Below are positions 1 through 64,000 of a stretch of DNA of 64,000 bases, one piece after another. Source of the stretch: Comamonadaceae bacterium 2PF (GTDB lineage: Bacteria; Pseudomonadota; Gammaproteobacteria; Burkholderiales; Burkholderiaceae_C). The stretch lies in contig SCMV01000005.1 in assembly GCA_005502875.1 (NCBI GenBank), positions 1 to 64,000 of the forward strand. The letters run 5' to 3'. Below the pieces are notes generated by a model. It was not told the origin of the DNA and made no database searches. It saw only the letters and a list, made by a program, of their open reading frames with translations. The number at the start of each line of letters is the position of its first letter. Position 1 is the stretch's first letter. A program made the position numbers and the translations under genes.

Positions 1-140
1 TGGGAAATGGGCGCGAAACGCGCGCAAAACGCCTGCCGGAAGAGCGCTCAACCGCCAATCCGGTCATGTCAGTGCCCTCAACCATGGTCAGCGCTCATTT
101 GTGCAGACCTTCCTTAGCCTTGGCTTATGCACGGTTCATA
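1..140. other. Window edge, no gene seen
   Basis: This stretch lies downstream of the methyltransferase that ends at 141. I see no coding region with a ribosome binding site and no clear terminator hairpin. Confidence 0.4.
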
Positions 141-728
141 TCAACTGGCGATGGCAAGGACGTTGATCCAATGTGGCGTGCCATAGAGAAGAGGGGAGCT
201 GGTTGTCAGCCATGATTCGCTTGCTTCGAAACCAGCCTGACCTAGGGCGTTTAGAACCTCCGAGAGACGGTAGTACACATAGTGTCGCCCATCCTCGATG
301 CAGCGTTCTCCTTGTCCCTCTTGAAGAGCAAGGAACAACGTTCCGCCAAACACGAGTGCTTGGTGCAGGCGCATCAGTACTGGAACGAGTTGCGCCCTTG
401 GCAGGTGGAGCAGGGAAGCGCAAGCCCAGATGCCATCGAAGCTGCGCTCAAAGGCAATGTCTTCGAGACGAAGCACCATGCATTCGACGCCAGAGTAGGC
501 ATAAGCGAGGCTGGCCATGGCGACTGAGGAGTCGATTCCAAGAGCGACATGGCCTGCACGCTTGAAGGCGCGAAGATCCCTGCCTGAACCGCAACCCGCA
601 TCCAGGATACGTGCTCGTCGAGGCAGCTTCGCCAGGAAGCGTTCCCTGGGTGCGGACGTGTCGGCATCGAAGGTGAGGGAAAAATACTCCTCCGCCTTGT
701 CCTCGTAGAAATTGCCTGTGGTCGACAT
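141..728 (-). CDS. Class I SAM-dependent methyltransferase (copy 1)
   Basis: A 195-residue Rossmann-type methyltransferase. Motif I, LDAGCGSGRD, is near residues 42-51 and an acidic turn (GIDSS) follows. The stretch DGIWACASLLHLP near residues 98-110 matches a small stand-alone methyltransferase family whose substrate is unknown to me. ATG at 728 is preferred over the TTG one codon upstream. The gene sits 24 bp downstream of an orphan response regulator on the same strand and is probably cotranscribed with it. A clear paralogue at 43321-43977 shares FYED-AEYFS, LDAGCGSGRDL, GIDAS/GIDSS, DGIWACASLLHLPR and QEGQGE. Family assignment is firm; the target molecule is not. Confidence 0.85.
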   Translation of the reverse strand: MSTTGNFYEDKAEEYFSLTFDADTSAPRERFLAKLPRRARILDAGCGSGRDLRAFKRAGHVALGIDSSVAMASLAYAYSGVECMVLRLEDIAFERSFDGIWACASLLHLPRAQLVPVLMRLHQALVFGGTLFLALQEGQGERCIEDGRHYVYYRLSEVLNALGQAGFEASESWLTTSSPLLYGTPHWINVLAIAS

Positions 729-752
729 CAAGCTCTTGTTCCTCGAATGCGG

Positions 753-1451
753 TCACTGTTCGGGCGCTTCGAGCATGTAGCCCATGCCTCGCACCGTGAA
801 AATCATCTTCGTCTCTTGCCCTTCATCGATCTTGAGTCGCAGGCGACGCACGGCCACATCGATGACGTTGGTGTCGCTCCCGAAGGGCATGTCCCATACC
901 TGGGAGGCGATCAGTGATCGCGGAAGGACTTCCCCTTGGCGACGCATCAGAAGTTCCAGCAGGCCGAATTCCTTGGGCGTCAGATCGATGTGGGTCCCTG
1001 CACGGTGCACGCGGCGGCGCAACAGGTCCAACTCCAGATCACCGATGCAGATCGAAGGGAGGCTGCTGGCGTCGACCGTGCGTCCACGCAGGATGGTCCT
1101 GATGCTGCACAAGAGTTCCGAGAAGGAGAACGGCTTTTTGAGGAAGTCTTCAACGCCACGCTGGAGCGTGTTGACGCGGCACTCATGATGGTCGCGTCCA
1201 TTCAAGAAAAGCACGGGAATCAACGAATCCTGACGCCGGAGCGCCTGCAGCAGTTCACAGCCTGTCATGCCTTTCAGGGCGGTGTCGATGATCAAGAGAT
1301 CGAACATTTGCAGCGATGCCAGTTTCAACGCCTCGATGCCGCTTTTGGCAAGGTCGACGGCGAATCCGGCCTCGCTCAAACCTAGGCGATAGTGATCGCC
1401 AGTCTTAATGTCGTTTTCGACGACCAATATCTTCGCCTGCACACTTGTCAT
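753..1451 (-). CDS. OmpR-family response regulator, orphan, worn receiver
   Basis: A 232-residue two-component response regulator of the CopR/CzcR/IrlR type: receiver about residues 7-118, winged-helix DNA-binding domain about 135-230. The C-terminal half closely resembles the CopR-like protein at 53230 (shared [19 protein letters not shown] and SQVWDM). The phosphoacceptor D56 and the KPF lysine remain. One metal-binding acid is lost (VEND instead of VEDE) and the switch threonine is Asn (FLNGRD instead of FLTARD). No sensor kinase lies beside it. ATG at 1451 is preferred over the one at 1493, because a Cop-type box overlaps the latter. Signalling by phosphorylation is doubtful. Confidence 0.8.
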   Translation of the reverse strand: MTSVQAKILVVENDIKTGDHYRLGLSEAGFAVDLAKSGIEALKLASLQMFDLLIIDTALKGMTGCELLQALRRQDSLIPVLFLNGRDHHECRVNTLQRGVEDFLKKPFSFSELLCSIRTILRGRTVDASSLPSICIGDLELDLLRRRVHRAGTHIDLTPKEFGLLELLMRRQGEVLPRSLIASQVWDMPFGSDTNVIDVAVRRLRLKIDEGQETKMIFTVRGMGYMLEAPEQ

Positions 1452-1492
1452 GTTTGCGAAGTGTGCCGATGAATACCGGCCTGAACCAAACA

Positions 1493-1507
1493 TGACGAAA
1501 ATGTAAT
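1493..1507. promoter_or_regulatory. Cop-type response-regulator box
   Basis: TGACGAAAATGTAAT fits the TGACA-N5-TGTCAT pattern found at four other places here. It lies about 40 bp upstream of the regulator start at 1451 and could also serve a small forward ORF at 1655. Binding is inferred from resemblance only. Confidence 0.5.
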
Positions 1508-1654
1508 CTTCAAGACACCGCCTTGAAAGGCTGGGAGTCGGAAAATCTATAGTGGCTTCAGCCTTCTGGCGTCTGGCATGACATTGGATTCAATTCGAAC
1601 CAGATCGGCATATGCCTTGCCGATGACACTCGTTGTCATTGCAAAGGAGCCATC

Positions 1655-1864
1655 ATGGGTGCCACTTCCAAACATGCCAGGACTGTTGCGAAGCCTCAAA
1701 AAGATCGCGAGCCGCAGCGCAACTACGCTGTCAAAGACGAGGGCGTAGAACCCCAAGTCGACAATCCCAAAGCGGCGCCGGATCGGCATGCACACAGTGT
1801 GGAGGCCAGCAATGTGGACGGGCATGTGGCTCAGAGCGAGACCGAGCAACCTAGACAGGCTTGA
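1655..1864 (+). CDS. Small charged hypothetical protein
   Basis: A 69-residue ORF with a good ribosome binding site (AAAGGAG, 7 nt before ATG). The product is hydrophilic, rich in K, E, Q, P and A, with no membrane segment or cysteine, so it is probably cytosolic and disordered. I recognise no family. It stands alone between the divergent regulator and czcI. The start signal is the main evidence; it could be spurious. Confidence 0.4.
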   Translation: MGATSKHARTVAKPQKDREPQRNYAVKDEGVEPQVDNPKAAPDRHAHSVEASNVDGHVAQSETEQPRQA

Positions 1865-1909
1865 TTCATTGCCCTGTGGAAAAATTCACAACAATCTTCG
1901 CGAAGGGTA

Positions 1910-1940
1910 TTGACTCTGTAGCCGCTACAGGGATTCAAAT
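1910..1940 (+). promoter_or_regulatory. MerR/CadR-type promoter of czcICBA
   Basis: A -35 box TTGACT (1910-1915), a 19-bp spacer carrying the dyad CTGTAGC/GCTACAG, and a -10 box TCAAAT (1935-1940). A 19-bp spacer with a dyad in it is the hallmark of MerR-family activated promoters. It nearly copies the sites at 31565, 42715 and 44828. No merR gene is adjacent, so control in trans (CadR at 31071 is the candidate) is inferred. Confidence 0.75.
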
Positions 1941-2063
1941 GGATTCAAAGAGATTGGATCTTCTATCGACGGACATGCCAGGCAACTTCCTTCACGTGTA
2001 TTTGTCAGGCGCAACTCATTTCTGATCCACAAGGCATTTTTTTCAACCTATACTTGCCGCGCC

Positions 2064-2441
2064 ATGCGTCGATTGCTTTGCTTGTTCCTGCTGATTTGGT
2101 TTCCGCTCCAGATGTCCTGGGCTGCGGTGGCCAGCTATTGTCAGCATGAAAGCAACCCTGCCGCGCAGCGCCATTTCGGGCACCACGAGCACAACCATCT
2201 TGATCCGCAACATGGGGAGCGCCCTGGCGATAAAGCCGCAAAGGACAAGAGCGGTAGCGACAAGAAGGCCAGTGCCGACAACGACTGCACTGTCTGCCAC
2301 ATGAGCGCTGCCTCGCCGGTCAGTGAGACGCACACCCCCCAGGTGGCGTCTAGCAGGGAATGGTTTGGCCACTCGATCGAGGGCTACGCCTCCAACATTC
2401 CAGCGGGGCCCGAGCGTCCCGACATACGTCTCGCCGTTTGA
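2064..2441 (+). CDS. czcI: CzcI-type periplasmic protein (copy 1)
   Basis: A 125-residue exported protein that opens the czc operon, as czcI does in Cupriavidus metallidurans. It has a signal peptide (MRRLLCLFLL...WAAVA), then YCQHE and a His-rich patch (HFGHHEHNH), a Lys/Asp-rich linker, and a CTVCHM metal-binding-like motif. CzcI is known as a small periplasmic accessory or regulatory protein of Czc; its exact mechanism is unsettled. Two paralogues lie at 33891 and 41571(-). About 110 bp separate it from czcC. Confidence 0.8.
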   Translation: MRRLLCLFLLIWFPLQMSWAAVASYCQHESNPAAQRHFGHHEHNHLDPQHGERPGDKAAKDKSGSDKKASADNDCTVCHMSAASPVSETHTPQVASSREWFGHSIEGYASNIPAGPERPDIRLAV

Positions 2442-2551
2442 TTCGGCGAGACGGCTGCTGCGCAAGCTTTTTTCCTGTCTTCAGATAGCGAGGCCACGGC
2501 CTCTCTCGCCGGATTCCTTCTTGTTGTTGTTCCCACAACCCGGAGAATTCG

Positions 2552-3850
2552 ATGTACAGGCACATGGTGCCGATGACAACGTTCGCGTTGGTCACGGCCA
2601 CACTTTTTTCTTCCACCACCTTTGCTCAAGTTAGCCCGTCCGATTCGGATGGGCAGGCCGTGCACAAGGCGGTGCCCGTGGCACAGCCCCTGACGCTGAG
2701 CGAAGCCATCAGGCTGGCGCTTCAGTTCAGCCCGCAAATCGTGGCGAATCAGCAGGAACTGGCGGCCAGCGAAGGGGCCGTCATTCAAGCGGGTGCGCGT
2801 CCCAACCCTGAAGTCCAGGCACTGCTGGAAGACACGCGGCGAGACAGCCGAACGACCACGGTGCAGTTGAGCCAGCCCATCGAGTTGGGCGGTAAACGTT
2901 CAGCGCGGATCTCGGTCGCCGAGGCCGCGCGGGCTCAAACCGCCGTGGACATCGAAGGGCGTCGCGCGCAGATCAGAGCGGATGTGGCCGATGCATTCTT
3001 TGCCGCAGCCATCGCTCAGGAACGGGTGAAGTTGGCGCAGGCCTCCGTCGACTTGTCCATGCGTGGCACGGATGCGGTCTCCAAGCGGGTTCAGGCCGGC
3101 AAGGTCTCTGCGGTGGACGAGACGCGGGCAAAGGTCGCTCACGCTGGTGTCCGGCTGGAGTTGCTTCAAGCGCAGAGCGAACTTCGATCCGCTCGCCAAG
3201 GGCTGGCAGCCCTGCTGGGGCCAGCATCTGCCGTTCGTGCTCAGACGCTGGTCTGGCAATCGGGTGTCCAACCAGCCGCTCGCAATCTGGAGGCTTCTCA
3301 GTTGTCAGATGTGCCGGTGCTGCGGCAGGCACGCCTGGAGGTCGACAAGCGGCAAGCCATGGTCGAGCTTGAGGAAGCCCGCCGCGTTCCGGACGTCACC
3401 GTGACATTAGGTGCCAAACGCGATCAGCAGGTCGGGCGCAACCAGGCGGTGATCGGCCTGGCCATTCCGATTCCTGTGCTAGATACCAATCGCGGCAACC
3501 TGCTGCAGGCCTTGCGCCTGCATGACAAGGCCGAAGCGGACTTTCAAGCAACGCGGATCCGCGTCGAGACCGAGTGGGTGCAATTGACGGAGCGTCAGCG
3601 CTTCGCTCAGGCAGAGGTGGACGTTCTGCGTAGCGAGGTACTGCCGGGCGCCGAGAGCGCTTGGCAGGCCGCCACGACCGGCTTCGAGTTGGGAAAGTTC
3701 AGCTTCCTCGACGCCCTGGATGCTCAACGGACCTTGCTCCAGGCCCGCGCCCAGTACCTGCGGGCGCTCAATGAGCTGTACCGCACCAACGCCAACATCG
3801 ATCGCCTGCTGGGGACCAGCGGCGAAGAACAGACGACGTCCAAGCCATGA
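2552..3850 (+). CDS. czcC: CzcC outer-membrane efflux protein
   Basis: A 432-residue TolC-family outer-membrane factor of the CzcABC Zn/Co/Cd efflux complex. It has a signal peptide (MTTFALVTATLFSSTTFAQ) and two OEP repeats: LTLSEAIRLAL near the N-terminus and a second half around residues 230-425 with long coiled-coil helices. A GGAG ribosome site precedes ATG 2552. The stop overlaps the czcB start by 4 nt (ATGA), implying coupled translation. It provides the outer-membrane exit duct for CzcA. Confidence 0.92.
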   Translation: MYRHMVPMTTFALVTATLFSSTTFAQVSPSDSDGQAVHKAVPVAQPLTLSEAIRLALQFSPQIVANQQELAASEGAVIQAGARPNPEVQALLEDTRRDSRTTTVQLSQPIELGGKRSARISVAEAARAQTAVDIEGRRAQIRADVADAFFAAAIAQERVKLAQASVDLSMRGTDAVSKRVQAGKVSAVDETRAKVAHAGVRLELLQAQSELRSARQGLAALLGPASAVRAQTLVWQSGVQPAARNLEASQLSDVPVLRQARLEVDKRQAMVELEEARRVPDVTVTLGAKRDQQVGRNQAVIGLAIPIPVLDTNRGNLLQALRLHDKAEADFQATRIRVETEWVQLTERQRFAQAEVDVLRSEVLPGAESAWQAATTGFELGKFSFLDALDAQRTLLQARAQYLRALNELYRTNANIDRLLGTSGEEQTTSKP

Positions 3851-5259
3851 GAAAGCATTGCATGACACGCTCCCAATCACAACGCCAAGCTGGGCGCATC
3901 AGCCAAAAGCAACTCATCGCCATCATCGCCATCGTTTTGGCGGGGTTGGGCGCCAGCGCATTTGTGCTGACACGGTCTCCCAGCGCGCCTGCCGGCGAAG
4001 CGGCCGAGGAGAGCCATGGCCACGGTCACGGCGAGGCCAAGGGGCACGACGACGCCGAGCACCACGGCGAGAAGAAGTCCGAGTCCGGCCACGACGAGGC
4101 GAAGGGACACGATGACAAGGAACACCATGAGAAGGCCGAGGAGCATGGGGCGCATGACAAGCATGAAGGCGAAACCGCTCCTGAGAAGGGCGCTGCCGCC
4201 GCCAACGCTGGCAAGCACGAGGAAGGCGAGGAAGAGCCTGTCTCTCTGAATGCCCAGCAGATCGCAGCAGCGGGCGTTGAAGTCCAAGCGGCACAACCTG
4301 GCAAGATCCTTTCGACCGTGCAACTGTCCGGCGAGATCAAGTTCAACGAGGATCGCACGGCACACGTTGTGCCCCGTGTCGGTGGCGTCGTCGAATCGGT
4401 GTCGGCCAACCTCGGGCAGCAGGTCAAGAAGGGCCAGGTCCTCGCGGTCATTTCCAGCGTGGTGCTGTCCGAACAGCGCAGCGAGTTGCAGGCGGCCCAG
4501 AAGCGCCTGACCTTGGCACAAACCACCTACGACCGAGAGAAAAAGCTCTTCGAAGACAAGATCTCGCCGCAGATGGATCTTCTGCAGGCGACCCAGGCCC
4601 TGCGCGAAGCCGAGATTGCGGTCAACAACGCCAACCAGAAGCTCAAGGCATTGGGTGCTTCGCCTTCGGCTGGGGCATTGAATCGCTACGAGCTGCGCGC
4701 ACCGTTTGATGCGGTCGTGGTCGAGAAGCACATCGCTCTGGGCGAGTCGGTCAAAGAAGACGCCAACGTGTTCACGCTGTCCGACTTGTCCACCGTTTGG
4801 GCAACGATCAACGTGCCTGCCAAGGACCTGAACCTGGTGAAGGTGGGCGAGAAGGTCACCGTGCGATCCAGTTCCTTCGACGCCACGGCAAAGGGCACCG
4901 TGACCTACGTCGGATCGCTGATCGGCGAGCAGACGCGCACGGCTACCGCCCGGGTGGTGTTGACCAATCCCGACCTGTCGTGGCGTCCTGGCCTGTTCGT
5001 CAATGTCGCCGTGACTTCCGGCGAGACGGAAGCACCCGTGACCGTGACGGCTGGCGCGGTGCAGACCATGGAAGGCCGCCAAGTCGTATTCGTCGAAGTC
5101 CCGGGCGGCTTCCAGGCCAAGCCTGTGGAGGTCGGTCACACCGATGGCAAGCGCACGGAAGTTGTCAAGGGCTTGAGCGCCGGTACCCGCTATGCGGCGA
5201 CGAACAGCTTCGTCATCAAAGCTGAAATCGGCAAGGCTTCGGCCGAGCACGAGCATTGA
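3847..5259 (+). CDS. czcB: CzcB membrane-fusion protein with His-rich arm
   Basis: A 470-residue periplasmic adaptor linking CzcA to CzcC. An N-terminal membrane anchor (about residues 22-40) is followed by a long His/Glu/Asp/Lys-rich segment (about 55-125) with repeated EGHDD- and HGE-like motifs. Then come the barrel-sandwich and alpha-hairpin domains (VVPRVGGVVESV and LQAAQKRL near 170-260). The acidic, His-rich arm is typical of CzcB and is thought to bind Zn2+ and hand it to CzcA. The gene ends with HEH. It overlaps czcC by 4 nt and lies 18 bp before czcA. Confidence 0.92.
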   Translation: MRKHCMTRSQSQRQAGRISQKQLIAIIAIVLAGLGASAFVLTRSPSAPAGEAAEESHGHGHGEAKGHDDAEHHGEKKSESGHDEAKGHDDKEHHEKAEEHGAHDKHEGETAPEKGAAAANAGKHEEGEEEPVSLNAQQIAAAGVEVQAAQPGKILSTVQLSGEIKFNEDRTAHVVPRVGGVVESVSANLGQQVKKGQVLAVISSVVLSEQRSELQAAQKRLTLAQTTYDREKKLFEDKISPQMDLLQATQALREAEIAVNNANQKLKALGASPSAGALNRYELRAPFDAVVVEKHIALGESVKEDANVFTLSDLSTVWATINVPAKDLNLVKVGEKVTVRSSSFDATAKGTVTYVGSLIGEQTRTATARVVLTNPDLSWRPGLFVNVAVTSGETEAPVTVTAGAVQTMEGRQVVFVEVPGGFQAKPVEVGHTDGKRTEVVKGLSAGTRYAATNSFVIKAEIGKASAEHEH

Positions 5260-9095
<3,836 letters not shown>

Positions 9096-9171
9096 TCTGG
9101 CGGTTCGCCTGCATAGCGCGTCTGAACACGTGAGCTTTTGCGATGGCGAGAGATGAAGAAGGAGCTTATGG

Positions 9172-9681
9172 ATGAGCAATTCAATGCGAAGCGTGCCCGG
9201 ACATCTCGCCAGTAGCTTGATCCCGCTGGCATGTCTCTGCATGACCCCTTACTGTTGGGCCGAGGAACGCATCCTCTACAAGTCGATCATGCCCAATGGG
9301 CAGGTCGTGTATGGCGACGAACCCGAGGCAAAGGCGAAGCGGTCTTACGCGATATCTGTCGAACCTCATCCGGCTGATCCGCAGCAGGCCGAGGCTGCGC
9401 AACGCGCGCTTGCGATGACGCGAGAGCAGTTGCTGAAAGACGCTGCTGCGCGATCTCTTCGGCTGAAGGATCTGGACAACCAAATTGCCAGTGCCTACGA
9501 AGAGCTCAGGGGCCGTCGGTCCGATCAAGAGGCCGGGCGCCAAGTCGTGGAGGGGGATCGGCAAGGCCGTAGATTTTCTTCACAGTATGGCCGCCGTCAG
9601 CGCTCGTTGGCTTCGGAGACGGAGCAGGCCCAGCGCAAGTTGGACAAATTGATCAAGGAACGGGACGCACTTCGATATTGA
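9172..9681 (+). CDS. DUF4124-like envelope protein
   Basis: A 169-residue exported protein. Signal peptide about residues 1-29 (ending CWAEE), then a short beta motif IMPNGQVVYGDEP of the DUF4124 kind, then a long Arg/Gln/Glu-rich coiled coil (about 70-165). A GGAG site stands before ATG 9172. DUF4124 proteins are periplasmic and poorly characterised. Placement after the czc operon suggests an envelope role under metal stress, which is inference. Confidence 0.6.
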   Translation: MSNSMRSVPGHLASSLIPLACLCMTPYCWAEERILYKSIMPNGQVVYGDEPEAKAKRSYAISVEPHPADPQQAEAAQRALAMTREQLLKDAAARSLRLKDLDNQIASAYEELRGRRSDQEAGRQVVEGDRQGRRFSSQYGRRQRSLASETEQAQRKLDKLIKERDALRY

Positions 9682-9899
9682 TCTCGCGGATATGCCTGTG
9701 AGGTCGGTCAAAGCATGGCGAGATTGTCGTCGCGTCTTTTGCTGAGATGCATTTACCAGGCAACTTACCGAGGCAAGCAATCGGCATCGGTGGCGTTAGC
9801 CATCGCCATTCAACTTGAAACGATCACGTCTTCGTTCATTTGTCAGACGTGTTGGGAATAGGGTTGATACCCGCCCGACACACATCAGGATCACCTTAG

Positions 9900-11840
9900 A
9901 TGTTTTCAGTTCCCACGAATGCTTTCAGGTCCATGGGCGTTCCCTGGCTGGTCGCCGTCATCTGGTTGGCGGCCTTCACTTGCTTGCGCATCGGCCTGCT
10001 GGTCACATTGGATGCGGGGCAGGTCGGCATCGATCTCTGGCCCTATGTGCTGACCAAGGGGCTTCTGTTCGATTTGGCAACGCTGGCCTTTCTGGTCGCG
10101 CCGGTTTGCCTTTACGAGGCGGTACTGCCCAATCGCTGGAGAACTAGCCTTTGGCATAGAACGCTTCGGCTCAAGTGGTTGTGGTTTTCTGTCTTCGTCA
10201 TGCTGTTTGGCATCGGCGCGGAGGTCACCTTCTGGCTGGAGTTTTCAACACGGTTCAACTTCATCGCGGTCGACTACCTGCTCTACACGCAGGAGGTGAT
10301 CGGCAACATCCGGCAGTCCTATCCTGTTCCAACCGTCTTGGCGGCCATCGCAGTGGTGGCTGGTCTCATTGTCTGGTTCTTGCGGGGCGCCGTTCGAAAC
10401 ATGGACAACGTCAAGATCACGCGCATCCAGCGCGCCAAGCTGGTGGCAGCGGGCGTGGTTCTGCCCGTGATCGCGGGGTTCACGGTCAGCGTGGACCAGA
10501 TGGAAGGGGCAGGCAACGCCTATGCGGACGAGATCTCCGGGAACGGTCTGTTCACGCTGGCGGCGGCCATGCGGCGGAACGAACTAGATTTCGATCGCTT
10601 TTATCGAACGATGCCGCAAAGCGAGGCAGACCGAATTCTTCGAACCATGGGGATGCAACGCAGACCGTTGTCCGATCTTTCTGCTCAGGCATTGAAGGGC
10701 GCCGCGAACCACGCATGGCCCTTCATCCGGCGTCCACGGAACGTGGTGCTGATCTCGGCGGAAAGCCTCTCGGCTTCATTTCTTGGCGCATACGGCGACT
10801 CGCGAGGGTTGACGCCCCGGCTCGATGCACTCGCCAAGCAAGGACTGCTGTTCTCGCACGCCTATGCCACGGGAACACGCACGGTCAGGGGGTTGGAGGC
10901 GCTGTCGCTGGGAACGCCCCCAGTTCCCGGGCAAGCCATTGTCCGCCGACCTCAGAACGAACACCTCGCCACGCTGGGAGAAGTGCTTGGCGCTCAAGGC
11001 TTCAAGCCCTACTTTTTCTACGGCGGGTACGGCTACTTCGACAACATGAATGCCTATTTTGGGGGCAACGGCTACAAGGTGATCGACAGGACGGACATGG
11101 AAAAGCGCACCATCGTCTTCGAAAACGTCTGGGGTGTGGCGGACGAGGTGCTGTTCAGCCAGGCCTTGAGCACGCTTGATGAGGAAAGGGCGCAAAGCAG
11201 TCCATTCTTTGCGCACATCATGACGACGTCCAACCACCGCCCTTACACCTATCCCGCTGGCCGCATCGACATCCCTTCGCCCGGTGGGCGACTCGGCGCC
11301 GTCAAGTACACCGATTTCGCGATCGGCGACTTCATCGACAGGGCTCGTGCACAACCCTGGTTCAAGGACACCCTGTTCATCATCGTCGCCGACCATGGCG
11401 CGTCGGTGGCGGGAAAGACCAAGTTGCCACTGGATGGCTACAGAATCCCTTTGATCTTCTTCGCGCCTGATCTGCTGAAGCCAAGTGTATACGAACCGCT
11501 GGTCAGCCAGTTGGACCTGGCACCCACGATCGTCGAGCTATTGGGGAAAAAGGGGGCCGACTACTTTTTTGGACGCTGTCTCTTCGAAGAAGAGGAGCCG
11601 TTGAGAAGGGTCTTCGTCAGCAACTATCAGTCGCTTGGCTACCTGCGAAGCAACACGCTCACGGTGTTGCTGCCTCGGCAACGGGTGGAGAGCTACAGGG
11701 TCGATCCTCGGACGCTGGAGACGACGCCCAAAGCAGTGGATCCGGTCTTGTTGAATGAGGCGATCGCCTACTACCAGACGGCATCGAGGTCCTTCAAACT
11801 GGGGGCATTGAAGCTGCCCAATTGCCCCCATCAGCAATGA
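9900..11840 (+). CDS. LTA-synthase-like sulfatase-fold membrane enzyme
   Basis: A 646-residue alkaline-phosphatase-superfamily transferase. Five or so N-terminal membrane helices (about residues 1-200) precede a large periplasmic catalytic domain (about 275-590). Metal-site landmarks are NVVLISAES (first acidic ligand), the nucleophile region ATGTRTVRGLEAL (Thr), TTSNHRPY and IIVADHG. Members transfer phosphoglycerol or similar head groups to lipids or glucans (LtaS, MdoB). In a Gram-negative metal island the acceptor is unknown. It is separated from 9681 by about 220 bp. Confidence 0.8.
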   Translation: MFSVPTNAFRSMGVPWLVAVIWLAAFTCLRIGLLVTLDAGQVGIDLWPYVLTKGLLFDLATLAFLVAPVCLYEAVLPNRWRTSLWHRTLRLKWLWFSVFVMLFGIGAEVTFWLEFSTRFNFIAVDYLLYTQEVIGNIRQSYPVPTVLAAIAVVAGLIVWFLRGAVRNMDNVKITRIQRAKLVAAGVVLPVIAGFTVSVDQMEGAGNAYADEISGNGLFTLAAAMRRNELDFDRFYRTMPQSEADRILRTMGMQRRPLSDLSAQALKGAANHAWPFIRRPRNVVLISAESLSASFLGAYGDSRGLTPRLDALAKQGLLFSHAYATGTRTVRGLEALSLGTPPVPGQAIVRRPQNEHLATLGEVLGAQGFKPYFFYGGYGYFDNMNAYFGGNGYKVIDRTDMEKRTIVFENVWGVADEVLFSQALSTLDEERAQSSPFFAHIMTTSNHRPYTYPAGRIDIPSPGGRLGAVKYTDFAIGDFIDRARAQPWFKDTLFIIVADHGASVAGKTKLPLDGYRIPLIFFAPDLLKPSVYEPLVSQLDLAPTIVELLGKKGADYFFGRCLFEEEEPLRRVFVSNYQSLGYLRSNTLTVLLPRQRVESYRVDPRTLETTPKAVDPVLLNEAIAYYQTASRSFKLGALKLPNCPHQQ

Positions 11841-11871
11841 TCTGGCAGCGGATGCATCAGGACCTGCGCTG

Positions 11872-11909
11872 GCCCCGAAGCAGCCGAGTCATCGGCCAGC
11901 CTCGGGGGC
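11872..11909. terminator. Possible bidirectional hairpin terminator
   Basis: Nested dyad between convergent genes: outer arms CCCCGA/TCGGGG and inner GCCGA-gtca-TCGGC. There is no strong T tract on either side, so termination is plausible rather than certain. Confidence 0.35.
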
Positions 11910-11914
11910 TTGCA

Positions 11915-12304
11915 TCACTTCAGCGCAAAGCGAACAGAGACTGGCTTCTTGCCAGGCAGCGTCACGACAGCCACCGCCTTGGCGCCCGCGATCACATCGA
12001 AGGTGCCTTTGGCTTCCAGCTTCTCACCCGCTGGCGCGAGTTGCACTTCGTTTTTGTCGGCGCCCTTGATGAGGGTCAGTTTGCCGCTGGCACCTTGCAT
12101 CTTGACAGCCTTGCCGTGATCGCGCACATACAGGCTGATCAGGTCGGCCTTGGCCACCAGTTCGAAGTCCATTTCGCTGGCTTCCACCACCACGCCGCCG
12201 TGCAGCGGTTCATGTTCGTGCCCGTGTTCGTGTCCATCCGCCGCAAAGGCGCTGGCACTGATGGCCAGGATCGAGCAGGCAATCAGGCTGTTCACTTTTC
12301 TCAT
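11915..12304 (-). CDS. His-rich small periplasmic protein (copy 1)
   Basis: A 129-residue exported protein: signal peptide ([21 protein letters not shown]), a His patch ([15 protein letters not shown]), then a beta-rich domain with MDFELVAK and a C-terminal [16 protein letters not shown]. The ribosome site AAGGA, 6 nt before ATG 12304, fixes the start. A paralogue at 34775-35176 matches along its whole length. Proteins of this type recur in metal-efflux loci and probably bind metal in the periplasm, but I know no assigned function. It is divergent from the CzcR-type gene at 12424 and shares a Cop-type box with it. Confidence 0.75.
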
Positions 12305-12373
12305 CTTCAGTCCTTGAAGGTTATGGAGGTGAAAGCCTATGCAGATGCAGGCGACAGAAGGCCAACTCAAAGA

Positions 12374-12388
12374 TGACAAATTCGTCAT
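12374..12388. promoter_or_regulatory. Cop-type box in divergent promoter
   Basis: TGACAAATTCGTCAT lies inside an 8-bp inverted repeat AAGATGAC/GTCATCTT, between the His-rich gene (start 12304) and the response regulator (start 12424). The position suits autoregulation by the adjacent CzcRS-type pair. Confidence 0.6.
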
Positions 12389-12423
12389 CTTCCTTGTGTA
12401 ACAGCCATTTAACAATCAAACGC

Positions 12424-13110
12424 ATGAAAATTCTGGTGATCGAAGACAGCGTCAAGATGGCCGAGTACCTTCGCAAGGGTCTCTGCGAGGAAGGCTATGT
12501 GGTCGACGTGGCCAACAGCGGCATTGACGGCTTGCACATGGCGATCGAGATCGACTATGACCTTCTCGTCCTGGATGGCATGCTCCCCGGCATCGACGGC
12601 CTGGCAGTGCTCGCTGCTCTGCGGCAAAGCAAACAGACGCCGGTGCTCATGTTGACGGCCCGCGGACAGGTCGAAGACCGTGTCAAAGGCCTTCAAGGCG
12701 GAGCGGACGATTACCTCGTCAAACCGTTCGCGTTTTCGGAATTGGTTGCGCGCATCCAGGTTCTGCTCAGACGGTCGGGCGGGCAGCGAAATGCTGGCGA
12801 GCCGACGGTTTTGAAGGTGGCCGATCTGGATGCGGATCTGCTTCGTCGAAAAGCCACGCGATCTGGGCAGCGGCTCGACCTCACGGCTAAGGAGTTCAAC
12901 CTGCTGAGCCTGCTGCTGCGACGCCAGGGCGAAGTGCTGTCGCGTACCGAATTGGCCGAGCAGGTCTGGGACATGCACTTCGACAGCGAGACCAATGTCG
13001 TGGAGGTGGCCATTCGTCGCCTGCGCTCCAAGCTGGATCAGCCTTTTGAGAGACCGTTGTTGCACACGGTGCGCGGGATGGGCTACGTGCTGGAGGTTCG
13101 CGAGCCGTGA
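12424..13110 (+). CDS. czcR: CzcR-type response regulator
   Basis: A 228-residue OmpR-family regulator. The receiver is intact (VIEDS acidic pocket, D51 in VLDGMLPG, T in MLTARG, K in LVKPF) and is followed by a winged helix ([19 protein letters not shown]). It is paired with a histidine kinase whose GTG start overlaps its stop (GTGA). The pair is expected to sense periplasmic metal and induce the neighbouring efflux genes. czcR is chosen over copR because of czcE and czcCBA nearby; sequence alone does not settle that. Confidence 0.8.
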
Positions 13111-14462
13111 GCGACATTGTCACGACGGCCAGCCTTCGGGGGCGGCTGTCACGCTGGTTGGCGCTCCAGACCATGCTGGGCCTTGGCCTGGTTTGCGTGG
13201 TGGTGTACGTGCTGTTCGCGCTGACGGTGTCCGAGCGGCAGGATGAAGCGCTGTCACAGAAGCAGAACACCGTCGAACACCTGCTTGCAGGCAGCGACGG
13301 TGAGCGGGACCTGGCTGATGTGCGTCAAGTGCTTGGCAGCTTTCTGGCAGGGCATGACGAACTTTCTTTGCGCTTGATGGGGCGTGATGGCCAAGTGCTT
13401 TTTGAGACATCTTCATGGCGGGCCGGTCCAAATGAGATCAAGAGCAGGGCGTTCGACATCAAAGTGCGGTCTGAAGATGGCGGAATGGCTCGGGCCATCT
13501 TGGTACTGGACAAACGCATGGATGACGCCTTGCTCGCCCGCCTGGCGTGGACGCTGGCGGTCGCGGCGCTGGTGGGTGCCCTGGCGGTTTCCGTCGGAGG
13601 GTTCATGCTGGTTCGCCTGGGTCTGGCGCCACTGCACAAGCTTGTCGAGCAGACCGGACTCGTCACGGCCACGGACCTGGAACGACGCCTGGACGGCGCG
13701 GGTCAGGCCTACGAACTGCAACCCTTGATTCAGCAGTTCAATGCCTTGCTGGACCGCCTTGGCGTTGCCTACAAGCAGATGGAGGCCTTCAATGCCGATG
13801 TGGCACACGAACTGAACACGCCGCTGGCGACGTTGATCAGCAGCTGTGAGTTGGCGTTGCGCAAACCTCGAAGTGCCGATGATCTCAGAGAGGCATTGGC
13901 ATCCAATCTAGAAGAGCTACGCAGTCTTGCCAGTATCGTCGGCGACATGCTGTTTCTGTCCAATGCCGAACGTGGTGGGCCTGCGCGGCGCGAATGGACG
14001 CCTTGCCTTAGTGTCTTGGCGGAAGAGGTGATCGAGTTTCATGAGGCGGCGCTCCTTGACGCGGGGCTGACTGCCAAGATCTCGGGCGATGCTTTCGCCA
14101 CGGTGGATGGCCCGTTGTTGCGGCGGGCGCTGTCGAATCTCTTGGGCAATGCCACGCGCTACGCTTCACCGGAGTCATCGGTGTTGATCCAGATCGATCG
14201 CGAGAAAATCGGCTGGGTGAGGATTGCCGTCTACAACAAGGGGGCGACCATCGGTGTGGAGCATCTGCCCAGGTTGTTCGACCGCTTCTACCGAGCCGAT
14301 CCCGCGCGCAGCCCTGCGGATCGCAACCATGGGCTTGGCTTGTCCATCGTGGCGGCCATCGCGCGAATGCATGGCGGCCATGCATTCGCGGAGTCAGCCG
14401 CAGGCGTGACCCGCATCGGGATGATGTTGCCCGACGCCGCTGGACCTGGCCCAACCTTGTGA
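13107..14462 (+). CDS. czcS: CzcS-type sensor histidine kinase
   Basis: A 451-residue membrane sensor kinase. TM1 about residues 12-38, a periplasmic sensor of roughly 110 residues, TM2 about 145-170, HAMP, the H box ([16 protein letters not shown]) near residues 228-243, the N box (LLGNATRYA) and the G box ([17 protein letters not shown]). GTG start overlaps the regulator stop. It belongs to the heavy-metal sensor kinase group (CzcS/CopS/CusS). The ligand cannot be read from sequence. Confidence 0.82.
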
Positions 14463-14482
14463 TGGGCCGCTGCCCCGTTCCG

Positions 14483-14827
14483 TCAATTGCTTTCGTGCAG
14501 GTTGGGGGTGATGTAGACCTTCAGCGATTTGTTAGTGAAGCCCTTCGGTGCCACGGCCATCAGGTCCACGGCCTGATGGTTGAGCACCTCGAACTTCCAG
14601 CTGAAGCTCTTGTCGCCGCTGCGGAAAGTGACGGTTTCGCCGCAGACCACGTTGACGAACTTGGCGGATTCGACATCGACGACCTTGACTGCTTGGGATG
14701 GGCTGGACATGGCGCCATACATGGACTTGCCGTCGCGGGTAGTCGATCGATCCGTCGTGGCGCTCGCCAAGGCCGCAGACAATGCGAGGCTGAGAACGAA
14801 GGCGGTTTTGGTCAGGCAATGATTCAT
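14483..14827 (-). CDS. czcE: CzcE-like periplasmic metal-binding protein
   Basis: A 114-residue exported protein: signal peptide (MNHCLTKTAFVLSLALSAALAS), then a small beta domain with VNVVCGETVTFR, FSWKFEVLNHQAVDL and a LKVYITPN end. This matches CzcE of Cupriavidus, a periplasmic Cu(II)-binding protein under czc control. The GGAG site 6 nt before ATG 14827 decides the start. It is convergent with czcS. A Cop-type box lies about 110 bp upstream. Confidence 0.75.
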   Translation of the reverse strand: MNHCLTKTAFVLSLALSAALASATTDRSTTRDGKSMYGAMSSPSQAVKVVDVESAKFVNVVCGETVTFRSGDKSFSWKFEVLNHQAVDLMAVAPKGFTNKSLKVYITPNLHESN

Positions 14828-14938
14828 GATCAGCTCCAGTTGGTTCCGGGACAACCGGCACATCGATTGATGGGCTTGAGCGGCATGTCCTGGAGGTGAC
14901 TCTAGAAGTTCGTGCCCGACACGCTCCGTACAGATTGG

Positions 14939-14953
14939 TTACAGTTTTGTCAT
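14939..14953. promoter_or_regulatory. Cop-type box upstream of czcE
   Basis: TTACAGTTTTGTCAT; its reverse complement ATGACAAAACTGTAA nearly equals the centre of the perfect palindrome at 53971. It lies about 110 bp upstream of the czcE start. Confidence 0.6.
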
Positions 14954-14985
14954 CTCCTTTTGCCGCGCCGAGCAACTTGCTGGGC

Positions 14986-15420
14986 CTATGGCGAGAGTGC
15001 CGAAGGCGTCTTTGTTTGTCCAGAATCGGCGTACTTCGTCCAGCTGCGGCCCATGGCCGCAGAATCTGACTCCAGCGTTGGAAAGTGACCATACTTTGCC
15101 GAGAGCTCATCATTGGCCACCGCGATCGGCGCCCCTCGACTCAATTCCAGGCCTGTTCGATCGGAACCCGATGCACAGTGAACCAACAAGGGCGTGGGCG
15201 ATGTCTTCATCAGGAGACTGCTCAAGTGTCAGTTCTCCCTGTAGGCGGACAGGGGCACATCCAGAAGCCTGACTCCGGTGGTTTCCGTGATGGCCACGTC
15301 GCTGTCGTACCAAGGTTGACCATGATTCGTGCCACGCAGGTTCAGAACAGTCTTGACGCCATGCTGGTCGATGGTCTGACATAGCGCAGGGCCAGCCTGG
15401 CCCACAGGAGAAGGTGGCCG
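14986..15420 (-). pseudogene. Broken dual-specificity phosphatase
   Basis: Pieces of one cysteine phosphatase lie in different minus-strand frames. About 15400-15230 reads ...TIDQHGVKTVLNLRG...GVRLLDVPLSAYREN then a stop. About 15225-14986 reads PTPLLVHCASGSDRTG (the HC-x5-R catalytic loop) and then ANDELSAKYGHFP, a typical family end. The frames do not join, and roughly 20 residues expected after the catalytic loop are missing. The gene is therefore frameshifted and internally deleted. Its parent probably acted with envelope lipid or metal genes; that is inference. Confidence 0.65.
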
Positions 15421-15514
15421 AGGCAGCCAAGTATCTCGATGATCAGCGGGGCAGGGTGTTGCCCATGTACGAAAATCTCCGTTCGCTCTCCAAGGCGTTG
15501 CTTGATGTTGGCCA

Positions 15515-15823
15515 GTGCATGGCGCATTCTTCGCATCTGATGAGGGCTTGCGCCACTTCGAGTTGATCCTGTTGCAGCACAGCCGTCTGGATGCGGTCCT
15601 GAGCGATGTGGCTGCACAAAGACGGCGGGCCGAAGGATGGACCTATCTCGCGGATGCGGGGCGCATTGCATGGCTACAGGAGCCTGATGCGGTCACGCAC
15701 ATGAAGGACAGACATGGCCACGCCACGCTCAAGAAGCTGGCCATCGCTTCAAATCTGTTCGACGTTTTTGATGAACCGTTGCTCGACGTTGGATACCGCA
15801 CTTTGTACAGAGCCAGGAGCTAA
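15515..15823 (+). pseudogene. OST-HTH (LOTUS) domain remnant
   Basis: A GTG-start ORF of 102 residues. Its second half (GWTYLADAG...MKDRHGHATLKKLAIASNLFDV...GYRTLYRARS) resembles the C-terminal OST-HTH domain of NYN/LOTUS RNA-binding proteins: a YGH/RHGH turn, a leucine-rich helix, an FDV strand and a final aromatic-Arg strand. No NYN nuclease domain lies upstream, so this looks like the tail of a lost gene. It could be a short complete gene; support is modest. Confidence 0.35.
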
Positions 15824-15872
15824 CTGATGTCATCACTGCTATCGGATGTGGCTCTGCTTTCTCTGTGGACGA

Positions 15873-16205
15873 TCAGTCTGTCCGCGGGCCGTACATGATG
15901 ATGGCCATTCCACACAGGCTGACGGTTACCCCGATCCAGTCTGTCGCTGTTGGCTGGACTTTGTCGACCAGCATTAACCACACGATGGCCACAAGGATGT
16001 AGACCCCGCCATAGGCGGCGTAGACGCGGCCAGCCGCGCTGGGGTGCAGCGACAGTAGCCATGCAAAAAGGGCCAAACTTGCCGCCGCTGGCAACAAAAG
16101 CCACGCCGAGCGGCCCTGGTGAAGCCAAAGGTAAGGTAGGTAGCACCCAAGGATCTCGGCGATGGCCGTGACGACAAACAGCAGGAAGGTTTTGAGCAAA
16201 TCCAT
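15873..16205 (-). CDS. ynfA: YnfA family (UPF0060) membrane protein
   Basis: A 110-residue protein with four membrane helices, typical of Ynf[52 protein letters not shown] and [20 protein letters not shown]. YnfA relates to small multidrug-resistance transporters, but its substrate is not settled. The start at MDLLKTF (16205) matches family length. Two remnants of the same family lie at 42811 and 48191. It is divergent from the Cys-rich membrane protein at 16299, and the operator at 16229 lies between them. Confidence 0.88.
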
Positions 16206-16228
16206 GTCGGCATTTTCATACAAACCTC

Positions 16229-16259
16229 TTGCATCTCAAGTAGCTTGAGGTCGTACCGT
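16229..16259 (+). promoter_or_regulatory. MerR-type operator-promoter, different dyad
   Basis: -35 TTGCAT, a 19-bp spacer with the dyad CTCAAG-TAG-CTTGAG, and a weak -10 TACCGT. It begins about 70 bp upstream of ATG 16299. The dyad differs from the CadR-type sites, so the MerR protein at 16744 is the likely partner (inference from proximity). Confidence 0.55.
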
Positions 16260-16298
16260 TGTGATGTGGGCGACGTGCTCACTTACGGAAAGACTGAA

Positions 16299-16571
16299 AT
16301 GAGACCTTGGAAAGCCGCTGTCGGTGTCGGAGCAGAATGTGCTGCCTGCTGTGCCGTCCCCCTGCTTGGTGGTACTGCTGCCCTGGCGGCAGGATCTACC
16401 GCCCTTGCTGCAATCGGAGCATCCATGGTTGCATGTGCTGATGAGCTTGTCCTGATTGGTGGGGTATTGCTGGTGTTGGCCTTAGGCAGTGTGCTGATGG
16501 CCTGGCGCCGTCGGCGCACATCGGTCAGTCCTAAGGTCTCCATGTGTTCGGGGGGCTGCAATCTCAGATGA
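16299..16571 (+). CDS. Cys-rich small inner-membrane protein, possible metal carrier
   Basis: A 90-residue protein with two or three hydrophobic helices. Helix 1 holds ECAACCAVPLL, a vicinal Cys pair followed by Pro, as in mercury or arsenic uptake proteins of the MerT/MerF type; a further Cys lies in VACAD. After a basic RRRR stop-transfer comes a cytosolic tail ending CSGGCNLR. I do not recognise the family. Neighbouring merR and the operator suggest a metal-inducible transporter or sequestration protein. Confidence 0.6.
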   Translation: MRPWKAAVGVGAECAACCAVPLLGGTAALAAGSTALAAIGASMVACADELVLIGGVLLVLALGSVLMAWRRRRTSVSPKVSMCSGGCNLR

Positions 16572-16743
16572 TCGGCATGGCCCGTTGACCTAAGCTCGGC
16601 AGTCTGGGCAACGGGCTTGGTGGTTGAACTAGAAGTGCACGGGTGATTCGAGCCGCTTGGGCTTGTGGCTCGCAGGTGCCGCCGCGTCCACTCAAACCCT
16701 GTGGGTGTGCAGCAGGAGTCTGCGCGTGATCTAAGATAGAAAG

Positions 16744-17202
16744 ATGGCTGCACCAAATTTATCAATCTGCGTTGTTGCCAAACGGACGGGTTGCTCTGTC
16801 CCGACCATCCGCTACTACGAGGATATTGGCCTCTTGCCAAACGCAGATCGGACGGATGGATGTCGACGAAATTTCTCGGAGGCGACCATCGCACGTCTGA
16901 CTTTCATCCGTCGATGTCGAGACTTCGGCTTCTCCATTGATCAGGTGCGAGAACTTGTCTGTCTTGTCGATGAGCCAACTCGACCTTGCGTTGAAGTCCG
17001 AGACCTCGCTGCCAAGCATTTGGCTGAGGTGCAGCGTAGGCTGTTGGAACTCCAGGCACTAGAGAGCAGCCTGGGAGCCTTTGTACGCGCATGCGACAGG
17101 GATTGCGCGGGGGGCCCTACGCTCGATTGTTCCATTCTGGAGGATCTGTCTCGTCCGGCCGCGGCCGCGCCGAGCCGAAGCTCAGGCTGCTGTGGTACTT
17201 GA
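16744..17202 (+). CDS. MerR-family metal-responsive regulator
   Basis: A 152-residue regulator: N-terminal winged HTH (CVVAKRTGCSVPTIRYYEDIGLLP), long dimer helix, and conserved cysteines in RPCVEV and ACDRDC-x7-C, followed by a CC-containing tail (SSGCCGT). A Cys at the start of the dimer helix plus a C-terminal Cys pair is the pattern of Hg(II)/Cd/Pb/Zn-sensing MerR proteins; the spacing does not decide the ion. It lies 170 bp downstream of the Cys-rich membrane protein, which it probably controls through the site at 16229. Confidence 0.75.
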   Translation: MAAPNLSICVVAKRTGCSVPTIRYYEDIGLLPNADRTDGCRRNFSEATIARLTFIRRCRDFGFSIDQVRELVCLVDEPTRPCVEVRDLAAKHLAEVQRRLLELQALESSLGAFVRACDRDCAGGPTLDCSILEDLSRPAAAAPSRSSGCCGT

Positions 17203-17227
17203 AGCAAGGTTCTTGCAGGCCTGATGT

Positions 17228-17851
17228 TCAGATTCTTGCGTGAAAGTCCCTGATCGCCGTCCCCATCAACGTGCCGATGACCACAGGCACGCATGGCACG
17301 GCCAGGGGATGCAAGGTGAAGGGCAGCACAAACGCCAGGACGGTTGCGCAACTGGTGAGGATGGCCAAGCAGGCATACAAGGCGAACATCTCCGGGCTGT
17401 GGTGCAGGAACTCTTTGGCTTTGACCACTCGTACAAGGCAGCCATCCACCAAGGCAGCAACCGGGAAGGCCAACAGCCAGGGGAGCCACTCCAGCAGCAT
17501 GGCCAGGCGGAAGCTGGCGAGCAGCAGCAGTGCGTCAATCGAGCGGAAGTAGGGGTTGTTGAACAGCCGTTGGTTGACCGAAGCCATTTCTTGCCCGACA
17601 GCCGCGTTGACGCCACCCACGGGGGCCGCGTCTTTGGATGAGGGGACAGGTGATGCCTGACGTGCAGACTGCTGCATGCTCATCGCACGCGACAGCATGC
17701 GGGTGCCCGCGTCTTTGCCCCAGAACACCGCCGCATTGGTGTATTCCGTTCGCAGTTGCTCTATGAACCGTTCTGGCGGATGGGCGGACGGCACATAGAG
17801 CACCAGAACCAGCAACACCAGCAGTGACACCACGGCCATCGCCCTGATCAT
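17228..17851 (-). CDS. DUF4400 conjugative-element membrane protein
   Basis: A 207-residue membrane protein: TM near 5-20, TMs around 105-135 and two more near 155-195, with FRLAMLLEWLPWLLAFPVAALVDG typical of DUF4400. The family lies next to the coupling protein TraD in SXT- and PFGI-type conjugative elements. The AGGAGG ribosome site is clear, and the start overlaps the traD stop (ATGA). Role in transfer is unknown. Confidence 0.75.
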   Translation of the reverse strand: MIRAMAVVSLLVLLVLVLYVPSAHPPERFIEQLRTEYTNAAVFWGKDAGTRMLSRAMSMQQSARQASPVPSSKDAAPVGGVNAAVGQEMASVNQRLFNNPYFRSIDALLLLASFRLAMLLEWLPWLLAFPVAALVDGCLVRVVKAKEFLHHSPEMFALYACLAILTSCATVLAFVLPFTLHPLAVPCVPVVIGTLMGTAIRDFHARI

Positions 17852-19755
17852 GCCGCCCTCCTGATGGGTTGATCGTCCCCATGCGCATCCGGATCCAGGA
17901 TGGGGAAGCGACCTTTGATGATGCGCCCGCCAGACACCGAGGCAAAGTACTGAAGGTTGGGCAGTTTGCCCAGGACATCGGCGGGCACCATCTCCTCGAA
18001 GCTCTCGGAGAGTTGGCTTGAATAGCTGGTCGAGAAGTCACCCAGATGGGTGTCTGCACCATGCCCGAGCCCAACTCTCATCGAATGAATGGCGGTCTTG
18101 CCAAAGGTCTCCACGATGAAATCCTGCGTGGGGCGGTCTTTTGAGCGCAGCGCAATCAGGTTGTTCAGGTTGCCCAGTGCCATGCGCGCAGCCGCTTCGC
18201 TGCCCAGGCGTTTGGCCAGGTCCGCCAGTGTTTGCATCGCGCAGGTGGTGTAGATGCCGCCCTCGGCACCTTTGTTGAGGATCTCGATCAAGGGCTGGTT
18301 GATGACGTTGGCCACCTCATCTACAAACAGCGCAATGCGCCGATAGCCGCCGAGGTTGTAGCGCATGCCCGCCCGTGCGGCCAGGTCGGCCAATGCCAGC
18401 GCACCGATGGCCGAAGCCACCGAAGGGTCGGGCAGCGAATCCAGACACATGTACAGCACATGCCCGCCGCGCTCGATTTTCTCGAAGTTCATGATCGGGC
18501 GCGTGTCGTCGGCGTCGAACGGATCAGGCGACAGCGTACGACCCAGGTCACCCGAGGTCAGCATCGACAGCACGGGCAACAGGTTGGCGGTGATTTTTTG
18601 ATAGTGCTCGCGGTTGTGCCTGAAGGTTCGCACCTGGGCATCGATCACCTTGCTGCGTTGTGACTGGGCAATGTGGTGTTCGTAGTACGCGACAAAGGCC
18701 ATCAACTCGGCGCTGGCCGCTTCTGATGGGCGCTTCATGTGGCCTCGATGAGCCTCCTGCATCAGCTTCTTCATCTCGGGCAACTCGCGCCAGGCGGGCC
18801 CCAAAGTTTCTTCATAGAAGCGGCGCAGAGAGCCTTCTAGCACGGGTTCGATGCCACCTTCGATGTAGCGGGTCAGCTTGGCCAGGTTAGGTCGTTCTTC
18901 CAGTTCGACCAGGCCTTGCACGACCACGTTGACCGCATCCCAGCCGAAGGCGGAGAACGCGCCAGCCGTGTCCGGCGGCATGATCGATTGGATGCGGGAT
19001 GCAATCTCGGTGGGCTTTTGCCAGTTGAAGGTGAAGTCCAGCCGCACACCGGCTTCCGGGAAGGCCGGATGGAACTCCATGAAGGTGTCGGGCTCACGCC
19101 AGTCCTGGCAGGCGCGTTCCACCACGCGCTTGAGGCGACGGCTGTTCTTGGGGTCGATGACGATCACCACGTCGCCGCGCCTGACGGCCTGGGTGATGAG
19201 GTTGGCCAGGGCCACCCCTTTGCCAGATTGCGTGGTGCCGACCAGCAGCGTGCCGCCTTCGAAGTTCTGCAAGGGGCGATGCAGTGGCACCTCATGAGGC
19301 TCGACGCCGTGTATGTAGGGCAAGCCGATCTCCGCATCAGGTTGGGGGGCGCTGTCATAGCCCAGCAGACTCAAGAGGCGCGGAGACACCGTGAAGTCGC
19401 GATAGTCGATCTTGGCCAGTTCATACAGGCGCTGGGAGTGCACGGGCCGCCACTCGAAGCCGAAGCCAAGGAAAACGGCCGTTGGATCCTGACACCACCG
19501 CGCCTGGGTTTGCGTGCTGATCACCTGGATGGCGTGACCAGCCAGCGACGCCCTCAGCACGAGAATGCGCAGCGCCTGCGAGAACCTGAGGGCACTCATG
19601 CCGAGGCAAGTGATGGACAGGGGGAAAGCGAGAATGCGGGGCAGTTGTCCGATGGCGCCGACCGCCGTGAAGAACATCAACGCGATGCCCCAGGCAAGGC
19701 CTGCATAGGCCTCGTAGGCGTGGCGCCATGGCATCTCGTAGCGGCGGATGGGCAT
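17848..19755 (-). CDS. traD: TraD conjugative coupling protein
   Basis: A 635-residue VirD4/TraD-type ATPase that brings the relaxase-DNA complex to the secretion channel. Two membrane helices near residues 22-60; Walker A GTTQSGKG at about 173-180; Walker B RRIALFVDEVAN near 470; then the NKGAEGGIY-TCAMQTLADL motif. The opening MPIRRYEMPWRHAYE is typical of the SXT-type family. The GGGAGG site 5 nt before ATG 19755 fixes the start. It follows the TraI-like gene by 1 nt and overlaps DUF4400. It appears intact. Confidence 0.9.
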   Translation of the reverse strand: MPIRRYEMPWRHAYEAYAGLAWGIALMFFTAVGAIGQLPRILAFPLSITCLGMSALRFSQALRILVLRASLAGHAIQVISTQTQARWCQDPTAVFLGFGFEWRPVHSQRLYELAKIDYRDFTVSPRLLSLLGYDSAPQPDAEIGLPYIHGVEPHEVPLHRPLQNFEGGTLLVGTTQSGKGVALANLITQAVRRGDVVIVIDPKNSRRLKRVVERACQDWREPDTFMEFHPAFPEAGVRLDFTFNWQKPTEIASRIQSIMPPDTAGAFSAFGWDAVNVVVQGLVELEERPNLAKLTRYIEGGIEPVLEGSLRRFYEETLGPAWRELPEMKKLMQEAHRGHMKRPSEAASAELMAFVAYYEHHIAQSQRSKVIDAQVRTFRHNREHYQKITANLLPVLSMLTSGDLGRTLSPDPFDADDTRPIMNFEKIERGGHVLYMCLDSLPDPSVASAIGALALADLAARAGMRYNLGGYRRIALFVDEVANVINQPLIEILNKGAEGGIYTTCAMQTLADLAKRLGSEAAARMALGNLNNLIALRSKDRPTQDFIVETFGKTAIHSMRVGLGHGADTHLGDFSTSYSSQLSESFEEMVPADVLGKLPNLQYFASVSGGRIIKGRFPILDPDAHGDDQPIRRAA

Positions 19756-19756
19756 G

Positions 19757-21463
19757 TCACCCTCCCTGAGCCTCGGGCGAGGCAAAGGCTTCCATGTCCA
19801 CGCCGCTGATGAAGTGCGGGGCTATGGTTAAACCCACGGTCGATGTGCCGTTGAAATCCCTTGAGGTTGTTGGTGGACCTTTGCCCGCGGCGCGAACTAG
19901 CATGTGCACGTCAGACAGGGCGCGCAGAGCCATCGAGGGTTGAATGCCGCGCCGCTCGAATTCCTGCAGAGGCACAAACACCCCCGACGCGACAGTGCAA
20001 CCCTGGGCGGGACCAGTACCTGTGTTCAAGGTGTTGATCACCTCGGTCAACGCGTCGCGCACCACGGGGTTGAGGCGCAGCGGCGCTTGAAGACCTATCG
20101 TCGCTTGCTGAGTTGGGTGGGCATCGCTTGTCGATACCAAGGCAGTCGGCGGGGCGGTCGACAAAAGTGCCGCTTCGGCTTGAGCCTCTCGGACATTCGA
20201 AGCTGCTTGTGGAGTTTGCTCGGCGTTACCAGGGATGAGCGAGAGTTGTGTGCCTGGCGGGCCATCAGGGCGAGATCTTGGTGCAACCGGTTCGCCCGCT
20301 TGGGCCGACGGACTGTTGTTGCTTGGCGCACTCGTGAGGTTTTCCGCCAGAGGCGGCGGCAACGGGTCATGTCCTGCAAACAGGATCGCCTGCGACGACA
20401 GCTTGACTGCGTCGATTTTGGCCTTGCCGCCTGGTGGTTGGATGAGCCAGATTGGGGCTCCTGTGGGCGTGGGTTCGAAGACGCCGGCTAGCAGGAGCAC
20501 TTCCATGATGGTCTCCGGCGCTTTGGGAATGCCTGGCAACTGGGCGGCGTCCAGTTGCTTTTGGAGGTCTTCGGCAGCGCTAGGCCAGGCCAGGAACAGG
20601 CCATCGGGGCCGAGCCAGACGCGAGACTTCTCGCGATTGGCTTGCCACCCCGAGTTGGAGACCGCGAGATGCCTTAGCGCGTCAACCAGGTAGCGTTCCA
20701 GGTGCGAACCGTATTGAGGCGTACCGTAGCGGTCGGCATTGGCCAGCAGGTTGCGGTCAATCACCAGCGCCAAGGAGCGCCGGACCAACTCGTCCAGCAA
20801 GTTGTGATCGCGATGCTGCGAGATGCCGCTGACGCTGCCCATGAGGTGAGGCACGATGACTGTGTTGTCTTCAGCCAGGTAATGCATGACCGTTGGGGGT
20901 ACGACATGGGCCAGCGTGAACACGCCCAGGCTGCGTGTCTCGATGGCGTGTGGGCGCCAGCGCAAGAAGTAGCGGTCCGCTTGTCGCTCCATCAGCCAAT
21001 CACTCAGGGACAGAAGGTAGGCTGGCCACACATCGCCTGGGGCGTTGGTCACGATGATGTGACTGAGCACCCGGTGGGCCTCGCAGCAAAGCCCCGCGAC
21101 GAAGGTTGCCAGGCGCCAGCGCGGCTCCAAGTGGCGGCGTGCCGATATGTTGGAGCGACCTGAGAATATGTGCGCGTCTGTGCCCTGCAGGCTGAAGAAG
21201 CTGACTTCCATGCCCAGGCGCAACAGGCCGCCAGGGGTGCAGAAGTAGTTGTCTGATGTGGCTGGCAGCAGGTGTACTAGGTTGGCGTATCGTCTGATAA
21301 GTGACAGGATGGTTTGTTCGAACTCGGTACGGTCAGACCCATGGCAGAGCTTGATGCGGGCGATCAGGTCATCGTTTTGCGACAGCAGAGCATCAATGGG
21401 CAGGGCCTCGAAGCCGGGATCTGACGATGCAAAAGTGCTGTGTGGCTGAGACGGGGCAAGCAT
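19757..21463 (-). CDS. TraI_2 (MOBH-like) relaxase-fold protein with eroded metal motifs
   Basis: A 568-residue protein. Residues about 55-230 follow the TraI_2/MOBH domain (LVHLLPATS...PGGLLRLGMEVSF...FVAGL). The histidines usually in HHxxPGGLLxH are absent (NYFCTPGGLLRLG), and the HD of the AGLLHD motif is CE (AGLCCEAHR, about residues 124-131). A Pro/Ala/Gln-rich linker (about 370-470) joins a C-terminal domain (LRLNPVVRDALTEVINTL...GVFVPLQEFERRGIQPS) like TraI C-terminal regions. It is encoded directly before traD. Nicking activity by the known HD chemistry is unlikely. Start ATG 21463. Confidence 0.75.
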   Translation of the reverse strand: MLAPSQPHSTFASSDPGFEALPIDALLSQNDDLIARIKLCHGSDRTEFEQTILSLIRRYANLVHLLPATSDNYFCTPGGLLRLGMEVSFFSLQGTDAHIFSGRSNISARRHLEPRWRLATFVAGLCCEAHRVLSHIIVTNAPGDVWPAYLLSLSDWLMERQADRYFLRWRPHAIETRSLGVFTLAHVVPPTVMHYLAEDNTVIVPHLMGSVSGISQHRDHNLLDELVRRSLALVIDRNLLANADRYGTPQYGSHLERYLVDALRHLAVSNSGWQANREKSRVWLGPDGLFLAWPSAAEDLQKQLDAAQLPGIPKAPETIMEVLLLAGVFEPTPTGAPIWLIQPPGGKAKIDAVKLSSQAILFAGHDPLPPPLAENLTSAPSNNSPSAQAGEPVAPRSRPDGPPGTQLSLIPGNAEQTPQAASNVREAQAEAALLSTAPPTALVSTSDAHPTQQATIGLQAPLRLNPVVRDALTEVINTLNTGTGPAQGCTVASGVFVPLQEFERRGIQPSMALRALSDVHMLVRAAGKGPPTTSRDFNGTSTVGLTIAPHFISGVDMEAFASPEAQGG

Positions 21464-21731
21464 GGTGGTCCATTTCAAATGACCCAACCATTTGGTCACC
21501 ATGCATAGCCGTGTGCACCTCAAAATGCCGTCTGTTCATCTGGGCTTTCGCCATCGAGACTTGACGAATGAGGGGCAATTTCGGATCAGAGCGATGGGCG
21601 TCGATCCGTCTGATACCTTGGCCTTGACTCTGCATGCAACGACGAGGATGCAGGCCCGTTGGTCATGAAGCCACGGAACTTGCAATGTAGGATGTTGGAA
21701 TCCAAACTCGGCGTAGCCAAACACTGCAATC

Positions 21732-22067
21732 ATGACCACGTACCAAGAACTCCTGGCCCAGAAGGCTGCCCTGGACAAGCAGGCTTCGGAGCTGGACAGG
21801 CAATTGCAGGATGCCCGCAAGGCAGAGCGAGCTGGGGTGATTGACCACATCAAGCAACTGTTGGCTGCCAATGGTTTGACTGTGGCCGACTTGGGGTTGA
21901 AGGCCGGTGTGGCGACCCGCTCCAGTGCTGCAGCAGGCAGCAAGGTCGCCCCAAAATATCGCAACGTTGACACGGGCGAGACCTGGAGCGGACGGGGACT
22001 TCAGCCTAAGTGGATCAAGGCCGCGTTGGCCGCTGGCAAGACGCTGGATCAACTGAAAGTAGGTTGA
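21732..22067 (+). CDS. H-NS family nucleoid protein
   Basis: A 111-residue protein: N-terminal coiled-coil oligomerisation region (LLAQKAALDKQASELDRQL), a linker, then the C-terminal H-NS DNA-binding motif (KYRNVDTGETWSGRGLQPKWI). It would silence AT-rich foreign DNA. Conjugative elements often carry such genes to limit their own fitness cost. It is monocistronic and opposite to the tra genes. Confidence 0.85.
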   Translation: MTTYQELLAQKAALDKQASELDRQLQDARKAERAGVIDHIKQLLAANGLTVADLGLKAGVATRSSAAAGSKVAPKYRNVDTGETWSGRGLQPKWIKAALAAGKTLDQLKVG

Positions 22068-22083
22068 TTACAAGGCCATCGGT

Positions 22084-22665
22084 TCAGGGGGTAGTCGCAG
22101 GTGCGGTCGCCATCCCGTTCTTGGGAAACGAGGCCTGGAGCCGAGGGTCACAACTGTAGCGCTGTACCAGTTTGCAGAACGGACAGTTGTCGCCCAAGTG
22201 GACCACGGTGCCGATGGCCATCAGCACATCGCTGCCGCAGGTCGGGCAAGCGAGGACCTCGAACACCGGGGTGCTGGTCAACCAGATGCCATCGGTGTGC
22301 GATGTCAGATCAAACGCTCGGTCAAAGCTGATGCGGTGCGGGCATTGGCAGACGGCTTGGTATCCGCGGTAGGCGCTGACCAGCGTCTCTGCGGCGCCGA
22401 AGCCAGTGTTGCGCAGGCGGCGGTACATCGACATGAAGATCGAGGATTCTGCCCTCGCGATGAGGTTGGCGCCGTGATACCACTCCAGGGAATTAGGCGG
22501 GCGACCGCGTGGGATCGCTTGTGGGTCGTTGAAGAACAGCCTCTGTACGTCCCGAGGGTTGAGCCCTGTGAGGTGATGGATGGTGCGCACCCGGGCACCC
22601 AGTTGAGCGCAGTCTTGCGCCAGGCGTATGGCGCACAACTGGCGGTCAGCACGCGTTGACATCAT
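22084..22665 (-). CDS. FlhC-family (SetC-like) transcriptional activator
   Basis: A 193-residue FlhC homologue. Hallmarks: TGL-RDVQRLFF, RGRPPNSLEWYH, CQCPHRISFDRAFDLTSHTDGIW and a four-Cys zinc site (CPTCGS...CPFCK). In SXT/R391 elements the FlhDC homologues SetC and SetD switch on transfer genes. A GGAGG ribosome site precedes ATG 22665. It follows the FlhD-like gene by 12 bp, so the two form an operon. Confidence 0.85.
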   Translation of the reverse strand: MMSTRADRQLCAIRLAQDCAQLGARVRTIHHLTGLNPRDVQRLFFNDPQAIPRGRPPNSLEWYHGANLIARAESSIFMSMYRRLRNTGFGAAETLVSAYRGYQAVCQCPHRISFDRAFDLTSHTDGIWLTSTPVFEVLACPTCGSDVLMAIGTVVHLGDNCPFCKLVQRYSCDPRLQASFPKNGMATAPATTP

Positions 22666-22677
22666 GGTCCCCTCCGG

Positions 22678-22998
22678 TCACGACGTGCTTGCGGGCACCA
22701 TGGGCGCGAGTTGCCGTGGCCTTGGCGCATGAACAGCAGCCAGCGATGCCTGAAGCGGCGCGGGGGCCTTGAGCAAGGCAAGCAAATCCTGGCGTGGAGG
22801 GAAGAGGGTGCTTTGGCCGATCTGATCGACGAATGCCCACAACTGTTCCTGGCTCATTGCACCAAGGAAATCTGCTTGGGCGGCATCCAACCCGAACTTA
22901 CAGCATGTCGATACCCGATCTTGCGCAATGCCCAGCCTGATGGCCTGCAACAGGTACAAATTGGTCAACTGCACATCGGTGAACTGGATGCTGCTCAT
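22678..22998 (-). CDS. FlhD-family (SetD-like) transcriptional activator
   Basis: A 106-residue protein. Its N-terminal half (QLTNLYLLQAIRLGIAQDRVSTCCKFGLD) matches FlhD, partner of FlhC in the heterohexameric activator; the Ala/Pro-rich tail diverges. The AGGAG site 6 nt before ATG 22998 is strong. With the FlhC-like gene it probably forms the master switch of the element. Confidence 0.78.
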   Translation of the reverse strand: MSSIQFTDVQLTNLYLLQAIRLGIAQDRVSTCCKFGLDAAQADFLGAMSQEQLWAFVDQIGQSTLFPPRQDLLALLKAPAPLQASLAAVHAPRPRQLAPMVPASTS

Positions 22999-23239
22999 GG
23001 TCTTCTCCTGTTGGTGTGCCCAGATGCGAGTCGAGATGGGCCAGGTATTGCGGCGAGGTATGACTGCTTTGGTGTTGTGTGTGTGGAGTGACGGGTCGGC
23101 TCAGCATATTCATGACCACGCCATGGAATCAATGCCCGAGTGCGGGGGGATGGCGTGTTTGCCATCGACAACAGCCCGCATTGCCTGCCGCATTTGTCAC
23201 CCTCAATGAGCGTCATGCCTGGAACTTGAGCGTGGAATT
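22999..23239. other. Upstream region of the flhDC-like operon
   Basis: About 240 bp between the terminator at 23240-23270 and the FlhD-like start. It presumably holds the operon promoter. I cannot point to a convincing -35/-10 pair. Confidence 0.4.
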
Positions 23240-23270
23240 AAAAAACCACCAGAGCCAAGGCCCTGGTGGT
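23240..23270 (-). terminator. Rho-independent terminator
   Basis: On the minus strand the stem ACCACCAG/CTGGTGGT, with loop GGCCTTGGCT, is followed by six T residues. It lies 20 bp past the DUF932 stop and ends the minus-strand transcript from about 26.6 kb. Confidence 0.85.
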
Positions 23271-23289
23271 GAATCACTGTGATCCGAGA

Positions 23290-24351
23290 TCAGATGGCTT
23301 GTGCCAACTCCTTCCATTCCTTGACTGACAGTTCGATCAATTTCCCGCCCAGGGCTTCAAACTCGGTGGCACGGTCGTAGTCCTCAACTTCCTGGGAGAA
23401 GTGCGTGACGGCATTCACCAGGCCATACCCCGATAGATCACCTTCGGCGATCAGGTGGCGCAGCACCCCGGCGCGCTCGACATCGTTCAAGGTATAGCGC
23501 TGAGCCAGCACTTCCACCGTCTTGACGGGGTTGCCGACCAGGTGGATCTGCAAGGTCTTTTGCATCTTCTGCGCAGCCTGCATGAACGTTGCCTCAGACA
23601 CGGCCGCTTGCACCACGTCGCGAACCTTCAGGAAGAAGGCTTTGTCGTCGGCCTGCAAGGTGTCGTCCTTGAAGACCATGATGCTTTCATCGGACCCGAG
23701 CGCTCGCCCGACGTGGGTTTTGCGCAAGGAGCGGTCTGAAGCAATCAGGCCATTGCGGCACACCAGTCGGTACAGCAAGGGCTGAACCGACAGCGTGCCT
23801 TGTCCCACCTCCGAGTTGGAGATGACCACGCCAGCCTGTACGACGTCGCCAGGCGCCATCTCGACTTTTAACTGTGGCGTGATGCACTTGATGTACATCC
23901 GCGTGTCGGTGAGTTCCACCGATTCGAAGCGCACATCAGGCAACTGCTGCAGGATGGGCAGCACGCTCTCGGCCAGATCGTAGTTGTCCAGGCGACGGTA
24001 GCGGTCTGACAGCACGGCTCGGACGTTGCCATCGAGCGTGCGGATCATGCGACGGTCATCGTCGCTTTGCAGCCAGGTGTTCACGTTGCGGTCCAGCAAG
24101 ACCGGCTGTTCGGAGCGCATGCGCTCAAAGTAGGCGTAGGGAATTTTCAACTTGTCAGCCAACTGGCGGCGCGCCAGAGGCATGACGCCATAGGGCGTCG
24201 AGGCCCCGCCTTCGCCAATGACGAGACGGGTCTCGCCTGTGTCGTCGGTATCGTGCCGCAGCAGCGACGAGGGGACCACCAGGTCCTTCTTGGATTGCAG
24301 TTGGCGCTCAAGTTCATGGGCCAGGCTCACCAGGGAACGTCCGCTTCTCAT
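23290..24351 (-). CDS. DUF932 domain protein
   Basis: A 353-residue soluble protein with the DUF932 landmarks: YGVMPLARRQLADKLKIPYAYFERM, LDGNVRAVLSDRYRRLDN and YRLVCRNGLIAS. The family is frequent on plasmids, phages and ICEs and is sometimes called plasmid-related protein; no biochemical role is proven. The AGGAG site 6 nt before ATG 24351 decides the start. It ends a minus-strand operon closed by a strong terminator. Confidence 0.82.
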   Translation of the reverse strand: MRSGRSLVSLAHELERQLQSKKDLVVPSSLLRHDTDDTGETRLVIGEGGASTPYGVMPLARRQLADKLKIPYAYFERMRSEQPVLLDRNVNTWLQSDDDRRMIRTLDGNVRAVLSDRYRRLDNYDLAESVLPILQQLPDVRFESVELTDTRMYIKCITPQLKVEMAPGDVVQAGVVISNSEVGQGTLSVQPLLYRLVCRNGLIASDRSLRKTHVGRALGSDESIMVFKDDTLQADDKAFFLKVRDVVQAAVSEATFMQAAQKMQKTLQIHLVGNPVKTVEVLAQRYTLNDVERAGVLRHLIAEGDLSGYGLVNAVTHFSQEVEDYDRATEFEALGGKLIELSVKEWKELAQAI

Positions 24352-24433
24352 ATCAAGCTCCTGTTCGGGAAAGAAATGGCGGAGACGGCATGGCCCACAT
24401 GCGGGGATGCACATCCCCGCCAGGGTTGATGAC

Positions 24434-24453
24434 GGATGGGCTCTGACCCATCC
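24434..24453. repeat. Intercistronic hairpin
   Basis: Perfect stem GGATGGG/CCCATCC with loop CTCTGA between the primase stop and the DUF932 start. There is no T tract, so it may stabilise or process the mRNA rather than terminate it. Confidence 0.35.
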
Positions 24454-24586
24454 ACGCAGGGCGCGCACTGACCACTGGCCAGGGATCGCGCCCGATTCAC
24501 AAATCACTCATGCAAAACGCCAGGGCTGTCTTTGCCTTGCCATGTGGCTTGGCCTGGTTTGACAGCTACCAGTGGGGATACATGAC

Positions 24587-25597
24587 TTACGTGGTTCGGG
24601 AGGCGTGCTCCGCCTTGGCCAGCCACACATCGGCCCAGTCGGTGCCCGGGGTCTTGGGCAAGAGCACCCGCACTTGCCGGGGGCCGCTCTGGTGCTCCTG
24701 CTTCTTCAGCCGCCGAGCCAGGGCAAAGGCAAACATCTGGCCGTCAAAGTCCGCTTGGGCATCGTTATCGGCATAGATGCAGATGCTCTGCACCGAGTCG
24801 GGCAGCCACAGCTTTTCCAGGTTCCCGGCGTTGAGTCCTGCCCACACGGGTTTGCCGGTGGCCAGGTGCACCGCCATGGCGGTCTCGATGCCCTCGGCAA
24901 TGGCCAGTTCGTGCTCGGGTTCGAACAAGCGCACGGAAGCACCATTGATACCCGAGGAGAGAACCTTTTTGGCCTCGCTCACATTGGCCTTGCGGCCATC
25001 CTTCAGATACGTGCGGTGCAGCGTGACTGCGTGACCATCGGCACCCTGGATGCAAGCCAGCATGGCGGCGTATTCGGCCACTTTGCGCGACTTGCCCGAG
25101 GTCGGATCCTTCTCGTAATAGCCCAGCGCTGGATGCAGGCGCAGCACCTTGGGGTAGTGGGCCAAGGCGAGCCGCCGACCGGACAGGTAGCGGTCCACCT
25201 CATCACCGGGTGTCACGGGCGTGGCTTCCTCCCAGAGTCGCTTGGCCAGAGCCTTCATGCGCTCGGCAGACGGCTCCGGTGACGCCACATGCGGGGCAGG
25301 GCGCGAGGTGCCCACCACGCGCTCGACTTCCTTGAGCGCGGTGTTGAAATCCAGGCCTGTGACGGCCTGCAGCAGCTTGAAGCCACCTCCCGCGCCACAG
25401 GCGCGACAGTGGTAGTTGCCTTCACCGAATTTGTCGGTGTACTGAAACCGGTCGGTGCCGCCACAAAGCGGGCAAGGCAGGTTCCGTTTCTTGAGGATCT
25501 GTTCGCCAACGCCCAGGCTGCCCAGGATTTCGGTCCAGCGACCGTGGGCCCGGCGTTTGACGTCTTCAATGCGAGCTTCGTACTCGGGGTTGTTCAT
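24587..25597 (-). CDS. Zinc-finger/Toprim DNA primase
   Basis: A 336-residue primase-like protein. A CHC2-type zinc finger (CPLC at 42-45, CRAC at 64-67) is followed by a linker and a Toprim domain (ELAIAEGIETAMAVH with the catalytic Glu, then ICIYADND with the acidic pair). This is the P4/RP4-TraC type, carried by plasmids and ICEs to prime the transferred strand. A GGAG site precedes ATG 25597. No helicase domain is attached. Confidence 0.85.
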   Translation of the reverse strand: MNNPEYEARIEDVKRRAHGRWTEILGSLGVGEQILKKRNLPCPLCGGTDRFQYTDKFGEGNYHCRACGAGGGFKLLQAVTGLDFNTALKEVERVVGTSRPAPHVASPEPSAERMKALAKRLWEEATPVTPGDEVDRYLSGRRLALAHYPKVLRLHPALGYYEKDPTSGKSRKVAEYAAMLACIQGADGHAVTLHRTYLKDGRKANVSEAKKVLSSGINGASVRLFEPEHELAIAEGIETAMAVHLATGKPVWAGLNAGNLEKLWLPDSVQSICIYADNDAQADFDGQMFAFALARRLKKQEHQSGPRQVRVLLPKTPGTDWADVWLAKAEHASRTT

Positions 25598-25644
25598 GAT
25601 TAACTCCGTGTTGATGACATGTCCTCCAGGGGATAGAGCAGCGG

Positions 25645-25962
25645 TCAGCCGCGATGGCGAACCGATGGGGTGAACAACTGGCCCGCCTGCAGTGCTTCGA
25701 TCACGCTGTGCTCGACGAACTCCCAGGGCAGTTGGTGCTGCGTGTGCAAGACCTGGCCTTTGTCGTCCAGGCGTTCGACCTTGAAACCTGCCTGGCTCCA
25801 CAGCACGCGGTAGGTCAGCCAGTCGGCACCGGCGATGACAAAGATGCGGCCAGCCTGGCCCGTCAGGACTTCACTTTCCTTGACCAGGAACTCGATGTCC
25901 TGGGGCTCATCGACCATCAGCATCGGAATGCGGTGGCCGTGGGCATGGGCTTGTTTGTGCAT
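25645..25962 (-). CDS. Conserved element hypothetical protein
   Basis: A 105-residue protein with a His-containing N-terminus (MHKQAHAHGH) and a compact alpha/beta region (IFVIAGADWLTYRVLWSQAGFKVERLDD). The GGAG site favours ATG 25962 over 25974. I recognise no family. It lies within the minus-strand operon that contains primase and DUF932. Confidence 0.55.
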   Translation of the reverse strand: MHKQAHAHGHRIPMLMVDEPQDIEFLVKESEVLTGQAGRIFVIAGADWLTYRVLWSQAGFKVERLDDKGQVLHTQHQLPWEFVEHSVIEALQAGQLFTPSVRHRG

Positions 25963-26040
25963 ATGGCACTCCATGTGTGAGTTGAGGGCCAGGGCTGATC
26001 GGACAGATCTGGCCTCGGCCCTGTTTTGAGGCGGTTGGGA

Positions 26041-26583
26041 TCAGGTGAACAGATCGCCCTGCTCGGACATCTGCTTGAGCTGTTCATTGATCCATTGGGG
26101 ATTCCTGGCCAGGCGCGCTTCAACCCAATGGGGGTTGCTGGCGATGGCATCTCGAACCCACTGGGGATAGCGCTCAAGCGATTCAGACAGCCAGGCTTTG
26201 AGCTTGTTGCGGATGTGGTCGCGGATGTCTTGCGCATCCACAAGGCCACAGTACGCGATGGGCGACAGCGGGCTGCAGCCCACAACACGCAGGCAGTTCA
26301 CGAATGAGAAGGGCTGTTGGTCCTTTTCTCGCTCGGTGAACACCCAGCGCAGGGTGTCGAACTTGTCTTCCAACGGCGTGGTCGGGTCAGACAACTGGTT
26401 GATCTCCTGCAGCAAGCGCCAGTGCAAGAAGACGATGTCCTCCTCGCTCCAGTCGATGCGTTCGGTCGGATCGTCCAGCGACTGTGGGTCTGGCGGTTGA
26501 TCCGGAAAAACGGACTGCGTCGCCCCCATGAAGCCATTCAAGGCAGCTGGGGGGTGAACCAGGGATGTGCTCGTGTGCAGCAT
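26041..26583 (-). CDS. Conserved element hypothetical protein
   Basis: A 180-residue soluble protein. An acidic middle (WSEEDIVFLHWRLLQEINQLSDPTTPLEDK) is followed by a Cys-containing segment and a C-terminal tandem pattern, YPQWVRDAIASNPHWVEARL then ARNPQWINEQL: three Trp repeats of about 14 residues. The GGAGG site supports ATG 26583. It is first in the operon. No function is assigned. Confidence 0.55.
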   Translation of the reverse strand: MLHTSTSLVHPPAALNGFMGATQSVFPDQPPDPQSLDDPTERIDWSEEDIVFLHWRLLQEINQLSDPTTPLEDKFDTLRWVFTEREKDQQPFSFVNCLRVVGCSPLSPIAYCGLVDAQDIRDHIRNKLKAWLSESLERYPQWVRDAIASNPHWVEARLARNPQWINEQLKQMSEQGDLFT

Positions 26584-27075
26584 CGTGGCCTCCATGTGAA
26601 ATTGGGAGGCACGACGCACCACGGGTGGGGCAATGCCCCACAGGGTGATGAACAGTCGGCAAGGTGTTATGACGCACTGCCGATGGCGATGAAAAGACTC
26701 CAGGGCTGGCTTGATCGGGTGGTGAGCCCGTTCGGATCGGTGTGCCAGCTACCGATCGAAGAAGGCTTTCTGGGTGAGGGCGCGCATGCCGCGTCAGTGC
26801 GGTCGTGCACTCACCACGAAAGTCGCTTCGATGGCATCGGAACGGTGGTGACCGTCAAGGGTTTGATGTGAACTCCAGGGCTTGCCTTGTTTGAATGCAG
26901 GGCCAGCTGCCGCATGTCAGCAAGGTAGTGCCTTGCCATGAGGATGGTCAAGATGGTTCCATGCCAAAACGGGGGCTGATGCCGAAAGGGCCTTTAATTG
27001 CCGATGATTCCCGGTGGTGATGCATGAACGCGGTTCGCAAGATGGTGGCGAGCACGCCAGTCACGGGAGCGCGAC
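26584..27075. other. Intergenic region between divergent element genes
   Basis: About 490 bp between the divergent genes at 26583(-) and 27076(+). Short ORFs exist (for instance near 26683-26871) but have no ribosome site. Promoters for both directions are expected; I cannot name them. Confidence 0.4.
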
Positions 27076-27831
27076 ATGTCTGATATTCACCAGATCGTCA
27101 AGATGGACCAGGGCGGGGTCAACGACCGGATCCTGGCCAAAGAAAGCAAAGCAGATTTCAGGCGCATCGAAGCGGCCAGTGTGAAGATGCCCACGCGCTT
27201 CACCAGCGCAGAGGGCAAGCGCTTCTTTGTTCGCTTGTTCAACACGCTGCAGCTCAACATGCACTTCATCTCGGTGATCGCACGCACGCGGCTGGATCAC
27301 GATGACATCGTCAAGGTGGAGGCCAGCGTTCGGGCGAAGCTTGACGCGGTCAACGAGAGCCTGAACAGCGCCATCGATGGCGCAGAGGCCTTGTTCAAGG
27401 CCCATGGCATCACCAGTGTGGCGACGTATGACACCGTGGCCCTGGCGGTGGACGTCAGTGTGCTGTCGTCGTTTGGGCGTCGCTTCCTGGAGGTCCTGGG
27501 TAAGCTGGACCAGTTGATGCCACTGCTCCAGACGCTGGAGATCCATGAAGTGATCACTGCGCAGGCGGTGGACATCCAGCGCGCCAGCCTCAAGCGTCAG
27601 GTACGCGACGTGGCCAACGGGGCTCGCAATCTGGCCACTGGCCTGAGGCGCCGCATGAATGCCATGGGTGAACGGGGTGAGGGCGGTCCCGAGTCTGTGC
27701 CAGCCCCAGCAGCAAATGTTCAAGCATCTGGTGTGCTTGCTCAGGAGCTGGAAGCGACCGGCGATGATGCAAGTGTTTCGTCAGCCACGGACACCATGGA
27801 GCCTGTGGTTGCTGCTGTTGTCGTCAAGTAG
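27076..27831 (+). CDS. Conserved conjugative-element protein
   Basis: A 251-residue, mostly helical soluble protein. The segment FTSAEGKRFFVRLFNTLQLNMHFISVIARTRLD and later coiled-coil-like helices recall AcaB/DUF1845-type ICE proteins, but I cannot confirm that family. The C-terminus is an Ala/Val/Glu-rich tail. A GGGAG site stands before ATG 27076. It is monocistronic and divergent from the primase operon. Confidence 0.55.
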   Translation: MSDIHQIVKMDQGGVNDRILAKESKADFRRIEAASVKMPTRFTSAEGKRFFVRLFNTLQLNMHFISVIARTRLDHDDIVKVEASVRAKLDAVNESLNSAIDGAEALFKAHGITSVATYDTVALAVDVSVLSSFGRRFLEVLGKLDQLMPLLQTLEIHEVITAQAVDIQRASLKRQVRDVANGARNLATGLRRRMNAMGERGEGGPESVPAPAANVQASGVLAQELEATGDDASVSSATDTMEPVVAAVVVK

Positions 27832-28206
27832 CTACTCAACGCGACCTGGTTGATGCTGGCAAGCGCCACGCGCAAGGGGCCAACTTCACGGACGATTTCG
27901 AGGAGCACAAGCCGTTCTTGCCTTGAGGCGTCCCATGTCGTCCGCTAAGGTGACATCGGGACGCATGTTGCGCCACCGTCGCAGTCGATACCTGCCTGCC
28001 TGTGCCTGTCCACGTTGCGCTGAGCCAGCCCGTTGACGAGGCACGATGTACTTGGAGTTGCTCACAACCACACCGTGCGACCGGGACGCCGCCGATGTGA
28101 TGCCGGAGTCGTGCGTCCCTATCGGCATGCGCAAACCCTGACCTAGCGCCGCCGCTACAGAGCAGGTCATGTCTTCCATCGGCATTCGCCGTGAAGAGGC
28201 CAGATC
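27832..28206. other. Intergenic region, nothing recognised
   Basis: About 375 bp upstream of the AlpA-like gene. No ORF with a start signal, no clear repeat and no terminator. It may carry the promoter of the AlpA-recombinase-DUF1173 operon. Confidence 0.35.
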
Positions 28207-28461
28207 ATGCCTAAACCCAACCGGGGTGCCGTTGTCGTGCCCGCGGCGCCTGTCCATGCTGTTGCGGCGCCATCATTGCCGCAAGTTGGCTTTCTCCGAC
28301 AGGCACAGGTTCTGCAATTTGTTCCCATCTCCAAGTCCACACTGTGGCGGCGCGTGCAGACGCGCACCTTTCCTGAGCCCGTCAAGCTGTCGGTGCGCGT
28401 GACCGTCTGGAGGGTGGAGGACATCAGGCAATGGATCGCTGAACAAAGTAGCCGTGCCTGA
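28207..28461 (+). CDS. AlpA-family regulator/excisionase
   Basis: An 84-residue protein ending in an AlpA winged-HTH: LQFVPISKSTLWRRVQTRTFPEPVKLSVRVTVWRVEDIRQWI. AlpA proteins regulate or assist excision in phage-like and conjugative elements. A GAGG site lies before ATG 28207. It heads a forward cluster with the recombinase-like gene. Confidence 0.8.
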   Translation: MPKPNRGAVVVPAAPVHAVAAPSLPQVGFLRQAQVLQFVPISKSTLWRRVQTRTFPEPVKLSVRVTVWRVEDIRQWIAEQSSRA

Positions 28462-28479
28462 CGCCCTTTGCTGAAGCCG

Positions 28480-28764
28480 ATGTTCACGCTTGCAGAGCCC
28501 GCCCTCTTGCAATGCACCTTGCTTGGCATGCCTTGCCCCGATATCGAGCGCGCTGGGGCCTTGGCACACGCCAATGCATGGGAAGTGTGCTGCTACCCAT
28601 GCGGGGTGGTGCCACGGAACTTGCTTGCTTCTGGGTGTTGTCACGTGGCTTTTGTCCACGCCAAAGCAGATCTGCCTGATGCCAAAACCCCCCGCCTTCA
28701 CCGGCGATTTCGACTGGTGAAAATTGCGATCAGGGTTGAGCATGAAGGCGCTTTGGCAGCGTGA
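28480..28764 (+). CDS. Hypothetical small protein
   Basis: A 94-residue ORF that fills the gap between AlpA and the recombinase. It has several Cys (CTLLGMPCPD, EVCCYPCG, GCCHVAF), which would be unusual if expressed. No ribosome site is evident. Real or not is unclear. Confidence 0.25.
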   Translation: MFTLAEPALLQCTLLGMPCPDIERAGALAHANAWEVCCYPCGVVPRNLLASGCCHVAFVHAKADLPDAKTPRLHRRFRLVKIAIRVEHEGALAA

Positions 28765-28793
28765 GGACAAGTAAACAAAGCAGGGAGAGGGTC

Positions 28794-29735
28794 ATGTCAT
28801 GCGCACCAGAACTGGAACCAGACGGGGGCACCGTTGCCCATTCGATCAGGATGCTCAAGGAGGTCATCGATGGCGACACCTATGAGGCCGTGGCCGCGCG
28901 GTTTGGCGTGTCACGCACGGCGGTTGAGCGGCGCATCAAAGCCATTGCGGTGCAGTTGAGCCAAGTGGCCGACATCGATGGCTTGAATGAAGATGGCGCT
29001 GCATTCGTCAGACGCTTGCGCCTGCACCGCGATGCCATCCTGACGGCCTTGGAGGATTTCGATCCGAGAAAGACGGTCGGACATCGTTCAAGCCGCATCG
29101 TCTCCATGGATGAGATCATCCAGGCAGGCAAGCGCATCAAGGGGCGCAGCAATCGGGCCTGGCATGATCTGTCGCTGTTCTATCTCCTGTTTGCCACGGG
29201 CGCACGTCCCCTGGAAATCGCCCGCCTCGAAGTGAGGGACTACCTGAACTCCGATGGCAGCGTTCGGCGCCACTCCCAGATGCGTGCCGAGGTGGCCATT
29301 ACCGGAAAGGCCCGCCCATTGCACTTCGCCAGCACGAGGTTGGACGAATCGCTTTCAAACTACCTGGAAGAGCGCCTGAGGTTCGGGCTGGGATCGGGAC
29401 GGGACGGCGCTTATAGAGGGCTTGATCCAGATAGCCGCTTGTTCCTGTCCACAGCAGGCGAGGGGTTCAAGATCACACCCTATGGTGCGCCTGGTCAGCG
29501 ACGGTTCTTGTGTCGACCGATCCTGGAGACCTATCGCAAGCTGTTTCGCTATGCCGAGATGAAAGGCGTGACGGCGCTGTCTGTGCGTCGCACCGTCGTG
29601 GCACGCCTCTATGAGCGTGGCGCTGATGAGGACGATGTCGGCCTGATCCTGGGCATCAGCGAACGCAGTGCGGTGCGCGAACTGCTGGCTCGCCACAAGC
29701 CGACCATCGAGCAACTGCTCGATGAGCTGGTGTGA
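28794..29735 (+). CDS. HTH-tyrosine-recombinase-like protein lacking key residues
   Basis: A 313-residue protein. An N-terminal HTH (TYEAVAARFGVSRTAVERRI, residues 29-48) is followed by a tyrosine-recombinase-like domain: box I FATGARPLEIARLEV with R138, a K172-containing turn, and a box II region ALSVRRTVVARLYERGAD where His is Ser263 and Arg266 remains. The later His is Ile (LILGIS), and no terminal Tyr is seen near ERSAVRELLARHKP. Strand exchange is doubtful, so a DNA-binding or accessory role is likely. A GGGAGAGGG site precedes ATG 28794. The stop overlaps the next start (GTGA). Confidence 0.65.
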   Translation: MSCAPELEPDGGTVAHSIRMLKEVIDGDTYEAVAARFGVSRTAVERRIKAIAVQLSQVADIDGLNEDGAAFVRRLRLHRDAILTALEDFDPRKTVGHRSSRIVSMDEIIQAGKRIKGRSNRAWHDLSLFYLLFATGARPLEIARLEVRDYLNSDGSVRRHSQMRAEVAITGKARPLHFASTRLDESLSNYLEERLRFGLGSGRDGAYRGLDPDSRLFLSTAGEGFKITPYGAPGQRRFLCRPILETYRKLFRYAEMKGVTALSVRRTVVARLYERGADEDDVGLILGISERSAVRELLARHKPTIEQLLDELV

Positions 29736-30979
29736 ACACCATGCCCACCCGTCAAAGCGCTGAAGGCGACAGTCAGCGCTTTTCCATCAAAGGGCGGGTG
29801 GTGGATGCAAGCGCGCCAGACATGCAGGATCTGCTGGCACACGTGTACGAGACCCCCGAACGTCCCCGATGTCTGTGTGTTCCTGGTGGTGTGGAGATGT
29901 ACGTGGCGCGGCACCGTCAGTTCGTTGTCAAGCGCATGCCGGAAACCGGGTGTCGACATCACCCATCGTGCCCATCCTTCGAGCCAGAGTGGCAACAATC
30001 AGGTCTGGGCGAATTGGTGGGCGAGGCTGTTCTGGAGATGGTGCCTGGGCAGATTCAACTGCGTGTGGACTTTCCGTGGGTTCGCATGGTGGGGCGTAGC
30101 TTGGTAAGAGGTGAAACGCATGACGTGAACGAGGTGGAAGCACCCAGGCGGCGCATGAGCCTGCATGCCCTGATGCACTTCCTGTTCGAGCGGGCAGGCT
30201 TCAACCGATGGAGCCCGGCCATGGAGGGCAAGCGCAATCAAGGTGTCCTGCACAAATACCTGATGAATGCGGCCGAGGACGTGATGGTCAAGGGCGTTGG
30301 GCTGAGTGAGCGCTTGTATGTGCCCGAGCCCTTCAGCGAAGCCAGCAAATTCGAGGTAGCTCAGCGCCGTCGTAACAAGCTGGCGGTCTTGCATCCGCAC
30401 GAAGGGCAAAGCCCTCTGGCTGTGGTCATCGGAGAATTCAAGGTCAGCGAGGTAACGGCCCTGGGGCGACGTGTTTGGATCAAGCACATGCCCGATGCAC
30501 CCCTGCTGGTGGTCACCAAGACCTGGGAGCGCATTGAGCGGGTCTTCGCGCCATTGTTTGAAGCCCGTGACGCCGACAGCGGATACAAGGTACGTTTGGT
30601 GCTGGCGGTACTGATCCGCGCTCGCCGTGAGCACACCTATGAAATTGATGCGGCCAGTTTGATGTTGACCAGCGAGCACTGGATCCCGGTGGAGGGTGTG
30701 CATGAACTGCCTCTGGTGCATGAACTCGTGGCTCAGGGCAGGCGCTTTGTCAAACCGCTGCGTTACGACGCCAGGAGCGCCGCTGCGTTTCCCAATGCGT
30801 TGCTCTTGGACGCGGGACCATTGCCGCTGCCTTTGCATGTCATCAGCGCATTCATGCCCCCGAAGGATCGGGCGGAAAAAGAACGCGTCTTGCGGACGTC
30901 CGGTGTTTCATCCTGGCTCTGGTGGAGTGGCGAAGAGATGCCCGCGTTGCCAGAGACAGTGACTTCCAGGAGTCATTGA
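29732..30979 (+). CDS. DUF1173 domain protein
   Basis: A 415-residue soluble protein with the DUF1173 opening RPRCLCVPGGVEMYVARH and RMPETGCRHHPSCPSFEP, which looks like a Cys/His metal-binding cluster. The rest is alpha/beta. The family is confined to ICEs and plasmids; function is unknown. GTG 29732 overlaps the upstream stop; an ATG three codons in (29741) is an alternative. Confidence 0.8.
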   Translation: MNTMPTRQSAEGDSQRFSIKGRVVDASAPDMQDLLAHVYETPERPRCLCVPGGVEMYVARHRQFVVKRMPETGCRHHPSCPSFEPEWQQSGLGELVGEAVLEMVPGQIQLRVDFPWVRMVGRSLVRGETHDVNEVEAPRRRMSLHALMHFLFERAGFNRWSPAMEGKRNQGVLHKYLMNAAEDVMVKGVGLSERLYVPEPFSEASKFEVAQRRRNKLAVLHPHEGQSPLAVVIGEFKVSEVTALGRRVWIKHMPDAPLLVVTKTWERIERVFAPLFEARDADSGYKVRLVLAVLIRARREHTYEIDAASLMLTSEHWIPVEGVHELPLVHELVAQGRRFVKPLRYDARSAAAFPNALLLDAGPLPLPLHVISAFMPPKDRAEKERVLRTSGVSSWLWWSGEEMPALPETVTSRSH

Positions 30980-31070
30980 GCGAACCTCGGCCATATGGGC
31001 TCCGATGACCACCGTCTTGAGTCCTTCCAAGGTTGAGATTAACATTGGTCAGATGATCAACGGGTGTCGA

Positions 31071-31523
31071 TCAACGGCGTTTGCCGTGGCTTGCTGAGAC
31101 ATGTTGTCGAGCTGTCTGCTGCTCAAGAGTCTCCCCCTGGCCAAGTCCACTCAAGATGCCGCAATGCGCGACATCTTTTGCCTGAGCACATTGCCCCCGC
31201 AGTGCCACCAGTTGTTTTTTCAAGGCGGTCAGCTCTCGAATCCGTTGGGCCACGTGTTCGATGTGCTCATCCAGCACGTTGTTCACGGCCTCACAACTCT
31301 CGTTGGGGGCTGCCTGGAGCGCCAGCAGAGCCCGAATTTCATCCAGGGCCATGTCCAGTGATCGACAGTGGCGAATAAAGGCTAGACGTTCGACGTGGGG
31401 CCCTTCATAGATCCGGTAGTTGCTGATGGTGCGTGAAGGCTTTGGAAGCAGGCCCTCGCGCTCGTAGAAGCGAATCGTTTCCACAGGGGTGCCAGACTGG
31501 GCTGACAAGTCACCTATTTTCAT
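31071..31523 (-). CDS. cadR: CadR/PbrR-type MerR regulator
   Basis: A 150-residue regulator: HTH (MKIGDLSAQSGTPVETIRFYEREGLLPKPSR), NYRIY wing, dimer helix, and the Cd/Pb/Zn-sensing cysteines in NESCEAVNNVLDEH (start of dimer helix) and CAQAKDVAHCGIL (C-terminal loop). This three-Cys layout is that of CadR and PbrR. It is divergent from cadA with a 78-bp gap that holds the promoter at 31565. It is the only CadR-like gene in the window, while four matching operators exist. Confidence 0.88.
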   Translation of the reverse strand: MKIGDLSAQSGTPVETIRFYEREGLLPKPSRTISNYRIYEGPHVERLAFIRHCRSLDMALDEIRALLALQAAPNESCEAVNNVLDEHIEHVAQRIRELTALKKQLVALRGQCAQAKDVAHCGILSGLGQGETLEQQTARQHVSASHGKRR

Positions 31524-31564
31524 GGCGGGTTCCTGTTGGCAAGCAGATACGGCCATATTACCGC

Positions 31565-31595
31565 TTGACTCTGTACCTACTTCAGGGTTTCAAAT
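31565..31595 (+). promoter_or_regulatory. CadR-type promoter of cadA
   Basis: -35 TTGACT, 19-bp spacer (CTGTACC...TTCAGGGTT) and -10 TCAAAT. It lies between the divergent cadR and cadA starts, the classical place for a MerR-family operator. Confidence 0.85.
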
Positions 31596-31601
31596 ACGGT
31601 C

Positions 31602-33845
31602 ATGACCACGCCCCGAACCACATCGCCCGAAAACACCAGCCCCTCAGCTTGCGAGAATCACAGTTGCGGATGCGCAGGGGCATCCACTGCGGCGGCGATC
31701 TCGCCCAAACCCCCGGACGCTGGGTGGACCATGTTCCACATCGCCTCTATGGACTGTTCCTCAGAGGAAGCGGAAATCCGCCGCGCTGTGGATGCCATCC
31801 CCGGCATCAGGGCACTGAGGTTTCAACTGAGCGCTCGGACGCTGGACATCCAGGCCACGGAGCAGGCGTTGCGCCAGGCACTGCAAGCCATTCGCAAAGC
31901 GGGGTTTGATCCCCAACCTCTGCTTGCAACGCAGACCAAAACACCAAGCGAACACAATGCCCATGATGAGCACAGTGGAAGTGAGGGTGGGTCTAGGCTA
32001 ATCTGGGCTTTGGGCCTGGCCATCGCAGCGGAGTGCATCGGCTTTTTCGCGCCTGATACTGCTTTGTTCAAGGCGATCGGTCTTGCGGTCGCAGCCGGTG
32101 CCATCGCGCTGGCTGGCCTGGGCACCTACCGCAAAGGCTTGTGGGCTTTGCGCCAAGGCAAGCTCAACATCAATGCCTTGATGACGGTGGCGGTTACCGG
32201 TGCCTTCGTCATTGGTCAATGGCCTGAGGCGGCCATGGTGATGGCCCTCTACGCCATCGCTGAGTTGATCGAGGCTCGGTCGGTCGATCGGGCACGCAAC
32301 GCCATCAAAGGCTTGCTGGATCTGGCCCCGCAGCAGGCCATGGTGCAACAGGCAGATGGACAGTGGACAGTGGTGCCTGTCGATCAGGTCGAACTGGGCA
32401 GCCTTGTTCGCATTCGCCCAGGCGAGCGTGTGCCATTGGATGGCACCGTGGTTCAGGGCAACAGCGCGATCAACCAGGCACCCGTCACTGGAGAAAGCAT
32501 CCCGGTCGACAAGGAAGCTGGGGACCCGGTGTTTGCCGGAACCATCAACGAAACTGGCGAGATCGTCTTCAAGGTGACGGCGTCCGCATCGAACACGACC
32601 TTGGCACGCATCATCCATGCGGTCGAAGAAGCGCAAGGCACGCGCGCGCCCACTCAGCGATTTGTTGATCGCTTTGCAGCTTTGTACACCCCCGCCGTGT
32701 TTGTGATTGCCGTGGCGGTTGCGGTGTTGACACCCTGGCTGATGGGCTGGAGTTGGATGCAGTCGATCTACAAGGCGCTGGTGCTGCTGGTCATCGCATG
32801 CCCCTGCGCCTTGGTGATTTCAACGCCTGTGACCGTGGTCAGCGCACTGGCAGCCGCAGCGCGCCGAGGGATCTTGATCAAGGGAGGCACCTATCTGGAG
32901 GATGCGCGCAATCTGCGTGTGATCGCGCTGGACAAAACGGGCACCATCACAGAAGGAAAGCCGAAGTTGGTGGTGTGGGAGGCCCTTCAGGGTAATCGAG
33001 ATGCCATCGCTCAGTTGGCATCTGGTTTGGCCTCTCGATCAGATCACCCAGTCTCGCAAGCCATAGCCCAAGGCTTGACGGCAGAGCCCCTGGCGTTTGA
33101 AAACTTTGAGGCTCTGCCTGGACGAGGTGTACGGGGGCGACGTGAAGCCACGACTTATGTGCTGGGCAACCACCGCTTGATCGAAGAGCGTGGGCAGTGC
33201 AGCCCCGAACTGGAGGCCAAACTTCTGGCCCAAGAGCATGCGGGACGCAGCGTGACACTGCTGGCCAGTGATCAAGGTGTATTGGCGTTGTTCGCAGTGG
33301 CCGACACCATCAAGGAGTCGTCTCGCCAAGCGGTCGCTGAACTCAAAGCACTTGGCGTGCGTCCGGTCATGCTCACGGGCGACAACGACGCAACCGCTCA
33401 AACAATTGCCAAGCAGGCAGGTGTTGATGACGCCCGAGGCAACCTTCTGCCCGAAGACAAGTTGCAAGCCATCGAGCGATTGCGGGCGGAGCATGGGCTG
33501 AGCGCCATGACTGGCGATGGCATCAACGACGCGCCTGCGTTGGCGAAGGCGGACATCGGCATTGCGATGGGCGGCGCGGGCACCGACACGGCCATGGAGG
33601 CCGCCGACGTGGTCATCATGAACGATGACCTGCGCCGCATCCCTGAGTTGATTCGCTTGTCTCGCCTGACACATGCTGTGCTGTGGCAAAACATTTCCCT
33701 GGCGCTGGGCATCAAGGCGGTGTTTCTTGTGCTGGCGGTGTTTGGACACGCCTCGATGTGGATGGCTGTGTTTGCCGACATGGGGGCCAGTTTGCTGGTC
33801 GTGGCCAATGGCTTGCGCCTGTTGCGGGCTCGCACGAGCCCATGA
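31602..33845 (+). CDS. cadA: CadA/ZntA-type Cd/Zn/Pb P-type ATPase
   Basis: A 747-residue P1B-type ATPase that exports divalent soft metals from the cytoplasm. A Cys-containing N-terminus (SACENHSCGCA) is followed by a degenerate HMA domain (SMDCSSEE), the TGES loop, the membrane motif ACPCALVISTP (Cys-Pro-Cys, near residue 400), the phosphorylation site DKTGT, and [23 protein letters not shown] with the N-terminal CSSEE points to Zn/Cd/Pb rather than Cu. Operon: cadA, czcI copy 2, then a small lipoprotein. Confidence 0.94.
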   Translation: MTTPRTTSPENTSPSACENHSCGCAGASTAAAISPKPPDAGWTMFHIASMDCSSEEAEIRRAVDAIPGIRALRFQLSARTLDIQATEQALRQALQAIRKAGFDPQPLLATQTKTPSEHNAHDEHSGSEGGSRLIWALGLAIAAECIGFFAPDTALFKAIGLAVAAGAIALAGLGTYRKGLWALRQGKLNINALMTVAVTGAFVIGQWPEAAMVMALYAIAELIEARSVDRARNAIKGLLDLAPQQAMVQQADGQWTVVPVDQVELGSLVRIRPGERVPLDGTVVQGNSAINQAPVTGESIPVDKEAGDPVFAGTINETGEIVFKVTASASNTTLARIIHAVEEAQGTRAPTQRFVDRFAALYTPAVFVIAVAVAVLTPWLMGWSWMQSIYKALVLLVIACPCALVISTPVTVVSALAAAARRGILIKGGTYLEDARNLRVIALDKTGTITEGKPKLVVWEALQGNRDAIAQLASGLASRSDHPVSQAIAQGLTAEPLAFENFEALPGRGVRGRREATTYVLGNHRLIEERGQCSPELEAKLLAQEHAGRSVTLLASDQGVLALFAVADTIKESSRQAVAELKALGVRPVMLTGDNDATAQTIAKQAGVDDARGNLLPEDKLQAIERLRAEHGLSAMTGDGINDAPALAKADIGIAMGGAGTDTAMEAADVVIMNDDLRRIPELIRLSRLTHAVLWQNISLALGIKAVFLVLAVFGHASMWMAVFADMGASLLVVANGLRLLRARTSP

Positions 33846-33890
33846 GAAAACACTTCGTAGTCACGGACATTGGTCGATATACTGCGGACC

Positions 33891-34244
33891 ATGCGCCGGT
33901 TGATTGCCATTCTTTTGATGATCGTGCTGCCACTCCAATTGAGTTGGGCTGTGGCGGCCACGTACTGTCAAGATGAGCAAGATCCCGGTGCCCAGCATTT
34001 TGGTCACCACGTGCATTCACACCAAGACCGCGCGGATACAGGCAAGCACCCGACCAAAATCACCCAAAAGGCTGAGAACGATTGTGGCTGCTCTGGTCAC
34101 CTGTGCAGCGCCCATCTGCTTCCCGTGGGTCTTGTGTTTGGTCAAGCTCAACGACTGAGCAGCAGTTCGTCCTTGGAAACCCACCTTCATCCAACATCCG
34201 ATCCGCCTCGGATCGAGCGCCCCAACTGGATCGACTCCCTCTGA
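33891..34244 (+). CDS. CzcI-type periplasmic protein (copy 2)
   Basis: A 117-residue exported protein. Signal peptide MRRLIAILLMIVLPLQLSWAVAA, then YCQDEQDPGAQHFGHHVHSHQD, which matches the czcI at 2064 in order and spacing, then CGCSGHLCSAHLL. The ending RIERPNWIDSL parallels the copy at 41571 (PDRPNWSNLA). ATG 33891 is chosen by that match. It lies 46 bp after cadA, an unusual partner for a CzcI protein. Confidence 0.78.
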   Translation: MRRLIAILLMIVLPLQLSWAVAATYCQDEQDPGAQHFGHHVHSHQDRADTGKHPTKITQKAENDCGCSGHLCSAHLLPVGLVFGQAQRLSSSSSLETHLHPTSDPPRIERPNWIDSL

Positions 34245-34358
34245 TTCGACGGGGCCGTTCTGATGAATTGTCATTGAGATGACACGCCAGCAGGCGTAGA
34301 TCTTTCAGCTTCCGGCTCGTCGAACCCACCCCGTTGTGTGTTTCATCAGGAGCCGATC

Positions 34359-34730
34359 ATGAACAAATTCACTCTGACCTGTGTGCTCACAGGTATTTCA
34401 TTGCTGACAACCGCGTGCTCTACGCTTGACTACGAGCCCTATGGGTACCGGGAAGGATGGCGCCGATCACAAATCATGGAAATTGGTCAAGCCAAAACCA
34501 TGATGCAGCGAGTCGCCAAAGACTGCCGAACAGAGTTGGGTGCCGATGCACCCTATGCCCGCTACGCCGTTGCGTCCTACAGCTACGGAGGCAGTCCGAA
34601 TCTGAGGGCTAAACGTGTCGTCGCCGTTCCGAATGCCATGAATCTGAACGTTGGGGATTGGGTGTATGTCAACATCACCGATTGCCAGCAGCCTTTGAAA
34701 CGGGTCGATCAAAGAAAGATGCTGGACTGA
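34359..34730 (+). CDS. Small lipoprotein of unknown family (copy 1)
   Basis: A 123-residue lipoprotein: signal MNKFTLTCVLTGISLLTTAC with lipobox LTTAC. The mature part has GWRRSQ, DCRTELGAD, AVASYSYGGSPNLRAKR, VAVPN and VGDWVYVNITDC. An AGGAG site precedes ATG 34359. A paralogue at 46714 keeps all these motifs, including two Cys. Proteins like this may bind metal or brace the envelope; no function is known to me. Confidence 0.72.
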   Translation: MNKFTLTCVLTGISLLTTACSTLDYEPYGYREGWRRSQIMEIGQAKTMMQRVAKDCRTELGADAPYARYAVASYSYGGSPNLRAKRVVAVPNAMNLNVGDWVYVNITDCQQPLKRVDQRKMLD

Positions 34731-34737
34731 TCAGACT

Positions 34738-34765
34738 GGCCTGTTGAATAGGTTTTCAACAGGCC
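34738..34765. terminator. Bidirectional terminator between convergent genes
   Basis: Stem GGCCTGTTGAA/TTCAACAGGCC with a short loop, T-rich on both sides (ATTTCC on the plus side). It lies 8 bp past the lipoprotein stop and just before the stop of the convergent gene at 34775. Confidence 0.7.
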
Positions 34766-34774
34766 ATTTCCACA

Positions 34775-35176
34775 TTACTTGATCGCGAACCGGACGTTGA
34801 TCGGTTTTTTGCCTGCCAGCGTCACCAGCGCCACCACCTTGGTGCCGCTCTTGATCGCAAAGTTGCCCATGGCTTGCAGGTGAGAGTCACCTGCCGGTGA
34901 CAAGGTCACCGATGTCTTCTCAGCGCCATTGAGCAAGGTCAACTTGGCTGTGGCGCCTTTGGCGCTGGCCGGTTTGCCGTGATCCCTCACGTGCAAGGCA
35001 ATTTGATCTGGCTTGGCCACCAACTCGAAGTCCATGTCCTTGGCCTCGGTGACGATGCCACCGTGGAGGGACTGATGCTCATGGCCATGCTCATGGCCGT
35101 GGTTGTGCTCGTCGCCAGCTTGTGCGCCAAAGGCCAAGGCCAGCAGGGAAGAAGCAATGATGTGGTGAATGCGCAT
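34775..35176 (-). CDS. His-rich small periplasmic protein (copy 2)
   Basis: A 133-residue exported protein: signal peptide, His patch ([19 protein letters not shown]), then [22 protein letters not shown] and the end LVTLAGKKPINVRFAIK. It matches the protein at 11915 over its whole length. It is the last gene of the seven-gene RND operon. It is likely a periplasmic metal binder that feeds or spares the pump (inference). Confidence 0.78.
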   Translation of the reverse strand: MRIHHIIASSLLALAFGAQAGDEHNHGHEHGHEHQSLHGGIVTEAKDMDFELVAKPDQIALHVRDHGKPASAKGATAKLTLLNGAEKTSVTLSPAGDSHLQAMGNFAIKSGTKVVALVTLAGKKPINVRFAIK

Positions 35177-35206
35177 GGGAATGTCCTTTCAGTTGAGGTG
35201 AATGAA

Positions 35207-38200
35207 TCAGTAAACTTCGGCGCTCTTGTCACCGAGCAGGCGCTCGGCATCGCGTCGGCCAAACAGCCAGAACATGGCCGGGGTCAGGAAGGTGTCCAGC
35301 AAGGTTGAGCTGATCAAGCCTGAGAAGATCACCACCGCCACGGGGTGCAGGATCTCGGTGCCAGGCCGCTCGGCCTCGAACAACAGGGGTGCCAGCGCGA
35401 AGGCGGTCACCAGAGCGGTCATCAACACCGGGCTGAGCCGCTCCATCGAGCCGCGCAAGATCATCGCGTGGTCAAAACGTTCGCCTTCGAGTCGCATCAG
35501 GTTCAGGTAGTGGCTGACCTTGAGGATGCCGTTGCGCACCGAGATGCCCGCCAAGGTGATGAAGCCGATCAAGGCTGCCACCGACAGGGGCTGTCCTGCC
35601 AGCCACAAGCCCAGCACCGCACCCACCAGGGCCAGCGGGATGTTGGCCATGATCAGCGCAGCCAGGTTGGCTGATTTGTAGCGGGTGTAGAGCACCACGA
35701 ACATCAGCACCAGCGACACCATGGAGAGCAGGCCGACCAGTCGGCTGGCTTCTTCCTGTGCCTGAAACTGCCCGCCCAGGGTCACGAAGTAGCCTTCAGG
35801 CAAAGGCGTGGTGGCCACCACCTTGCGGATGTCGGCCACCACGTCTGACAAGGCTCGCCCTTGCGCATTGGCAGACAAGACGATGCGGCGTTTGCCGTCG
35901 TCGCGGCTGATCTGGTTGGGGCCATCGCTGTCTTCGATCGTGGCGATCTTGGACAGGGGGATCCGCCCGGTTGGTGTCTCCAGCATGATCTGACCCAGCC
36001 CCTGCAAGGTGCGGGCGCGCTCTGGCAGGCGAACCACCAGGGCAAAGCGACGGCTGCCTTCCACCACCTGGGTGACCTTTTCCCCCTCCACCAAGCTTTG
36101 GAGCACCGCCAGGATCTGAGGCGTTGGCACGCCGTACTGCGCCGCTGCGTCGTAATCCACCCGCACCTTGATTTGAGGTGCGAGCACCTGCTTTTCAATC
36201 TCCAGGTCTGCCAGGCCGGGCACTTGCGCCAACTTGCCGCGTAAAGCGTCGGCCTGCCCCCTCAAGGTGTCAAGGTCTTCACCGAACAGCTTGATGGCGA
36301 TTTGCGAGCGCACCCCTGAGAGCATGTGGTCGATGCGGTGCGAAATCGGCTGCCCGATGGCAATGGCCGCGGGCAGCATCGACAGGCGCGAACGGATGTC
36401 GGCTTTGACCTCGTCCATGCTGCGCGTGAGCTCGGACGCTGGCAGCAGGCCGACATCCAATTCACTGACGTGCACGCCTTCTGCGTGTTCATCCAGCTCC
36501 GCCCGGCCACTGCGACGACCCACGTGAGTGACTTCAGGCACCTTTCGCACCAGTACCTCGGCCTGGCTGGCCAGGGCAGATGATTCGGCCAAGGTCACGC
36601 CGGGGTTCAAGCGCAAGCCGATCAGCAGCGTTCCCTCGTTGAATGGCGGCAGAAAGGTGGTGGCAAAGAAGGGCACCGCCACGGCCGACAAGACTGCCGC
36701 CAGTCCACCGGCCAGCAATGCCGACCTGGGTGCGCTCAAAACGGCCTGCAAAGCCTTGCGGTAACGCGCTTTCAGCCAGGCCAGCACGCGGGTGTCATCG
36801 TGGTCCAGGCTCTTCATGCGTGGCAACAGGTAGGAGGCCAGAACCGGCGTCACAGTGACCGAGACCAGCAGCGAAGCCATGGTCGAGACGATGAACGCAA
36901 TGCCCAGGGGCACGAACAAGCGCCCCTCGATGCCGGGCAGCGCAAACAAGGGCAGGAACACCAGGACGATGATGGCCGTTGCGTACAGGATGCCCGAGCG
37001 AACCTCCATCGAGGCCAGCTTGACCACCTCCAGCATGGGCATGCGCTCCGCCTCGGGCTTTTGGCGCTCAAGCTTGAGGCGGCGCAACACGTTCTCGACG
37101 TCCACCACTGCGTCGTCAACCAGGCCGCCGATGGCGATGGCCAGGCCGCCCAGCGTCATCGTGTTGATCGACAGACCGAAGTACCGGAACACCAGTGCCG
37201 TGACAAAGATGGACACCGGGATGGCGGTCAGCGCAATGATGGTAGGGCGCAGCGTGCCCAGAAAAACGAACAAAATGACCGCCACGAAAACGGACGCACC
37301 GATCAGCTTGCCTTGCAGCGTGGTCACCGAGGCTTCGATGAAACTGGCCTGGCGGAAAGTGACGCGAGGCGCCTCCATGCCGACAGGCAGGGAGGTCTTC
37401 ATCTCGCCCAGCGCCGCCTCAATGGTGCGGGTCAAACCAATGGTGTCTGCGGTCGGCTGCTTCTGAATCCCGAGGATGACGGCTGGCTTGCCCTCAAAGC
37501 CTGCATCACCACGCTTGAGCGCAGGCGCAAAGCTCACATCGGCCACCTGGCGCAACCGGATGGCCTGTCCATTGCGGGCCGTCAGAGCCAGGTTCTTCAG
37601 GTCATCCAGGCGCGAGGTGCGGCCCAAATGACGGATCAGGTATTCGCGGCCATTGAGCTCCATGAACCCGCCCGAACTGTTTGAAGAGAACCCCCGCAGC
37701 GCACCCTCCAGTTGGTCGTGCGTGATGTCCAGCTCCGCCATGCGAACAGTGTTGGGTTGCACCTGGAACTGGCGCACCTCACCGCCAATTGGGATGACCT
37801 GGGCGACTCCTGGGATGGCCATCAACCGAGGCCTGAGCACCCAATCTGCATATTCGCGCACCGCCATGGGTGAAGTCTTTGCGAGATCGATGGGAATGGC
37901 GACCTGCATGATCTCGCCCATGATGGAGCTGATGGGCCCCATCCTGGGCGTGATGCCTTCGGGCAAGCCTTCTTCCATGGAGGTCAAGCGCTCTGACACC
38001 ATCTGCCGAGCTCGGAAGATCTCGGTGCTCCAGTCAAAGGTGACGTAGATGAAGGACAGGCCTGCGCTGGAGGTCGAGCGCACGCTCTCCACCCCCGGCA
38101 GGCCATTCATCGTGGTCTCCAGCGGGAAGGTGATCAGTTGCTCCACCTCTTCGGCGGCCATGCCGCCCGCTTCCGTCATGATGGTGACGGTTGGTTTGTT

Positions 38201-38326
38201 GAGATCAGGAAACACATCCACCGGCGTGCGTGTGAGCGTGAAGGCCCCGTAGGCCATCAGCACCGCCGCAGCGATGAGAACGAGCAGCCGGTTGGCCAGG
38301 CTGCTTTCGAGTAGCCACTTGAACAT
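35207..38326 (-). CDS. Heavy-metal RND efflux pump, non-CzcA subgroup
   Basis: A full-length 1039-residue HME-RND pump. It has RND repeats, TM1 near residues 12-32, and TM4 motif LAIAIGGLVDDAVVDVEN. D404/D405 and E411 are present, but the position matching CzcA D402 is Ala398. The subgroup therefore differs from Zn/Co/Cd CzcA (DFG-x3-DGA) and resembles VDDA-type pumps with poorly known substrates. It is encoded after its own adaptor, a His-rich protein and an outer-membrane factor. Confidence 0.9.
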   Translation of the reverse strand: MFKWLLESSLANRLLVLIAAAVLMAYGAFTLTRTPVDVFPDLNKPTVTIMTEAGGMAAEEVEQLITFPLETTMNGLPGVESVRSTSSAGLSFIYVTFDWSTEIFRARQMVSERLTSMEEGLPEGITPRMGPISSIMGEIMQVAIPIDLAKTSPMAVREYADWVLRPRLMAIPGVAQVIPIGGEVRQFQVQPNTVRMAELDITHDQLEGALRGFSSNSSGGFMELNGREYLIRHLGRTSRLDDLKNLALTARNGQAIRLRQVADVSFAPALKRGDAGFEGKPAVILGIQKQPTADTIGLTRTIEAALGEMKTSLPVGMEAPRVTFRQASFIEASVTTLQGKLIGASVFVAVILFVFLGTLRPTIIALTAIPVSIFVTALVFRYFGLSINTMTLGGLAIAIGGLVDDAVVDVENVLRRLKLERQKPEAERMPMLEVVKLASMEVRSGILYATAIIVLVFLPLFALPGIEGRLFVPLGIAFIVSTMASLLVSVTVTPVLASYLLPRMKSLDHDDTRVLAWLKARYRKALQAVLSAPRSALLAGGLAAVLSAVAVPFFATTFLPPFNEGTLLIGLRLNPGVTLAESSALASQAEVLVRKVPEVTHVGRRSGRAELDEHAEGVHVSELDVGLLPASELTRSMDEVKADIRSRLSMLPAAIAIGQPISHRIDHMLSGVRSQIAIKLFGEDLDTLRGQADALRGKLAQVPGLADLEIEKQVLAPQIKVRVDYDAAAQYGVPTPQILAVLQSLVEGEKVTQVVEGSRRFALVVRLPERARTLQGLGQIMLETPTGRIPLSKIATIEDSDGPNQISRDDGKRRIVLSANAQGRALSDVVADIRKVVATTPLPEGYFVTLGGQFQAQEEASRLVGLLSMVSLVLMFVVLYTRYKSANLAALIMANIPLALVGAVLGLWLAGQPLSVAALIGFITLAGISVRNGILKVSHYLNLMRLEGERFDHAMILRGSMERLSPVLMTALVTAFALAPLLFEAERPGTEILHPVAVVIFSGLISSTLLDTFLTPAMFWLFGRRDAERLLGDKSAEVY

Positions 38327-38340
38327 GATGCGTGGCCCTT

Positions 38341-39474
38341 TCAGCGAATTTGGTTGAGCAAGCTGGCGCCATGCGTGACCACGCGCTCACCCGCCTTCAA
38401 GCCGGAGGTGACGGCCACCGAGGCGCCATCCAGCGGCTCGAAGGTGATCACGCGTGGCGTGAAGCGCTCGGGCGATTGCTTGACCCAGACGATGTTCTGA
38501 TTCGATGGGTTTTTGAGCACCGATGCCGACGGGACGGCTTGGCCTTTGACCTTCAGGTCAGATTGCACATAGACCTTCAGGGGCTGCCCGACAGCCAGTT
38601 GAGACAGCGCCTGTCCTGTTGCCGAAAAGACCAATGGCAGTGCTTGATCACGCAGGCTTTTGGCTCCGCCAATGAACTTGAGCGGCACCCTTTGTCCACC
38701 AATGTTCACTGTTGCGCTGGATACGTTCTGGGCCTGAGCCGTGTCATAGGCCAGCGCCTCGATGCGCAGGCGCTGTGGGTCAACGACCTCGAAGACCAGT
38801 TCGCGGGCGTCCACCACCTGGCCAGCCACGGCCTGTGTCGAAGCAATCACGCCGGATACCGGTGCCACGAGCGTGTCGCGCCCCCCCAGACCACCCGAGA
38901 TGGCCGAGAGGCGCTCGCTCAGGCTGGCCAGCTCACTTTGCGCCGCTTCAATCTCTTTGGCAGGCACCGTGTCAGAGAGTTCCTGAAGGCGTGCCAGTCG
39001 TTTGGCTGCCAATGCCCGGGCCGCTTTCAGTTCGGCCTGTTGCGCGACCTGGTTGCTGCGCTCGATGGCCCCCGCTGTGGGCACCACATAGGCCAGGACC
39101 TCGCCTTGTTTGACCTGCTGCCCCAGGCTGGGCAAGCCCTTGGGCCCGGCTTGCAAACGGCCCGCCAAAGAAGCTTGTACTTTGCCGCCCGCATTGGGGT
39201 CCATCGACACCTTGCCTGAGAGCTCGTATGCGCGGGGCAAGTCGCCGTCAGTGACAGCCAGGGTGCGCAGTTGCCACTGCCTTTGGGCAGGCTTGGGCAA
39301 GAACACACTGCCATCGGGTTGGCGCTTGGGGCCATTGCCCGTTGCAGCAGGCGGGGCATCGCCATGGTCATGCCCCTCGCCTGCGCGAGCAAGTGAGGGG
39401 CTGAGTGCGGCACCCAGAACCAGGCATGAGGCCAGACACGAAGCCAGCGCCATAGAAATCTTTGTCGTGCTCAT
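38341..39474 (-). CDS. RND membrane-fusion protein, CzcB-like
   Basis: A 377-residue periplasmic adaptor: signal peptide, short His patch (GEGHDHGDAPP), barrel-sandwich/hairpin region (ELSGKVSMDPNAGG...LKAARALAAKRLARLQEL), beta-barrel and membrane-proximal domain (GLKAGERVVTHGASLL). The GGGAGG site 6 nt before ATG 39474 fixes the start. The start overlaps the stop of the upstream gene (ATGA). It lacks the long His arm of the czcB at 3847. Confidence 0.88.
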   Translation of the reverse strand: MSTTKISMALASCLASCLVLGAALSPSLARAGEGHDHGDAPPAATGNGPKRQPDGSVFLPKPAQRQWQLRTLAVTDGDLPRAYELSGKVSMDPNAGGKVQASLAGRLQAGPKGLPSLGQQVKQGEVLAYVVPTAGAIERSNQVAQQAELKAARALAAKRLARLQELSDTVPAKEIEAAQSELASLSERLSAISGGLGGRDTLVAPVSGVIASTQAVAGQVVDARELVFEVVDPQRLRIEALAYDTAQAQNVSSATVNIGGQRVPLKFIGGAKSLRDQALPLVFSATGQALSQLAVGQPLKVYVQSDLKVKGQAVPSASVLKNPSNQNIVWVKQSPERFTPRVITFEPLDGASVAVTSGLKAGERVVTHGASLLNQIR

Positions 39475-40034
39475 TCGGCACCTCCCATGCGTGTGCGCTT
39501 GTTGCGCTGAATGAAGAACAGCCCACCGGCGACCACCACCAGCCCGGGCAGCGCCCACTTGAGCCACCGGCTCATGGGCCATGTGCCACCGCCAGAGGCA
39601 TCGGCAGCATCGGTGTGGGCGGCTTCGTGCACATCCAGCTCGGCCGCCAGCAGATCGGACGCCTGACCAGCCACCACGGTGGCGCTCACAGGGTATTCAC
39701 CCTCTTCAGGTTCAGCGGCCAGGGTGGCTTCGAACGTGCCTTCTTCGGTTTGTTTGACGGGCAATGCCTTGCCTGCGAATTCGATCTCCAGGCTGGCGCC
39801 TTTGACAGGGCTGTTGTCTGCCGCTTGATCCAGGTAGAGCGTCAGCTGGCGGCCGTCGAGCACGCCGACCAGCTCGAACTGGTCCGACGTTGCTTCGAAG
39901 CGGGCCAAAGTCGGCTCGGCTGCGGCGCTTGGCGCCTCGCCATGGTCATGGCCTTCACCGGCCATGACCAAAGCCGTCACGGTGCTCAGGCCAAGGGCTG
40001 CGGCCCAGGCACGGATGGTTTGTATGTGTGTCAT
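39471..40034 (-). CDS. His-patch periplasmic protein with C-terminal membrane anchor
   Basis: A 187-residue protein: signal peptide, GEGHDHGEAPS patch, a beta domain (FELVGVLDGRQLTLYLDQAADNSPVKGASLEIEFAGKALPV), an acidic linker, and a C-terminal TM (WALPGLVVVAGGLFFIQRNKR). The beta domain looks related to the His-rich proteins at 11915 and 34775 but is anchored in the inner membrane. It is sandwiched between the outer-membrane factor and adaptor genes, so it is probably part of the pump's metal relay. Confidence 0.7.
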   Translation of the reverse strand: MTHIQTIRAWAAALGLSTVTALVMAGEGHDHGEAPSAAAEPTLARFEATSDQFELVGVLDGRQLTLYLDQAADNSPVKGASLEIEFAGKALPVKQTEEGTFEATLAAEPEEGEYPVSATVVAGQASDLLAAELDVHEAAHTDAADASGGGTWPMSRWLKWALPGLVVVAGGLFFIQRNKRTRMGGAE

Positions 40035-40065
40035 GTGGGGGTTTACCTTTGCGATGGCGATGTGT

Positions 40066-41403
40066 TCATGGCTTGGGCAGTTCGCCCAAGGCTTGCCACC
40101 AGGCCGACCAGGCGGCGGACACGTCAATGCGTGCTCGGCTGAGTGCTTTTTGCGCCTGAACGGCCTCCTGTTCAATGCGCAGGCGGGTGGGCAGATCGGT
40201 TTCTCCCAAGCGGAATGACTTGTCGAAGAAGTTTTTGCTCTCCTGCGCAAGTTGCGCCTGGCGATGTGTTGCCTGCCATTGCGTATGGGCGCTTCGCAGT
40301 CGTGCCAGCGCCGAAGCGGCTTGCGCTTGCAGGCGTGCCCGCATTTGTAAGGTCATGGCTTGCGCTTCCTGGGCTGCGGCCAAGGCTTCGGCCTGCCTGG
40401 CATCGGCTCGTGCGCCTGTGCCAAACGGAACCCTCAGACCAACTGTGATGCTCTGCTGATACGGATCGCCTGTTTGCCCTCGGCTGCGTGTTGTCAACAC
40501 GGTGAGCTCTGGACTGGCGCGCCTCGATGAGGCGGCCAAATCCGCTTGCGCACTGGCCATGGACTGTTGGGCCATGGCTTCCGCGAACAACGGGTGTTCA
40601 TCGACTGATGGGGCATCCGATGCGAGGGCATCCGCTGAGGGCAGTGGTGTCGAAACGTCGCCCTCGGATGTCGCTTCGAGGTTGTCAGGAGACAAATCCA
40701 GCAGTCCGGTCAGGCCCCTGAGTGCATGCAGCGATGCCTCGTAGGCGCCTTGCGCTTCAGCAACGGCCGATTCGGCCTGTGCCACGGCTCCCTCTGCCTG
40801 ATGCTGATCCGCGCGGGCCAGATCACCTGCTTTGACGCGGCGGGCCACGTCAAGGGCAATTTGCTGGGCATTGGCAACCCTGGTTTGGGCCAAGGCCAGC
40901 TCGGTTTGCGTGCGCTGCGTTTGCCACCAGCCTTCACGAACAAGGCCAGCGAGTTGCAAGCGTTGGGCCTTCATACTGCCTTGTAGCGCCAAGATTTGGG
41001 CATGGCTGAGTGCAGTCGCGCGTTGACTCTGGCCGGGCAGCCACAAGGGCAGTGCCACACCAACTTCTACTTCGCGGCTGCCTGCACCCGAGCCAGGGCG
41101 GTCGGTCTTGCCTTGCAGCAGCATGGCAGGCGAATCGGCCGTCCACGCGCTGCTGGCGGCCCTCAATGACTCCGCTGCACGCAGGCGTTCGGTGTAGGAC
41201 TGCGCCTCTGGCTGACGCGACCAGGCTGCTTCCAACAAGGTTAAAAGCGTCAGTTTGGAGGGCGCAGCGGTGAGGTGTTGAGCGTCGCTCTGTGAGATGA
41301 CAGGTGCCTGAGCCCCCGTTGTTTGAGCTTGAAGGGGTGACAGGCAGGCTAGCGAGGCCATCATGGCCAGCGCTGAGCTTAGTGTTTGATGACGGAAATG
41401 CAT
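40066..41403 (-). CDS. Outer-membrane efflux protein, CzcC-like
   Basis: A 445-residue TolC-family protein: signal peptide (MHFRHQTLSSALAMMASLACLSPLQAQ), first OEP repeat LLEAAWSRQPEAQSYTERL, coiled-coil helices rich in Ala/Gln, and a second repeat ending SFRLGETDLPTRLRIEQEAVQAQ. It supplies the exit duct for the RND pump of this operon. A GGAG-like site lies before ATG 41403. Confidence 0.88.
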   Translation of the reverse strand: MHFRHQTLSSALAMMASLACLSPLQAQTTGAQAPVISQSDAQHLTAAPSKLTLLTLLEAAWSRQPEAQSYTERLRAAESLRAASSAWTADSPAMLLQGKTDRPGSGAGSREVEVGVALPLWLPGQSQRATALSHAQILALQGSMKAQRLQLAGLVREGWWQTQRTQTELALAQTRVANAQQIALDVARRVKAGDLARADQHQAEGAVAQAESAVAEAQGAYEASLHALRGLTGLLDLSPDNLEATSEGDVSTPLPSADALASDAPSVDEHPLFAEAMAQQSMASAQADLAASSRRASPELTVLTTRSRGQTGDPYQQSITVGLRVPFGTGARADARQAEALAAAQEAQAMTLQMRARLQAQAASALARLRSAHTQWQATHRQAQLAQESKNFFDKSFRLGETDLPTRLRIEQEAVQAQKALSRARIDVSAAWSAWWQALGELPKP

Positions 41404-41570
41404 CCGATTCTTCTCCGGGAAAAATCCACAGGTGGAAGGAATCGGCGAGGGTCAGGGTCGCGGCGTTGAAGGCGAAAAGGGCCGCACAAATGGCATGGCA
41501 CCGATGCGTCAATCACACGCGATAAGACAGGCTGAATGTGGGGCGCGAACCCCGGGCAGCACCTCGCCGC

Positions 41571-41927
41571 TCAGGCGAGGTTTGACCAGTTGGGGCGGTC
41601 GGGCAAGGCCACGGGCGCAGCGGGCACCCTGGCGTCTTCAGTGCGCATCAGGCCTCGATTGGGCGTGCCAATCTGGTTGCGGCTCGTGAATTGGGGCAAC
41701 GCTGCGCAGTGACCATGGCAAGCATGGCAGTCGGCGTGGTCGGCGTTGGATGTTTGGCCATCGGGTGACGGGAAGTCACCACCACTCAGTTCGCTGTGCT
41801 CATGCTGGTGGTGCCCCAGATGCGTTGTCTGGGGCGAATGTTCGTGCTGGCAATAGGGTGCCGCTGCCGCCCAGAGGGACTGCAAAGGCAACCAACACAG
41901 CAAGAAAATGGCGATCCAGCGACGCAT
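41571..41927 (-). CDS. CzcI-type periplasmic protein (copy 3)
   Basis: A 118-residue exported protein: MRRWIAIFLLCWLPLQSLWAAAA signal, YCQHEHSPQTTHLGHHQHEHS, then DHADCHACHGHCAALP and the end PDRPNWSNLA. The same plan as the copies at 2064 and 33891. It lies between the transglutaminase-like gene and the outer-membrane factor in the seven-gene operon. Confidence 0.78.
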   Translation of the reverse strand: MRRWIAIFLLCWLPLQSLWAAAAPYCQHEHSPQTTHLGHHQHEHSELSGGDFPSPDGQTSNADHADCHACHGHCAALPQFTSRNQIGTPNRGLMRTEDARVPAAPVALPDRPNWSNLA

Positions 41928-41968
41928 GGTGAAAAGTGTAGCAGGGTACGGACGGCGCTCGTGGTGAT

Positions 41969-42676
41969 TCACTTGCCGGACCTGATGGATTGCACGGTTT
42001 TGTTCATCCAGTGGCGAACCACGTGCTGAAACAAGTACCGCTTGAAGCCCGAGAGGTTGGTGCCGTGTCTGGTGTAAAAGTCGTCGGGCGTGTCGAAAAG
42101 CCCAAAATCATGGTTGATGCCATTGCGCTGGATGTAGGTGCTTTCACCTTGCCAAGCGATGGGCGGGTTTTGCAGGTCGTCCACCGCAGCACCGTATCCG
42201 CAAAACGGCCCGTTGTGCTGAGAGAAGCGCTTTTGCAGGGCACTCAGGTAGGTTCGGTCCAGAATGAACCCCTCAAGGTTGATCCAGCGCCCATCCATGT
42301 CAACTTCCACCCAACTGTGGATGATGTTCCCGGGGGCGAGCAAATAGGCCAAACCGGTGATGGCACCTTTTTGCAAGGCCTTGTCGATGGTGAAGCCATG
42401 GAATCGGCAGGGAACGTCCATGGCTCTGAGCAGTGCCATCAACAAGGTGCCCTTGGTATTGCACTGGCCGATGCCATCTGCCAGCACACGGGAAGCGGGC
42501 AGATCGTCTTGGGTGTTGTAGCCAAACGCGATCTCGTCACGCACGAAGGCATACGCCGCCCCAACGCGATCATGTAGTCCCAATGAAGTCCAGTTTCTTT
42601 GCTGAATCAGTTGGCGAATGGCTGGGGCGTGGTGGTCAAGGATCGGGGTGGCTTGAGTCAGGTGGTGATGGCGCAT
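41969..42676 (-). CDS. Transglutaminase-like cysteine protein
   Basis: A 235-residue cytosolic protein (no signal peptide) of the transglutaminase-like superfamily. Nucleophile Cys72 in ADGIGQCNTKGTLLMALLRA, His120 in IIHSWVEVDMDGRWINLEG; the third acid would be Glu135, where Asp is usual. Such domains hydrolyse or transfer amide bonds. It is first in the seven-gene RND operon, directly behind a CadR-type promoter, which is an odd place for this family. The substrate is unknown. Confidence 0.78.
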   Translation of the reverse strand: MRHHHLTQATPILDHHAPAIRQLIQQRNWTSLGLHDRVGAAYAFVRDEIAFGYNTQDDLPASRVLADGIGQCNTKGTLLMALLRAMDVPCRFHGFTIDKALQKGAITGLAYLLAPGNIIHSWVEVDMDGRWINLEGFILDRTYLSALQKRFSQHNGPFCGYGAAVDDLQNPPIAWQGESTYIQRNGINHDFGLFDTPDDFYTRHGTNLSGFKRYLFQHVVRHWMNKTVQSIRSGK

Positions 42677-42714
42677 GGCGTGAGCCTTCGGCTTTCAAGA
42701 TTCGATATGCCTTG

Positions 42715-42745
42715 ATTTGAAAGCCTGTAGTGACTCCAGAGTCAA
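42715..42745 (-). promoter_or_regulatory. CadR-type promoter of the seven-gene RND operon
   Basis: Minus strand: -35 TTGACT (42745-42740), 19-bp spacer with CTGGAG...CTACAGG, -10 TCAAAT (42720-42715). It is a close match to the cadA promoter. It lies 39 bp upstream of the transglutaminase start. No merR gene is adjacent. Confidence 0.78.
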
Positions 42746-43320
42746 GATGCCAGTGCACCCGCCGCACCGTCTGCGCCACGTCTACCCTGGCAGCCCGCCT
42801 GCCATCGCCTTCACGGGGTGCCTTGTTGGAGAGCGATGATTGCCATGCCCGCGATTGCCAGGGCTGCGCCTGCAATGTCCCGGTGCGTGGGTGTCACACA
42901 GCACTTCAGTCGAAATTGCATTGCTGCTCAATGGCTTGTGAGTTGTTCGTCGGACCAATTGGGCAGTACGGATCTGTGTGGGGTGCGCCCAGCAATGGGC
43001 GTCCCTACCGCGATTGCCAAGACGCTAACTTTCCTTCCTCGTGGCGGCCTTGGCAATTGGCCTCGCTGATAGAGGGGCTCCGGTCTCCAAGAAGTTGGCT
43101 ACTTGGCAACGTGCACTTGCCTATCTTTGGCATCATCCCAACAATTCAAACCAACGTGGCACAGGCGGATGTGCTTGCCGCAGCCATGTCGGACTCTGGC
43201 GTCAATCGCCTGTGGGCACGTCGTGTGGCCCCATTTAATGGCTAACCCCGATGGATCTTCATTTATGTTCTGCGGGCAGCAACTGACTTTGGCTCTGCCG
43301 GAAGGATTGCTAGGAGCATG
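42746..43320. other. Gap with a ynfA remnant, otherwise no gene
   Basis: About 575 bp between the RND operon promoter and the second methyltransferase. Apart from the ynfA tail at 42811-42906 I find no credible gene. The forward ORF at 42730-43245 has no family, no ribosome site and poor codon structure. Confidence 0.4.
42811..42906 (-). pseudogene. ynfA C-terminal remnant
   Basis: The minus frame reads TPTHRDIAGAALAIAGMAII then ALQQGTP and a stop, the last helix of a YnfA protein (compare [20 protein letters not shown] at 15873). The three upstream helices are gone. Confidence 0.5.
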
Positions 43321-43977
43321 ATGTCTGAAGACAATCTGAAAGGCCCAAATGGTGAGGACGTTCTATCATCCGTTCGCCATGATGCTGCCGTGGCGTCGAC
43401 AAACCGATTCTACGAGGACCATGCGGTCGAATACTTCTCATGGACCTTCGGTGCACAGACGCAGTTCGTCCTGGATCGCTTCCTGTCACATCTGCCGGCC
43501 AAGGCCTCCATCCTTGATGCCGGCTGCGGCTCCGGCCGGGACCTCAAATTCTTTCTTTCCCGGGGTCATTGTGCGTTGGGGATCGATGCCTCGACAGCCC
43601 TCGTGCAAATGGCGGCCCAGCATTCGGGCGCCCCATGTGAGGTCGCTCGGATCGAAAGCATCAGCTATGAAGATCGGTTCGATGGGATATGGGCATGTGC
43701 TTCATTGCTCCACTTGCCCCGGGACGCATTTCGCCCCGCGCTTCGTTGCCTGAACCGGGCCCTCAAAAGAGGCGGCACACTCTTCATGGCAGTCCAGGAG
43801 GGGCAGGGCGAAGCGATTCTTCCGGACGGCCGTTTGTACGTCTACTACTCAGAAGACGACATACGCAGGTCACTTGACGTCGCCGGGTTGGCCGTGAATG
43901 AACTCTGGATGTCGCGGAATTCGGCTGAGGCGATGCACCAGCCGGTATGGATCAATGTCATTGCCACTGCGCGATAG
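43321..43977 (+). CDS. Class I SAM-dependent methyltransferase (copy 2)
   Basis: A 218-residue paralogue of the protein at 141-728: FYEDHAVEYFSWTFGA, SILDAGCGSGRDLKFF (SAM motif I), GIDAS, DGIWACASLLHLPRDAF and AVQEGQGEAILPDGR. It has an N-terminal extension of about 20 residues. The second of two tandem ATGs suits the AGGAG site better. It is convergent with lspA. Substrate unknown. Confidence 0.85.
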   Translation: MSEDNLKGPNGEDVLSSVRHDAAVASTNRFYEDHAVEYFSWTFGAQTQFVLDRFLSHLPAKASILDAGCGSGRDLKFFLSRGHCALGIDASTALVQMAAQHSGAPCEVARIESISYEDRFDGIWACASLLHLPRDAFRPALRCLNRALKRGGTLFMAVQEGQGEAILPDGRLYVYYSEDDIRRSLDVAGLAVNELWMSRNSAEAMHQPVWINVIATAR

Positions 43978-44014
43978 CGCGCCAGGACGACACTGACCGT
44001 TGGCATACCTCCCG

Positions 44015-44518
44015 TCAACGCGGCCCAGACTCCGTTTTCCCTCCCCGCAACTCACAGACGAGCATCAAGACAGCACCGAGGGTGATGCCGATATCTGCGA
44101 CGTTGAAGGCTGGCCAGTAGAACGACTGCCACCTGACATCAATCCAGTCCACCACCGCCCCGCGAGCGAGCCGATCGAGCAGGTTCCCTAAAGCACCGCC
44201 TAGGAGAAGCCCGAAGGCCAGCCGCTGAGGGCGATCAGTTTGAGGCCGCCGAATCAGTATGACCAAAACAATCGAGGCAGCCACAGCGACTGCGCTGAAG
44301 AAGAAGCGCTGCCATCCACCTGCGTCGTGCAAGAAACTGAAAGCGGCACCTTCGTTCCGCCAGTGGACGATATTAAGCACCGGGAGCCATGGCTCGCTGG
44401 AGCCATACGGGAGTGCAGCGACCACCGCAGCTTTGCTTACGATGTCCATCAGGAATACGGCTGCGGCGGCAAGGAAGGCACGGGCAACGCTCGGATCAAA
44501 TCTTTGGCGTATCGTCAC
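44015..44518 (-). CDS. lspA: Signal peptidase II (lipoprotein)
   Basis: A 167-residue integral membrane aspartyl peptidase that cleaves lipoprotein signals. Four TMs; NEGAAFSFL, the catalytic Asp region GGALGNLLDRLARGAVVDWID and FNVADIGI are present. GTG start. Island-borne LspA proteins follow cadA/pbrA in lead-resistance operons (PbrB/C type); here it follows the cadA remnant and could still be read from the operator at 44828. At least two lipoproteins in this island would be substrates. Confidence 0.9.
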   Translation of the reverse strand: MTIRQRFDPSVARAFLAAAAVFLMDIVSKAAVVAALPYGSSEPWLPVLNIVHWRNEGAAFSFLHDAGGWQRFFFSAVAVAASIVLVILIRRPQTDRPQRLAFGLLLGGALGNLLDRLARGAVVDWIDVRWQSFYWPAFNVADIGITLGAVLMLVCELRGGKTESGPR

Positions 44519-44812
44519 TGGACCTTATCCCTCTCGCTGTAGGCCTGAGCAGGCGCAATCCGTTGAACACCACGACCAGGCTCGCATCCATGTCAGCCAG
44601 GATTGCCAGCCACAAGCTGGCGTGTCCCGTGAAGGTCAAGACCATGAACACCGCCTTGGTGCCGATCGCAAAGGCGATGTTGGCCCTCAGCACATTGCCC
44701 ACCCGATGGGAGAGAGCGATGAACTCTGGCAACTTGCGCAGGTCGTCTTGCATGAGGGCCACGTCAGCAGTCTCAATGGCGGTGTCGGTGCCTGCTGCGT
44801 GATGGTCATGGC
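44496..44812 (-). pseudogene. Headless cadA (C-terminal fragment)
   Basis: The minus frame carries only the end of a P-type ATPase: AGTDTAIETADVALMQDDLRKL...IGTKAVFMVL...ASLWLAILADMDASLVVV-NGLRLLR, matching the last 100 or so residues of the CadA at 31602. The ATG behind AAGGAG at about 44813 reads out of frame with this fragment. The N-terminal domains, CPC and DKTGT are missing. The deletion seems to have joined the gene's start to its tail. Confidence 0.8.
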
Positions 44813-44827
44813 GTGCTCCTTGACAAC

Positions 44828-44858
44828 ATTTGAAACCCTGTAGCCGGTTCAGAGTCAA
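44828..44858 (-). promoter_or_regulatory. CadR-type promoter of the cadA/lspA remnant
   Basis: Minus strand: -35 TTGACT (44858-44853), 19-bp spacer with CTGAACC...CTACAGGG-like dyad, -10 TCAAAT (44833-44828). It is intact although its own cadA is destroyed and no divergent cadR remains. Confidence 0.78.
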
Positions 44859-44898
44859 GGCCTTGGAAAATCCCTTGCGCACAGGGGGGATATTCTGC

Positions 44899-46688
<1,790 letters not shown>

Positions 46689-46713
46689 TTGCCTCAACCC
46701 AAAGGAGTTCATC

Positions 46714-47061
46714 ATGCTGAAACTGAAAATAGCACTGGTCGTTGTGTTTGCGGCCTTGACCACCGCCTGCACGACGGGGCCGCAGGTATCGAGCAACGCC
46801 TACTCGCAAGGTTGGCGGCGAGCGCAGGTTGTGGCCATCGAAAAGGATCAGTTGGCGGTGCGATCAAGCAAGGAAGATTGCCGAATGGCATTGGGTGCTG
46901 AGGCGGGCAAAACCCGGTTTGCCGTGGCTTCCTATAGCTATGGCGGCAATCCCAACCTGAGGGCAAAGCGCATCGTGGCGATACCCAACGATGTCGATGT
47001 CGAGGTGGGCGATTGGGTTGAGGTCAGCATCACCGACTGCCGTCTGGCGCTTAGAAAATAA
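46714..47061 (+). CDS. Small lipoprotein of unknown family (copy 2)
   Basis: A 115-residue lipoprotein with signal MLKLKIALVVVFAALTTAC. Mature motifs GWRRAQ, DCRMALGAEAG, AVASYSYGGNPNLRAKR, VAIPN and VGDWVEVSITDC mirror the protein at 34359. The AAAGGAG site 6 nt before ATG 46714 is strong. It lies 25 bp downstream of the truncated czcA, as its twin lies after a CzcI gene: another metal module, same partner. Confidence 0.72.
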   Translation: MLKLKIALVVVFAALTTACTTGPQVSSNAYSQGWRRAQVVAIEKDQLAVRSSKEDCRMALGAEAGKTRFAVASYSYGGNPNLRAKRIVAIPNDVDVEVGDWVEVSITDCRLALRK

Positions 47062-47123
47062 ACTCTGGAAGCAAGGGCCCTTGAGTCACGACATCCTTCC
47101 TTCCTGCCTGAACCTGCTCACCC

Positions 47124-48188
47124 ATGATCCAAAAGTTGCTCTCTCATCGACATGTCGGCGTGATGTCCGCGTTGTTGGCCGCATTGTTGTTCGGTGTGAG
47201 CGCGCCGCTTGCTAAGGTTCTGCTCGCTCAGACCAGCCCATGGCTGCTGGCGGCGCTGTTGTACCTGGGATCCGGAATGGGTTTGTGGGTGGTGCGTCGC
47301 ATTCAGCGTGTACCTCCGGTGACCCTGGCTTGGCGCGAATGGGGGTGGTTGGCAGGCGCCATCGTGACGGGCGGCATCGCAGCGCCTGTCTTGTTGATGA
47401 CTGGGCTTGCGGGCATGTCCGCGTCTCAATCGTCCTTGCTGCTCAATGCGGAGAGTGTGCTGACTGCCGTGCTGGCCTGGGTGGTGTTCAAGGAGAACGT
47501 GGACCGACGCATCGTGCTGGGCATGGCTGCCATCGTGGCCGGTGCCTTGGTGCTGAGTTGGCCAGGTGCTGCTGAGCACGTAGCCACTTCGACACTCTGG
47601 CCATCTTTGGCGGTGCTGGGGGCATGTTTGGGCTGGGCGGTGGACAACAACCTGACGCGCAAAGTCGCCTTGAACGACGCCGGCTTCATTGCCATGGCCA
47701 AAGGATTGAGCGCAGGCAGCAGCAATCTGGTTTTGGCCGTGGCGCTGGGCGCGGGGTGGCCCGGTTGGGAGACCACTTTGTCTGCGGGCTTACTCGGGTT
47801 TCTCAGCTACGGCGCCAGCCTGACCTTGTTCGTTCTGGCGCTGCGGCATCTGGGTGCGTCGCGCACAGGGGCCTACTTCTCCGTTGCACCGTTCTTTGGC
47901 GCGCTGGTGTCTGTGCTGCTTCTCCACGAGCCTGTCACGGTTCAGTTGCTGGTCGCTGCGGCCTTGATGGCTTGGGGTGTCTGGCTGCACTTGTCGGAGG
48001 ACCATGCTCACGAGCATTCGCATGAGGCCCTGGAACACGCGCATGAGCACGTTCACGATGCGCACCATCAACATGAGCACGCTGGCCCTGTCGTGCTGGG
48101 TGTGCCGCACAAGCACGTTCATCGCCATTTGCCTATGAGCCACAGCCACGCGCATTTCCCGGATGCGCACCATCGACACGGCCACTGA
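47124..48188 (+). CDS. DMT/EamA transporter with His-rich tail
   Basis: A 354-residue inner-membrane transporter: ten hydrophobic helices in two EamA halves (ALLFGVSAPLAKVLL, LLNAESVLTAVLAWVVFKENV, LGASRTGAYFSVAPFFGALVSVLLLHE). From about residue 295 follows a cytosolic tail with over 20 His (EDHAHEHSHEALEHAHEHVH, later HKHVHRHL and HSHAHFPDAHHRHGH). EamA proteins usually move amino acids, sugars or nucleotides; the tail recalls metal buffering loops of ZIP and CDF carriers. A metal role is likely by context but unproven. Confidence 0.82.
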   Translation: MIQKLLSHRHVGVMSALLAALLFGVSAPLAKVLLAQTSPWLLAALLYLGSGMGLWVVRRIQRVPPVTLAWREWGWLAGAIVTGGIAAPVLLMTGLAGMSASQSSLLLNAESVLTAVLAWVVFKENVDRRIVLGMAAIVAGALVLSWPGAAEHVATSTLWPSLAVLGACLGWAVDNNLTRKVALNDAGFIAMAKGLSAGSSNLVLAVALGAGWPGWETTLSAGLLGFLSYGASLTLFVLALRHLGASRTGAYFSVAPFFGALVSVLLLHEPVTVQLLVAAALMAWGVWLHLSEDHAHEHSHEALEHAHEHVHDAHHQHEHAGPVVLGVPHKHVHRHLPMSHSHAHFPDAHHRHGH

Positions 48189-48190
48189 GG

Positions 48191-48485
48191 TCAGGACGAC
48201 GTTGGCTGAAACGCAATGAAGGCCTTCCCCGCCAGCGCCATGCAGGCCCAGACCGCTGTCCCAGCGGCTTGGGGTGATGCCATCCACTTGCCACAGTCAC
48301 GCCAAGGCCCCAAAAATGTAGACACCACCACAGACCGCGTAGGTACGCCCGGCCGCCGTGGGGTGCAGCGTCGGCAGCCACGGAGAACAAACTCAGCGCT
48401 GTCGCAGCAGGCAGCAGGAGCCACATGGACTTGCCCTGCTGGAGTACCAGCGCAGGCAGGTAGACCAGGATTTCAAGTGCGTCAC
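48191..48485 (-). pseudogene. ynfA pseudogene (frameshifted)
   Basis: Minus-strand pieces of YnfA lie in successive frames: EILVYLPALVLQQGKSMWLLLPAA, then a Gly-Arg-Tyr region, then DGITPSRWD, and AVWACMALAGKAFIAFQPTSS with a stop at 48191. At least two frameshifts separate them. It overlaps the end of the copF-like gene by a few bases. Confidence 0.7.
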
Positions 48486-50842
48486 TTTTTCTTGAAGCGC
48501 TGTAGCCGAAGGGCATTGCCAATCACCGACACGGAGCTCAGACTCATGGCCAGAGCCGCAATCAATGGGGACAGCAGCCACCCGGTCAGGGGATACAGCA
48601 AACCCGCTGCGATGGGAATGCCCAAGGCGTTGTAGAAGAACGCGAAAGCCAGGTTTTGCTTCATGTTGGCCACGGTCGCCATGGATAGCATGCGCGCCGT
48701 GGCAATCCCTCTAAGGTCGCCTTTGACCAGGGTGATCTGGGCGCTGTTCATGGCCACATCTGTACCCGTTCCCATCGCGACACCCACATCCGCGCGAGCG
48801 AGCGCCGGTGCATCGTTGATGCCGTCGCCCGCCATGGCCACCACGCACCCCTCTTTCTGCAGGCGCTCGACCAGCAAGAGTTTGTCTGCGGGCTTGACCT
48901 CGCCATGAACCTCATCGATACCCAGCCGTGCGCCGACCGCTTTTGCTGTGGTCTGTCCGTCGCCTGTGGCCATCACTATTCGGATACCTGCCTCCCTAAG
49001 GACGGTCAGTGCCTCAGGAGTGCTTGATTTGATGGGGTCAGAGACAGCCAGTAAGCCGGCAATCTGGCCATTGACAGCCAGGTACATGACGCTGGCGCCC
49101 TCCGCGCGCAACGCTTCTGCCTGCGGCACAAGTTTCTCTACGGGAGCCCCGATCTGTTGCATGAGGGTGGTGTTGCCCAGCGCCAAGCGATGACCATCTA
49201 CCTCCCCTTGTACGCCAATGCCTGTGCCAGATTCAAAATTGATCGGCTTGTCCAAGAGCAGGCCCTGTTCACGAGCCGCTCGAACGATGGCATCGGCAAG
49301 TGGATGCTCGCTACCTTGATCGAGGCTTGCTGCCAACCTCAATACTTCGGTGGCGTCCCAGCCAGGCGCTGCCACTGCGCGGTCGTAGGCTGGCTTGCCT
49401 TCTGTGAGCGTACCCGTCTTGTCCACGATCAATGCATTGACCTGACGCATGCGTTCGATGGCCGCAGCATCCCTGAACAACACACCTTGCGTGGCTCCCT
49501 TTCCGGTGGCTACCATGATGGACATGGGCGTGGCCAAGCCCAGCGCACAAGGGCAGGCGATGATCAGCACAGATACCGCGTTGATCAGGCCGTACACCCA
49601 GCTCGGATCAGGCCCGAAGAATCCCCAGCCAAAGAATGTCAAGAGGGCAATGCTGATCACGGCCATCACGAAGTAACCGGCTACGACATCGGCCATGCGT
49701 TGCATGGGGGCCTTGGAGCGCTGCGCCTGGGCCACCAATTGCACGATCTGCGACAGCATGGTCTCCGATCCAACTCGCTCCGAGCGCATGATCAGCGCAC
49801 CGTTGGTATTGAGCGTCGCGCCTATTACCTTGTCGCCTAATCGTTTGCTCACGGGAATGGGCTCACCAGTCAGCATGGATTCGTCCACGGCACTCGTGCC
49901 TTCCTCCACGACGCCGTCCACAGGAACCTTCTCTCCGGGCCTTACGCGCAAGCGGTCTCCCACGTGGACATGGGACAACGGTACATCTTCTTCGGTTCCG
50001 TCAGGCTTTAGCCTCCTGGCTGTCTTGGGCGCCAAACCCAGGAGCGACTTGATGGCAGCTGACGTTTGAGAGCGCGCTTTCAGTTCAAGCACCTGTCCAA
50101 GCAGCGTCAGAGAAATGATCACGGCAGCGGCTTCAAAGTAAACCGCCACACGCCCCATCGCCATGAAAGAAGCAGGAAAGACCTGTGGCGCAGCGGTGGC
50201 CACGACGCTGTACCAGTACGCCGCACCAGTGCCCAGGCCGATCAGTGTCCACATGTTGGGGCTGCGATGCACCACCGATAGCCAGCCCCGATAGAAGAAG
50301 GGCCAACCGCCCCATAGCACGATGGGTGTGGCCAGGATCAGTTCCACCCAGCTTTGGACGGTCATGTCCATCAGCCCCAGGTTGTGTCCGAACATTGCCA
50401 GCACGAATACGACGGCAGTTAGTGGAAGCGTCCACCAAAAGCGCTGCTGAAAGTCACGCAATTCAGGGTTGTCGTCATCCAGGATGGGAAGCAAGGGCTC
50501 CAGCGTCATGCCGCACTTGGGGCAGTTTCCCGGGTGGTCCTGACGAACCTCCGGGTGCATGGGGCAGGTATAGGTGGCGCCTGTGAGTTGCTCCGAGGCT
50601 GGTAACTGAGGAGGTGTTGCTTCAGCCTGCTGCGCCTCGTTTGGCAAGACGAACCGATCTGGGCTTGAGAGGAATTTGGCTTTGCAGCGTTCGCTACAGA
50701 AGAAGAACATCTTGCCTGCGTAGCTCTCGGTCAGTGCCGATTGCTGCCTGATCGTCATGCCACAAACTGGATCCTTGACTTCGTCGTCAAGCAATGCGGT
50801 GCTATCGCTTGGTGAGTGGTGATGGCTGTGATTTTCATTCAC
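48482..50842 (-). CDS. copF: CopF-type copper P-type ATPase
   Basis: A 786-residue P1B ATPase. In place of HMA repeats it has a His N-terminus (NENHSHHH), a YHS domain (DPVCGMTI...[12 protein letters not shown]) and a heavy-metal binding segment (TCPMHPEV...CPKCGM). Core motifs: TGEPIPV, CPC in [11 protein letters not shown] (near residue 431), [29 protein letters not shown] and YNALGIPIA. It exports Cu(I). GTG 50842 suits the GGAG site; a TTG two codons upstream is an alternative. It is last in an operon with DUF2933 and the Met/His-rich gene. Confidence 0.92.
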
Positions 50843-50942
50843 GGGCAACTCTCCAGCGGTGATTGGAAAAAGCGCGGCAGGAACCTTGGTGTGATGAAAG
50901 CATGGGCCTCGTAGGCCGCTCCAAACTCACGTTGTATGCACT

Positions 50943-51218
50943 TCATCGGGTTGTCTTGCCAGAATCTGCCGATTTCTGTGGCGTGTCAGACCCGTGCTTT
51001 TGCCCTCCGTGACCGCCATGTCCATGCCCGAACAGGTGCATCAGTGGGCATGCCAATAGCAACAGATAGGGCAGCTTACCCACGACATGCGACCAGTGCT
51101 CTCGCAATACGAAGAACGCCAGAATGGCGCCGACCATGATCAACGCTACGCCGAGCGGGGACCTCAGAAACGATGGGCGTCCAGTGCTGCTTTGGTGATG
51201 GGTGTGTGCGTTTGTCAT
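50943..51218 (-). CDS. DUF2933 small membrane protein
   Basis: A 91-residue protein: N-terminal His (NAHTHHQ), TM1 SPLGVALIMVGAILAFFVL, a short turn, TM2 LPYLLLLACPLMHLFGHGHGGHGG with Cys, Met and His at its end. DUF2933 proteins sit beside copper and silver export genes. The GGAG site is good. Probably an inner-membrane metal-binding accessory to the ATPase. Confidence 0.8.
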   Translation of the reverse strand: MTNAHTHHQSSTGRPSFLRSPLGVALIMVGAILAFFVLREHWSHVVGKLPYLLLLACPLMHLFGHGHGGHGGQKHGSDTPQKSADSGKTTR

Positions 51219-51253
51219 TTGCGCTCCGTGTATTGCGAGTGTTTACGTGGAAA

Positions 51254-51607
51254 TCACTTTTTCGTACCGGATGCCGGGCCCATGCCCATGCCGTCCTTCA
51301 TCATTGGACAGCCGCTTTCCTTCATGGCTTTCATGTGCTCATTCATGGCTTCCTGGCGCTTCTTGAAGTCTCGGATCTTCATGATTCGCTGGATTTCGGC
51401 GTGGTGCTTTTCCATGTGGGCGTGCATGCCCATTGACTCGCTCATGGCCGACGAAGTCGATGCGCTTGGGGCAACAACTGACGCGGATGCCGACGCCGCA
51501 GGGTGATGTGCCGAGTGATCTTCTGCCTTTGATTGTGCAAAGGCCATTCCGTTCAGTGCCAAAAAAACCAGGGCTGCGGCAGAGAAGTTGCGTTGATTGA
51601 CGATCAT
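51254..51607 (-). CDS. Met/His-rich periplasmic protein
   Basis: A 117-residue exported protein: signal peptide to AFAQ, DHSAHHP, a Ser/Ala linker, then MSESMGMHAHMEKHHAEIQRIM, a helical stretch, and CPMMKDGMGMG at the end. The Met-x-Met and His clusters suit Cu(I)/Ag(I) binding. The helix resembles Spy/CpxP-like small metal chaperones, but no LTxxQ motif is present. It is first gene of the copF operon, behind the box at 51689. Confidence 0.68.
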   Translation of the reverse strand: MIVNQRNFSAAALVFLALNGMAFAQSKAEDHSAHHPAASASASVVAPSASTSSAMSESMGMHAHMEKHHAEIQRIMKIRDFKKRQEAMNEHMKAMKESGCPMMKDGMGMGPASGTKK

Positions 51608-51688
51608 GCTGACTCCAGTATTCGCTAGGCGAACGGTTGTGGTGAGTTCAGCTTAGTGGCAGCACCTTTCATGCAGGTGAGTCAGAGA

Positions 51689-51703
51689 TTACAGGTTTGT
51701 TAT
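51689..51703. promoter_or_regulatory. Cop-type box before the copF operon
   Basis: TTACAGGTTTGTTAT, whose reverse complement ATAACAAACCTGTAA keeps the TGACA-N5-TGT spacing with one or two changes. It lies about 80 bp upstream of the Met/His-rich gene start at 51607. Confidence 0.5.
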
Positions 51704-51817
51704 CTTGGTGTCATTGAGGCCATTAACGCCAGCCAGCTTGATCTAGATCAATGGCAGAGGGCGCGCATTGCGCGGCACCGGGTGCCTGGATGCCAATTCA
51801 ACAACAGAATGAGCATG

Positions 51818-53233
51818 TCAGGCGTGGGTCGGGTTCGCCCTGTCGCCCACCGGGAAACTCAGCGTGAAGCAGGTGCGCCCGTGCTCTGAGGTGACGGCGA
51901 CTTTTCCGCTGTGGGCTTCGACAATGGCGCGCGTGATGGACAGTCCCAGCCCTGCGCCGTCGCTGGATGGGTGAGCCCGAGCGGGGTCTGCACGGAAGAA
52001 TCGATCGAACAACCTTGGTAAAACCTTGGGGTCGATGTCTTCGCCCGAATTGGCAACAGCCACCTCGATATAGGGCTCTGCTTTTCGCACGGAGATGCAA
52101 ACGTCTCCGCTGCTCGGTGTGTGGCGAAGGGCATTTGACAGCAGATTGCTGACGGCCCTCCTGAACATCAGCCTGTCACCTGTGATCAGGTCATCGCCCA
52201 CAACGTTGATGCGGATAAATTTTTCTTCCGCGACGGCATCGTAAAACTCTACGAGTTTCTGGATTTCTGATGACGCTTGAAAATGCTCCTTTTGAGGTAT
52301 GGCAAAGCTGCGTTCAGTCTTGGCCAGAAAAAGCATGTCTGACACCATTCTGGCCAAGCGCTGAAACTCCTCGACGTTAGATGCCAGGGTATCTCGATAG
52401 GTCTCCGTGTCACGTTGCGATGACAGGACAACCTGTGTTTGCGTCATCAAGTTGCTGATAGGTGTGCGCAGTTCATGCGCCAGATCAGAGGAGAAATCTG
52501 ACAAACGCTGAAAATCACTTTGCAGCCTGTCCAACATGCTGTTGAGTTCCTTTGCCAGATCGGCCATCTCAATGGGAACTGAGCCGACAGGCATCCGCTC
52601 GTCAAGTTGCCTCCCGGAAACTGTCGCAGCACGCGATTTCATCGCCCTCAACGGAGCAAGACCCTGGTGGGCAGCAAACCAACTGAACATGCCGCTGGCG
52701 ATCATCGCAAGTACCGTGTAAATCGCTAAGGTTCGGCCGAGTTGGGCGATGAATTCGTCGTGGTGTTTCGTGTCAATGGCCACAACAACGTCAAGGGCGT
52801 TGGTGGGGTCGTATCCAGGGCTTTGCTGCATGCGAAGCGCCCGGTATTCCCGCCCTTGACTCTGCCACCTTTGAATCACCTGCTCGTCAGGCTGGCTCAG
52901 CCCCGGAGCCACTTGCCCAGGTGGAGAAAACCGATCTGAACTGTAGAGTGTTGATCCGTCAATGCCTTTGGCAGAGATGTACATGCCGTGGTGGTGATTC
53001 AAGGCCTCGCTCAATCTTTTGCGGGCGTCATCTTGAGAGCGCGACTTCGTTAGGATGTCCTTGATGAGGAGTTGCTTGTCACTGAGGGTGAAGCGGTCCA
53101 AATCGATGAAATGCTGGTCTGCAGCGTACATAAGCAGGCTGCCCAAGCCCAGCACAATGCACACGGACGTCAAGGTGAAGAACAATGTCAAGCGAGCGGT
53201 CAGTGACAACGCCTTCAGTCGTTCGATCTTCAC
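51818..53233 (-). CDS. copS: CopS-type heavy-metal sensor kinase
   Basis: A 471-residue membrane kinase: TM1 [21 protein letters not shown], periplasmic sensor about residues 38-170 (with HHHG near 80), TM2 about 172-192, HAMP, H box ([19 protein letters not shown]), N box ([12 protein letters not shown]), G box ([18 protein letters not shown]). GTG 53233 overlaps the copR stop (GTGA). It senses periplasmic copper or silver in related systems and phosphorylates CopR. Confidence 0.88.
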
Positions 53234-53919
53234 TGAGCAGACCTTCCAGGCTCTTCGAGAACGTACCCCATTCCTCGTACTGTTTGAATCAACTTCATGT
53301 TTTGGCCTTCGTCGATCTTGACCCTCAGGCGTCGAATGGCCACCTCGATCACGTTGGTATCGCTGTCGAAGTTCATGTCCCACACTTGCGATGCGATGAG
53401 AGAACGCGGCAGCACCTCACCTTGTCGCCGCATCAGTAGCTCCAGAAGACCGAACTCTTTGGCCGTCAAGTCGATCCTCACGCCACCTCTGGTCACGCGT
53501 CGTCGCAAGAGATCCATCTCAAGATCAGCAACGCACAACGTTGGGCCGTCACCATGCTGCCGCCCCCTGCGCAGGATGATTCGAACCCGCGCCAGCAACT
53601 CCGCGAACGAGAACGGTTTGATGAGGTAATCATCGGCGCCCAACTCCAGCCCTTTGACACGATCCTCGACTTGATCGCGGGCTGTCAAAAATAAGACAGG
53701 CATTTCCAGGCCTTGCTGACGCAAGGTGCTCAGCACTTGCCACCCGTTGAGACCTGGCAGCATGACGTCCAGGATCACCAGATCGTGCGCACCGTGTTTG
53801 GCGAGGTGAATCCCGTCGGGGCCGTTGGTCGCCAGATCGACAACAAACCCTGCTTCGCTGAGCCCTTGGCGCAGGTACTCCCCGGTCTTTGGTTCGTCTT
53901 CTACGATCAAGATGCGCAC
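53230..53919 (-). CDS. copR: CopR-type response regulator
   Basis: A 229-residue OmpR-family regulator with an intact receiver (VEDEPKTG, D51 in [19 protein letters not shown]) and winged helix ([19 protein letters not shown]). It is divergent from the TolC-multicopper oxidase operon. The perfect palindrome at 53971 lies in between and is the obvious binding site. The worn regulator at 753 is its closest relative here. Confidence 0.88.
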
Positions 53920-53970
53920 GGTGATCTCCAGTTCCTGCCAGCGCCTGAGTTTGCCGCCATTCTGACGTGC

Positions 53971-54004
53971 GTTTCGCAGATGACAAAACTGTCATCTGCG
54001 AAAC
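53971..54004. promoter_or_regulatory. Perfect 15-bp inverted repeat, CopR operator
   Basis: Arms GTTTCGCAGATGACA and TGTCATCTGCGAAAC, spacer AAAC, no mismatch. The core TGACAAAACTGTCAT is the best of the five Cop-type boxes. It lies between copR (start 53919) and the forward copper operon (start 54070), so it can control both. Confidence 0.8.
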
Positions 54005-54069
54005 AGGTTCTCGACAGGCTGACCTGAGCACAATGGCAGCTTGAAATCACAGCTTGCCAAGAGGAAGAC

Positions 54070-54399
54070 ATGCTATTGGCCCAATCGTCCTATGTTGTTC
54101 GCCCCGCACTGGGTCTGGTGCTGTTAGCCATGGGGGGGCTGACCCAAGCCCAGCAGCCTGCCAGTGCTGAACCAATCGCGCCACCTGAATTCATGGTGAC
54201 CTACCGATCCCCTATTGGCAGCTACCAGGGCTTTTCCGATCCGGTTCTCGCGGCCTGGAAAGAGTCCAACGACTTGGTCGGTCGCATTGGTGGTTGGCGA
54301 GCTTACGCACGAGAGTCGCGTGGTGGTCCCAACATCAAACCGAGCAGCGAGTCTGAACGCGATGATCCGCACGCAGGTCATGGGGAGAGCCGTCGATGA
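54070..54399 (+). CDS. Small periplasmic protein of the copper operon
   Basis: A 109-residue exported protein: signal peptide MLLAQSSYVVRPALGLVLLAMGGLTQA, then FMVTYRSPIGSYQGFSDPVLAAWKESNDLVGRIGGWRAYARES and a tail with HAGH. No known domain. The AGAGGA site is good. Its stop overlaps the tolC start (ATGA). Small proteins at this place are common in multicopper oxidase operons but uncharacterised. Confidence 0.65.
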   Translation: MLLAQSSYVVRPALGLVLLAMGGLTQAQQPASAEPIAPPEFMVTYRSPIGSYQGFSDPVLAAWKESNDLVGRIGGWRAYARESRGGPNIKPSSESERDDPHAGHGESRR

Positions 54400-55826
54400 A
54401 AAGGCTGTTCAATCGAGTACCGCTGAGAGCGGGTGTCGCTGCGATCGGTTTGGGTGTTCTCTCTGGTTGTGCGAGCATCGACATTGGTCAATCGGTCAAG
54501 CGCATCAACGACGAAACCCCGGGCTTCACGCAGGGGAATCTGTCGCTGGCGACGAACGATTCTGAAAAGACAAAACTCCGCGGACGAGCCCACTCTTTGT
54601 TGGAAAAGCCTTTGAGCCAGTCGCAAGCAGTGGAGCTGGCGTTGGTCAATAGCCCTTCCATGCAAGCCCTTCTGGCGCAGAGTTGGGCTGAAGCAGCTCA
54701 GACGGCTCAGTCAGGCCGTATCGCCAATCCGGTGTTCAGTTTTGAGCGCTTGCGCGCTGGCGATGAGCTGGAGTTGGGGCGCGCTTTGTCCTTTGGCTTG
54801 CTTGATCTCATCTCTCTACCTTGGCGACAGAGTGCTGCCAGCCGACGAATCGAACAAGCACAGGTAAAGCTGGCTGCAGACGTTGTGGACCAAGTGACCT
54901 TGGTCCGCCAGGCTTGGGTCCGTGCTGTGGCCGCTCAACAGACGCTCAAGTATGCCGAACAGGTCTATGAGGCATCCCAAGCAAGCGCAGAACTGGCGCA
55001 GCGTATGCAAGCGGTCGGCAACTTCAACCGAGTTTCGCGCGCCAGGCAACAGGCCTTTTATGCCGACGCAGCAACCCGGTTGGCCTCTGTAAGCCATCTG
55101 AACACGGCGGCCAGAGAGGAGTTGGTACGTCTGCTTGGTTTGAACGATGCCCAAGTCGATCAACTGAGGCTTCCAGATCGTCTCCCCGACTTACCCAAGG
55201 AACCGGTGAATCCGAAGGCATTCAGTGCGCAGGCGTCTCAATCTCGACTGGATATTCGCTTGGCCCAGAGCAATTTCGATGCGTATGCCAAGGCTCAGGG
55301 TCTTGAACTGGTGAACTCGTTTACCGACATCGAGTTGACCGCCCGCAGGAACACCAAATTTGATAACGCAGCGGGAACAAGTTCCACTGCCAGAGGTTAT
55401 GAGTTGGCCTTGCGACTGCCAATTTTTGACTGGGGCGGTATGCAGCGCGACGCCTTCAATGCGCGTACTTTGGCTGCGGCCAATCAGCTTGAGGCCGTCA
55501 TACGCTCAGCAGGCTCCAACCTGCGAGAGAGCTATTCGGCTTATCGAGCTGCTCATGACGTCGCCAGGCATTACAGAGACGAGGTTCTGCCTTTGCGCAA
55601 GGTCATCTCGGATGAGAACCAGCTTCGCTACAACGGCATGCTCATCGGTGTATTCGAGTTGCTGGCCGACTACCGGGATCAAGTGGAAACTGTGATTGCC
55701 GCCATCGATGCTGAACAACAGTTCTGGTTGGCCGACGCCGCGATGCAGGCATCGCTGATCGGGCGCCCCACCAGTACCACCTTGTCCGTCGGCGGCGCAG
55801 CTCCCAGCGCCGGTGGCGGTCATTGA
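54396..55826 (+). CDS. TolC-family outer-membrane lipoprotein
   Basis: A 476-residue outer-membrane factor with lipobox LSGC (GVLSGCASI). OEP repeats: QAVELALVNSPSMQALLAQ...AASRRIEQAQVKLAADVVDQV and ELALRLPIFDWGGMQRDAFNARTLAAANQLEAV. It forms an outer-membrane duct. No RND or adaptor gene is in this operon, so it either serves another pump or acts with the oxidase. Its stop is 14 bp before the multicopper oxidase start. Confidence 0.85.
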   Translation: MKRLFNRVPLRAGVAAIGLGVLSGCASIDIGQSVKRINDETPGFTQGNLSLATNDSEKTKLRGRAHSLLEKPLSQSQAVELALVNSPSMQALLAQSWAEAAQTAQSGRIANPVFSFERLRAGDELELGRALSFGLLDLISLPWRQSAASRRIEQAQVKLAADVVDQVTLVRQAWVRAVAAQQTLKYAEQVYEASQASAELAQRMQAVGNFNRVSRARQQAFYADAATRLASVSHLNTAAREELVRLLGLNDAQVDQLRLPDRLPDLPKEPVNPKAFSAQASQSRLDIRLAQSNFDAYAKAQGLELVNSFTDIELTARRNTKFDNAAGTSSTARGYELALRLPIFDWGGMQRDAFNARTLAAANQLEAVIRSAGSNLRESYSAYRAAHDVARHYRDEVLPLRKVISDENQLRYNGMLIGVFELLADYRDQVETVIAAIDAEQQFWLADAAMQASLIGRPTSTTLSVGGAAPSAGGGH

Positions 55827-55840
55827 TCAAAGGAACAAAG

Positions 55841-57253
55841 ATGTCGTCAAGAAGAGATTTTTTCAGGATGGCTGGCATTGCTGGTGGCGCCGTGGCAGCC
55901 AGTGCCGTCAGTCGCGTGGCGATGGCCGCGTTGCCTGAGCCGGTGATTCAGACCAGTTCGGACACCATGGCTCCTCTCGTTCCTGAAACAGGGCGTGCTT
56001 ACAACCCTGTGGTGACCTTGAATGGCTGGACTTTGCCTTGGCGGATGAACCAAGGCGTCAAGGAGTTCCATTTGGTTGCCGAGCCCGTGGTGAGGGAGAT
56101 GGCGCCAGGCTTCAAGGCGCACCTGTGGGGGTACAACGGGCAAAGCCCTGGGCCCACCATCGAGGTGGTTGAAGGCGACCGTGTTCGGCTTTATGTCACC
56201 AATCGGTTGCCTGAGCACACGAGCATCCATTGGCATGGACAGCGGCTGCCCAACGGCATGGACGGTGTGGCCGGTTTGAATCAGCCCGCCATTCCTGTGG
56301 GGAAGACCTACGTTTACGAGTTCGTGGCACGTCGTCCAGGAACGTTCATGTATCACCCCCATGCCGACGAAATGACACAGATGGCCATGGGCATGATGGG
56401 GTTTTGGGTCACGCACCCGAAGAACAAGCACCCGTTGATCGATGAGGTCAACAGAGACTTCTGCTTCTTGCTCAATGCTTTTGACATCGATCCGGGCAGT
56501 TACACCCCCAAGACGATGACCATGCTTGACTTCAATCTGTGGGCGTGGAACAGCCGCATCTTTCCCGGGGTCGACTCGCTCAACGTTCGACTCAACGACA
56601 AAGTGCGCATCCGGGTTGGCAATCTCACGATGACGAACCACCCCATCCATTTGCATGGACATGAATTCTTGGTGACAGGCACCGATGGTGGCCCGACGCC
56701 GAAGAGCACTCGCTGGTACGAGGTGACCACCGACGTTGCCGTTGGGCAAATGCGGCAGATCGAGTTTTTGGCCGATGAGGAGGGGGACTGGGCTTTTCAC
56801 TGCCACAAGAGCCATCACACCATGAACGCCATGGGGCATGACGTTCCAAATCTGATTGGTGTGGATCACCGTGGCGTTGCCAAAAAGATCAAGGGCCTTT
56901 TGCCTGAGTACATGGTCATGGGCGAGCGTGGGATGGCCGACATGACCGAGATGGAAATGCCGATACCTGACAACACGGTACCCATGATGACTGGCGAAGG
57001 GCCTTTTGGCTCGGTCGAGATGGGCGGCATGTTCAGTGTGCTCAAGGTTCGCAAGAACCAAAAGCATGGCGATTACAAGGACCCTGGTTGGTTCAAGCAT
57101 CCTGCAGGCACCGTGGCACATGAATATACCGGCCCCTTGAGTGAGCCTGCCAGATTCAAGTCTGAAGGTGGGCAATCTATGCCCCGGGCCAAGAAGCCTG
57201 ACAAGGCTGTCGAGGTGCGAGCCCGCAAGCCGACGTCTCACAGCGATCACTGA
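55841..57253 (+). CDS. Multicopper oxidase, Tat-exported
   Basis: A 470-residue laccase-type oxidase that probably oxidises Cu(I) in the periplasm. Tat signal MSSRRDFFRM. Copper ligands: IHWHG, YHPHADEM, NHPIHLHGHEF (type 1/type 3) and WAFHCHKSHHTMNAM (HCH with the T1 His and Met). The tail after 400 holds Met clusters (MADMTEMEMP, MGGMF). The AAAGGA site decides ATG 55841. Middle gene of the copper operon. A cop oxidase of CopA-like or CueO-like grade; subfamily not decided. Confidence 0.92.
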   Translation: MSSRRDFFRMAGIAGGAVAASAVSRVAMAALPEPVIQTSSDTMAPLVPETGRAYNPVVTLNGWTLPWRMNQGVKEFHLVAEPVVREMAPGFKAHLWGYNGQSPGPTIEVVEGDRVRLYVTNRLPEHTSIHWHGQRLPNGMDGVAGLNQPAIPVGKTYVYEFVARRPGTFMYHPHADEMTQMAMGMMGFWVTHPKNKHPLIDEVNRDFCFLLNAFDIDPGSYTPKTMTMLDFNLWAWNSRIFPGVDSLNVRLNDKVRIRVGNLTMTNHPIHLHGHEFLVTGTDGGPTPKSTRWYEVTTDVAVGQMRQIEFLADEEGDWAFHCHKSHHTMNAMGHDVPNLIGVDHRGVAKKIKGLLPEYMVMGERGMADMTEMEMPIPDNTVPMMTGEGPFGSVEMGGMFSVLKVRKNQKHGDYKDPGWFKHPAGTVAHEYTGPLSEPARFKSEGGQSMPRAKKPDKAVEVRARKPTSHSDH

Positions 57254-57280
57254 TTCTCAACCTCTTGATACGGATTTTTC

Positions 57281-57784
57281 ATGATGAACAAACGTCGATT
57301 CGCCACCCACTTCATTGCTGCAACTTGCTTGACGCTGTCCGCTTCCGCATTTGCTGGGGGAGACCATGCGCATGACCATGGTGCAGGAACCCAGGCCGCT
57401 GAAGAAACCGCCATCGGCAAGCCTGGTCGGGCATCGAAAGTCACCAGAACGATCAAGGTTTCGATGAGCGACAAGATGCGATTTGAACCTGCATCGATTC
57501 AAGTCAAGCAGGGCGAAACAGTGCGCTTCGTCGTCAGAAACGCAGGCCAGATCAAGCACGAGATGAACCTGGGGACCGAAAAGGAACTTTTGGAGCATTT
57601 GGAGGTGATGAAGAAGTTCCCGAACATGGAGCACGACGAGCCCAACAAGGTGACCATTGCGCCTGGGCAGCAAGGTGAAATCGTCTGGCAGTTCACTAAA
57701 GCCGGGACAGTGAATTTCGCGTGCTTGGTTCCTGGTCACTACGAGGCGGGCATGAAGGGCAAGGTCCAGGTTTCGAAGAAATGA
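57281..57784 (+). CDS. Cupredoxin (plastocyanin-like) copper protein
   Basis: A 167-residue exported protein: signal peptide to SAFA, His patch (GGDHAHDHGAG), then a cupredoxin fold with RFVVRNAGQIKHEMNLG and the type I site C-LVPGHYEAGM (His, Cys, His, Met). It likely takes part in electron or copper transfer with the multicopper oxidase. Its stop overlaps the DUF411 start (ATGA). Confidence 0.88.
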   Translation: MMNKRRFATHFIAATCLTLSASAFAGGDHAHDHGAGTQAAEETAIGKPGRASKVTRTIKVSMSDKMRFEPASIQVKQGETVRFVVRNAGQIKHEMNLGTEKELLEHLEVMKKFPNMEHDEPNKVTIAPGQQGEIVWQFTKAGTVNFACLVPGHYEAGMKGKVQVSKK

Positions 57785-58275
57785 TCATGCGAGACCAATC
57801 TGTGTCTCCATTGCGCTCTAGGCGCAAAGTGCTGATGGCGGCCTTGTCATTGGCATGTACGCCGACGATTTGGGCGGCCTCAGAGACTGCGGAGCGAACA
57901 CCAATCAAGGTGTGGAAAGATCCCAACTGCGGCTGTTGCAAGCTGTGGGTCTCGCACCTTGAGCACAATGGCTTCGTCGTCACCGTGGTGGATGAGGGCA
58001 ACAAGGCCGCGCGTGCCGCCCTTGGGATGCCGGAGCGGCAGGCATCCTGTCACACGGCTGTGGTGTCCGGCTATGTGATCGAGGGGCACGTCCCTGCGCG
58101 CGATATCCGCCGGTTGCTCAAAGACAGGCCACATGCCCTGGGTTTGGCTGTGCCTGGCATGCCTGTCGGATCTCCTGGGATGGATGGGCCTGACTTTGAT
58201 GGTCACCGCGATCCATACCAAGTGCTGCTGATCCGCAAAGACGGATCGGTTCTGGTTTTTAACTCTTACTCATGA
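57781..58275 (+). CDS. DUF411 periplasmic metal-binding protein
   Basis: A 164-residue exported protein: Arg-rich start and signal (SRRKVLMAALSLACTPTIWA), then VWKDPNCGCCKLWVSHL (the CGCC metal site), ASCHTAVV, YVIEGHVPARDIRRLL and a C-terminal DGSVLVF. DUF411 proteins are common beside copper genes and probably bind Cu. ATG 57781 overlaps the cupredoxin stop. Confidence 0.86.
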   Translation: MIMRDQSVSPLRSRRKVLMAALSLACTPTIWAASETAERTPIKVWKDPNCGCCKLWVSHLEHNGFVVTVVDEGNKAARAALGMPERQASCHTAVVSGYVIEGHVPARDIRRLLKDRPHALGLAVPGMPVGSPGMDGPDFDGHRDPYQVLLIRKDGSVLVFNSYS

Positions 58276-58283
58276 GGTCAACA

Positions 58284-58625
58284 ATGAACGCCATTGCTAA
58301 GTTTTTAGCCGTATCGGCTTGTGCCATCGGTATCGCTTCTCCACTTGCTTCTTTCGCGCAAGCAGATATGGATCATTCGAAGATGGAGTCCGCGCAGGCT
58401 CCCGCAATGACCGACGGCGAGATCAAGAAAATTGATCAGACCAACGGCAAAGTCACCATCAAGCATGGTGACATCAAGCACCTGGACATGCCAGGCATGA
58501 CCATGGTGTTTACCGCCAAAGACAAGAGCATCTTGTCCAATCTCAAGCCTGGTGATCAGGTGAAATTCATGGTCCTCAGCGAGGGTGGGAAGATGATCGT
58601 GACGGAAATAAAAAATGCGCCCTGA
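58284..58625 (+). CDS. CusF-like copper-binding protein
   Basis: A 113-residue periplasmic protein: signal peptide to SFAQA, MDHSKM, then a CusF-type OB barrel: GEIKKIDQTNGKVTIKHGDI, LDMPGMTMVF, LKPGDQVKFMV. The Met-x-Met copper site is present; the tryptophan typical of E. coli CusF is replaced by Met/Leu. ATG 58284 has GAGG upstream; ATG 58272 overlaps the DUF411 stop and is an alternative. It ends the operon. Confidence 0.87.
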   Translation: MNAIAKFLAVSACAIGIASPLASFAQADMDHSKMESAQAPAMTDGEIKKIDQTNGKVTIKHGDIKHLDMPGMTMVFTAKDKSILSNLKPGDQVKFMVLSEGGKMIVTEIKNAP

Positions 58626-58841
58626 CGAAAGTGTTAAATCACGTTAGGCGCCAGGCTTGTTGAGTTGGTGTTGACTGTCTTTGCTCGGTGGTGTTTTTCC
58701 GAGATCGATTCAATCAGGCTTTGCTTGGGCAATTTATCTGATCGGTTGATTGGTTAGAGGATCGCCCATAGTCCAATTCAGTGCCCACTCTGCTGAAGAT
58801 GGTGTTTGGCCTGATTTGGGAGTGCTTTTTATTTTGGGGCT
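58626..58841. other. AT-richer intergenic junction
   Basis: About 215 bp with no gene, visibly richer in A+T than its left side. It marks a composition change before the glycosyltransferase-like gene. No terminator hairpin or repeat stood out. Confidence 0.4.
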
Positions 58842-59696
58842 GTGGTGAAGAGCTATCTTCTTTTTCTTCGGTATGCATTGAAAAACTGGTTATCGAAAGA
58901 AAAATTGGTGGACGAGAGCTCAGCGTTTGATGTGTCCCTCACTTCACACGGAGATCGTGTCAACAGGGTTCATTTGGCGATCGAATCTGCGTGCAGCGGA
59001 ATTAAGCCCAGAAGAGTCATTCTGTTCTTGTCTCGGGAAGATTGGCCGGGGCGATTGCCGAAATCGTTGACGCGTTTGTGTCATCGTGGATTGGAGGTGA
59101 TAACCTGCGAAAACGATGGGCCTCACAAAAAGCTGCAACCTTATCTGCAGATGAATGCCTCTTTCGTTCGACCTTTGATCACCATTGACGACGATGTTTT
59201 TTACGAACATCTTGCTTTCAAGCATCTTTTTGATGCCTGGTTGAGCGATAAGGCCGTTATTCATTGTTTGCGCGCTCGGTCTGTCTTAACGAATGGCGAT
59301 GCATTGATGCCCTACATCGCATGGCCGCTTTGCAATAGCAGTGTCCCCTCCCATCTAAATTTCTCCACTGGAGTGGGTGGTGTACTTTACCCACCTGATT
59401 TTCTGCTTCTGCTCAAACGAGTCGGACTCGGTTACCGGGCGACGTGTCCTGATGCGGATGATATTTGGGTTAACGCGTGTGCTGTGCGCTCCGGATTTCG
59501 GGTCAGGCAAGTTTTCAATGCTCCCTCACGCAGACCAGATATACCTGGGTCCAGACGTACGGCCTTGTTCAAAAAGAACATCCGTTTGGGTGGCAATGAT
59601 GCGCAATTGGCAAGGGTCTATGACAAGTACATTATTTCAAGAATGACGGATGAGTTTTCAAGACGTTTTAATATTGACGAGATGCTGTCAAATTAG
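58842..59696 (+). CDS. Glycosyltransferase-like protein, foreign composition
   Basis: A 284-residue soluble protein. DVSLTSHGDRVNRVHLAIES, ITIDDDVFY (a DDD/DxD metal-binding motif) and PDADDIWVNACAV fit a GT-A type glycosyltransferase similar to capsular or surface-polysaccharide enzymes. GTG start. Codon use is much more A/T-ending than in its neighbours. No other cell-surface gene is near, so it looks like a separate insertion between copper genes. Confidence 0.65.
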   Translation: MVKSYLLFLRYALKNWLSKEKLVDESSAFDVSLTSHGDRVNRVHLAIESACSGIKPRRVILFLSREDWPGRLPKSLTRLCHRGLEVITCENDGPHKKLQPYLQMNASFVRPLITIDDDVFYEHLAFKHLFDAWLSDKAVIHCLRARSVLTNGDALMPYIAWPLCNSSVPSHLNFSTGVGGVLYPPDFLLLLKRVGLGYRATCPDADDIWVNACAVRSGFRVRQVFNAPSRRPDIPGSRRTALFKKNIRLGGNDAQLARVYDKYIISRMTDEFSRRFNIDEMLSN

Positions 59697-59805
59697 TCAT
59701 CGCGACGTCATGTCTATGTAAGGTGGCAGCGGTTAAATTGCATGTCGTGGCCTTATATATTTTATTCGAAGGCCACATTTTTGCCAATTTCTAAGAGGAA
59801 ACACC

Positions 59806-60096
59806 ATGAAAAATTCTACCTCGTTGATCACGCTTGTCGCCTTGATTGGATTTGTCGGGTCTGCTTATGCTGGTGATGCGGCTAAAAATCAGGCCGCTGC
59901 TACGCATCAACTGAAAGATGGTGGCACGCTTTACATTTTCAAGGATGGAAAAATGGCGAAGGAAAGTAAGTATGGAAAAGCCGTTTACATGAAAAAAGGT
60001 GAAACGTTAGAAACCGTCGACGGGAAGAAGATAGTTGCGAGCAGCAACGAGGTGGCAAGGCTTGGCAACCTGATCAGCGAAGGACACCTGGATTGA
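59806..60096 (+). CDS. copK: CopK-type periplasmic copper protein
   Basis: A 96-residue exported protein: signal peptide to AYAGD, then HQLKDGGTLYIFKDGKMAKESKYGKAVYMKKGETLETVDGKKI and the end NEVARLGNLISEGHLD. This follows CopK of Cupriavidus metallidurans (a cooperative Cu(I)/Cu(II) binder) closely in order and motif. An AGAGGA site lies before ATG 59806. Fewer Met are present than in the Cupriavidus protein. Confidence 0.82.
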   Translation: MKNSTSLITLVALIGFVGSAYAGDAAKNQAAATHQLKDGGTLYIFKDGKMAKESKYGKAVYMKKGETLETVDGKKIVASSNEVARLGNLISEGHLD

Positions 60097-60130
60097 TTGG
60101 ATGATGCGCTGCTTGCCCACATCGTCCAGG

Positions 60131-60589
60131 TCAACTTTGCCGACCTGACCGCAGCCCGCTCCGCGCGGGCTTCGTTTCGCTTTGGGCATGTGGGGTTGCC
60201 AGGATATCGAGGATCGGGCAGTCCGGTCTGTCATCACCATGGCAGCAATGAACGAGGTGTTCGAGGGTGGCCTTCATGGCAAGCAATTCCTGGAGCTTCT
60301 GATTTAACTCCTGCAGATGGGCCTGGGCCAGCGCCTTCACTTGGCGGCTTGGGCGTCGACGGTCTTGCCATAGTCCCAGCAGTTCGCGGATCTGATCCAG
60401 CGAGAACCCGAGGTCTCTGGCTTGCCGAATGAAGCGCAAGGTGCCGACCTCCTTGTCGGTGTACTGGCGGTAACCTGCATCGGTTCGCAAAGCGCCGGGG
60501 AAGAGCCCCACGCTTTCATAGTGCCGGATCATCTTGGCCGACACGCCAGAGGCCTTGGCTGCTTCTCCGATGTTCATGTGTTCGCTCAT
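60131..60589 (-). CDS. cueR: CueR copper-responsive regulator
   Basis: A 152-residue MerR-family protein: HTH ([27 protein letters not shown]), YRQY wing, dimer helix, and the CueR metal loop with Cys in [14 protein letters not shown]. Such two-Cys loops bind Cu(I) or Ag(I). Its ATG overlaps the copA stop (ATGA), so regulator and pump share a transcript. Its promoters are the divergent sites at 63081 and 63162. Confidence 0.9.
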
Positions 60590-63045
60590 GCAGCGGCTCC
60601 TTGTGAATTGACGGTGGCAGGCTTGGTGTGCTGTGGCAACTCGTTTTCCATCGCACCCCGCCAACGGCGCAGCAAGAGCGCATTGGCGATGACGCTGAGG
60701 CTGCTGAGCGCCATGGCGGCACCCGCGATGACGGGGTTGAGCATGCCCAGTGCCGCCAGTGGGATGCCCAGGACGTTATAGGCAAAGGCCCAGAACAGCC
60801 CCTGCTTGATCTTGGCATAGGTTCGCCGCGACACATCCAGGGCGTCGGCCACCAGCCTGGGGTCGCCGCGCATCAGCGTGACGCCTGCGGTCTCGGTTGC
60901 CACGTCAGCACCTCCGGCCATCGCAAAACCGCAAGATGCTGCAGCCAGGGCAGGGCCATCGTTCAGGCCATCACCCACGAAGGCCACGACCTCACCGCTG
61001 GCGCGCAAGGCTTGCACGATGGCCGCTTTGTCGCTGGGCAGCACCTCCGCTCGCACATCGAGAATACCCAGGGCCTGCGCGACCGCATCAGCGCTGCCCT
61101 GGTTGTCGCCGGTCAGCATGAGGGTTTTGATGCCCAGTTGGTGCAGGTTTCTCACCGCTGCAGTTGCCGTGGGCTTGACGGTGTCTCCGAAGGCCATCAG
61201 CCCCAACAGTTCAAAGCCGCCTGCGTTTTGCTGCACAAGCCATGACAAGGTCCGTCCTTGCCGCTCCAACACATCGGCTTGCGTGCCGAGCGCACCTGCA
61301 TCCACCCCCAGTTCATTCAAAAGTCTGGTGTTGCCCAGCATCAACTTGGCTCCCCTCACCATGCCCTCGACGCCCCGGCCCGCCAGTGCCTTGGCATCTC
61401 GCACAGAGGGGATGGTGAGGCTGGCGTCGCGGGCGTGGGTGGTGACTGCCAGTGCCAGCGGATGGCTGCTTGCTTGTTGCAACGCTGCGGCCAGAGCGAC
61501 CACTTCGTCAATGCCTGACCCTTCGGCCGGGACAACGGCTACCAGCGTCGGCTTGCCTTCCGTCAGTGTGCCTGTTTTGTCGAACGCCACGACGGTCACC
61601 GAATGCGCGATCTCCAATGCCTGAGCATCCTTGATGAGGATGCCTCGGCGTGCGGCGGCACCTGTTCCGACCATGATCGCCGTGGGTGTGGCCAGGCCCA
61701 ATGCACATGGGCAGGCGATCACCAGCACGGCCACGGCGTTGATCAAGGCATGCTCCCAGTCTCCGTTGATGCCAAGCCAAGCCAGAAAGGTGAGTAGCGC
61801 GACCCCCAACACCACGGGAACGAACACGGCGCTGACACGGTCCACGATGCGCTGGATGGGTGCCTTGCCCGCCTGGGCCGACTCGATCAGCCGGATGATG
61901 CGTGCCAGGGTTGTTTCGGCACCGACGGCCTGCGTCTTGACAATCAACATGCCCTCGGCGTTGATGGCCCCGCCGGTCACCTGATCACCCACTTGTTTGG
62001 CGACAGGCAGGCTTTCGCCTGTGATGAGCGATTCATCCACATGGCTGCGCCCCTCAATGATTTCGCCATCAACGGGCACGCGGTCACCCGGGCGTATGCT
62101 CACCAGGTCACCGACCCTCACGTCGGCCACGGGCATTTCGACGTCAACGCCATCGCGTCGAACCAGTGCCGTGCTCGGCCGCAAGGCGTTGAGAGAGCGA
62201 ATCGCGTCCGTGGTCTGCCGCTTTGCGCGATCTTCCAACCACTTGCCCAGGAGAACGAGCGTGATCACTGCAGCCGAGGCTTCGAAATAGAGGTGCGGCA
62301 TGCCGTGCTGTGAATGCCGCATCAGAAGGTAGACGGACAGGCCGAAGGCTGCGGACGTGCCAAGCGCAACCAGCAGGTCCATGTTGCCGGCCTTGGCCTT
62401 GACGGCCCGCCATCCTGCCCGGTAGAAGCGCCAGCCCAGCCAGAATTGCACCGGCGTGGCCAGTGCGAGTTGCAGCCAGCCATTGAGCATCCAGTCGATC
62501 CCCACCAACTGCAGCACCATGGGCAATACCAGTGGCAAGGTTAAAACAGAAGCGATCGCCACGGGCCCCCATGTCGGCAGGGTGTTGGGCTTTGCGGGCT
62601 CGGCTTCCTGCTTCAATTGAGTCACATAGCCTGCCTTGGTGACGGCTGCCACGAGAGATGCGGGTGGGATCGTGGAGAGTGCACGCACGGCGGCCTGTTC
62701 GGTTGCCAGGTTGACGGAGGCCAACAAGACGCCGGGAACCTTGAGCAAGGCTTTTTCCACCCGGGTGACGCAAGAGGCGCAGGTCATGCCCTCGACATGG
62801 AGGGCCACATCGGTGGTCTTCAGGTCGTAGCCGGCCTCGCGGACGGCTGCGCTGAGTACCTCAAGGTTCACAGATGGGTCCGCTTGGACCGAGGCCACTT
62901 CGGTGGCCAAATTGACGTTGGCGCTTTGCACACCAGCCGTTGCCTTGAGCGATTTTTCTACCCTGGACACACAAGAAGCGCAAGTCATCCCCGAGATGGG
63001 GATGTCGATTCGGAATGTGGCCAGCGGCTTTTGCGGGGAGATCAT
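60586..63045 (-). CDS. copA: CopA copper P-type ATPase
   Basis: An 819-residue Cu(I) exporter. Two N-terminal HMA domains, each with GMTCASC (near residues 18-24 and 88-94), then eight TMs, TGESLPV, CPC in [11 protein letters not shown] (near 445), [31 protein letters not shown] and YNVLGIPLA. It is first of the copA-cueR operon and divergent from a CopZ-like gene. Confidence 0.95.
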
Positions 63046-63080
63046 GGTGTGCCCGTATAGGTGGTTGATGTTTGTCGTGG

Positions 63081-63111
63081 ATCCTCAAGCTTCCCATCGT
63101 GGGAATGTAAA
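63081..63111 (-). promoter_or_regulatory. CueR-type promoter of copA
   Basis: Minus strand: -35 TTTACA (63111-63106), 19-bp spacer with TTCCCACGATGGGAA, -10 GAGGAT (63086-63081). The TTCCC/GGGAA dyad in a 19-bp spacer fits CueR sites. Confidence 0.65.
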
Positions 63112-63161
63112 GCCGTGTGGCAATTACATGCGTTAACTGCGGGGTTATTGAAAACAGGTGC

Positions 63162-63192
63162 TTGACCTTCCTGCTGTAGGAAGCTTGAAAGT
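63162..63192 (+). promoter_or_regulatory. CueR-type promoter of the CopZ-like gene
   Basis: -35 TTGACC (63162-63167), 19-bp spacer with CTTCCT-gctgt-AGGAAG, -10 GAAAGT (63187-63192). It lies 30 bp upstream of ATG 63223. Confidence 0.72.
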
Positions 63193-63222
63193 AAATCCAC
63201 CCCAAACCAATCGGAGTTTCTG

Positions 63223-63477
63223 ATGATCACTTTTGAAGTCAAGGACATGACTTGCGGCCATTGCGTCAGCACCATCACCAAGGCGGTGCGGGCCGTCGAT
63301 AAAGAGGCCACCGTACGGATCGAGTTGCAGTCGCACCAAGTCCAGATCGAACCCACAGAGGCGGATGCAGATGAACTTCGCGACGCAATCCAGGAGGCTG
63401 GCTACACCCCTGTGGTGGTGACAAATGGGCCGCTCAAACCCGAGAAGGCCAATCGAGGTGGCTGTTGTTGTGGGTGA
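63223..63477 (+). CDS. copZ: CopZ-like copper chaperone
   Basis: An 84-residue cytosolic HMA protein: MITFEVKDMTCGHCVSTITKAV with the MTCGHC metal site and a C-terminal Cys cluster (GGCCCG). It ferries Cu(I) to CopA. A CGGAG site precedes ATG 63223. The extra Cys cluster after the HMA domain is not standard for CopZ. Confidence 0.85.
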   Translation: MITFEVKDMTCGHCVSTITKAVRAVDKEATVRIELQSHQVQIEPTEADADELRDAIQEAGYTPVVVTNGPLKPEKANRGGCCCG

Positions 63478-63491
63478 TGGCGTGACAGCCT

Positions 63492-64000
63492 TCAGGCATG
63501 TTTCATGTGAGGCGCTTGCGTGGCGCGCCTTGCCTTTTTGCTGCGGCGAATCAGCAGGTACGCAGCCGGAATCACGAACATCGACAGCAGTGGCGCCGTG
63601 ATCATGCCCCCGACCATGGGTGCAGCAATGCGCTGCATGACCTCGGAGCCCGTGCCTGCACCCCACATGATCGGCAGCAAGCCCGCGAGGATCACTGCCA
63701 CCGTCATGGCCTTGGGGCGCACGCGCAGCACGGCACCGTCACGGATGGCGTCCAGCAGGTCATCGACACTGACCTGGCCCTTGTCGATGCGCTCACCCCA
63801 AGCCTGCTTGAGGTAGAGCAGCATGATCACGCCGAACTCGGCGGACACGCCAGCCAATGCAATGAACCCGACTGCCCCGGCCACCGACAGGTTGTAACCC
63901 AACAGGTAGAGCAACCAGATGCCCCCCACCAGGGCAAAGGGCAGCGTGGCCATGATCAGCAAGGCTTCGTCAAACGCGCCGAATGTCAGGTACAGCAACA
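63492..64000 (-). CDS. cusA: CusA-type RND pump, C-terminal part
   Basis: The minus frame is open to the window edge, so only the last 169 or so residues are seen: [65 protein letters not shown] and [14 protein letters not shown], the final TM bundle of a Cu/Ag CusA pump. The tail holds His/Met (APHMKHA). The gene continues past 64000. Convergent with copZ. Confidence 0.88.

Follow-up and report, generated by a model that had tools for sequence, protein, structure and literature searches.

Five CadR-type promoters and two cadR genes probably form a dispersed CadR regulon in an island of Comamonadaceae bacterium 2PF

Introduction

CadR control of cadA, the action of CadR on czcRS3 and the pbr/cadAC operons are already known. 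MerR-type promoters are recognised by a dyad and a spacer of 19 bp (PMC1526738). In Pseudomonas, a cytoplasmic sensor reaches an RND pump only indirectly, via CadA and CzcS or via czcRS3, as far as the cited sections go (PMC7242495, PMC8469834), and the CadR of C. metallidurans has been proposed to act as a repressor only (PMC11580412). The main text of Permina et al. 2006 (PMC1526738) mentions czc and RND nowhere, and in the open-literature listings that we searched, no paper described an RND operon directly controlled by CadR.

We analysed a window of 64,000 nucleotides (C55:1-64000) from a genome of 4.18 Mb in 95 contigs, and compared it with a sister genome of the same genus, G241. The window carries four CadR-type promoters (boxes), each of which heads a gene unit:

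1910..1940, + strand: CadR-type promoter 1, 123 nt ahead of the czcI ATG (pattern and matrix)
31565..31595, + strand: CadR-type promoter 2, between cadR and cadA (pattern)
42715..42745, - strand: CadR-type promoter 3, 38 nt ahead of a transglutaminase-like gene (pattern and matrix)
44828..44858, - strand: CadR-type promoter 4, 31/31 identical in the Aquabacterium loci L052 and L078 (pattern)

Site 2 resembles the CadR-cadA divergon known from P. aeruginosa and P. putida: the regulator belongs to the same family, the palindrome is the same, and cadR and cadA likewise diverge. P. aeruginosa has two strong genomic CadR sites by matrix, at cadA and zrd (PMC12301328), whereas the island studied here has five, two of which head RND operons. 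In P. putida KT2440, CadR links Cad to Czc (PMC8469834), and we propose likewise for the island; however, KT2440 CadR works via czcRS3, which in turn acts on czcCBA (PMC8469834), whereas the island boxes point straight into czcI and a second pump. The pbrRABCD operon of C. metallidurans plasmid pMOL30, and cadAC, carry a P-type ATPase and an LspA-like peptidase behind a CadR/PbrR box. Site 4 resembles them, but its ATPase gene is deleted and it has no neighbouring cadR. The czcICBA gene order of pMOL30 czcNICBADRSE is the same as in the island; the czcI region of this plasmid (72500-77500) contained no CadR-type box, its top matrix score being -24.0.

Results

Boxes of one pattern in the island

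A whole-window pattern search returned exact matches to TTGACTCTG-N6-CT(A/T)CAGG-N2-TTCAAAT at 1910+, 31565+, 42715- and 44828-. Every box was 31 bp long with 19 bp between TTGACT and TCAAAT, and the window held no further match with up to 3 mismatches allowed. The pattern had 0 matches in 100 dinucleotide shuffles of the window; these results confirmed the four near-identical 31-bp sites with 19-bp spacers that the original prediction had described. A genome-wide search with the 31-bp pattern, a check suggested along with this prediction, recovered the four sites and also a fifth box outside the window, at C31:2572, with one mismatch. Upon relaxing the pattern, the whole genome gave one extra weak site with 2 mismatches, compared with 3 for the reversed control.

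The training set of a scoring matrix consisted of 59 foreign sites, each preceded by a cadR-like gene. With this matrix, the four window boxes scored 49.0-51.6, compared with a training median of 51.3; the positive control, the pbrA promoter of C. metallidurans, scored 36.4. In 20 windows generated by a first-order Markov model and scored on one strand each, the maximum was -1.1. A chance origin of the boxes was rejected on the basis of the shuffles, the Markov windows and the reversed-pattern control. The flanks of the four window boxes showed no comparable similarity beyond the box; because the flanks differ outside it, origin from a duplicated segment was also rejected. Compared with the 23-bp CadR consensus published for P. 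aeruginosa, the boxes agreed at 16-18 positions and PAO1 cadA at 19. All five boxes contain a palindrome inside the 19-bp spacer between -35 and -10, with 6-8 of 11 arm positions of the dyad self-complementary. Box 1 occurs with identical letters in G241 and in Aquabacterium CECT 9606. The contig of the latter, a cultured isolate, has an identical box 5 as well (L129), whereas boxes 2-4 were not seen on it.

Position 111 of contig C31 and position 114 of the window correspond to adjoining bases of one G241 contig. Since C31 and the left end of the window are contiguous in G241, the start of a second cadR gene on C31 (cadR2) is expected approximately 6.3 kb to the left of window position 114. 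In G241, the five boxes span 47,265 bp. The gene order on C31 is box, CzcI-like gene, small lipoprotein-like gene, cadA2, cadR2. Identity to G241 was 99.7-99.99% across 30675-64000 of the window versus 96.5-97.7% across 114-31674, which suggests that the right and left parts may differ in age or have undergone recombination. Conjugation genes (TraD of SXT type, TraI_2 helicase) lie at 17228-21523, between sites 1 and 2; therefore, the units seem to be located in or around an integrative element.

Genes headed by the boxes

The genes that had been predicted to follow the sites, namely czcICBA, cadA, a seven-gene RND operon and a cadA/lspA remnant, were found as stated:

2064..8463, + strand: czcICBA unit with czcI (2064-2441), czcC (2552-3850), czcB (3847-5259) and czcA (5278-8463), by NCBIfam
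31602..33845, + strand: cadA, heavy-metal P-type ATPase (TIGR01525, 601 bits, above cut-off)
33891..34244, + strand: CzcI-like gene directly 3' of cadA (NF045614, 81.7 bits for the frame 33870-34244; cut-off 100)
34775..42676, - strand: seven-gene RND operon (NCBIfam/profile matches), made up of the next seven entries
41969-42676, - strand: transglutaminase-like gene, next to box 3
41571-41927, - strand: CzcI-like gene (NF045614, 81.1 bits for the frame 41571-41972; cut-off 100)
40066-41403, - strand: TolC-like gene
39471-40034, - strand: gene for a small periplasmic-type protein
38341-39474, - strand: adaptor gene
35207-38326, - strand: RND permease of the second pump (788.6 bits; CusA/CzcA cut-off 701.45)
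34775-35176, - strand: gene for a 133-aa protein
44015..44827, - strand: cadA relic and intact lspA (44015-44518), at site 4

In the first unit, czcI scored 105.3 bits with NF045614, over the 100-bit cut-off, and czcA 1757.2 bits, above the CusA/CzcA cut-off of 701.45; czcC and czcB were assigned by their best families, czcB lying under the TIGR00999 cut-off. Only 6 nt separate the end of box 2 from the cadA ATG, and a leaderless cadA is possible at this site. At site 4, the start region of cadA is joined out of frame to its last ~100 codons, so that the ATPase gene is not intact. The same deletion is present in Aquabacterium L052 and L078, where lspA is intact; box and leader are 49/49 identical in both, and lspA 469/504. 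An open frame at 44952-46688 is a truncated pump gene: its match to a CzcA-type permease is confined to the second half (profile 469-1039 of 1051). The CzcI-like gene of C31 scored 84.7 bits with NF045614 (cut-off 100). The genome contains six CzcI-like genes (E <= 1e-5), and four of these are in box-headed units, counting the one behind cadA.

The transglutaminase-like protein (41969-42676) has conserved GQCNTK and IIHSW motifs and no obvious signal peptide; it is probably cytosolic. A sequence search of solved structures returned no relevant match for it.

Two CadR regulators

31071..31556, - strand: cadR (CadR1; TIGR02047, 179 bits; cut-off 151.45)

CadR1 probably starts 11 codons further in, at an internal MKIGDL. 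CadR2, encoded at C31:6456-6836, scored 183.5 bits with TIGR02047, above the cut-off of 151.45, and these two were the only proteins above the CadR-PbrR cut-off genome-wide. They are identical at 85 of 127 residues, and at 41 of the first 55. Each aligns with P. putida CadR structures/sequence over its three metal-binding cysteines, which we take to be C77, C112 and C119. The statement that one cadR was visible thus held for the window and not for the genome, the second gene lying in the same island. That one MerR protein coordinates all sites was not supported as stated, as CadR2 and its own box belong to this island; with five boxes and two CadRs, the claim is unproven. The original prediction had itself named control of the other sites by another CadR in the genome as a refutation. 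This is half borne out: a second CadR exists, and CadR2 would be a candidate controller of these sites. The simplest reading is that both CadRs could act on all five boxes.

Boxes exceed cadR genes by three in this genome and in G241 (5 boxes, 2 cadR). The comparison covered 12 multi-box genomes with a pattern drawn from our own island, hence boxes elsewhere are undercounted, and in the 11 besides G241 the excess of boxes over cadR was at most two. The numbers of boxes and cadR genes were 4/4 in G172, 3/3 in G238, 3/4 in G220, 2/5 in G183, 2/1 in G129 and 2/2 in each of G052, G096, G284, G156 and G194; G280 had 2/0, with one cadR match just below the cut-off.

Boxes in other genomes and plasmids

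The foreign sample comprised 29 loci (L016-L044) and 117 further loci among the matches listed, giving 150 sites, of which 127 were counted after removal of 15 island copies and 8 duplicates. Among the matches listed, 97 of the 127 had a cadR-like gene (tblastn >60 bits to either CadR, so that some may be other MerR proteins) within 1.2 kb upstream, 86 divergent and 11 in the same direction. No such gene was found within 1.2 kb at 26 of these 127 listed sites, and 4 were too near a contig end. Judged by sequence, the boxes are CadR/PbrR-type promoters because 97/127 of the matching foreign sites listed have a cadR-like gene no more than 1.2 kb away.

Among the same 127 listed sites, the region up to 2.5 kb downstream held an ATPase alone in 54, a cation-diffusion-type gene alone in 37 (three examples match Pfam Cation_efflux; the rest were assigned by motif) and none of the scored gene kinds in 15. 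CzcI or RND genes stood downstream in 17 (13 of them with a cadR-like gene) and a transglutaminase-like gene in 10 (8 with a cadR-like gene). L137 has a single cadR flanked by two boxes, one for cadA and the other at the head of the same kind of RND operon. L125 has cadR, box and czcI-C-B-A; L120 has cadR, box and transglutaminase-CzcI-TolC-periplasmic-adaptor-RND; L054 and L152 have cadR, box and cadA-czcI-czcC; and L171, on a plasmid of Acidovorax carolinensis, has cadR, box and cadA-transglutaminase-...-RND. L050 carries box-cadA-czcI-czcC-czcB with no cadR in the 1.2 kb upstream. The other most informative genome loci were L062, L105, L118 and L104. The proposal of ATPase and RND pumps under joint CadR control drew support from these recurrent arrangements (L137, L125, L120, L171, L054, L152), and it appears well supported from gene order that joint control of the cytoplasmic ATPase and RND pumps recurs elsewhere.

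We also searched order genomes and plasmid records for the transglutaminase-like gene irrespective of boxes. It was present in 5 of 399 genomes of the order, the window's own included. The G532 locus has box and cadR; G641 has no box or cadR; in G674, cadA is just upstream and the locus ends short of the cadA promoter; and the contig of G469 starts too close to judge the upstream region. The gene was present in 198 plasmid records, five of which were examined: an annotated cadR adjoins in 4/5, and a box within 3 mismatches is present in 3/5. The gene recurs behind CadR boxes beside cadA, cation-diffusion or RND genes, and the loci concerned are unrelated.

Other controllers of czcICBA and the second pump

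A czcI-like gene was present in 115 of 299 family genomes in a search made irrespective of boxes. Thirty czcI loci were examined, two of which were island copies; among the 28 others, 25 had no box within the 1.5 kb flanks examined and three had a box near czcI, directly ahead of it in only one. Nine plasmid records carried an RND permease at least 80% identical to that of the second pump. In 7 of the 8 examined, no box stood directly ahead of the pump; only in L171 does a box head the pump's own gene run. Several plasmid relatives have a two-component system at the pump in place of the box. Plasmids of Shinella, Thauera, Comamonas and Aquincola have a CadR-like box ahead of cadA instead (weak in Thauera and Aquincola), and the pump regions examined from Polaromonas, Pseudomonas juntendi and Diaphorobacter had no box within 3 mismatches.

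A -10-like hexamer, TANA(C/A)T, lies 6-10 nt ahead of the ATG in 30 of 34 non-redundant czcI-family genes versus 1 of 306 background slots, and a TGTAGC-N-GCTA dyad overlaps it in 8/34. Its position suggests that czcI-family transcripts may be leaderless. Leaderless czcI2 transcription has been reported in C. metallidurans, and the position of the czcI hexamer fits this (PMC10127602). Because the hexamer precedes the ATG in 30 of the 34 genes, czcI need not depend on the box. The divergent response regulator, the czcRS-like pair and the -10-like element are possible other controllers of czcICBA:

2043-2063, 33870-33890, 41928-41948 and, on C31, before 2689: czcI-family -10-like elements
753..1493, - strand: response-regulator gene divergent from czcI (TIGR01387, 247.7 bits, below the cut-off of 279.2)
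12373..14462, + strand: czcRS-like two-component pair (TIGR01387 and TIGR01386, above cut-off)

Discussion

As far as its sequence tells, the island is a real and recurrent variant of CadR control, partly as originally proposed. We consider it likely that its five CadR-type promoters, four of them within the window and one on C31, make up a dispersed CadR regulon served by two cadR genes. A CadR dimer on the palindrome within the over-long 19-bp spacer would keep each promoter silent. Once CadR bound Cd(II), Zn(II) or Pb(II) in the cytoplasm, it would underwind the DNA, so that RNA polymerase could use -35 and -10. This would switch on lspA, the two CadA ATPases, which move metal from cytoplasm to periplasm, and the RND pumps that carry it out of the cell, namely czcICBA and the second pump of czc-like type. 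Binding, induction and metal range are all predicted here, and either CadR would have to act in trans on boxes 1, 3 and 4. A cytoplasmic sensor thus probably starts the pumps of both cell compartments together.

In the original prediction, CadR1 of the window could coordinate all sites alone. It has its own box there, and in L137 a single cadR lies between ATPase and RND boxes; however, CadR2 has an equal family score and its own box in the same island, and we regard sole control by CadR1 as quite unlikely. Solitary boxes could also be relics: as the island rearranged, operons would have lost or left behind the cadR that belonged to them, and would by now be silent or leaky. The cadA headed by site 4 is indeed deleted, and relatives of the units have a neighbouring cadR. 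The boxes are nevertheless intact, conservation at site 4 is complete in box and leader (49/49) whereas lspA has changed (469/504) in L052 and L078, and solitary boxes occur elsewhere too (26/127 among the matches listed); a relic origin is therefore improbable in our judgment.

Alternatively, two-component regulators and czcI's own promoter may mainly drive czcICBA and the second pump, with boxes 1 and 3 playing a minor role. The response regulator divergent from czcI, the czcRS-like pair, the -10-like element ahead of czcI and the two-component genes that several plasmid relatives carry at the pump are consistent with this, and CzcRS drives czcCBA in P. aeruginosa (PMC7242495). However, box 3 has no adjoining two-component gene, boxes 1 and 3 match the matrix at or near the median training site, and CzcRS of C. 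metallidurans does not control czcICBA (PMC10127602). We hold this explanation to be possible, though rather doubtful.

Returning to the dispersed CadR regulon, we see an even chance that the Cd/Zn sensor of the cytoplasm acts without intermediates on both RND pumps and on the CadA ATPases, bypassing the P. aeruginosa relay from CadA through the periplasm to CzcRS, and that a transglutaminase-fold enzyme is also under cadmium control. In C. metallidurans, czcICBA is reportedly not under CzcRS (PMC10127602), and the island lineage gives a candidate answer as to what induces such operons, tempered by the pMOL30 czcI region, which itself is without a CadR-type box. If true, a CadR box placed directly on RND operons would shorten the circuit and couple cytoplasmic with envelope efflux.
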